DNA of 43,680 nt from the NCBI GenBank assembly GCA_002286715.1, contig NSJX01000086.1, positions 1 to 43,680 on the forward strand, given 5' to 3'. A program made the position numbers and the translations under genes. This document shows positions 1 to 43,680 of the stretch, piece after piece (positions within the stretch are counted from its first letter, which is position 1; the number at the start of each line of letters is the position of its first letter). The DNA is from Dentipellis sp. KUC8613. Its lineage: Eukaryota > Basidiomycota > Agaricomycetes > Russulales > Hericiaceae. The notes under the pieces are model-generated. The model worked only from the letters and a program-made list of their open reading frames with translations, was not told where the DNA came from and did no database searches.

Positions 1-2202
1 CTCTGCTCTAATTCATAGCTCATTGTCTCGAGGCTGCGGAGAGCGTTTTCTTTGCATCGTTCCGCGTTGTCCAGGGCCCGCCGCAAATTTTCCGAGTCAG
101 CAGAGGCCATCTGCAGTTCAGATCGGAGTATCTGCTTGCTCTGTTTCAGTTCGCCATTTTCCTCCTTCAATCCATGAACCACGTTCTTGGCTACCAACCG
201 AAGCACCTCAGTTACATGCCAGCACTTCCACAAAAAAAAATGGCGTACCCGATCTCAGCACCTCGTCGTCGCTCGGGTTCCTGTCCATCCTCGGCGACGA
301 CAGCTCTGTAAAAATTTCATCATACAACTCCCGAAACCGCCGCGCCCTGCGTGCGTCTCGCAGTCTTCTGGCATGCGCGTTCGCCGGCGACTCGACTGGC
401 AAGGAAGGAGTCTCCTGAATGGGGTCTTCCGGAACGGCGCTGGGCTCCGCCGCCTCGTCCTTGCCCGTGTCCGTGCGCTTGCTCGCGCGTCTGCTCGGCG
501 CCTTGGCTTGCGTAGCGTCGCTAGGAGGGGATGCGGAGGCTTTGCGCTTCTCCAGCTTCGGAGGTGCAGCGGGGATCCGAACAACCACGTTCGTTCCCGC
601 CGCCTGACGACTGGGTGTGCGAGAAGGTAGTTGTGACGACCCAGGAAGCGATGCTGTGGTCTTTGCGGCGAACGGCGTAAGAGAATCCGGACGGACAGTG
701 AACGCTACGGATTGGTATTGCGGGACCCGGCTTCTTGTATAAAGACTGCCTCCCGCGGGTATCAATAGACCCGTCTGCGGGAAGGAGCCAAAAGGAGAGT
801 ATGAGAGTGCCGCTTCCACAGGCGGAGGAGGCATCCCCTGGTACGGTGGTTCTGCGTTCGTCGCGGACTTGGACCGATTCTGGTTCTGATTGTCTGGCAA
901 AATAGCGCCCTGGGCCGGCGTTGCATCAGCGGAGGCCACTGCGGGCGGCGGAGCTGTTGGCGGCGCTACGTCGTCTACAGAAAAGCGAAACACGGACGAA
1001 GCGTCAGGACTCTGTTGAGGGTAGCTAGACCAGCCGTCTTTAGTAGCGTAGTACGGAGTTTGGTTTCCGGTGCTGTCGCTGGAGCCTGGCATAGGCATCG
1101 AAGGCACCTGAGACGAGCCACGCCACGCGGGTAAGTTTACCATCGCGGGTGACGGTGGAGGGGGCTGATAGTATGACGATGGTGGCTGCAAAGCCGTTCC
1201 TGCAGGCTGAAGAGGAAATGGGCGGTCACTACCAACGTTCCCATGGTACAGACCACGAGGTCCATCCACGCGGGGTGTTGCAGGAGTGGGACGAGGCAGG
1301 GAAGATGTCCGCACGAGATCTGGAGTATCGAACGATAAAGATGAGGGTGCAATCGATGCCGAGGCCGGGTCCCAGAGTGCACCAGTCGCCGACGACGAGG
1401 ACGTCTCGCCGAACTTCTGTGTTGGCGGAGAGAACATGGGCGTCGCATGTACTGGCGAGGTGATTGAAGGCGCAGGATTAGCCTTCGACGCGAGCCGTTG
1501 GGACACCATCGACGATGCAGAAGATGCAGGACGAGATCTTGAAGCAGAGTGCGAAGGCCGCCGAAGAGACGCAGGACCCAAGGGCGGACCCATTGGTGTA
1601 GGAACACCTGACGGCATATGTTGCGCGGGCCCTTCTCGAGACTGTTCTTCCGGGAGACAGGCAGCCGCGCCTTGCTGTTGAATCCCTGGCGACTCTGCTC
1701 CATCGTTCCTGAAAAATCGAAGATAGGCCTCGTTCAGAGCAGGGTCGTATGATGAACCTGAACGAGATGCCGGTCTACACCGATGTCAGTCAGATTAAAG
1801 CCTCGGAACATGTATAGTGAAGACTTACAGCTGACTTGATTTCTGAAGCACACTTGAGTTCAATAGAGCATCCTCTCCTACAGATGGCTCGGCTACCCCT
1901 TGAGGGTGCGAAGGCAGAGCAGGCGTGTTCGGAGTAATAGAAAGCGTGCGAGGGCCGGGATATTGCTGGTAGCCGCCCTGCGGCACAGAATAGCGTATCT
2001 CTCCCGTCGGCTGTGCATATTCGGTTTGACGGATTGCATAAGGGCCCGTCGACGGATGAAGGTCTTGGCTACAGGATGGGTCGCACCGGTTACCAGATGG
2101 CGCGCACAAAGAGAAGACGATGTATACTCACGGCCAAGACTGAGGTGTGGTGTGCGCAGAAGCTGAATCATGTTGATGGCTAGGATCATAAGGCGTCTGC
2201 AT
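1..2202 (-). CDS. L1: long disordered/coiled-coil protein, 3' end cut by window edge
   Basis: Function unknown. Four exons on the minus strand: 2202-2132, 2068-1829, 1774-249 and 190 to beyond base 1, joined by 54-63 nt introns with phases 2, 2 and 1. The start MQTP was chosen because the same codon opens the closest paralogues L5 and L7. Exons 2-3 encode a low-complexity Ser/Pro/Gln/Ala-rich region with a PPPP-VEAALSYSPFGSFPQTGLL block. This is followed by a KRKASASPP basic patch with nearby RRASKR, suggesting a nuclear protein, and by RRFRELYDEIFTEL and an acidic PSDDEVL segment just before the last intron. The last exon begins AKNVVH and enters a heptad-rich coiled coil that runs off the left edge. 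The reading frame is open throughout. By analogy with L5 and L7, a convergent S partner should lie left of base 1. Confidence 0.8.
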
Positions 2203-2990
2203 TGTCAGAGAAATCTGGAGGGTAGTCAATAAGTAATCGATTAGCTGACATCGGCGACAACTAACCTTGAAGGGCGAGAGTTGAAGTGCGAGAGGGCGAG
2301 GACGAAAAACGAGACTCTACAAGCATCTGAAGTCGCTTTCGTGCCATCTTATACGGAAGTGTCCTGGTCCTTGTGGGAAGACACCCCGAGGCCGATACTG
2401 CGCGACCAGAGCACGAGCGCCGTGCGCGTGCGGCATCCCCAGCAGCTTGAGCAGGTCGACCGCTGCAGAAAGCTAATAACCGGCAGACGAAGTTAGCTTT
2501 CTGAGAAGAGAAGGTCCAGGAGCTGCTTACCTGTTAACCATCGAGCTTCTTTCGCCACGATGGTATCATCGGACAACATACTGCATATTCCTCATCTGTA
2601 TGGGCAGACATAGAATGATTGGACGCTGTGCGTGATCTACGTAGCTGCTATATATGCGCGCGCCATGTGCTGGCATGTCGGAGTCGGGCGAAGTAGTGAG
2701 CGTACACTAGACGAGCGAGAAATCAGCATAAGGTTTGTGAGAAGACTACTCAAAGCTAGCTGAAGGAAACGACGACGCACGATTGCCACTGCCTTGAAGC
2801 ATCGATATGTTATCTTCAAGGCACAGACCTGCGGAACATATAGCGAGAGTGGACGGCCAGCAGGTAGAGTCTACATACACCCCCAAAACTCTATTCGTGA
2901 GAAGACGGAATGCACGTGAGCCACGCACATTGATGGGTCGCCTTCGATTGAGCGCCTATGGTACGTAGTGATGGGGCAGGGGGCGTCGCT
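2203..2990 (-). promoter_or_regulatory. Promoter and spliced leader of L1
   Basis: About 0.8 kb upstream of L1 is the inverted counterpart of the regions upstream of L5 (24383-25178) and L7 (40040-40820). It holds a TATA box (TATATA at 2649-2654), a CACGTG E-box near 2911-2920 and a leader intron whose donor follows CTTCAAG and whose acceptor lies just before the start codon. An upstream ATG in the leader would be out of frame with L1 after splicing. Confidence 0.55.
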
Positions 2991-4298
2991 GAGGACGTGC
3001 TCAAGTCTATTTGAATGTGCCCCAGTCGGCGTGCGAGGGAGAGAACTTAGTGGACAGGGACACGCGCGTACGGTCGTCAGACAAAGAAGGTCGACCTTGC
3101 AAACACGGAGGTTCCTTGTGGAATTGCTTGTCTGCTACGAGAGTGCTCTTTTCCCCAGTCCTGTTTATGTAAGAGCAGAACCATAGAGAGAGATATGCGG
3201 GCGCGCATGACGGGTGGCCTATAATTCATGATGATACCTGTTCAAAATTTCGCACTTGGGATGCATATCTTTAGAACATATAGAACACAGTTCGTCCGCG
3301 TTTGCTATGCTTTAGCCAGCTAGTGTGACAAATGTATAGAACACGTACGCCAAGACACCAAGACACGAACAGAGCTCTCCGCCGGAGAAGAAGAAGGTCG
3401 AGTAGATGCTAGATGACGGCGATAAGGGTATAGAGTTCGCAGAACCGTCTTCTGCAATGTCTTCAGGAATATCAGGAGGTACGAGTCGCTCAAACATTGG
3501 CTTTGAAACGATTGTAACGTCGCTATGAAGGTGTTGTACCGGTCATCGTTTGGTGCAATGAGTGATTTCATTTAGCGCCCGAATCGGGATTTTCCGAGGG
3601 CGGAATCCAACGGCGTTTCACGGTGAGTACGACAACTCATCCCTTCAGCCGTTGACTTCATCAACAGAACAACATCAAGTAAAGCAGTCGACCACGACAT
3701 GTCAGGGCTGCGATAAACAGAGTTTGGGCGTAATGGTGGGACTAGGCTGTTCCAACGTCCTTGCATCAATGCCCAGATTGGATCAACTTGATCGGTTTTC
3801 TGGATCCGATGCTGTATGTGTCTATGTTCGCATGCTCTTTTCAAATTCTGACAGACCTTACAGATCCTGCTCGCATGCTTCACCAACGACCGTGTATTAT
3901 GACGGTGCGCGTGCGGCGACACATGGCCAGATTATCGCGGCTGCACAAGCACGGTACGCTGTCTTCGGGGCTTGTCGTTCGGAATGGACGCTCGATGGAT
4001 ACTGGGTGAGTTCCTCAATCAGCGAAATTTCGTACGACACTCACTTTCTGTTTACCGTTGTGCTCCTTGCGCTCCCAGGCCCAGGGGCAACGTACTACGC
4101 GATACATTGATGAGAACTTGTTCCACCGCCGCATAGTCCTGGTCGTCCTTACAATCTGTGGTCGCCCTTACATTCCGTGGAGGCCTACCGAAGTTCGTTG
4201 TACCCAAGGACTCACGTACTTAAGATGGCGTAGGACATCGAACATCCCTTCAACGTCCTATCTTTCGTCGCCGTTGTCGCACAATCTCCAGGCTCGTT
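2991..4298. other. Intergenic, with a duplicated relic at 3235-3560
   Basis: No gene could be supported here. The stretch 3235-3560, read on the minus strand, is clearly homologous to 39515-39775 on the plus strand, far upstream of L7. Both contain the peptide-like string DIPEDIA followed by SPSSSIYST in one frame. It is therefore part of the inverted L1/L7 duplication and may be a decayed exon. The rest (3560-4298) has ORFs of under 190 codons without recognisable features; an unseen 5' exon of L2 could lie here. Confidence 0.4.
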
Positions 4299-6135
4299 AT
4301 GCAACCGCAGGCCACGGGATACTCTTCGCCAACACATGATGGTTTTTCGGCTTCTCCGTCTGCTAGTCATGCTACGCTATCCGATACGGTATTATCTGAG
4401 GTCTCGAGTCAGCTGTGAGTGTCAAATTCTTGTTGTTATGTAGCTTGGAACTGACGCAGTGGCAGAATTGAATCACTTGCATGCACCACCCATTATCCCC
4501 ATGCCGCTGGCCTGAGTTCATCGTCTCATGTCACTATGCTCCAAGCGCCCCACGAACGGAGTGGGCCTCCAAATTCTTCGCTTGCGAGCGCCGTGCCCTC
4601 TTACCCCTCGTCAATTTCTTCGTCTTCGTCTCTCTACCGACAGACATCTACATTTCCTTCGACACTTCCTCCACCTTCCGCGTCTCTTACCACTGTACCT
4701 TCCTTCGCCTTCGGTGCTCGCGTCGCCGCTCCGTTTCCATTGAAAGTGCAGCCTGCTCTCTCTATCTCCTCGTCGACACCCAAGCTTCCTCCGTGGTCAT
4801 TTTTGTCAGCAGACACCAGTTTCCGGAACCTGCCATCCACCAATTCTGTCTCATCATCCGCATTGTCGAGGGAAACTGTTGTTTCATGGAGCGACAGTCC
4901 TCAGCATCCCACGATGCCTGCCGTTGGCTATGGTCCACAATCCGGAACCCAGATTTCGAGCGTGTGCGACATACAACCAGCACATCACTTCAGCCACCTG
5001 CATAAATCATCCCTCGACAACGTACGTCCATCTTCTTTTTCTATAGACAAAGACATCTCATTTCGTCACTATTCAAGCTGCAAGAAAATCATCTGTCTCT
5101 GTTCCCGACTCGAGAGGATACCCCGCGCAATTGGCAAAATTTCACGCAGGCATCTGGTGTTACACCCTTGCTTCCACCTCTGAATTACGTGTCCGAGATG
5201 GTCCCTTCAATGCCTTGGCCAGTTAGCGCCGGTATGCAGGGCAGCATCTCTTGCTCTGAATTCACAGCCGATGCGTCCGAGTCCTTTAACCCTACTCCGC
5301 AGATGAATGCATCGGGTGTGTTTTCTTCACGGAACATGTCGCATGCAGATTCGCATCAGCCTGTCTTTTCTCCTGACGTGGACGCCAGACCCATGATACA
5401 GTCTGTTCCTTCCCAGGCGAACTTCGATGCAGCGGCCCGGGGCCCATACGAACCTACGAGAGCTATGAAGCGCAAAGCATCTGTGTCCCCGCCTGGTAAA
5501 GCTGAATTCAACGCAACATGGGCTGCAGATCGGGGAAATGGCAAAGTGAGGGCAGTCGACTTGGACCCAGGTGTCGAGGAAATGGATGAGGATGGGAAGA
5601 AGATGTGGGTACTTCAGCTCCTAAGCGAGGAAGTGAAAGAGCACATGGAGGTGTCGGATATCCGCAAGGGGCCGAGTGAATACGATGTTTTGAAAACCGG
5701 TGCGTCGTCTTCAGTCTTCGCGAAAATGATCATTAAAATACATGTTCCTTCCTAGCATTCGATGTAATCAGGGCATGGCAAGACTACGACCAACAGAGAG
5801 CTCAGCAAATAAATGCTTTCCAGGAGGCTTTGCAGGTAGCCCAATCACATTGGCTCAAAGAGAAAGTTCGGAGGGAGGCCGTAGAACTTAGGCTGGTCCA
5901 AACGGAGCGCGATGTGATGACTTTGAACACTAAAGTGGGCAAGCGGGCTGCGACCATAGAGACAGCGACGCATGATCTAGAAGAGACAAAGGCAGGACTT
6001 CGGAGGAGTAAGGACGAGCTGCATTCCAAAATAGATGAGGCGCAACGCGACGTGGATTTGATCAAACAGCTCTCAGCCGATCTTGTGTCTACAAGGGCTG
6101 AACTCCAGCGGTATCAAGAGCGCTATGCAAGGTGA
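4299..6135 (+). CDS. L2: divergent long disordered/coiled-coil protein, 559 aa
   Basis: Function unknown. Exons 4299-4414, 4460-5021, 5078-5699 and 5756-6135; introns 45-56 nt with phases 2, 0 and 1; 1680 nt in total. The start ATG (MQPQATGYSS) is the least certain part. Residues 1-350 are Ser/Pro/Thr-rich and probably disordered. AMKRKASVSPP near residue 355 matches the KRKASASPP patch of L1/L5/L7. An acidic stretch and LLSEEV...SEYDVLKT precede a phase-1 intron at the same position as in the other L genes. The last exon (about residues 434-559) is a charged coiled coil ending in AELQRYQERYAR, comparable to the AELQWYR ending of L5 and L7. The stop codon lies 46 bp from the stop of the convergent gene S2. 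Sequence is very divergent from L1/L5/L7, but the architecture is the same. Confidence 0.75.
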
Positions 6136-6181
6136 CATTGGATCTTCGAATAGCCAGTCATGTACATGATATGTATTATGC

Positions 6182-7000
6182 TTAATGAATGATAAAGGAA
6201 CATTCAGGAGGTTCACTTTGCAATTACGACTGTGTCGTCGTGTTGGTCTGATGTGTGCGCCTCCTCTGTCGTCGCTCCAGCCGGTACGCATCGTATTGAC
6301 GCGAGTAATCCTTGACGTGTTGTCTGCGCCGATCAACCATCTGTTCATACCGTTTGGCTTCATGTTGAAGTCCGACGGCGGCTACAAAACCAACATCATA
6401 ATTTAAGAATGTTATTTAATGGCACTATCAGACTCATACCTTGTGTTGCATCCTTGACGCCTAGAAAGTGCGTCAACATGTGGTCACAATTTGGACACAT
6501 CGTGAACCAGCGTGAGACTCCAAATGGCATCAAATACCTTGTTCAAATTTGTCAAGTGCGTTGCCATTCGCTTCGACGCGCTGGGTGAATTTCCTGAGAC
6601 CTTGTTCGCATCCGTCCAGATGACTGTTAAGTTTCACATTTTCGCATCTACTCTCCTCCTCAAGTCGCCTAATTTCACCACACAATCGATTGCATTCGTC
6701 GAGTGCAGCAGCATCCTGTTGTGGAAGGGAGTTATTAAATTTGCAGCTCAGCTTTTGGAAAGACAACGTACTCGGCTCGCAATTGCAGAATAGATTCTCC
6801 GATTAATGGGTGGCCTTTTGCCCAGGTTCTGCCACATGGAATCAGCCTAGGAATTTCTTGCTTCACGGTGCTATTACCGGAGCCTGAGTTACGTATCGGG
6901 TCCTCAGCTTCTCTGGGGTGTCGGTGTCCTTACAAAGCTGAACGGGACCTGAGTTCGTTGGAAGCTCTTTGCGGCTAGTTTGCGGATGATTGGTCGGCAT
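6182..7000 (-). CDS. S2: short coiled-coil protein convergent with L2, 193 aa
   Basis: Function unknown. Five exons on the minus strand: 7000-6893, 6846-6772, 6715-6538, 6460-6440 (21 nt micro-exon) and 6381-6182. Introns are 46, 56, 77 and 58 nt; all phases agree and the total is 582 nt. The N-terminus (MPTNHPQTSRKE) is polar; LGKRPPINRR is basic. From DAAALDECN onward the protein is a charged heptad-rich helix with EESRCEN and, near the end, EAKRYEQMVDRRRQ followed by DYSRQYDAYRLERRQRRR. The EESR-EN and DYRR-type stretches resemble S3b, so these may form one subfamily. A TATA box lies about 130 bp upstream. The stop codon is 46 bp from that of L2, so the two 3' UTRs almost certainly overlap. 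Confidence 0.7.
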
Positions 7001-7127
7001 TATCACCGCACGGTCGGTAAGACTAAACAACTTGATGAACGATTTCGCAAGCATATTGGTCAGACGGGAGAAACGCACCTCAAGAACCAGTAACGAAATG
7101 CACTCGGGTCGGGTAGTGACCGGCCCT

Positions 7128-7138
7128 TTATATAGTTG
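7128..7138 (-). promoter_or_regulatory. TATA box of S2
   Basis: On the minus strand this reads ACTATATAAAG, about 130 bp upstream of the S2 start codon. Spacing is like that of the TATA boxes of the other S genes. Confidence 0.5.
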
Positions 7139-7798
7139 AGCCGACACGACCTAGTAAAGAACAAAGGGAGAAAGTAAATATACTCGAGCTTCGACGCCGC
7201 AGCTCGAGAACAACACATACCTGCTATGGAACTTCCTTTGCCACGGCTCCGTTGGTCGGTTACCTTGAGACAACATACGGGACAGAGTAAACAGAGATTT
7301 CAACCAATGGTGTCAGAGGACATGTTTTTGTCCTATCCTCGCTGCCTGTGCTTGGGGACCCTATACAACGTCGCCTTTGAACGGAGTCGTCTGTTGATCA
7401 TCGTCTCTGCGGCTGTCGATGCTCGTCAATATGCCGACCCTACCGTATCGTCTCCGAAGTTTGCGATGCTGAAAAACTTAGAATCAGATACCAAGCGCTA
7501 TCCTTGAGAGCAATTGCATTCTACGAAGGCGACACGAATGAAGTCTAATACTCACCTAGCTATTCGCGCGGTCTCGGTCCATCTGTGCTTGCTCTTCATT
7601 GGATGCTTTAATGGTGGGCACATCTGCGTGCACAAGAGTATCCCGACGAAGTTTACAATTCTATATTGAGCTCCGAGTCGTCTTGGAGAGCGAAGAAAGC
7701 GAATGCCGGCTGTGTGTCTTTTTCACAATCACGTAGTCGAGTACGAGGGCGGGCGAACCCGGCTGCATCTGTCGGCGTTCAAACGAATAAGCGCTCAA
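7139..7798. other. Intergenic, no gene supported
   Basis: Only short ORFs without conserved motifs or credible splice structure. It lies between the S2 promoter and the left end of the 7799-10117 element. Confidence 0.4.
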
Positions 7799-10117
7799 CC
7801 CCAGTGAAAATCCCGCCTGGTGAGATCGGGCGAGATATGGCCTAATATGTAAAAATGCAAGTGAGCTGGCGAGATCTGGTGACATCTGCTAAATTGTCTC
7901 TGGCAAGTACTTGATTGCATTTCTTTCCTCAGAGTATGACGTAGATCTGTCGGGTACATGGAAGTATACTCGTGCACTCCAAGTTCGACTTAGACTTATG
8001 ATTCCAAGTCGTCGTGTCCCTGTCGTCACTTACTTCTCTCCTCCATCCCCCAACACCCTCCTATTGTCTATCCTTCCCTCCCCCTTTCTCCCCGGCCCTC
8101 AATATCCTGAGGCAATCGAATGGTTGCTTGTATATAATTGCTGCGTGGCGCGCGATTGCAATTGCCATGATGTCATCAGCGGCTCGCTGTTCTTGCCGCC
8201 AAGGAGGTCAGCGCTGGAGGAAAGTAGGTGAGTGCAATGCCGCACACAAGCATAGCAGATACTTGTATTTCCCGGCAGGACATGGAAAATGCCATCGGAG
8301 ACGATGTGAGTTCGAGAGCTTCGGCGGGCGGGCGGGTGGGCGGGCGGGCGGGCAGGCGGTGGGCGAGTAATTAGATGGGTGGGCGAGTAGACGAGTTGGA
8401 GAACAAGATGCCTAGCTGTCTGCCTATTGTACGGCAAGTAAGTCAAAGATTTACTGGTACTACTCTCGTTGATCGTCCTCTTCCCAAGTGCGATGACATG
8501 GAAGCGCCATCATCGGCGCCTCTGCCCTCACAGGGATTTTGCAACTCGTTGCTCACCACCGTCGAGAGGCAGGGAGTCACACAGATGGACGCAACAAACG
8601 TGCAAGTGACTGCGAGACCAGGTGAGTCCACAGCGCCGGAATCCGGTGTGAAGAGAATCACTTCTCTTTCACGCTACTGGCAACATTTCGGCCCCGCCTC
8701 TCAATGACCCGCTCTCTCTGCTGATGCACTCGCATTCTAGGCCTTCCTTACCCTGTCGTTTGCCGGTTCAATGTTCTTGACACGAGACAGGCTCGTACTC
8801 GTGGAGTTCTACTCGTGCCTGCGGCGCGAGGGTTTCACAGCATATACGCAAGCATCGCATACTTAGGCACCGCGTTGAGCTCCCGCAGCCGAGCTCGTGA
8901 TATGTGCAGCCAGTACGTATGCTACAAGCATTTCTTCGTGACTGACGCATCGACGTCGCGCCGGACGTGCACTCATACCCCCACATGCACTACCTCCAGC
9001 CCCCAACTCGCGCAGTCTCCCCTCCAGTATCCTCCCTCGCCAACAGTGCCCTACTCCCCTCCTGTCGGGCGGCGCCTTCCGAGCAGTGGTCACAGGGCTC
9101 GTGCTGTACACGTATGTCCCTCTCGCGGCTCGCGCTGCTGCATGCTGCAGCGAGCAGCTCCGCATTAATCACGCCCTGTGCGCATATTGCGAAGCACTTC
9201 CTGCGCCGCGGCGGGACCATGAGCATCATCTCGTCGGTCGTTGGCGCGGGCAATGCTAGCCCTGTGCTGCATGAGCAGGACGCATACAATGATGCTGGGC
9301 ATATTGATTCTTGTGATACAGTGGGATACAGAGGCTGTTGTTGCGGAAGATGCATATAATGCTCATTGGTACGTATGCCGCAGGCAGTTCCTGACCAGAA
9401 TATCTGTGACTGACATATCCTGCTCGCAAATGACGCTCCGCCAGACTTGCACTGTGCAAGTACGAAAGTACCCTCTCCCATGCCCTCTTCAGCACCCCGC
9501 GACATACTTCTCGGCTCGGCATCACGCACGGCCTGCCCTCGAGCGTGACGACACCGGCGCCTTCACCACACTGTCTTGCGCGGTCGGCAACAATGTGATG
9601 TGCTTCGCGACACGCGCACCGAGCGCGGTGAGTTAAACTAACGCATATCCAGGACGAGCTTGGTCAGCAGCAGCAGGGAGGTCAGCGAAGACGTGCAGCG
9701 CGGCGGAAGGGATGACGGACTAGCGTAGCGAGCTTGCGGACAGCACATCCCTGTCTGCAGCTGTACTCCCGAGGGGGACGGGGTAGGGAGAGCTAGTATG
9801 AGCTGGTCAGAGCGGGTCCCGCTGCGAAGGGTACAAGCATGGATTCGGGCGAGAGCTGTTGAGAGTGGGCAATATCGGGCCCTCTATGTCGATATCTGCA
9901 ATAGTGTATCGAAGAAATTAATGATATGCATACTTCGAATCCATCACCTGATCAGACCCGATGTGAGCAGATGGTGCATATGGGACCCGATGACGCCAGA
10001 CCTCGACAGACGAAATCTGGTCAGATAGTTAAAATAGTCCAGAAAATCTGCTCAGATCTGTTTTTACATATCGGACCATATCTCGCCCGACCTCGCCAGG
10101 CGGGATTTTCACTGGGG
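7799..10117. mobile_element. Candidate DNA transposon with terminal inverted repeats, 2.3 kb
   Basis: The left end (7799 onward) and the reverse complement of the right end (10117 backward) both begin CCCCAGTGAAAATCCCGCC and stay similar for about 57 bp with a few mismatches, including a shared CGGGCGAGATATGG block. The pentamer CTCAA flanks both ends directly (7794-7798 and 10118-10122), as expected of a 5-bp target duplication. The interior (8000-9700) holds a G-rich minisatellite and short ORFs but nothing I can read as a transposase, so the copy looks non-autonomous or decayed. Superfamily not assigned. Confidence 0.5.
8323..8367 (+). repeat. (GGGC)n-like G-rich simple repeat
   Basis: A run of GGGC/GGGT units on the plus strand, followed by degenerate GTGGGCGAG units to about 8400. 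It has enough G-triplets to form a G-quadruplex. It lies inside the 7799-10117 element. Confidence 0.7.
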
Positions 10118-11103
10118 CTCAACCCTCTCTACGCTTCGACCTCATCTCCAGCCGTCCTTCACTGACAGGAACGACTCACTCAATCACTGGCTAGCAGTGG
10201 ACCCTTTCATTGTGTTCCACCACCAAAATATGTTGGAGCAAAAAATCTACGTCTATGCATTCGATATTGCTTGAACGGTGGAGAATTTGTAGGTCACTCT
10301 CCATGTCAGAAGGTAAGCCCCGACATTCGGTACTAGTCTCAACTTCGATCTAATGGTGTTATCGGAATCATCCCTGGAAATCCAATGAGCTAGCCTCCCA
10401 TAAATTTGGGCAAGATATGTGCCCGTCGGGGCAACGAGTCAAAATGCTGTTAGGTCAACCCTTTCGAATAACAAGCAAACTGGCGAGTCGTTGCACTTGA
10501 CAGCTGTATGCAGACTGCCAGAATTCGGCTGAGGCCTAGTTTCTGCAGGAAATTCCAGCAGAATTAGGCAGTGATGACATGGTCAACCATTCTGCTGAAG
10601 GGCAGACAACGAAGGGCGCACAATCTCGTGTGAGCGCCATGCCACACCCCAGCACAATTCACTACGCGATATAGAGTCCGAGCATGTCCCTTGCTCATCG
10701 GTCGTGAGTCCCTCCATCTTTTGGACACTCTGTACAGTGCTCTTGGTCAAACCACTCAATTGGAGTGCATGATAGACCACGCGAATAGTTTCCGTGCACA
10801 ATCTGTACTATGACGGTCGTCCCCTGCTACATGTTCAAATCCTCCGTGTTCCGAGATATGGCATCGAGGCTCCGAATTCGGAGCTTCTGTGCGACGTAGG
10901 CCTCCTTTCTGGGTGTGAATTCCTTGAATCTCCCGTTAAATACACCTTTTACAGGCTTCTCTCGCACGTCAAATGTATGTAGGGTGCTTCGCTGGCCATA
11001 CTCCAATACCACATCAAAGTGAGTCTAGGTAGAATTGTTGCCTGATTCTGTATCGTGTACGCTATGCTCTGACTAGACGAAAGGATTAGTCGAAGACCAG
11101 GAC
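10118..11103. other. Upstream region of dead L3, duplicated upstream of L4
   Basis: No gene supported. The part from about 10640 to 11100 is homologous to 15360-15700. Shared landmarks are the AGCACAATTC block and CAGGCTTCTCTCG, with similar sequence continuing to a GACTAGAC string. This shows that L3/S3 and L4/S4 arose by segmental duplication. Confidence 0.5.
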
Positions 11104-11706
11104 ATGATCGATCGTAATCATAGCCAGCATGCGAAGGGCGTCCACAGGTCCAACGCCATCGGCTCGCAGTTTGTTCATCCTCCAGACGAGACACCACTGA
11201 ATGAAGTCCTACCTTTTCCGAGCTCGCCGCCGCCACTATTTGGTTCACCCACCAATTCGGTTCGGGAGGCAAAAGCCTCATCAAGGACGGTTGTTCCAAT
11301 CTCCGTCAGAGCTGCTTGATCGACCCTGAGCTGCAAGGTGTGCAGGAAGGATTTGACCCATGCTTGTACGAAGGAGTCACAGGATTTATCAATGTTGAGC
11401 CGTTCGGGACGCTGGCGCTCGATGTAGTGGTTCAAATAGGTACTCTCCTTTGAATTACGCTCACTTGAATTTGCATTCTCATTCTCATTCTTCAATTTCT
11501 CAAGGAAGGAACAGGAAAGAGGCGAGGAGGTCCAATCCCTGCAGGGTGACTTGATAGAAACACATTCGGGAGCTTACGACATAAACCCGCAGGAGTCCGG
11601 AATGCAAGTGAGAAAACTCGAGGGCGAACTCTACCGAACCCAGAATCAGAAGGAGTCCTCAGCGACTTAAACCAAATTACAGCGTTATCATGATTCAAGA
11701 CCCTAG
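11104..11706 (+). pseudogene. Dead L3: truncated, frameshifted relic of an L4-type gene
   Basis: This is the 3' third of an L4-like gene. EVLPFP near 11210 matches L4 EVLPFP. After a frame change, LYEGVTGFINVEPFG...VVVQI (about 11366-11446) matches L4 LYEEVALFIKVEPFE...EVVQI right at the phase-1 donor. The coil exon follows (EEVQSLQGDL; KLEGEL). Relative to L4 the first two thirds of the gene are missing, the frame shifts at least once upstream of the intron and again around the acceptor, and a CAA codon has become TAA at 11668-11670. The original stop survives at 11704-11706. It still faces the intact gene S3. Confidence 0.7.
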
Positions 11707-11832
11707 GGAATGCCGTATGAGTTCCAGAAAAGTATCAGCGCATGCAACTCTGTGGTCATTCACAATGATTGCATATGCTCGACTAAGACCTTATAGCTAC
11801 ATCTCATGCGCCAATACATAGCAGTTCCTATC

Positions 11833-12431
11833 TCAGTGGTGGGTGCGCCATTGTTCATCCCTATTTTTTTGACGACCTCGCCTGATATCACGGAGTTCTT
11901 CATTGTATGCATTGGTCCTCCGCCCTAGGTCCTTGACCAGCTGAATGCATTCATCCGTTGACCTCCTTAGCCGTTCATACCGTTCATTGAGATCGATGAG
12001 CCCTCGCCTGCGTTCTTCATGCACCTCTAAGGGGTCCCTATTGACTTGCTTCCACGCGCTTTCTTCAGTACTTTCTCTTTGGCGTTTCTGCTCCTCACTG
12101 CGACGTTCGCGCTCCTTGCGCTCTTTAGAGAGAGTGGCCCAGAACTCTTCGTCCTTGCGATACTGATATAACAGGTGAGTGGCCCATCTGAATAGACTGC
12201 AATGTTCGGTCCACCTTGGCCTCTAACTGCTCCTTAATACTCGGGATAGGGTCTCGCCGTGGTGGACTGTGAGGACCCGCGTCAACCCACATGCTTCCGC
12301 ACACATGTGCTCAATCTTGAAGCTTGAGGTACTGACCTTGCCGACCGGGATCTCTTCTGAGCCCTTGGAACATTGAAACCTACGGTGCGCCCTCGACGAC
12401 GAGAGGGCGGCGGGTCTTCCGAGGGACGCAT
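11833..12431 (-). CDS. S3: short coiled-coil protein, intact partner of dead L3, 167 aa
   Basis: Function unknown. Exons 12431-12337, 12293-12215 and 12162-11833 on the minus strand (95 + 79 + 330 nt, phases 2 and 0). The N-terminal exon is basic and Pro-rich (PPPSRRRGR, KRSRSA). The short middle exon ends EQLEAK, and the long exon opens YRKDEEFWATLSKERKE, a signature shared with S4 and S8. The remainder is a heavily charged coiled coil with ERYERLRRSTDE and a basic tail ending RTHH. The coil exon has exactly the length of the S4 coil exon (330 nt). The frame is open, although the facing L3 is dead. S3b lies upstream in the same direction. Confidence 0.75.
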
Positions 12432-12585
12432 GCACCTCAGTTGGAGGTAAAGTCGTAGCCTATTTGCGAATATATGTTGATGCTGAAACGGCGTACACAG
12501 GCAGTGAGTCAACGAAGCATACTGTGAGGAAGAACACACCTTGGTAGCGCAGCAACAAAACCTATGCGCGTTTATAAAGAGGATA

Positions 12586-12596
12586 GCACCTATATA
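12586..12596 (-). promoter_or_regulatory. TATA box of S3
   Basis: Minus-strand CATATATAGG, about 155 bp upstream of the S3 start codon. Equivalent boxes precede S4, S5 and S6 at similar distances. Confidence 0.5.
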
Positions 12597-12852
12597 TGAA
12601 ATGCTTGATGCATCATTTAAGGGACAAAGGGAAGACGCAACGAGTACGCCGCGACAAGAGAACAAGGCATACCTCCTTTGGACATGTTCTGGCCCCGTGG
12701 TTGCTACCTAGTATTCGGATAGAACTTATCGACGCAACTGATTAGACAGAGACATAGCTTGACAGTTTGGTGTGCGAGGTTGTGTGGCATAGGCATGACG
12801 ACTTCCTACATTCATGTATCCTACTTGAAGTACTCGGGCTATCACTACGGGA

Positions 12853-13439
12853 CTATCGCGTGTCTTGGCCACGATTAACATTCCATCGTAAATTGTCGTC
12901 ACGTTGACGGACGCTTCGTCTGTAGTCACGAATACTTTGACTATGAATGTTGGATCGTCGCTCAAAATCTTTGAATGCCTGCTTCATTGCGGCGCGCTCT
13001 TCTGAGCCACTGTCGAGGGCTTGCCTCCGTAACTTGATTTGCTGAGCTTCCATATTGATCGCTTCCCCCTCCTTATCGACTGCCTCCATATACTTCTGGC
13101 CCACAAATTCGAGTTTATCCACCATTTGCTCAAATTCAAGACAAAGTTTCGCAAATTCCTTGTTGCCGTCTTTAAACCTTTGAACGTGTTCGACAAGTCT
13201 CTGATTCTCGCGTCTACTTTCTTCGTTGGTCTGCCGGATCTTATTGAGCTGCCGAAAACAGGAGGCAATTTCCTCAGTTCTCTTACGACCCTGAAAATAT
13301 GAGTGAGCTTCTCTGAGAAAAAGTGTAGAGTCCAGCGCACCTGCTGTTCTAGTTGTGCAGCAATTTGCTGCTTAAAATCCTGTTTCGCTGAGCTACAAAC
13401 AGAATCGTCAATTCGAGCACCTTCGGCATCGAAGATCAT
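12853..13439 (-). CDS. S3b: second short coiled-coil protein upstream of S3, 178 aa or longer
   Basis: Function unknown. Two exons on the minus strand, 13439-13341 and 13290-12853, with a 50 nt intron (donor GTGCGC, acceptor TTTTCAG, phase 0). The start MIFDAEGARIDD is the first ATG in the open frame. A further 5' exon cannot be excluded because a CCGTAG acceptor-like site lies just upstream. After an acidic N-terminus the protein is an almost continuous coiled coil (QLEQQ, NEESRRENQRL, FEQMVDKLEF) ending in RRSNIHSQSIRDYRRSVRQRDD. The EESRREN and DYRR segments resemble S2. No L gene faces it directly, since S3 lies between it and dead L3. Confidence 0.65.
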
Positions 13440-16076
13440 TGAACCAACCGAGTTCTACGGTGGGTCTTCCGGCATTCCGAAGTGCTCACAGGCAGGTGAA
13501 TCGGAGATGCGTTTGACAAGGAAAGTCCGGGGCTAGTAGAGGGATGGGGGGCAGCCATTGGCGTGGCAGAATGAGATTCCCTGGCGAGACAGATGTCGGG
13601 GTCTTGTGGACTTGCGAGCCGGATGAAGTACTTACATATCGTGTAGATTGGGATGGACGGAATTTAAGACGTTGTGAGGCGGCGAGTCGCAGGACGGTGA
13701 TAGTACAAGGAATGCTTACTTTGGATGCTCCCTGATAACGTTTGAGCTTCTACGGTTCGTAACAAGACCCCGATTCAGCTCAAACAAGTGAAAGGATACG
13801 TGAGATTCCGACATACCGTCGTACGATCCCTTGTCCCAATAGAAGCAGGCTTTGTCTTCTACGGCCGGCTTGTTCTATTATAATATGAGGGACCCATACC
13901 CTAACACGTTGATGAGACGGACCTAAGATTTTCCCTTCGTTGTCTGGGGAGGTCAGTCAGTCCCGTCGCCATGAATGGTGAACTTGCGCTCAGGCTCTGA
14001 AGGCGACGCGTAATTGCATGCCCCTTCCGCAAGGTTGGCTGTTATATGCAGACCCGCGCATTCTACAGATAGAACATCATAATTCTGAGCTCCCTCTACA
14101 CGTCACGAGCGAGAATGGAGGGGACGAGTGTATGGCTGATTGGTACGACAAGGGCAACGAAAGGGTGTATATGGATGTCTCGAGCTCGAGGCGCTTGCCT
14201 ACGGCACCTGCCGGGCCGGACTAGACCTGCAAGCTGCAACGCTCAATTACATAGATACTTACGCGCTTAGCAGGCGTTCAGCTTGATTCTTCAAAGCTTC
14301 AAGGGGTCGAGGTCGACCAACAGTAGCACCACTCTCTTCGGCGGGCACACGAACAGAACCAGAGCGATCCAAATGAAGGCCTTGATCTGGGATGCTACGC
14401 CATCGATGCAAATGCAGTGGAGAGGGATGACGGTGCAATGGCAGGAGAGAACATTTGTATGGCCGAAGGAGGCTATTAGTGAGTGCACCCTAATACCTCT
14501 CTGTCTTTCAAACTGAGCTGAGTGTAGGAAAGCAATGTGGCAGTACATATGCGCCTGTATATATCATAAACGTTTGTGCTAGCATTGGATCTGCCGCTGA
14601 CAACCCGCCGAAGTTATGAGGTGCGGATACAATCAAGTTGGTTAAGAACTGAGCTCAGACGTTGACGTATGCATCCGCAATGCTTCGCGGTGTTGTGCCA
14701 ACAAGACAACATCCAGGCACTTCGGATGCTGAACACCAGCGGCGAGCGGATCGACGCCGTCACGATCCCTGGCTCACTACTTGTCAAGTTCGTCTTTCCT
14801 CAGCCTGGTCCGAGTCATTCCGACTTGATAACGATTATACCGTGCATTCCAGGTGAGCAGATTGCAGGCGAGCAGATTGCACGCTATACCAGTACGTCTC
14901 CATCTCGTCGAGCTTGCAAGTTCGCCAGGACAAAGATCGACTGTCCTATAGATGATATACTCAAGTCTGCCGTGCACAGAATGGTGAACCGTGCCGGCGT
15001 CACCCGGGACTCGACTGTTCTTTGGCACGGACTACGACGTGCGCCCCGTGTGTCCCTTCCTTGCCATTGTCTCTTACTCAATCGATGCACTGCCAAGCTG
15101 TGTCTCCCGATATGCGCTCAATGTACGACGTTGTAACCACGGGACGACCGGCCGATAGACCAGATAGAAGACCTGCATAGTCACGAGTCTCGTTTCCGCT
15201 CGTTCTCACCCTTGCACACAGTGGTCGGAACTGGTTCTAAGGAATGTCATGTACGTCCGCAGCATATGACACCGATCGCACTCATCATCTTGCGCCCTAG
15301 CCCTACGTCCCGTAGGCTCTGTAGCAAGAGCAGAAAAAGGAACAATGCAGAGCGTAAAGCATCTCGCGGCCGCGATGTCATTCCCAAGCACAATTCGCAA
15401 CACGTTCAAGTTATTGATCCCGAGCACGTCCCCGCTTATCGGGATTCAGACATTCTTCATCAACACAAGCGGTCATCAGACAAGGTGAGCCGACCCTCAT
15501 ATGAGTGTACGTATGCCTTCCTTCCGGATGTGGAGTTTTCGAAGTCTCGTTGAATAAACCTTATCCAGGCTTCTCTCGTACGTAGGGCGCTTCGTGGTAC
15601 ACTGCGCATGGCAACATCAACTCGAATCTGAGTAGAGATGATGCCTCTTCTGCTGTAGGGCGTACGCTACGTCCTGACTAGACAGTGCGATGTCCCTTCA
15701 AACTCAATCGTGGCGGCAGGATGCTCGGCGGACCTGTTCTGCTTCGATTGAGTAATCTTAAGCGTCTCTCGCCTTCTTTCCTCTTCGCTTTTCCCGCGCG
15801 ACGAGGGATGTCGCGCAGAGCACAGTCGTCGGTCGGTACTCGTTCCTCTCCCTCACAGCCTTGGCCGACCTCATGGAAGCCTTGACATAGAACGACCTGC
15901 CTACTATAAGATGACCAGCACGATGTCAATCATATTGCGGCACTTTATACTGCGCTCGCCTTGTCCTTTCGATCTATGTTCAAGATCACTTCTCTCTAGT
16001 ATGCTAAAATGGTGCTCGTGTGTGTGTCGCTTTGGCTTATTTGTGTGTTATATCTTTCTAGATTCGCGTTCACACC
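13440..16076. other. Long gene-poor stretch between S3b and L4
   Basis: No gene can be supported with confidence. The segment 13826-13990 is homologous to 19111-19300 upstream of S4 and contains the shared CCCTTGTCCC...GTCTTCTA element. A 155-codon ORF at 14669-15136 has no recognised motif. A GAGCAGATTGCA unit is tandemly doubled near 14853-14881. The part 15360-15700 is the paralogue of the region upstream of dead L3. The part just before 16077 is the likely L4 promoter, with no clear TATA box. Confidence 0.4.
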
Positions 16077-17791
16077 ATGCAGCATATCTCTCAGGGGAAC
16101 GGTGGGAGTGCCGAGTCCTCTACCCCCTTCATGGCCCAGCATCGAGCGTAAGATATGGATACTCCTTGACAGAGTGAAAAGTCTGACGCACTGACAGTTC
16201 GTCGGCGTTGTCCATCTTGTCCAATCATCCGCACGACCCTTACGCATTCAGTCGTGTAGGCAATCAGCGATTTGTCGGGGGAAACGTGAAATCCTTCAGC
16301 CTGGCGCAGACTCAGTATCCAGAGAATGTTGAACGACTTGCACTTGGAGTGTTTCCATCGTCCATTGCTCCCTCGCAGTCTGCGAGGACTATCTCTCAGA
16401 CTCCTCCTCAGTCAATTTTCACTCTCGGACACCCTTCTGCGACAAATCATCCATTGCTCGTCCCGCCGGTAGCAAACGCGCTATCTTCATCTACAGCGAT
16501 AGAAACTGCAGCCACTCCCCTTGTGTCGCAGGATGTCCCTTCGACAGCTCAGGAGCATTCAGAATGGCAACTTGCTCGTCCATCTGCTATATTTTCTGCA
16601 CCTCTCCCCAACTCAGGCAAACACCCTCAAGGTCTTCGCCAGCCTCTTCAGTCTCACGATCTTCCCCTGCCTTCCACCGACGCTGTATCTCCTTATACAA
16701 CCAACGAGAATTCTATTTGTGCACCTTATCCTTCGCATCGTGAGGATAATCAAGTCTCTACGGACGAGGATATAGATACACTCGAAGCATTCTTCTACAA
16801 CGGCCGAAGACGACTGCTGCCGACCACTCATATCTCCACTTATTCTTCCTTGGCGGGCGCCTTATCAGAAGCTGGTCCTTCGACTTCTTGCATTCTCCAT
16901 TCACCTGGAGCGCTGGTCGGGAGTCAGGACGTGGATGATCCAAGTCGTAACGAGTCTGCAACAGACGGCGTCCCGTCTGATGCTATCGGCTTCCAGCTCG
17001 CATCTCTTACGCAGACAACCGTCACCAGCGAGGCACTATCGCACGAGGTCCTCCCTTTTCCTTGCTCGGCGCCGCTGCCATCTCATTCGCCAGTCGATTT
17101 TTGTCAGGAGGCAGCGCCATTAGCAATGACGCCGAGCGTGGTCGCTCTGACTTCCGTTGGACCTGTTGGGCTCATCCGATCCAGGAAGCGTAAGGCACCT
17201 CCTGTGGGAGAAGCAGGGCACGTCGCAATGCAGGCGAAGCAGCGAAAAAGGCGCACAGTGAAAGGAATGAAGAAGACAATTCCTGGTTCACAGCCTGGGC
17301 CCGAATCTGGGTCCGAAGGCGTGGACGAGGACGCACCGGTTCAAGTACAGGGGTCAGCGGAGGCTATACGGTCGAGAACACGGAGGGGTCGTACTAAGGA
17401 GGGAATTCACGCTCTTTATGAAGAAGTTGCGCTGTTCATCAAAGTAGAGCCGTTCGAGTCGCTGGCTCTAGATGAAGTGGTCCAAATAGGTACGCCGTCT
17501 TTTGAATCACGATCGCCTAGATTCACATTCTCCTTCTCAGCTGTCAAATCTCTCAAGGCACGCAGAGAAAAGGAACAAGAAAGAGACAAGGAGGTGCAAT
17601 CGTTGCGAAGTGACTTGACGGCAATGCAGTCGCGAGACTACGAGCTCCAACTGAGGCACCTCGAGGGCAAACTCCATCAGTCCCAAAATCTGATTCAACA
17701 GCTCCGCCACCAACTCATCCAAAGAGAAGGCGAGTTGACAGCGACTCAAACTAATTTACGGTGCAATCAGGAGCAGGATCCAAGACCCTAG
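16077..17791 (+). CDS. L4: long disordered/coiled-coil protein, 537 aa
   Basis: Function unknown. Exons 16077-16147, 16198-17489 and 17541-17791; introns of 50 nt (phase 2) and 51 nt (phase 1). The first exon is 71 nt, the same length and phase as in L1, L5 and L7, and begins MQH, so the start is well supported by comparison. Residues 24-350 are Ser/Pro/Thr-rich. A strong bipartite basic patch follows: RSRKRKAPP near residue 353 and KQRKRRTVKGMKK near residue 371, then an acidic Gly/Ser stretch. LYEEVALFIKVEPFE and LDEVVQI precede the last intron, as in the other L genes. The final exon encodes a coiled coil of about 83 residues (LKARREKEQERDKE; LEGKLHQSQ). The last intron has 17 codons without a stop, so retention would still give a full-length protein. 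Confidence 0.75.
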
Positions 17792-17923
17792 TGGCTACCA
17801 TACGACTCGGAGTGCCGGAGAAGTGTCAGCGCGCGCAATTCTACAGTCATATCGTACTAGTTACCTATGCTTGACTAGCAATCTATCCCTACATCTTATG
17901 CACCAATAACCAGAGCTCTTTTC

Positions 17924-18533
17924 TCAGTGGCGGGTGTGCCGTCGTTCATCCTCAATTCTTCGAACAGCTCGCCTGACATCACGGAGTCCTTCGTCGAATG
18001 CATTGATCCGCTGTGCTGTATCCTTGACCAGCTGAAAGTGTTCATCCGCTGATTTTCTGAGTCGTTCATATCGTTCTTTGATGTCGACGAATTCTTGCCT
18101 GCGTTCTTCATCGACCTTTAAAGGGTCGCCAGTGCCTTGCTCCCAGGCATCTCCTTCGACACTTTCTCTTTTATGTTTCTGTTCCTCGCTGCGTCGTTCG
18201 CGCTCCTTGCGTTCCTTAGAGAGAGTGGCCCAGAACTCTTCGTCCTTACGATACTGATATAACAAGTGAGTGGTCCATTTAAATAGAATGTGATGGTCGA
18301 CCTACCTTGGCCTCTAGCTGCTCCTCAATACTCGGGATAGGGTCTCGCCGCAGAGGACTATGAGGGCACGGGTCAATCTGCATGCCTCTGCACACCTGTG
18401 TTAGACCTTGAAGTACTCACCTTGCCGACCTCCTCCGGGACTTCGGAGCCTTCGAAGTGCGCTTGCGACGAGGAGCGGGCGGTGGGCCTCCCGAGAGATG
18501 TTTACCGCCAGTGCCCGGCGACAAAGTGGCCAT
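17924..18533 (-). CDS. S4: short coiled-coil protein convergent with L4, 174 aa
   Basis: Function unknown. Exons 18533-18421, 18387-18306 and 18253-17924 on the minus strand (113 + 82 + 330 nt). Start MATLSPG was chosen because S8 begins MATSTRA at the same place. The N-terminal exon is basic and Pro-rich (PPPAPRRKRTSKAPKSRRR), a likely nuclear-localisation-type patch. The middle exon ends SIEEQLEAK. The last exon opens YRKDEEFWATLSKERKERE and continues as a charged coil with ERYERLRKSADE, ending RRHTRH. It is closest to S3. The first intron would be only 33 nt if the frame-consistent acceptor is used, which is short; the acceptor equivalent to that of S3 has lost its AG. The stop is 132 bp from that of L4. 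Confidence 0.72.
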
Positions 18534-18697
18534 CGGCTCGATTCCTGATCGTGTTTCAGCGAACTTTGCCCCTGGAAGAGTGCGTGCCGAATGTTGGATT
18601 AGATCAGGGAGCATGACGAGCGCCAGCTAGGACGAACGCACCTTGGCAGCGTGGTTTAACTAGAATATGTGCAGGTAAATCAGCGAAGGAAAGCACA

Positions 18698-18710
18698 TAT
18701 ATATGAGTAA
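18698..18710 (-). promoter_or_regulatory. TATA box of S4
   Basis: Minus-strand CATATATATGTG about 170 bp upstream of the S4 start codon. A second TATAAAAG-like box lies further up at 19171-19178, just before the shared GTCTTCTA element. Confidence 0.45.
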
Positions 18711-19760
18711 CTTGGATTACCTATTGGAGGACAAAGAGGAGGACGAAATGGGCACGACGCTTCAGGAGCGCATCGGCAGGAGAACAAGACGCGCTTAATT
18801 TGGACACGTCCGCGTAACCTGCAATGTTATGGTTGCTATCCCACGCAGAGCATACCGAAGTGCAGACAGAACTCCGGAACAAACGCACGATGCAAGAGAA
18901 GGCCGGGAAGGGGATAGAGCCGGCGCCTGACCCAGATTCCGAGTCTGATGCCGAGCCTGAGCGGAAGGCGCGATGAAGCATGGGCGAAACGCACATAAGA
19001 AAAAGCCCGAGCACACCAGCACGATTCACTTCCATACTTATTTTTCAAACGTCAGCTTCGGAGAAAAGGACATGCATGCGAGACTGGAACGCACCGTCCC
19101 AGTAGTACCGTCCCTTGTTCCGAAAGGAGAAGTCGGCTTGGTCTTCTACGGAGGGTTTCTGCTATCGTAATACAAGTCTTTTATACCCCAGCAGGTTTGC
19201 AGTGCAGACTAAGACGTGTGCAGCTATTTTTCGTGGAGGTCAGCGAGTCCGAGCGACATGTATGAAAAGCTTGCGCTTTGAAGATGACGCACCATATAAC
19301 TCTTCGCGTACTTGACCGGTGATCGCAACCTACGCGTTCCGCGGAAAGACAATCTGCAATATGAACAATCAGAATCGAAAGAAAGGCTTCATGGTCACCG
19401 GGCGTGGAAGCGTGGATGAATTCAACTCGAACGCGCAGTCTCACTGAAGACGAACTGCCGGGCCGCACCGGTCCCCAATGCTCAAGTGAGCGCTCAGTCG
19501 TTCAGTAGACTCGCAGGCAATGTTTTGGCGACCGTAGACAAGATAGAAATTAAGGAGACGAGGACATAAAGCAGCCAGAGCAGATGGTAAGGAGACACTG
19601 AAATACGAGTACTAAAGATATTCTATATACCTGTGCCACTCCCAACCCCAGTAGAAGAAACAGACTAATTAAACAGAGATTATAGGTGTTGCGGACGTGG
19701 CCCGGATAGATCGTACATATGTCCTACCATGTGAAACGTACATCAAAGAGCACATAGCAA
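18711..19760. other. Intergenic, with S-type upstream element
   Basis: No gene supported. It contains the S4 copy of the shared upstream element (19111-19148) and sequence homologous to 13841-13990. The remainder to the SDR stop codon shows nothing recognisable. Confidence 0.4.
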
Positions 19761-21076
19761 TTACTTTGTCAAATATTTGTCCACGATCGGCTTCACGTTG
19801 GGATTCACGCTACTGAGCGTCTCGATGATCTCGTCCTAGACTCGCATATCAGTACCTGCGAAGAAACGTTCAAGCATGCAATTTGACTCACCAAGATACG
19901 CTTCTGGTCCTTGGCACCTTGCTCACTCAGCAGGAAGTCACTGGGCTCCTCGACGCCGTGGTCGGACACATACGCGCCCTTCAGCTCATCCTCCTTCTCG
20001 CTCCCACCGAGCGCAGCCCAGATCAGCTGCCGACTGCCCTGCTCGGGTGTACGAGCAACGATGAGCCCCACAAGGTATGCGAGGGCGCGCAGTATCCGCG
20101 GCCCGTTGCGGCCGAGCTCGCTTGAGCAGAAACCCGGGTTGACGCAGTCCACGATGAGCGGCGTGTCCGCCGGCAGGCGTGCGGTAAGTTCGCGCGCGAA
20201 CATCACGTTCAGCACTGGATCAAACAGCGTTGACACATGAACACGGATGTGTACAAAGCCAATGAATAACTTACTTTTAGAGAAGAAGTAGCGGCGGCGC
20301 ATGGCACTAAGAAACAAGGGAGGATTAACATGCCTAATGATATACAGACATAATTACGGGACATACCCAGATTCACAATATTCCTTATCGTTCGCCTTAT
20401 CCAGAATTCTAGGGCTCGCACGTTCCACGTCGTTCACCGTGATCCAGAAGTGGACTTCGCTTGCAACGATAACCATCCGGGGCCGCGTTGCCGAAGTCTT
20501 GGCCGATTCGAGCAAGCGCGGGAGCAAAAGCAGCGACAGGAGCGTGCAAGACAGGTCGTTGACCTGGAGACTAAAGCAAACTAGTCAGACATAACGGGCA
20601 GCTGCATGTCGAAAACTGGACTCACGTCGACTCCCAGCCATCCCCGGTAGGTTCGTACTTCATAGAAGACATCCCGGCATTGTAGACATACAGATCCAGC
20701 CTTTCCTCCTCCTTCTCGAACGCCTCCGCGAATGCGGTGACAGATGCGAAGCTTGAGAGCTCCAGGATACGGGAATGGACATTCTTGTAACCGGTCTCCT
20801 TCTGGATTGCTGCGAAGCTGGGGCAGCACGCAGATCCCAACGACGTTTGGCAGGGAAGTACTCACTGGCTACAGTTGCTTCGCCCTTCGCCGCGTTCCTG
20901 GCAGTCACGATGAGCTTCCCGGGCTGCATCCGCGCGAAGTGTTTGGCCACTTCAAAGCCAATGCCGACGTTTGCGCCGACAACGAGCACGGTCTTTCCTG
21001 CAAGATCATACTTCTTGGGCGGCGGGAAGCTCTTCATCTGGTTGCGAAGGAGCCGGAAGATGGATAACTTGCCCAT
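19761..21076 (-). CDS. Short-chain dehydrogenase/reductase (retinol dehydrogenase/WW-oxidoreductase type), 342 aa
   Basis: NAD(P)-dependent oxidoreductase of the classical SDR superfamily; substrate not predictable. Six exons on the minus strand: 21076-20866, 20809-20626, 20570-20367, 20306-20275, 20214-19892 and 19835-19761, with introns of 55-60 nt and consistent phases (1029 nt). The Rossmann motif GxxxGxG is GANVGIG at residues 34-40. NAG is at 114-116. The active-site tetrad is N136 (LQVN), S169 (VIVASEVHF), Y206 and K210 (YFFSK). PGFCSSELGRN follows at the usual cofactor-loop position. The tyrosine and lysine of the active site sit in a 32 nt micro-exon. Length is typical of fungal members. 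No sign of damage. It is the only recognisable metabolic gene here and seems unrelated to the L/S pairs around it. Confidence 0.93.
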
Positions 21077-21135
21077 GGTGTCGCTGCGTTCGGGGGTGGA
21101 CTGAAATTATGTTTCTGCACAAGGCACCGACGGCA

Positions 21136-21146
21136 CCTTTATATGT
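21136..21146 (-). promoter_or_regulatory. TATA box of the SDR gene
   Basis: Minus-strand ACATATAAAGG, about 60 bp upstream of the SDR start codon. Confidence 0.45.
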
Positions 21147-22739
21147 GAGACTTCATCTCACAGTATAGATTTGGAGCCAAGACGAGATGTGGTCAGAAGC
21201 CGTGCGTATGTCAGAAGCCGGGGCGACGCGTCTGCGTTGGGATGAGAGCGCCTGAAACTTCCGTCGCGCACGGACCATCTCAGTGTGCACTCTCAAGGGA
21301 GTGCACTTTCGATGGGTTGCAATGTGCCTCTGGGCAATATAATCAAGCCAGGGGTCGTCAGAAGTGCAAAGACAACGATAAGAGAATGGTGAGGGCCATA
21401 ACGCACGCAGTAACAAGTTGCGGCCGGTCGAAGCCAAGATCTCGTCGTAACCATAACCACGTTTCTGATTACCAAGCGGGTTTACGCGACTATGGGGATC
21501 GCCCCTCCCAACTTGTCCTCTGCATTTTTCTCAATCGCGAGGCTCTGCGTATGTCTTAGATCTCAAGCTTATTCCGAAGTCTATCTCAACACTAGATACA
21601 GCATGGAAGATGATCTAGGTTCCATAGGTACGCAGTCACCCGGCCCATGAAAAGGCAAGTTCACCTGTCATCGTGTAGACGATAGATCGACGAAAAATTA
21701 CTACGAAATAGCTTCCCTATATTGTCCAAAAAGTACACATCTTCATGAGTCTAGCAATGACAATGACGATCGGTCGACAGATCTACACAGCCCGACTAAC
21801 TCATATCTGGCATCAGTATCAGCGCTGAGGCAACGCCTCGTTACTTCAGGAAGCCGCATGTCCCGTTTTAAAGGCCAGAAGACCACCATTGTTCGCCGCC
21901 CTTTCGATCCCATGATGTTGCCCCGCCGGCGTGTCGCAAGATATACGCCGGTGCTTCCATCTTTCTCAAGCTACTGCGCCGCAGCTTTCGGCACAACTTC
22001 GTACGTATCGCTGGTTATGTTCCAGGCGGCGGATCGCAGCATGTCAGTGTAACAATGGATGCTGTTAACCCATGAGCTACACCGGCAACTAGATATCTCG
22101 CGGTCCACCCAATTCTCGCGATACACGAACATCAGCGCTGTTGTCAAGTGAACCTGGATAGGGTGTTTTTATATCTGCCTTCTCTGGGCGGCATCTCAAA
22201 TGGTAAGCCCTATTACCTCCTGATCTCGACTTGACTGTTATTCGATTTTCTTTTGTACATGCACCATGCTTCACAGCTACTCGCCGCTCAGCCTCCTCCT
22301 CGCAAAAATAATGACCGAAGCAGGACACAATTAAAACCCCCCAAATTCAAAGAAAGTGCAACATCGAAAATATAATGCAGCGGGTACGTCTCACGTCTCC
22401 TTCCATCTTGAAATCCAGCTGATTTCTCGATTGATTGTTTTAGAATTCAAAACAATGAGGGGGTGAAGTTCAACCATAGTCTTACCGGCTATGTTCCCGC
22501 AGATCATATAGAAAGGCCGACTGCTCTCCGTAACTCGTGTAACACTCCTATTTATCTCGCACCCGATCTACTAATTGCTCTTAGTGCTGCATAATGCGCC
22601 GCGCGTCATCCTTGTACGGGACCGCTGCCTGGCGGTGATCACGGGAACTTACCTTCAATGCATGAAGCTGTCGATCTATCCGACTAGCCTGTCCATCTCT
22701 CTCTTCCCTGACCCGACTCGTCTCTCCCACTCTCACTCG
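21147..22739. other. Intergenic, no gene supported
   Basis: Only short ORFs with no conserved motif. An 11-base GTCAGAAGCCG unit is doubled near 21193-21220. Nothing resembling an L gene faces the lone S-type gene at 22740. Confidence 0.35.
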
Positions 22740-23406
22740 CTACCGAGTGTCCTCTACCCCCCGCTTCGCTTCTTCCTCTATTCTCTCAGCTTCATCGATC
22801 TGTCGCCACATTTCGTCGGTTCGGCGTCGGGCTTGGTCTATGATGCTTATGAGATCTTCGCGGTCCTGTTCGTCTTGGTTTAGCTCCTTCCAGGATCCTT
22901 GTGCTCTTTGTGGCTGCCCCGTACGTTCCGCCTGCCTATCTTGTGCTCCAGCCACTGTCCGGCTCCTAGCTCTGGCAATCTTGTTCACAGCATCCCCGCG
23001 AACCTATCAGTGTAATATCAGCCGCTTCTCTTCACTATGAGCGGAATAAATTGAAGCGACGCACCGTGAGTCCCTCCAATTTGGAACCTGGCTTGATATC
23101 ATTCATAAACCGCCGTCACCCAAGGTTCGGCTGTTTGGTTTCACTTATCGAGTCCTGAGCGACTTGAAAATTCGTTGGATCTCCTGTGTTGTGCATTTGA
23201 AGTGTCCGTGAATCTTTGGGGTGGGTTGTCCGGCGGAGCTGCGGGCACTCTGTGCGCTGAGTGTTAGGTTGACCGGGGTCTGCTGAGCCTTGTCTGAAGT
23301 CAGCGGGAGGAAATGGGGCGCCAGGCTCGGGTAGCATGGTGGTGGTGCTACTGCGGATCAGTGAGTCAGTCTTACTAGGTTGGGGCGAGGGTGTTCTTGC
23401 GACCAC
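22740..23406 (-). CDS. Lone S-type coiled-coil protein, 182 aa
   Basis: Function unknown. Exons 23406-23145, 23087-23065 (23 nt) and 23003-22740 on the minus strand; introns of 57 and 61 nt, phases 1 and 0, 549 nt. The TGA that would interrupt a continuous reading lies inside the 57 nt intron. The N-terminal exon is Pro/Thr-rich (MVARTPSPQPSK; PEPGAPFPP). The micro-exon gives SKLEGLT, positionally like the EQLEAK middle exon of S3 and S4. The last exon is a coiled coil: ARARSRTVAGAQDRQ, then DEQDREDLISIIDQARRR and EAERIEEEAKRGVEDTR. The exon plan is the S plan, but sequence similarity to the others is weak and no L gene faces it. An alternative is a shorter 101 aa protein starting at 23106. 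Confidence 0.6.
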
Positions 23407-24382
23407 AACCGTGAAATGTATGTGGTGCTGAAACTTGATTCAGACGCGTCTCAAATATGTGAGGCAGATATCCCAATGCAGGTCAAAAAATCGAGCCCGT
23501 GCTTGGAGTCTGTGCATCGTTATTCCTGAACTACTGCAGGAAGAAAAGCAGACTTCGCGTTCACGTTGGCAGACTTGTACTTGTCTCGTACGTTCAGCTA
23601 AGGCGCGAAATGCCATACGATGAATTTTCGTGCTGCGGATAATGGACGTGTCGTGTCCGTGATGTACATAGCGTAACAGACACGAGAGGAGGTCCATAGC
23701 CTTATGGCCATTGAAGTTTCTAGTCGGCAGCTTTGACCTCGCGCTGGGTCGAGCGCTCGGAAATACCCGGCTCGGGCGCTAAGTGAACACGCTCCGACGC
23801 AAACCGTAGCAGACTATTCCACTAGCAAACGACGACCTTAGACTCCAGTACTTCAGTCATAGCGACGCTACAGCCTAACTAAGGTGATTGTTTGGGCTCT
23901 ATCCTATCGGATCGTTGAATGTATCCCGGAGGATAGGGCCGTGCGAGCTCCATATTCTCAACCATCGTTATCCAACGCCTATTACCTTGCCCAGTTATCC
24001 TCCAGTGTATCGGACCATGCGTGTCTCGAGGTACGTTTCGTATACGTTCATGAAATTCATCAATTCTATCAAGGCAGGCGCGGTTTGTTTCCTCTGGCAC
24101 ACCGGGCAAGCACGAAATCTTGACAACAGGTCTTGCCAACACAGGATCATGCTCGCCTGACCGTAAGTATCTACGACATCGCTGGTTCAGAAGACTGCCA
24201 AAATAACTATCATCATACCAGGTGAGTGCTGCTTGAAATATCCTCCATGTTTGCAAAATCGACCATCTCTATCGGACGTTCGTATCTGCGAGTCCTTGTC
24301 TGGTAGCTTCTCACCTTTGCAGGTCGGCCGGAACGGAACATGTTCCAAACGACCGAGTACGTCCCCAGCATATGCATCACGA
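23407..24382. other. Intergenic, contains a dispersed repeat
   Basis: No gene supported. It holds one copy of the roughly 100 bp repeat also seen near 38690 (see the repeat entry at 23735). Confidence 0.35.
23735..23835 (+). repeat. Dispersed ~100 bp repeat, copy 1
   Basis: Shares GCGCTCGG..A.ACCCGGC and TCGGGCGCTAA, then GACGCAAACC-like sequence, with 38680-38775 in the same orientation. The core can fold as an imperfect hairpin (GCGCTCG against CGGGCGC) directly before CTAA. Type not determined. Confidence 0.5.
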
Positions 24383-25178
24383 ACGAGCCGCTGACGCCTT
24401 CTGCCCTATCACTACGTACCATAGACGCTCAGATGAAGGCGAATCATCGATGCGCGTGGCTCACGTGCATCCCGTCTTCTCACGAATAAAGTTTCAGGGT
24501 GAATGCAGACTCTACTTGCTGGCCGTCCACTCTCGCCATATCTCCACAGTCCTGTGCCTTGAAGACATCATATCGATGATTCGAAAGCAGTAGCAGTTGT
24601 ACGTCGTCGTTTCCTCAAGCTAGCTTTGAGTAATCTTCTTACAAACCTTATGCTGATTTCTCGCGCGTCTAGTGTACGCTCACTACTTCGCCCGACTCCG
24701 ACATGCCAGCACATGGCGCGCGCATATATAGCAGCTACGTAGCACTACGTACAGCGTCCAATCATTCGATGTCTACCCCTACATATTAGGAATATGCAGT
24801 ATGTTGTCCAAGGATACCATCGTGGCGAAAAGAAGCTCGATGGTTAGCAGGTAAGCAGCTCCTGAACCTTCTCTTCTCAGAAAGCTAACTTCGTCTGGCG
24901 ATTAATAGGTTTCTGTAGCGGTCGACCTGCTCAAGCTTCTGGGGACGTCGCACGCGCACGGGGCTCGTGCTCTGGTCGCTCGGTATCGGCCTGGGGGCGT
25001 CTTCCCACAAGGACCAGGATACTTTCGTATAAGATGGCACGAAGGCGACTTCAGATGCTCGTAGGGTCCCGCTTTTCGCCCTCACCCTCTCGCACTTCAA
25101 CTCTCACCCTTCAAGGTTAGTTGTCGCCGATGTCAGATAATCGTTGACTTACTGACTGGCCTCCAAGTTTCTCTGACA
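24383..25178 (+). promoter_or_regulatory. Promoter and spliced leader of L5
   Basis: Homologous to the regions before L7 and L1. It contains a CACGTG E-box (about 24462), a TATATA box at 24725-24730, and two leader introns: one from the GTAAGC donor near 24851 to about 24908, and one from GTTAGT near 25115 to the CCAAG acceptor near 25167. The leader carries a short open frame (AVDLLKLLGTSHAHG, ending FRCS) that stays open in all three copies, and an overlapping ATG (MARRRLQ). In L5 only, that ATG is in frame with MQTP across the second leader intron. Confidence 0.55.
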
Positions 25179-27629
25179 ATGCAGACACCTTTTTATCTTA
25201 GCAATCAACATGACCCAGCTTCTGCGCACAGCGCACCACAGTTTCGGCCGTAAGTATACATCGTCTTGTCTGTGGGCATGTCATCTGGTTACCGACGCGA
25301 CCCACCCCGTAGCCAAGTTTCTCGTCCATCCACCGACCCTTATGCAACTCGTCAAACCGACTATACGCAACAGCCGACGAGAGAGATATGCTATTCTGTG
25401 CCGCAGAGCAGCTACCAACAACATCCCGGCCATCGCAGGCTTCCAGCCACTCCGTACACGCCGGCGCCTGCCCTGCCCTCGCACCCCCAGGGGTCGGCTG
25501 GGTCATATGTAGGAGAGAACGCTCTTTCTAACCAAAGCGTGCCTCAGAGTTCAAGTCAGCTGTAAGTCTTGATTACAAATTGTTTCGAGGCGTAACTCTG
25601 ACTGGCACGAATGTAGATCAGCATCTCGTTCGGGCTCGTCTTATGACCCTGCTCTGAACGATGCATATCTTCAATTTCTCAATAACGATGGAGCAGATAT
25701 GCCACTCCCGGAAGACCAGCCTCGAGAAGGGCCTGCGCAGCATGTGCCGATAGGTGCTTCTACAGCAATGGCCCCGCCCTCACGCCCTCCGTCCCTTCGG
25801 CGGCCTTTGCACTCTGCTTCAAGATCTCGTCCATCTTCCTCAGCGTCGTCGATGGTGTCTCTACGGCTCGCGTCGAAGGCTAACCCTGCGCCTTCAATCA
25901 CCTCACCAGTACATGCGACGCCGACGTTCTCTTCACCAACACAGAAGGTCAGCGACACATCCTCTTCGTCAACCAGTGGTGCACTCTGGGACCCAGCATC
26001 GACGTTCATCGCACCCTCGTCTACATCGTCTGACGCTCCAGGTCTTGTGCGGACGTCTTCCCTGCCTCGTCCCATTCCTATAACACCTCGCGTGGACGGT
26101 CCCCATGGTGTGTACAATCGAGATGGTGCTCGTGATCGCCATACCCCACTTCAGTCTGCAGGAATGGGTCCGCAGCCACCTTCGTCGTACTTTCAGCCGC
26201 CTCCGCCATCACCAGCAATCATGAACTTTCCTGCATTCCCTCCCGCATGGCACGGCTCATTCCAGGTGCCTGCGATGCCTATGACAGGCTACAGCGACAG
26301 TACCCCGTATCACGCCACCGCAGACAACCGATCTAGCTATCCTCAACAGAGTTCGGACGATTCGTCCGTGTTTCGCTTTTCTGTAGACGACGTAGCGCCG
26401 CCAACAGCTCCGCCGCCTGCAGTGGCCTCCGCTGATGCAACGCCGGCCCAGGGCGCTATTCTGTCAGACAACCAGAACCAGGATCGGCCACAGTCCGTGA
26501 CGAACGCAGAACCACCGTACCAGGGGATGCCTCCGCCGCCCGTGGAAGCGGCACTCTCATACTCTCCTTTTGGGTCCTTTCCGCAGACGGGTCTATTGAT
26601 GCCCGCGGGAGGCTGTCTTCATATAAGAAGCCGGATCCCGCAGAACCAATCCGTAGCGTTCACTGTCCGTCCGGATTCTCTTACGCCGCAGTCCTCGCGA
26701 GTCGGCGCAAACACTACAGCATCGCTTCCTGGGTTGTCACAACTATCTTCCCGCACGCCCAGTCGTCAGATCACCGGAACGAGCGCGGTATTTCGGATCC
26801 CTGCTGCACCTCCGAAGCCGGAGAAGCGCAAAGCCTCCGCATCCCCTCCTAGCGACGCTACGCAAGCCAAGGCGCCGACCAAACGCGCGAGCAAGCGGAC
26901 CAACACGAGCAGGGACGAGGCGGCGGAGCCCAGCGCTGTTCCAGAAGATCCCATTCAGGAGGCTCCTTTCTTGCCAGTCGAGTCGCCGGCGAACGCGCAT
27001 GTCAGGAGACTGCGAGAAGCACGTAGGGCACGGCGGTTCCGGGAGTTGTATGCTGAGGTCGTCACAGAGTTGTCATCGCCGAGGATGGACAGGAACCCGA
27101 GCGACGACGAGGTGCTGAGATCGGGTACGCCAGATTTTTTCTTATGTGGACGTGCTGGCATATAACTGAGGCGCTTCTGTTGGTAGCCAAGAACGTGGTA
27201 CATGAATTGAAGGAGGCGAATGGCGAACTGAAGCAGAGACAGCGGGAACTCGAATCTCAGTTGCAGATGGCAACTGCTAAATCGGACAGCTTGCAGCAAG
27301 ACCTGTATGATGCGAAACGGTGGAAAGAAAACGCTCTCCGCACCTTCCAAACTATGAAGTATGGATCTGAGCAGATGACAGAGAAGCTGCAAGAGTGTAC
27401 GGTGCAGAAGCGCCGCCTAACAGACAAGTTGCAGGAAATTTGGGGTGAGTTGGAAAGAATGAAAATCCAGTCACAGGTCGAAATGCAAGAGAAGGAAGAA
27501 AGCAAAGCTCACGCATCGGAGAACAAGGACAAAGCCTTACGACTCACAGCCGAGAAGCATCAGCTAGATGACGAAATTAGGTCCATGAAGGCTGAGTTGC
27601 AATGGTACCGGAGTCATAATCCCACATGA
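25179..27629 (+). CDS. L5: long disordered/coiled-coil protein, 756 aa
   Basis: Function unknown. Exons 25179-25249, 25313-25561, 25617-27124 and 27187-27629 (71 + 249 + 1508 + 443 nt; phases 2, 2, 1). The first two exons give a short polar N-terminus with SAHSAPQ and a tract ending SVPQSSSQL. The 1.5 kb exon 3 starts SASRSGSSYDPALNDAYL and is Ser/Pro-rich and probably disordered. EKRKASASPP near residue 510 and KRASKR form a basic, nuclear-type patch. RRFRELYAEVVTELSSPRMDR and PSDDEVLRS close the exon. Residues about 610-756 form a long coiled coil (AKNVVHELKEANGELKQ; MTEKLQECTVQKRR) ending AELQWYRSHNPT. The stop lies 76 bp from that of the convergent S5. It is intact and the cleanest member of the L1/L5/L7 group; an N-terminal extension of about 30 residues from the leader ATG is possible. 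Confidence 0.85.
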
Positions 27630-27705
27630 TTTTATAGAACATTTGTACGAGGAATGCATATAAAGCTTCAATTCTACTACGTCGTTCGATGACTGAGCAC
27701 ATGGA

Positions 27706-28396
27706 TCATCTCAGGCCAGCGCGTCGATTCGCTCGTCGAGCCTCACGGTACTCTACCTGGGCTTCATGGAGCTGTTGATCCTGGGCTTTGCTAAGCCGTC
27801 GGTATTCAATGGCCTTCCGGTCGCTTTCTTCATACATTTCGGCAAGCTCCTTTATGATCTGGTCGCACTTATCGACCCCTCTTGTCACTCGTTCCTGGAA
27901 TTCTTTGTCCTCTTTGGCTGCGTTTTCCATGGCGTCCTTCATCTTTTGTTGCAATTGGTTGGCATCTTTCATACACATGTCAGTACCCTTAAGCATGCTA
28001 TATAGATCAGACATACCTTCCCCGAAGTCTCTCCAGAAATCGCGGAGGCCCTGAGCGCCTTCGTCGGATCTGCGGCATATAGCCTCAGACTCTTTCAATA
28101 TTCGTTGTGTTTCGTCGTCAACACCATGCTAAACTGTTATGAGGATCACGTCTAGACATATCATGCGCATGACGCACCCGTCGCGAAATCACGCCCTCAG
28201 CGCCCTTGCCACGAGAGTTACCTTTCACCGGATAGGTGGTCGGCACGGCACGCTTAGGGGTTGGCTTGTACACCCCTGGCCTTGAAAATACCGGCAGAGA
28301 GCCCTTCGGAGGCACCTTCGGGCGTCGGCGAACAACGACAGGCGAAGTGTTTGCAGAGCGAACTGTATAACTGGGAAAGAAATTGGGAGTGGCCAT
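27706..28396 (-). CDS. S5: short coiled-coil protein convergent with L5, 213 aa
   Basis: Function unknown. Exons 28396-28178 and 28128-27706 on the minus strand, with a 49 nt phase-0 intron. Start MATPNFF matches the S6 start. The N-terminal 73 residues are basic and Pro-rich (VVVRRRPKVPPKGSLP; YKPTPKRAVP), like a nuclear or nucleic-acid-binding tail. The second exon has FWRDFGEGMSDLYSMLKG followed by a charged coil (NQLQQKMKDAMEN; RKAIEYRRLSKAQDQQ) and ends REARRANRRAGLR, also the end of S6 and S7. A 51 nt in-frame stretch beginning GTATGT, with a TACTGAC branch-like site and AAAG end, could be an alternatively spliced intron, which would give 196 aa. The stop lies 76 bp from that of L5. Confidence 0.8.
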
Positions 28397-28547
28397 TGGC
28401 ACAGTATAACACCGATTGAATGACTTTGACTGTATGAAGCGAACGTCAAGTTTGGATAGTCCATCGGGGGCGCAGGCTGAACAAGGACTGCATACCTTCG
28501 AGACCAGGAAAAATGCGAGGCCTGTAGCTGCATGCAAAAGGGCTCCA

Positions 28548-28560
28548 TCATATATGTATG
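28548..28560 (-). promoter_or_regulatory. TATA box of S5
   Basis: Minus-strand ACATATATGATG about 155 bp upstream of the S5 start codon, matching the position of the S6 box. Confidence 0.5.
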
Positions 28561-28754
28561 AAGTTTCCTGTTGGAGGACAAGGGGAAGCCCATAGCAGAA
28601 CAAGGTAACTCACTGCATAAGTTTTGGCAATTCTCTGGTTTGCCATGGTTGCTAGGTAGATACAGAGGTTTCTTACTGAGGTCCTTTGGCGACGATTAAA
28701 ATACGAGCGGAGCCTTGTTCCCAAACCGGACACGAGCGTCATCTTCTAGGGTTT

Positions 28755-29400
28755 TCATTGTCCACCTTCATGCTGCCGCACGATCGTCGTGCTGGGAACA
28801 AGGGTAGGTCCTCCCAGAAAATACTCATTTTCTATTGCAGCCAACAAGTTCAGTGCATTATAGTGACACGCATCGAATAACTTACAGATCATTGCCCACA
28901 TCCGGTCGAGGCTCTCCGCTACGAGTTTGCCACTGTGTCCAGCGCAAGTACTTTGCAGAATGCGATGCATTCGGTGAAGTAACTGAGAGTGAGTATACTG
29001 GAGAAGAAAGGATAAACATAGAGGAAGATGTTGTAGTCAGACTCAGAGGACTTGGATGTGCCGGTGTTCATGAGCGGGCCGGTGCCCTCCGTGGGCGCTA
29101 GTTCCTCAACACGATTCGATACGGGCGCCAACCAAACCACACCAGAGCCACTAACGATGAGCATCATTGAACTCGACTCCTCTAATTCCCTCCGATTCAT
29201 AGCTCGAACTTCAGCGAGTTTCGACTCTATGGCATTGAATATAAGCTCTTCCCTTCCGTCAACTCCAAGAGACTCCCAGCACGGGCTTAGACCAGTACAA
29301 ACTCGCCAACTATCCCTGCAAATGCCCAGGGACCCGCATATTGAATGAAGTACCTATCGTACATATCAAACAAGGATTTGACCGTGCTAACGACCTGAAG
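28755..29400 (-). CDS. E1: probable gene with membrane segment behind S5, boundaries uncertain
   Basis: Function unknown. An exon beginning after a TTCAG acceptor near 29393 reads VVSTVKSLFDMYDR. A following exon reads REELIFNAIESKLAEVRAMNRRELEESSS, then a hydrophobic segment MMLIVSGSGVVWLAP suggesting a membrane anchor, then LAPTEGTGPLMNTG. A downstream exon contains HRILQSTCAGHSGKLVAESLDRMWAMI before a GTAAGT donor, and a last piece ends TTIVRQHEGG. Several donor and acceptor choices are possible in this area (one candidate intron is only 38 nt), and the 5' end was not found. The matching position behind S6 holds a similar 3' end (TTIVRRHEVG). It transcribes the same way as S5. I am sure of coding character only for the central exon. 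Confidence 0.35.
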
Positions 29401-29667
29401 CAGTATCAGAGACCTACGCTAGTAGGTGTTAACGCTTGATACACCGTCCCACGGACGAGCCTCATAGGTTACATTCACGAGACGACATCATGTTCCACGT
29501 TAGGCTCAAAGCTTTGTGTCAAGCATATGTAGCAGAAGAGCCATGCAAATCCTGAGCCAACACCCGCAGGTATTTTGCGAGTCACCTTTCGGCTCGTCCT
29601 TCCAGACAATACCAGCGTATTTCGCCCAGCATACCTCTTCAGGATGAAGTCAGGTCGCTAATCCACT

Positions 29668-31330
29668 ATGCCAACTCCTGTGTCGCTATTGGTGGACAAA
29701 CGACATGATGCAGCTTCTGCGCCCAGCACACCTCAGTCTCGGCCGTGAGTATCATTTATTTCTATTACCGTGTGCCGCTTGGCAACTGACACGGCATGGC
29801 ACATAGCCATGATCCTCCTCTCTCTACGGATCCTTATGCGCTCAATTGGACTGGCCATTCGCAGTAGACGGCGGTCGACATACGCTATGCGGCGCCGCGG
29901 AGCAGCTACCAGCAGCATCCCCCGCAACTCACGCCTTCAGTCACCCTGTACACACTTGCTCTGCCTTTGTACTCTCTCAGTGTAGTCAGTCAACCTGTCA
30001 GAAACGACATGCTGTTCACTACACATGAATCTGATTATTTGAGCCAGCCGTAAGTCTCCTTCGTCCCTCCGTTACAGACCGCACATCTCAAGTGGCACCA
30101 TGATCTGAGGGTCGGGTTTCGTGCAAACTCAGGTCATGATCCCGCTTGAAATCAAACACATCTTCAATGTTCAATGACAATGGATTGCAGTCGCCAAACA
30201 ATCGACAGCAAGATGCGACTCGTCGCCATTTGGAAGGCCAATCTGCAGGAGGCCCGGTGCAATCTACGCCGTTTGGCGTTTCTCAAGCAATTGCGCCACC
30301 CTGAGGCTCGCCACCCGCATCGTCTCGACGACCTCCGTCCCATTCGGCCGTCTCAAGCAGCCCATTGTCGGTGTCGTTGTCGGGTGCCCTCCGCCTGTCT
30401 TCGAAAGCAGATAGCCAAATTCCCTCGACACCCACAGTGGATGATAGAGAAATTGCTCGTAGTTGCCCAACCCCGCTTTGCCCTGCAGGGACGGCTTTAC
30501 AGCTATCCTAGGCCTCGTCGTACTTTCGGCCACTTCTGCCCTCGCCAACAATGTCGACTAGCGACGCGACGCAAGTCAAAACGCAGACCAGACACACGGT
30601 CAAGCGGACAAACAAGGGCAAGGGCCAGGCGACGGGGCCCAGCGCCGGGCCCGGAGACACTGTCGAAGAGGTTTCTACCTTACCGGGGGAGCCGCCGGCG
30701 GCCGCGCATGCCAGGAGACTGAAAGACGCACGCAGGGCTCGGCATTTTCGGGAGTTGTACGCTGAAGTCGACACAGCGCTGTCGTCGCCCAGGATGAACA
30801 GGAACACCAGCGACGACGATGTACTGACGTTGGGTACGTCGATTTCCATTTCATGGATGCGCCGGCGTACAGCTGAGGTGCTTCGATTCATAGTAAAGAT
30901 TGTGGTTCAGTGACTGGAAGAGGAATTTGGCGAACCTTAGCAGACCGAGCAGATCAGTTGCAGAAGATGGATAGATGCTGATTTGCAGGCTTCACAGCAG
31001 GAACTGAACGAGAGGAAACGATGGGAAGAACATACCCACCTCAACCTTCAAACAACGAGGCACGGATTATGGCAGGCAGAAGGGAAGATAGGAAGACTTA
31101 GCGCAGAGAATGGCGGCCTACTGGTCGAGTTGCAGGGGGAAAGCGGTTAGTCGGAAAGAACTAAGATCATGTTGCGAACCAGAACACAAAAGAAAGAAGA
31201 AAGCGATGCTCAAGCGCGGTGGAACGGGGGAAAAGCCGAACAGTTCAGCATCGCGAAGCTGCAGCTAGAGCGCGAGCTTCGATCCGTGAAAGCTGAGTTG
31301 CAACGGTATCAGACTCACCATCCCACTTGA
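29668..31330 (+). pseudogene. Dead L6: decayed L5/L7-type gene
   Basis: The exon plan of the L1/L5/L7 group is still visible. A first exon at 29668-29744 ends in the same SAPSTPQSRP context and GTGAGT donor. The second exon follows after CATAG with DPYALNWTGHSQ, then an in-frame TAG at 29865-29867. The third exon starts GHDPA followed by TGA, loses a base near 30170, and lacks about half of the disordered region. A stretch from SDATQVKTQTRHTVKRTNKG to RHFRELYAEVDTALSSPRM and SDDDVL (30555-30830) is well preserved. The KRKAS patch is lost. The coil exon has a TGA early (where L5 has GAA) and an internal TAG, but keeps the C-terminal KAELQRYQTHHPT. At least four disabling changes make a functional product unlikely. 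Its convergent partner S6 is intact. Confidence 0.8.
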
Positions 31331-31401
31331 TCCTATAGAGTACTTATATTGTACAAGGAATGCATGCTAGTTTCAATTTTACTACCTCGTTCAATAAGAC
31401 A

Positions 31402-32089
31402 TCATCTCAGGCCTGCGCGTCGACCATCTCGTCTAAGCTCACGGTACTCCATCCGGACTTCGTGGTATTCCTGAGCCTGGAGTTTGCTAATTCGCCGGTG
31501 TTCAATGGCCTTCCGTTCGCTTTCTTCACACATTTCGGCAATCTCCTTTTTGATCTGGCGGAACTCACTCATTTCTCTTGTCCATCGTTCCTGGAATTCT
31601 TTGTCCTCTTTGTCTGCATTTTCCATGGCGTCCTTCATCTTTTGTTGCAATTGGTTGGCATCTTTTATACACACGTCAGTACCCTTAAGCATGCTGTATA
31701 GATCAGACATACCTTCCGTGAAGTCTCTCCAGTCGAGGATGCGCTGGGCACCTTCACACAATTCGTGGCGTAAGGCCTTAGACCGGTTCAGCAGTTCAGT
31801 GTCGTCCTCATCATCAGACTGGTATGCTGAATGAGTTCCGTCTCCAAAAAGAATGATACATATGACGTACCTGGCACGAAAGCAAACCCTCAGCGCCCTT
31901 ACTGCGAGTTTTACCTTTCACCGGATAGGTGGTCGGAACGGCACGCCTAGGGTTTGGCCTGTACACCCCCGGCCTTGAAAATATCGGTAGAGAGCCTTTC
32001 GGACGCTCCTTCGGGCGTCGGCGAACAACGACCGGCGACCCGTTTGCAGAGCGAACTGTAGAACTGGGAAAGGGATTGAGTGTGGTCAT
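31402..32089 (-). CDS. S6: short coiled-coil protein, intact partner of dead L6, 211 aa
   Basis: Function unknown. Exons 32089-31871 and 31818-31402 on the minus strand. The first exon is 219 nt, identical in length and nearly so in sequence to that of S5 (VVVRRRPKERPKGSLP; YRPNPRRAVPTTYPVKG). The acceptor CATACCAG keeps the frame: SDDEDDTELLNRSKALR, then DWRDFTEGMSDLYSMLKG, a charged coil (NQLQQKMKDAMENADKED; ERKAIEHRRISKLQ) and the shared end REL-RRDGRRAGLR. The 51 nt GTATGT...AAAG in-frame intron candidate is also present. No stop or frameshift, despite the ruin of the facing L6, whose stop lies about 70 bp away. Confidence 0.78.
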
Positions 32090-32221
32090 CTGCGCGGTAA
32101 AACACCGATTCAATGGCTTTCACTGTATGAAGCGAACGTCAATGCCAAGGGCGCGCAGACTGAGCGAGGAATGCATACCTTCGAGATGGAGTCTCTTTAG
32201 CTGCATGGCAGAGAAAGGTGT

Positions 32222-32234
32222 CGCATATATAGCG
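32222..32234 (-). promoter_or_regulatory. TATA box of S6
   Basis: Minus-strand CGCTATATATGCG about 140 bp upstream of the S6 start codon. Confidence 0.5.
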
Positions 32235-32430
32235 AACTACTCGTTGGAAGACAAAGGAAAGGGGCGGACGGGTGAAAGACGCTAAGATACCCGCAACAGA
32301 ACAAGGTAACTTACCTTAGGAACCCTCTATGATACTGGAAACTCTCATGGTCGCTATGGAAACAAAAGCACGTTCTGAAAGTTCGATGGCAGTGGGAGAG
32401 GCCTTGTAGTAAGACCGTGATGAACGCCCC

Positions 32431-32466
32431 CCTTGTTCCCAAGCAAGGCAAAGGTTTTGTCTTCTA
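32431..32466 (-). promoter_or_regulatory. Shared upstream element of S genes (S6 copy)
   Basis: CCTTGTTCCC and GTCTTCTA start 28 bp apart here. Equivalent pairs occur at 28713/28741 (S5), 19113/19141 (S4) and, slightly altered, 13829/13854 (S3b), always on the plus strand upstream of a minus-strand S gene. It could be a regulatory or leader element. In gene orientation the segment can also be read as LED-x(6-8)-NKG, so a relic coding exon is possible. Confidence 0.4.
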
Positions 32467-32956
32467 GCGCTTTCGTCATCCAACTTCATGCCGCCGCACA
32501 ATCGTCGTGTTTGAGCATGTATAAAATCTAGCATTAGATGACAGATGTTTCATCACTCTGAATAGAGTGGAACGAAGTAGCTATTTCCTAGCAAAAGACT
32601 TACGGATTACTACCCGCACCAGAGATTCATCAACAATGAGGCAGGTGGGGTATGCTCGAGAGCGAGTGACGCCGGTGAGAGTCTACAGATGCTAGTGGAC
32701 GTACAGCCGTAGGAATTGAGGAGGTGCTTTGACACGAGTCTTGCACGGACCGACGATCCCGCAAGACCGCTCTTCAGTGCTAGGTCCAAGTGCAACGTGA
32801 AGCGCATGAACATTCGCTCATCAGATGGAACCATGTGTAGTGTGACAGTGACATGAAGGGAAGGCCTCAAAGACACCCAAGCTACAGTAAATCGGGTTGA
32901 GCCATGAGCGATGTGGGTGGAATTACTGAGTATGACGGTACTCACCGGCGCCGTCC

Positions 32957-33281
32957 ACCAGTACCTCTTAGTCTTGATATCGGCTTAGGCCCGTGTATAG
33001 GGGGGCATATGCAGCCCTAAGTCGCTTACTACGGCGGAATAGGGCGCCCACACGGGCCAGCCCGCGCGTGGCCTTCCCGATCGGGAAGAGCCTGCCTGTC
33101 TCCTCCCTGCTGCGTCGGACTGGCCCAACCAGCCCACACCTATTCCCCGAATGAGAAGTTTTCACTATGTCGTGCGCCCCGACGCCCAGAGAGCCCGCTG
33201 CCTCTTCTAGAACAGGAAATCATACGTGTTTCGTGCGCCCCGACGCCCAGCGAGCCCATCCCGTCTTCCCGTTCGGGAAGG
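32957..33281 (+). repeat. Left terminal inverted repeat of the MULE-type element
   Basis: Inverted copy of 34866-35195. It contains palindromes of the type TTCCCGATCGGGAA (near 33079) and TTCCCGTTCGGGAA (near 33267). Confidence 0.88.
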
Positions 33282-34743
33282 CGCGCCCCTCAGCGTCCCG
33301 TCCCGCCCCCAACGACGGTGACGCTCCCTCCCGCGTCCCGCCCCTTCTCTTCTGTGTATTACGAGAACTATCTATGTACATAGTCACCTTTTCATTGTGC
33401 AATCAATAGAATCACCTTTTTGTGATCAGGAGAAGACGGGCCGTGTTCAGCATTACCGATAGATTGTATCACTGAGTCGGAGGTGTGTATTTGCATTACA
33501 AAGACATAGGAATAAAATAAAACATACAGCAGTCGCCTACTGCACCACTGCATACATATTTGCTTATCACTTTCCACACAGGCGGCAGGTAGTGTGGTCG
33601 AGATAGTGCGGGAACAGCGGAATTGCGGTGACCGAGCGAACTCTCGACATCTATACCCTGTGTAGATGCATCAAATTGTATTATAAGCAAGATAATAGTA
33701 CTCTGCAACCATAGTTTACCCTTGAAAGTATGTGTCAATTTGATTGGATTTAAAGGACATATCTCTGGCTTTCAATATGCAAATGACTTCCAATTACTAA
33801 TCGCGCGCGAAGCTGTTCCTCCGCTGCATATAATAGTGTATTTGACTATGACGAGCTTCAAATGACTCCAAAAATCGAGATCAGACTCGTATTATCCTGT
33901 ATTCCTATTAAATGGCCATAGAGTTGCTCGAGAGAAAGCTTCGCGACTTGTGCCTTTGCACCGACCAAGAATTCAACCAGTGCTGCACGCTTTTCGATGC
34001 CGCGTCGCGCTTGCATCGCAGCATTCCTACATTTATTGACGGCCAATTGGTATGTTATGCATGCTACACAGCTCTCCCCTACACAAAATCCAGAACATAT
34101 CATCACATATGGTCCACGATCATCCTAAAATATTTCTCTAATTTCAACCAATTTATTTCCTTGAGAACTCTCGGATTGTCCTCTCGCGGAAATTGCCGGG
34201 GCACAGTGTGATCAGGCTCTTATCGGCTCTTCCTCTGACGATTCTGCCACAACAACATATTTCCCGGGGTTCTACAGTTTCAGAAAAACATGGAATTGAA
34301 TGAGATTCCTGTTTGTGTACTATTTTTCCTATTCAGTTACATTTTTATTCACACCCACAGACGAGTCCTTGTCCTGATCTCCCCGGTTCTTCGACCAGAT
34401 CACACAGCAAACAATAGTAAGGCTCAGATAGGATGACAAAGAGGCATGCACCTGGGTCATACAAGCCACAGTGACCTGAGGAATACACATGTGCCGGCGC
34501 CGGTGCAAGGAAAGCATTGACAAGCGCACGCGGAAATGCACGCCGTGGCGCTGTAGGTAGACGATGAGCACAGCACGTGCCGGTGAGAGACATCATTGGC
34601 GACTGCACCTCCGATAGTGACGGGATACTCAGCTGGACAAAGGGCACCAGTAGACACCCTGAGACATACACACCATCCCGAAATGTGCGGCGGGACGGGA
34701 CGATGAGGGGGGGCGCGCAGGGGCGCACTCTCCTGAACAGGAA

Positions 34744-34768
34744 GGCGGGCGGGCGGGCGGGCTGGGCG
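34744..34768 (+). repeat. GGGC simple repeat
   Basis: Five consecutive GGGC units inside the MULE-type element, able to form a G-quadruplex. Confidence 0.6.
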
Positions 34769-34865
34769 TCGGCATACACAACATACGGGGTGCATCCTCC
34801 TTTGGGAAGAAGTCGGGGGTTGGCTGGGCCGAGGGGACCAAGAAATGTACCAGAGAACATGCATA

Positions 34866-35195
34866 TGCCTTCCCGAACGGGGGGGCGGGATGGGCTCGAG
34901 GCTGAGCGTCGGGGCACACGAAACACGTTTTATTTCCCGTTCGGGAAGAGGCGGCGGGCTCGCTGAGCGTCGGGGCGCGCGACACAGTGAAGGCTTCTCA
35001 TTCGGGCAATGGGTGCGGGCTGGTTGGGCCAGTCCGACGCAGCAGGGAGGAGACAGGCAGGCTCTTCCCAATCGGGAAGGCCACGCGCGGGCTGGCCCGT
35101 GTGGGCGCCCTATTCCGCCGTAGTAAGCGACTTAGGGCTGCATATGCCCCCCTATACACGGGCCTAAGCCGATATCAAGACTAAGAGGTACTGGT
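34866..35195 (-). repeat. Right terminal inverted repeat of the MULE-type element
   Basis: Inverted copy of 32957-33281, with TTCCCGTTCGGGAA (near 34936) and TTCCCAATCGGGAA (near 35066). The inner border is less conserved. Confidence 0.88.
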
Positions 35196-35490
35196 GCGCC
35201 GTCCGTCCAATTTGCAGCAAGACCGTCCACCTCACCAATTGTTGCAGGTCTGCCGTCAATCCCGCACTATCGTACATGTCCTGCTGTAAGCGTCTGAGGC
35301 TATCTTTCCAAAATTCGCTGTCGGTGGTACATTCTGCGACGGACCGAAGTCAGAAGGAGAGCAGTGCCAGTCAAAGTCTTGGCTACGGGCGCTTGTATGG
35401 CCACGGATGAGAGTCGTACAAGCGCCCGCCTCACGTGCTCCGAGCCGGACGCGTTGTTTACTGTGGTGGCTGTGCTGGTTGAATATGCCA

Positions 35491-36734
35491 AACAGACGCG
35501 ACGAGACTCATCCTCAGGTTTATAAAGAGCGAAAGGTCAGTCTCCGGAGCCCCAGAGCCTTGGGGGAACCAGCGTCCGCGCACTGGATCGGTGCCCTCGA
35601 GTGTCTCTATGTCGCCTCCTGCTTCCAGCCGTGTTCTCCCTTTTTCTGCCCTACCTGCATTTCCTCTGTCGACACGGACACATTCTCCTTCAACCATCGT
35701 CGCGGGCCCGCTGCAGTGGTTCGCAGCAATCGTAGTGTCTGCGGCCTCGCGTGCAATGCCTGGCCCGACTACGGTGCTAGAACCCTCATCGTAATACTTT
35801 CTCCATGATCCACGCTGGTTGTGGCCGACGTCCGCAAGGCCTCATTGCACTACTCCTAAGGCCTCGCTACATGCTCACTTCGCCATGCGCAAGGTCAATC
35901 TCGAGAGGGCTCATGGGAGACTTCGGGCGCACATGGTCCTTGACAAGCCAACGGCGGCCTTGATCTAGCGTGACGGTGAGCACCCGTGTTTCATGCCTTG
36001 GCTGTAAATCTCCCTCATCGGGAACTTAGGAGCGGCTTCACGCCGCACTAGCGCGCGTGCCGTGCATCCAATACCGACGTGTCGCTCGAGGTCTGTGGTG
36101 TCTGTAGCGTCTGCGGCCTACCGTGCAATGCCTGGCCCGGCTACGGCGCACGACCCGACGGCAGCCGTTATTGGAACACGCCACTCGCTAGTGCTGGCTG
36201 ATCCAGCTCTGTCGTGCCGCCGTCTCCCATGCTGACCTCGTGCCATGTTGTCCGTGCGCAGTCCGAGTGCTCGACTGTCGAGTCGTCACGTTCTTGAGTT
36301 CACGCTTGGTTCTTGCTCGATGGCCATTCAACTGTTGCCAATAAGTACTCGAAACGCTCTTTCGAGCCCCGCGCGCCGATGGTGTGCTCAGGTAGTCACT
36401 TCTATTGCTACTTATATGGCTCATTCAGGTGCTGTGCAACAACGATGGAAATGCTGTGGAAGGTGTCTATGATGGGTATATCTTGTTCTCCTACCGCGCC
36501 GCACGCCTCGTTTGTATCTTTTCTTTATCCCTTAATAGGTGAGCTGTCTTCTCATATATAAGCTTCTTTATTTTTCTGATCTACCCGTGCATATTCGACA
36601 CCTGCCATCACGCTCTTAGGGTATGTTCGTCCTCCCTACCTATCTCGCATTCTGACACTCTTCGCTTCATTTCGACGTGTAGTCGACCCGGAACACGTAT
36701 CGCCTGAATGCAAATTTCTTCGAAGATTGAACCG
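35491..36734. other. Intergenic and S8 upstream region, with a direct repeat
   Basis: No gene supported. A 55-60 bp direct repeat (core TGCAATGCCTGGCCCG, preceded by GTCTGCGGCCT) occurs at 35731-35790 and again at 36102-36160. A TATA box (ATATATAAG, 36554-36562) and a leader intron ending GTAG near 36682 probably serve the lone S-type gene S8. Confidence 0.45.
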
Positions 36735-37503
36735 ATGGCGACTTCGACCCGAGCGACTGATCGGAAGCATCCGCCGGTGGACCCGTCTCCTGCTCGTTCT
36801 CGTAGGCGCGCTTCCAAGGCCCGGAAGAGCTCCCGATCTGCAAGGTGTGTGTGTTGCGAGACCAACGACAAATGTCCAAGGGTGTGTAAATAGCGCGTGT
36901 CCCGACATCCCGCCAAGGAAAAGCGTCGTTCCGAGTGTCAAGGAGCAGCTAGAGAAGAAGGTAGGACGTTTTTCATGTTTTGTCTAAATGACGGCCCACT
37001 CGCTACATCAGTATCGAAAGGAGGAAGAATTCTGGGCCACTCTCTCGAAAGAGCGCCAAGAACTCGAGCGTTGGACCGAGGAGCGGAGGCGCAACAGAGA
37101 AGCTGCTGAAGAGTATGCACACTTGTGTCATATATATGCGGACTCGGCCGATGGACTAGCGCAAGATATCAAGGAGTACGAGGAGTCGATCGCTCGGACT
37201 GCACAGCTGAACGAGGAGGCTGCCCAGCACATTGAGACATGGGGACAGCATCTCGATGCATGGGGACAAGCCAACAGGGATCACAAAGAGTGGAATGATA
37301 GATGTGCGCAACTGAACCGTGAAAACAGCCGGCGACTCGACCGACGTAGACAAGAACTCGACGAGGAAAAGAGGATCACTGACGAATACACCAAACAAGT
37401 CTATGATCTGGGGCACCGTGTCAATGCATACTGCGAGGGAGTTCGCCAGATTCGACGGGATGTCCGTCAATTCGGGGACGATCTACGGCGCAGGCATTCC
37501 TGA
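36735..37503 (+). CDS. S8: lone S-type coiled-coil protein on the plus strand, 222 aa
   Basis: Function unknown. Exons 36735-36844, 36894-36960 and 37012-37503; introns of 49 and 51 nt, phases 2 and 0, the same plan as S3 and S4. Start MATSTRA aligns with the S4 start. The N-terminal exon is basic (PARSRRRASKARKSSR). The middle exon ends VKEQLEKK. The last exon opens YRKEEEFWATLSKERQELE as in S3 and S4, but then has about 50 extra coil residues (ADGLAQDIKEYEESIAR; EAAQHIETWGQHLDAWG) before a region like theirs (DEEKRITDEYTKQVYDLGHRVNAY; RQIRRDVRQ). No L gene lies downstream on the minus strand, so this is either a copy whose partner was lost or one that acts alone. Confidence 0.75.
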
Positions 37504-37711
37504 GGTGAGACAAAGACGCTGCATGGAGTGACAATGAAATAGTATTATACATGAGACGTGACCATGGATGATTAATACAGCGCATAGAATATCCAGCGGG
37601 ATGGCGTGCGCTCTCCCTTAAGGATCCCTGAAGTGTAGACGAAGCGGCATGTGACGCAATCGGAACAACTGCAAGTTGCAGCACCCTGGATAAGGACAGA
37701 GTATTTACTAC

Positions 37712-38429
37712 CAGCGGAAGAAGCGCGGTAGAGATTTTGCTGCAGAAGGTGGCCCAGGAGCAAAACTCGTGGTCAAAGGGAAACGGAGTGCAGCGTCCGC
37801 CGAGGAGACCGAACGCGCAGGGCGTGAAGGAGTGTGCAACGGTAAAGTAGGCGTCGAAGAGTGCGAAGGATGGACAATCACAGGAAGTGACGGGAGGGTA
37901 GTAGCAGTCAGCGAGTGCCACTATGGATCAGCGATAGTCGATGGAAACGCTCCAAAGGTAAGTTGGGCGACGTTCTCCTGATACTGAGTTTGCGCCGGAT
38001 TAGAGTACCGCTGATCTCCCTCGGCGGAAGGCTGAGTGCCTACGGGTCGTGAGGATGATCGGTTTGCACTATGTCAAGGAGTATTCAGAACTTGCGCTTG
38101 GTGCTGGTGCTTATCGGGGATGGAGGGCTTGGTATCCCCATCTCCGTTGCTACAGCTGCACTGCATGGGCACGAATGCTCTGGCGATATAGGACACGCAC
38201 GTAAGCCAAAGGGACACGCATGGGAGACATTCGAGCTCACTGAAGACGAGGGTCGCTGGACCCTGGGGACAATCGAGAGGGAGAGGCAAGCGTAGTACGC
38301 GGTGCCGCACGCATGGCCGGCATCTTGCTGGCCATGTTGATTAGACGAGTCGTTCGATATGAAGGATTTCACGAGGCCGACGACTGGAGATTGGAGGAGC
38401 AAAGGCTGACCAACTTCTGGAATTTGTGA
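37712..38429 (+). CDS. Candidate spliced ORF, unknown product, 5' end not found
   Basis: A frame open from about 37694 can be spliced through 37957/38004 (46 nt intron, GTAAGT...TTAG) and 38200/38246 (45 nt intron, GTAAGC...GAAG with an ACTGA branch-like site), ending at TGA 38427-38429 with all phases consistent. It reads GRDFAAEGGPG, then GWTITGSDGRVVAVSE, RRKAECLRVVRMIG, ARMAGILLAMLIRR and WRLEEQRLTNFWN. No initiator ATG is found and the composition is odd, so it may be chance. A competing frame at 38071-38295 is also open. I do not recognise either. Confidence 0.3.
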
Positions 38430-40039
38430 GATGTGCCTCCAATCACGAGAAAGTAGAGAGTACCAAGATTGAGTTTGGAGGGACGTCGCATCGACGTAGC
38501 GTATGCCGGCCTACAACAGGCTTCACCTCTATGTAGATTCGATTGCATGCGGCGACTCTTGATGGATTCCAGTGGCCCATATGTGATTGAAGTTCCTCTG
38601 CTGGTGAAATTGAGAGCTGAAGGGATTCGGATGAGTTGTCAATGTCATACTCACCGAGACTAGCCGCTGTTCAAAGCCACTTGTCGGCGATCTCGGGCTG
38701 GGTTCAGCGCTCGGAGACACCCGGCTCGGGCGCTAAATAAAATCGCCCCGATGCAAACCAGCAACTACTCCAAACGATGGCCTGTAGAACACGTTCATTG
38801 GGGAGCTTGCTCCCCTAAGATTGGGGTAGGGCGTCGAAAACCGTTTGCGCCGCCGTGGGAACATGGCCTCCCCGTGAGACAGAAATGGCCGCCCCGTGGG
38901 AAACGCGACTCAAAAGCGTCGTTGCTTGCATGCTGCCGCCGCCGCTAACGCTGGAGCTGTCTCAGTCCGTCGACTCAAACTAGAGGGTTTCTGACCGGAG
39001 GTCATCGAGGTTTAGTGCACTCCATGCATAACATGGAGTTTATGGCTCTTTGTGATGAAGGCCGTCGTGCGACAGTTGTTGTCCACGCTTGCACACTCAA
39101 TCACTTTTTGAATTTTGACTGCGGGTAAGTATAGGCAGCCAGATATATACGATCTGCAGGAGGGCTCGGTGTGAATAAATTGACGCCTCTTGCATTGCCA
39201 GTGAGTCACAGAATGGGCAAAGAGCGTTTTCGCCGGCCCGCCGCCCCGTGTCGATGCTCCAAGGACTATGGCAGAAACTGCAGCTACACGGGGTGATGCA
39301 ACTTTTCAGAAACTCTCTATTGAACACCCGAACCCAGGAAGCCTTGGCACATACCCTCACATACCTTTTGTCTTTTGCAAAGTTTATTGGGGTTTATCTC
39401 CGGTTCCATAACTATATACTATTTGTGGGAATACTTCAAACTACTGTAACAGAGCTAGGAAGCTCTCCATTCACTCCGGTGGGTTTACCCCCTGGAGCAC
39501 ATATTAGCGACGCTACAATCGTTACAAGGCGAATGTTTCAGCGACGCATACCTCGTGACATTCCTGAAGACATTGCACGAAGAGGGTTCTGCGAACTCTA
39601 TGCCTTATCACCGTCATCTAGCATCTACTCGACCCTCTTCTTCTCCAGCGCAGACCTTCGGGGTACGCATTCTTTACCTTCGTCGCACTAACCGGCTAAA
39701 GCATACCTAAAACAGCCGAACTGTGTCTCCTGATACGCATTCCATGTGCGAAATTTTGAACAGGTGTCTACGTGAAGAACAGGCCAACCATCATGCGCGC
39801 CTGGGACCGTATGTACATGTGTCTATGGTTTCGTTCCTCAACAAGACTAGGGGCTGACCACCATCGTAGCAGATAGGTACTGGTTGAAAGATCCTTCGTG
39901 TCTGCAAGGCCGACCTTCTTTTTCTGACGACCATACCCCGGAGTCACTGTCTGATAAGTTCTCTCCCTCGCACGCCGACTAGAGCATATCAAATTAGAAT
40001 CGAGCACGTCCTCGGTATATGCCCATAATCAAGCCTCCG
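38430..40039. other. Intergenic, with far-upstream copy of the L1/L7 duplication
   Basis: No gene supported. Contains copy 2 of the dispersed repeat (38680-38775) and, at 39515-39775, the counterpart of 3235-3560 near L1, in inverted orientation. Confidence 0.4.
38680..38775 (+). repeat. Dispersed ~100 bp repeat, copy 2
   Basis: Same orientation as the copy at 23735-23835; core GCGCTCGGAGACACCCGG followed by CTCGGGCGCTAA. Confidence 0.5.
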
Positions 40040-40820
40040 ACCCCCCTGCCCTATCGCTACGTACCGTAGACGCTCAATCGAAGGCGACCCATCAATGTGT
40101 GTGGCTCACGTGCATTCCGTCTTCTCGCGAATAGAGTTTCGGGGTGTATGTAGACTCTACCTGCTGGCCGTCCACTCTCGCCTTATGTCCCGCAGCTCTG
40201 TGCCTTGAAGATATCATATCGATGATTCGAAAGCAGTAGCAATTGTACGTCGTCGTTTCCTGAAGCCAGCTTTGTGTAGTCTTCTCACAAACCTTATACT
40301 GATTTCTCGCGCGTCTAGTGTACGCTACTTCGCCCAACTCCGACATGCCAGCACATGGCGCGCGCATATATAGCAGCTACGTAGCACTACGTACAGTGTC
40401 CAATCGTTCGATGTCTACCCGTACATATCAGGAATATGCAGTATGTTGTCCAAGGATACCATTGTGGCGAAAAGAAGCTCGATGGTTAGCAGGTAAGCAG
40501 TTCCTGAACCTTCTCTTCTCAGAAAGCTAACTTCGTCTGCCGGTTATTAGCTTTCTGCAGCGGTCGACCTGCTCAAGCTTCTGGGGACGTCGCACGCGCA
40601 CGGGACTTGTGCTCCGGTCGCTTGGGATCGACCTCGGGGCGTCTTCTCACAAGGACCAGGGTACTTTCGTATAAGATGGCACGAGAGCGACTTCAGATGC
40701 TCGTAGGGTCCCTCTTTTCGCCCATGCCCTCTCGCTCTTCAACTCTCGCTCTTCGAGGTTAGCTGTCGGTGATGTCAGATAATCATTTACTTATTGACTA
40801 GCCTCCAGGTTTCTTATACA
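40040..40820 (+). promoter_or_regulatory. Promoter and spliced leader of L7
   Basis: Homologous to the regions before L5 and L1. TATATA box at 40367-40372, E-box CACGTG near 40109, first leader intron from GTAAGC (about 40493) to the TTAG near 40550, and second from GTTAGC (about 40758) to CCTCCAG (about 40808). The leader ATG (MARERLQ) is out of frame with MQTP after splicing, unlike in L5. Confidence 0.55.
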
Positions 40821-43264
40821 ATGCAGACGCCTTCTGATCATAACGATCAGCCTGATCCTGCTTCCGCGCACAGTGCACCTCAGTCTTGGCCGTGAGTATA
40901 CACCGTCTTCTCTGTGGGCACGCCATCTGGTAACCGATGCGTTCCACCCCGTAGCCAAGATCCTCCTCCGTCAATGGGTCCTTATACGATCCGTCAACCC
41001 GACTATTTGCAACTGCCGAGGGGAGAGACACGCTATTCTGTGCCGCAGCGAGGCTACCAGCAATATCCCGGCCCTCCCACGTTTTCAGTCACTCCGAACA
41101 CGCCTGCCCTGCCCTCGCACCCCCAGGGGACGGCCGGGTCATTTGTAGGAGAGAATGCTCTATCAAACCAAAGCGTGCCTCAGAATGCAAGACAGCTGTA
41201 AGTCTTGATTATAAGTTGTTTCGAGGCGTTAGTCTGACTGAAACCGTTGCAGATCAGTATCTCGTTCGGGCTTGTCTTATGACCCTGCTCTGAACGATGC
41301 ATATCTTCAATTTTTTAATAACGATGGAGCAGATATGCCACTCCCGGAAGAACAGCCTCGAGAAGGGCCCGCACAGCGTGTGCCGACAGGTGCTTCTACA
41401 GCAATGGTCCCGTCCTCACGCCCTCCGTCCCTTCGGCGGCCTTTGTGCTCTGCTTCAAGATCTCGTCCATCTTCCTCAGCGTCGTCGATGGTGTCCCTAC
41501 GGCTCGCGTCGAAGGCTCACGCTGCGCCTTCAATCACCTCACCAGTACATGCGACGCCGACGTTCTCTCCGCCAACACAGAAGGTCAGCGACACGTCCTC
41601 TTCGTCAACCAGTGGTGCACTCTGGGACACAGCATCGGCGTTCATCGCACCCTCGTCTACATCGTCTGACGCTCCAGGTCTTGTGCGGACGTCTTCCCTG
41701 CCTCGCCCCATTCCTGCAATACCCGGCGTGGATGGTACCCGTGGTCTGTACCATGGGAACTTGGCTAGCGATCGCCAAGTCCCCTTTCAGCCTGCCGGAA
41801 CAGCTCTGCAGCCACCATCGTCATACCATCAGCCGCCTCCGCCGTCACCCGCCGTGGTAAACTTTCCCGCATGGCGCGGCTCATCTCAGGTGGCTGTAAT
41901 GCCTACGCCAGGCTACAGCGACAATACCAGAAGCCAAACTCCGTACTACGCTACTGCAGACAGCTGGTCTAGCTACCCCCAACAGAGTCCTGACGCTTCG
42001 TCCGTGTTTCGCTTGTCTGTAGACGATGTAGCGCCGCCAACAGCTCCGCCTCCTGCTGTGGCCTCCGCTGATGCAACACCGGCCCAGGGTGATATTCTGC
42101 CAGACAACCAGAACCAGGATCGGTCCCAGTCCGTGACGAACACAGAACCACCGTACCAGGGGATGTCTCCTCCGCCCGTGGAAGGCGCACTCTCATACTC
42201 TCCTTTTGGGTTCTTTCCGCAGACGGGTTTATTAATACCCGCGGGAGGCAGTCTTTATACAAGAAGCAGGATCCCCCAATACCAATCCGTTGCATTCACT
42301 GTCCATCCGGACTCTCTTACGCCGCAGTCCTCGCGAGTTGCTGTAAACACCACAGCATCGCTTCCTGGGTCATCGCAGCTACCTTCCCGCACGCCCAGTC
42401 GTCAGATGGCCGGAACGAGTACGGTATTTCGGGTTCCTGCTGCACCTCCGAAGCTGGAGAAACGCAAAGCCTCCGCATCCCCTCCTAGTGACGCTACGCA
42501 AGCCAAAGTGCCGACCAAACGCGCGAGCAAGCGGACGGACACGGGCAAGGACGAGGCGGCGGAGCCCAGCGCCGTTCCAGAAGACCCCATTCAGGAGGCT
42601 CCTTCCTTGCCAGTCGAGTCGCCGGCAAACGCGCATGTCAGGAGACTGCGAGACGCACGCAGGGCGCGGCGGTTTCGGGAGTTGTATGACGAGATTTTTA
42701 CAGAGCTGTCGTCGCCGAGAATGGACAGGAACCCGAGCGACGACGACGTGCTGAGATGGGATATGTTCGGTTTCAATTCTCTGGATGTGCAGGCATATCA
42801 CTGAGGTGCTTCGGTTGGTAGCCAAGAACGTGGTACATGAATTGAAGGAGGCAAATGACGAACTGAAGCAGAGCCAGCGGGACCTCCAATCTCAGTTACA
42901 GACGGCGTCCGCTAACTCGAAGGGTTCCTGGCAGACCCCGGGCGATGCGGAACGATGGAAAGAAAATACTCTCCACACCCTCGAGACAATGAGCTCTAAA
43001 CTAGAGCAGACGAAAAAGAAGCTGCAAAAGTCTGGGGCAGAGAAGGGCGGACTAGCGGACGAGTTGGAGGAAGTACGCGGTAAATTGGAAAGAACAGAAA
43101 CCATGTTGCAAATCAAAAACCAAGAGAAAGCAGAAAGCGATGCTCGAGCGCGGTGGAACGGGAACAAAGCCGAAGAATCCAGCACCGCGAAGCTGCGGCT
43201 AGAGGAAGAGCTTCGATCCGTGAAGGCTGAGTTGCAATGGTATCGGACTCGTAATCCTACATGA
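40821..43264 (+). CDS. L7: long disordered/coiled-coil protein, 757 aa
   Basis: Function unknown. Exons 40821-40891, 40955-41197, 41253-42769 and 42822-43264 (71 + 243 + 1517 + 443 nt; phases 2, 2, 1). The sequence is very close to L5 and L1: MQTP start, SVPQ...RQL second exon, SYDPALNDAYLQFF, a Ser/Pro-rich disordered region, EKRKASASPP near residue 507, KRASKR, RRFRELYDEIFTEL, PSDDDVL and a long C-terminal coil (VVHELKEANDELKQSQRD; LEEVRGKLERTE) ending AELQWYRTRNPT. The last-intron donor of L1 and L5 (TCGG-GTACGC) is destroyed here. A GTTTCA site 15 bp further on restores the frame exactly, adding WDMF at the junction. The stop lies 81 bp from that of S7. Confidence 0.82.
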
Positions 43265-43345
43265 TTTTCTAGAGCACTTGTATAAGGAATACATGTGTAG
43301 CTTCAATTCTAATATGCCGTTCAATAAGATGCAGGACATGGATCG

Positions 43346-43680
43346 TCATCTAAGGCCGGCGCGTCGACCATCCCGTCGAAGCTCACGGTACTCCACCTGG
43401 GCTTCATGGATCCGTTGATCCTGTGCTTTGCTAATTCGTCGGTGTTCAATGGCCTGCCGGTCGTAATCTTCTGCCGCCTTATCAATGTTTTTCATGATCT
43501 TGTCTACTTTACCGAGTTCTTCCCTCACGATTCCTTGAACTCTTTCACTGTCTCTGTCTGCATCTTCCATGACGTCCTCCATCTGTTGTTGCAAATGGCT
43601 GGCACCTTTCATACCCACGTCAGTAACCCTGAGCATGCTATATACATCAAACATACGTTCCGTGAATTCTCTCCAGAAAT
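43346..43680 (-). CDS. S7: short coiled-coil protein convergent with L7, 5' part beyond window
   Basis: Function unknown. The last exon of an S5/S6-type gene enters from the right edge with FWREFTERMFDVYSMLR. It continues as a charged coil (SHLQQQMEDVMED; VDKIMKNIDKAAEDYDR) and ends EYRELRRDGRRAGLR, as in S6. The coil is more diverged from S5 than S6 is. The GTATGT...TACTGAC...AAAG 51 nt in-frame intron candidate is present here too (about 43601-43651). The basic N-terminal exon must lie right of base 43680. Confidence 0.75.
   Translation of the reverse strand, partial: FWREFTERMFDVYSMLRVTDVGMKGASHLQQQMEDVMEDADRDSERVQGIVREELGKVDKIMKNIDKAAEDYDRQAIEHRRISKAQDQRIHEAQVEYRELRRDGRRAGLR

Follow-up and report, generated by a model that had tools for sequence, protein, structure and literature searches.

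Convergent pairs of a bHLH-type coiled-coil gene and a short coiled-coil gene in Dentipellis as candidate matched partners

A tail-to-tail array at the start of a contig

We describe an array of convergent gene pairs in Dentipellis sp. KUC8613, in a window of 43,680 bp (the whole stretch of DNA analysed) that forms the start of contig C157. The tail-to-tail array put forward in the original prediction is borne out, with six convergent pairs in which long coiled-coil genes or their relics, L2 to L7, each face a short coiled-coil gene, S, at distances of 71 to about 160 bp between stop codons. A further L-A gene, L1 (1..2202, minus strand), was found by tblastn using the deposited L models; exon 1 occupies 211-2202, and the coil exon extends from 209 as far as the edge. 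It is cut off on the left, since base 1 of C157 is where the window opens, and its partner is therefore not scorable.

The other L-A genes, and the L-A relic, lie in the right half of the window. L5 (25034..27629, plus strand; deposited protein P0001) is open and faces the open three-exon gene S5 (27706..28396, minus strand; deposited as P0019, whose N-terminus is longer) across a stop-to-stop gap of 76 bp (27629 to 27706). L7 (40821..43264, plus strand), with exon 1 and the coil exon open, is 81 bp (43264 to 43346) from S7 (43346..43680, minus strand), which is of S5 type and truncated where the window stops. The L-A relic L6 (29617..31330, plus strand) has several in-frame stops, and the S gene opposite it, S6 (31402..32089, minus strand), is open with three exons, 71 bp away (31330 to 31402).

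L3, the relic L4 and the distant gene L2 lie further left. L3 (16187..17791, plus strand; upstream exon not resolved) is an L-B gene with an HLH-like stretch and a coil, matching the L-B protein of contig C147 at 35% over 514 columns, and it is 132 bp (17791 to 17924) from the S3-type gene S3 (17924..18533, minus strand), whose first exon starts MATLSPGTGGKH. The L-B relic L4 (11077..11693, plus strand) has broken frames and a 34-residue match to L-B at 11334-11435; it faces S4 (11833..12434, minus strand), of S3 type with an N-terminal exon that looks degraded, across about 140-160 bp (to 11833). L2 (5006..6135, plus strand), read from its ORFs with 5′ exons not resolved, is separated by 88 bp (6135 to 6224) from S2 (6224..7054, minus strand), whose reading frames give about three exons with an uncertain 5′ end.

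Two features were absent from the first list of genes. An S3-type gene (36735..37503, plus strand; deposited partial P0016) faces an L-B 5′ remnant (37744..38043, minus strand), which matches the L-B protein of C147 at 37% over 103 residues. Additionally, a lone S-like coiled-coil ORF without an adjoining L (12853..13371, minus strand) has an S-type C-terminal end and a weak match to P0018 (23%, 33.5 bits).

The two families and their adjacency

Profiles and one structural model mark L as a divergent protein of bHLH type that carries a long coiled coil. A disordered N-terminal region (IDR) is followed by a basic helix-loop-helix and then by a coil of about 90-165 residues, and L-A and L-B are one family (profile alignment 97%, E 8e-11). 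L2 carries KRKASVSPP, an HLH-like stretch without a basic region and a coil ending RAELQRYQ; its coil exon matches the L profile weakly (E 0.0011), and hhalign aligns it with L-A at 70% over 51 columns. The Pfam HLH cut-off (PF00010, 20.7) was passed by one of ten L proteins in one set and one of seven in another, the passing protein being a D. fragilis member (P0012; 3.9e-6, 27 bits), and a genome search with Pfam HLH gave eight other places and none at L loci. With a bHLH-only L profile, two known bHLH proteins matched in register, TAL1 at rank 2 of 10 (E 0.016) and BMAL1 at rank 3 (E 0.23), behind a designed repeat protein (E 0.002). The AlphaFold model of P0013 places a helix at 210-238, a loop and a helix at 249-342, a helix-loop-helix running into the coil (mean pLDDT 60.9; second helix mostly 89-98), and long helices are predicted in both L and S.

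S has three exons, and its N-terminal part, basic and disordered, is followed by a single long helix; the coiled coils and basic patches ascribed to both partners at the outset are present in both. S3 and S4 had been held unrelated to S5, S6 and S7. Their profiles instead align over the full length, with a probability of 90.6-95.3% when two D. fragilis sequences are included and 77.5% without them (controls with L-coil and reversed sequences, 0.8-1.9%), and by this measure the two types, S3 and S5, belong to a single family that has diverged. For S2, profile comparison gave no match to either S family (4.4% and 3.8%), which leaves it unplaced. As the S3 and S5 types are one family, and L-A and L-B another, the layout would have been inherited from an ancestral pair, and the earlier view that an arrangement is conserved across unrelated S types is not supported for the S3 and S5 types.

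Adjacency of L and S is above chance. A convergent S5-type gene lies at 18 of the 18 L-A 3′ ends with readable downstream sequence, in counts tallied by hand over the fetched parts of contigs C157, C147, C116, C88, C161 and C80. S5-type loci number 23, 18 with L and five without, and the five include two exon-1 fragments and one locus beside sequence reading N. Most copies are not independent, since the unit as a whole was duplicated to produce them; greater independence attaches to the diverged C80 pair and to the two D. fragilis pairs. In D. fragilis, both of the two L homologues found have an S homologue with an adjoining locus tag, by which adjacency was judged (L/S tags g5234/g5233, contigs both of 29,774 bases; g3577/g3578, contigs both of 42,088 bases). 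Outside Dentipellis, no member of the L/S family was found at this sensitivity, at which the L search scored part of its candidates.

A variable core spanning the L coil and the end of S

Across nine copies, the L coil co-varied with exons 2-3 of the neighbouring S (rho 0.86, p 0.0008), compared with 0.37 for its own bHLH part (p 0.066, protein) and 0.30 for its own IDR (p 0.072); IDR and bHLH correlated at 0.76. With C80 added (ten copies), the coil gave 0.88 with S, 0.59 with the bHLH part and 0.55 with the IDR, and a separate test of eight copies without C80 gave 0.85 for coil and S and 0.23 for IDR and coil. The centres are about equally spaced by coordinates, at about 0.44 kb from bHLH to coil and about 0.51 kb from coil to S. 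The nearest neighbour by coil agreed with that by S exons 2-3 in seven of ten copies, by bHLH in three and by IDR in none. The co-variation sample consists of few, related copies; some or all of the rate and co-variation tests were run without L1 and L7 (edges), L72 (no exon 1) and C116_L50 (no full IDR), and without the relics L6, C157 73 kb, C116 44 and 58 kb and C88 403 kb.

In nucleotide comparisons of nine copies, the coil correlated at 0.65 with the end of L exon 1, 0.86 with S exon 3, 0.56 with S exon 2 and 0.87-0.90 with the non-coding gap, which shares a core with it, and a drop of the local correlation along the sequence to 0.51 near 27400 marks a breakpoint inside the coil. Two copies, C161 and C88_397, have a swapped core (coil, gap and S end); the coil and S of C88_397 differ in nearest neighbour because the swapped part starts inside the coil. 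Among seven close copies, the gap changed at 0.151, against a coil pN of 0.175 and pS of 0.179 (with C161 added, 0.248 against 0.224 and 0.259). The coil pN/pS of 0.98 (0.74-1.36; seven close copies) does not show positive selection. Barring 3-nt differences, coil gaps across 12 copies were 21 or 168 nt, that is 7 or 56 residues, equal to one or eight heptads.

The chief rival to a partnership is that L and S are neighbouring lineage-specific genes, duplicated and gene-converted together, in which the core is a relaxed-constraint patch between better-constrained ends and local similarity sets the breakpoints. We regard this as possible, if somewhat doubtful. A contiguous core that takes in a gap changing about as fast as the coil is what contiguity and relaxed constraint would give, and a coil pN/pS near 1, the many relics and the breakpoints inside the coil agree with it. 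However, frames stay open, the larger coil gaps are whole heptads, and the coil correlates more with S than with the bHLH part at similar distance. Additionally, L and S are still side by side in C80 and D. fragilis even though the proteins differ by more than half.

Coils that tell apart L-S combinations from different nuclei, as in HD1/HD2, would suit paralogous pairs with a conserved DNA-binding-type region, a variable helical partner-type region and adjoining variable segments, and HD1/HD2 pairs are alike in this (PMC8305134). Such an allorecognition or mating-like function is nevertheless improbable, as the units lie away from the mating-type loci (HD cluster on C95, STE3 cluster on C1) and the family was found only in Dentipellis by the searches above. 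A poison-antidote system, in which a harmful L (or S) is neutralised by its linked partner and matched pairs are favoured, seems to us decidedly improbable. Its appeal lies in many-copy, fast-changing units with decayed members and in open S genes beside broken L genes (S6 and the L6 relic, C88 402/403 kb, C157 72/73 kb, C116 57/58 kb), but L would be expected to break first because it is roughly four times longer than S. To our knowledge, the bHLH-type region is also unlike known fungal killers. Recombination among wtf drivers reportedly yields new poisons requiring their own antidote (PMC13160552), which speaks for such a system.

A putative two-gene module and its likeness to known systems

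Given what the DNA itself displays (the layout, the families, frames that stay open, L and S as neighbours in a second species, and a variable core with exchange between copies), the best reading, which we hold tentatively, is that L and S are matched heteromeric partners in a two-gene module, with binding and role putative. The proposal of matched partners is thereby retained as the leading hypothesis, on the coil-S co-variation, the core swaps and the D. fragilis adjacency; coil-internal breakpoints, a gap rate close to that of the coil and the five of 23 S5-type loci without an L in view count against it. L would be a bHLH-type nuclear protein that may bind DNA, and S its dedicated small partner, the C-terminal coil of L pairing with the C-terminal helix of S such that S might control the formation of particular L dimers or their action on DNA. 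Because the genes lie tail to tail, both partner-choosing segments would sit side by side within less than 1 kb, and duplication and gene conversion would then tend to move them jointly, leaving separate histories to the bHLH half of L, the N-terminal part of S and the promoters.

The two-gene unit, in many copies in a wood-decay fungus, is previously undescribed. We found no literature combining Dentipellis and bHLH, and titles and abstract openings among the matches listed describe no such L/S gene pairs. In many parallel copies, the coil appears to follow the adjoining gene in its inheritance, more so than it follows the remainder of L. Should L and S bind, the array would supply related coiled-coil pairs ready for study and would allow a direct test of the idea that gene order is shaped by keeping interacting segments together. 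The pairs might, moreover, form a fungal system of recognition or selfish transmission beyond the known mating-type and het loci.

L resembles bHLH-leucine-zipper factors (PF00010 and a coil) in its basic stretch and a helix, loop and helix running into a long coil. It differs in that most L proteins fall below the Pfam cut-off, the basic region varies and is gone in L2, the disordered N-terminus is very long and an S gene is linked. The wtf genes of fission yeast make poison and antidote from one gene, whereas L/S units are two convergent genes, one of them bHLH-type. Like the L/S units, the wtf family is multicopy and recombining, with many members (PMC13160552).

The HD1/HD2 genes of the mushroom A (HD) mating-type locus are likewise paralogues arranged in tandem pairs, in which a conserved region for DNA binding adjoins a variable, helical one for partner choice (PMC8305134). 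HD1/HD2 proteins carry homeodomains and have their specificity regions at the N-terminus, and each gene pair is divergent (head-to-head). In contrast, L/S pairs are convergent, with C-terminal coils and a bHLH-type L, and lie on other contigs; no homeodomain was among the Pfam matches of ten L proteins, seven L C-terminal parts and nine S proteins, and of the Homeobox_KN places three are on C95 and one is on C88, the latter at 38 kb and separated from the units by about 360 kb. The coils vary among L copies, and partner choice through them is putative. It is unlikely, though worth stating, that the pairs form an undescribed Dentipellis recognition system of tail-to-tail bHLH-type and coiled-coil genes, with the C-terminal coils as a swappable specificity cassette and a possible use in allorecognition or selfish transmission. 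If true, it would be a bHLH-built mirror image of the head-to-head HD1/HD2 layout.

Convergent L and S genes

An S gene, the short convergent partner, lies opposite each of L2-L7 across gaps of 71 to about 160 bp, which bears out the tail-to-tail array of the original prediction. The window covers bases 1-43680 of contig C157, which has 79,030 bases in a genome of 34.1 Mb in 171 contigs; protein matches assign it to Dentipellis sp. KUC8613. Of the L genes in this array, L4 and L6 are relics, and the contig start truncates L1. Counting by hand on fetched sequence, we found a convergent S5-type gene at 18/18 L-A genes or relics with a readable 3' end and downstream sequence, and 23 S5-type loci in all (18 with L, five without, of which two are exon-1 fragments and one adjoins sequence reading N). 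Six of the seven loci in the S3-type search face an L-B gene or remnant: open genes on C116 (38.8-40.6 kb), on C147 (57.6-59.5 kb) and at L3 on C157, and remnants on C157 at L4, 37.7-38.0 kb and 66.1-67.4 kb. No L was seen beside S at the seventh (C147, 42.7 kb).

Several other features occur on these contigs. At 44.5-45.4 kb on C116, a relic of an L-A coil and bHLH part adjoins an L-B 5' remnant, perhaps as a chimera. The window holds a coiled-coil-like ORF (22740-23003, minus strand) that is by eye unrelated to S, and another gene of this kind lies on C88 (412.0-413.5 kb). Additionally, a partial short-chain dehydrogenase-like gene (19627-20738) has two further copies, one of 97% identity at the extreme end of C88 (415272-416383), the other of 70% on C116 (23196-24519); L/S units occur on both of these contigs. 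An inverted repeat (32956-33251 and 34901-35196; arms of 296 nt, 94%, separated by 1.65 kb) may represent a small mobile element.

The two proteins and their relatives

Features common to L proteins are a long N-terminal disordered region (IDR), the motif KRKASASPP, a basic stretch, a helix-loop-helix pattern whose second helix is interrupted by an intron, and a coil ending near AELQRY. A bHLH-only profile of eight sequences matched TAL1 (E 0.016) and BMAL1 (E 0.23) in register, with a designed repeat protein ranking above them (E 0.002). The Pfam HLH cut-off was passed by one of ten L proteins scanned, P0012 of Dentipellis fragilis (3.9e-6), and the AlphaFold model of L consists of a helix, a loop and a long second helix. 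Together these suggest that L is probably a divergent bHLH-coil protein, which may bind DNA. The genome-wide Pfam HLH search found eight other places and no L locus. Profile comparison (97%, E 8e-11) puts L-B in the same family as L-A; L2, with a short match (70%) and no basic stretch, is likely a distant member.

S5-type genes have three exons. A second small intron (55-58 nt) must be spliced for an open frame in the copies at C157 54 kb, C161, C147 55 kb and C116 49 kb; in the others it measures 51 or 57 nt, so the frame alone is not decisive. Deposited P0020, P0025 and P0027 are identical to the splicing derived here; P0029 treats the second intron as coding sequence, and in P0021 a single junction differs. 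The N-terminus of the S protein is basic and disordered and carries a conserved PKGSLP..SRP stretch; one long helix is predicted, at residues 77-192 of P0021. A Pfam scan of nine S proteins gave no convincing family match. The profiles of S3 and S5 can be aligned over their full length (90.6-95.3%, against 0.8-1.9% for controls).

Two L homologues were found in D. fragilis, g5234 (contig of 29,774 bases) and g3577 (42,088 bases), in a search whose scoring was limited to the 7,993 candidates sharing most words and which possibly missed wider L relatives. The locus tags of the S homologues g5233 and g3578 adjoin theirs, again on contigs of 29,774 and 42,088 bases, an adjacency read irrespective of strand. 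The S search gave 22 hits, among them 17 named KUC8613 and four named D. fragilis; two of the latter, g6070 and g11194, lack an L counterpart among the hits. In the deposited P0012 an unrelated N-terminal part replaces the usual L N-terminus, reflecting either a gene-model fusion or an insertion.

Co-variation and exchange of the core

The simplest functional account is that the L coil and the S helix are matched parts, which the tail-to-tail order would hold together in one exchangeable core of coil, non-coding gap and S end. Across nine copies, a set that leaves out C80, protein distances of the coil track those of S exons 2-3 (rho 0.86, p 0.0008). Their agreement with the bHLH part (0.37, p 0.066) and IDR (0.30, p 0.072) is weak, and IDR against bHLH gives 0.76. 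With C80 included, these values are 0.88 for coil-S, 0.59 for coil-bHLH, 0.55 for coil-IDR and 0.85 for IDR-bHLH. By coordinates, the coil centre lies about 0.44 kb from that of the bHLH part and about 0.51 kb from that of S exons 2-3. Nucleotide correlation with the coil is 0.87 for the gap, 0.86 for S exon 3, 0.65 for the end of L exon 1 and 0.56 for S exon 2. Between neighbouring 300-base windows, correlation is high in exon 1 (0.70-0.90), drops to about 0.5 at the bHLH/intron/coil border, lies at 0.51-0.72 inside the coil and rises to 0.82-0.87 over the L/S junction; in S it falls to 0.23 near exon 2, with values of 0.37-0.58 farther on. Despite the intervening core, the correlation of L exon 1 with the S promoter is 0.71-0.76.

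In two copies the core has been swapped. L exon 1 of C161 matches group 1 better (0.82-0.96) than group 2 (0.57-0.82), and the S promoter of this copy is likewise group 1-like, but the stretch spanning the second coil half, the gap and S is nearer to group 2 (0.78-0.92 versus 0.48-0.80). In C88_397, L exon 1 and S exons 1-2 are mostly closer to group 2, but the second coil half, the gap and the bulk of S exon 3 are closer to group 1 (0.61-0.80 versus 0.46-0.56), and the swap starts inside the coil.

Among seven close copies, pN/pS is highest in the coil, at 0.98 (0.74-1.36), a value that does not show positive selection. It is 0.78 (0.58-1.10) for S exons 2-3 and 0.61 for S exon 1, and lowest in the IDR (0.45) and the bHLH part (0.40; 0.24-0.65). 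Plain decay is opposed by the open frames and by the sizes of the coil gaps in 12 copies, which apart from 3-nt differences are 21 or 168 nt, equal to one or eight heptads. A serious rival is that contiguity under relaxed constraint produced these patterns with no L-S partnership. Higher conservation of the gap than of the coils is not supported, the two changing at about equal pace in seven close copies (0.151 versus coil pN 0.175 and pS 0.179), and breakpoints fall inside the coil; on these grounds we regard the rival as quite possible, if doubtful, and consider it unlikely that matched L and S parts form a Dentipellis recognition system in which a bHLH-type L and dedicated coiled-coil partners carry a swappable specificity cassette.

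Comparison with mating-type pairs

C95 carries the HD cluster and C1 the STE3 cluster, with the L/S units elsewhere; one Homeobox_KN place is on C88, about 360 kb from L/S units. L/S units lack those marks of HD pairs that were tested, and the literature searched showed no described system of this layout. We therefore rate the pair system as categorically new, with the caveat that L alone is probably a divergent bHLH protein. HD1/HD2 pairs, as described in PMC8305134, have homeodomains, divergent transcription and partner choice via N-terminal helical regions. L/S units resemble HD1/HD2 pairs in layout and possible mode of action without belonging to them.
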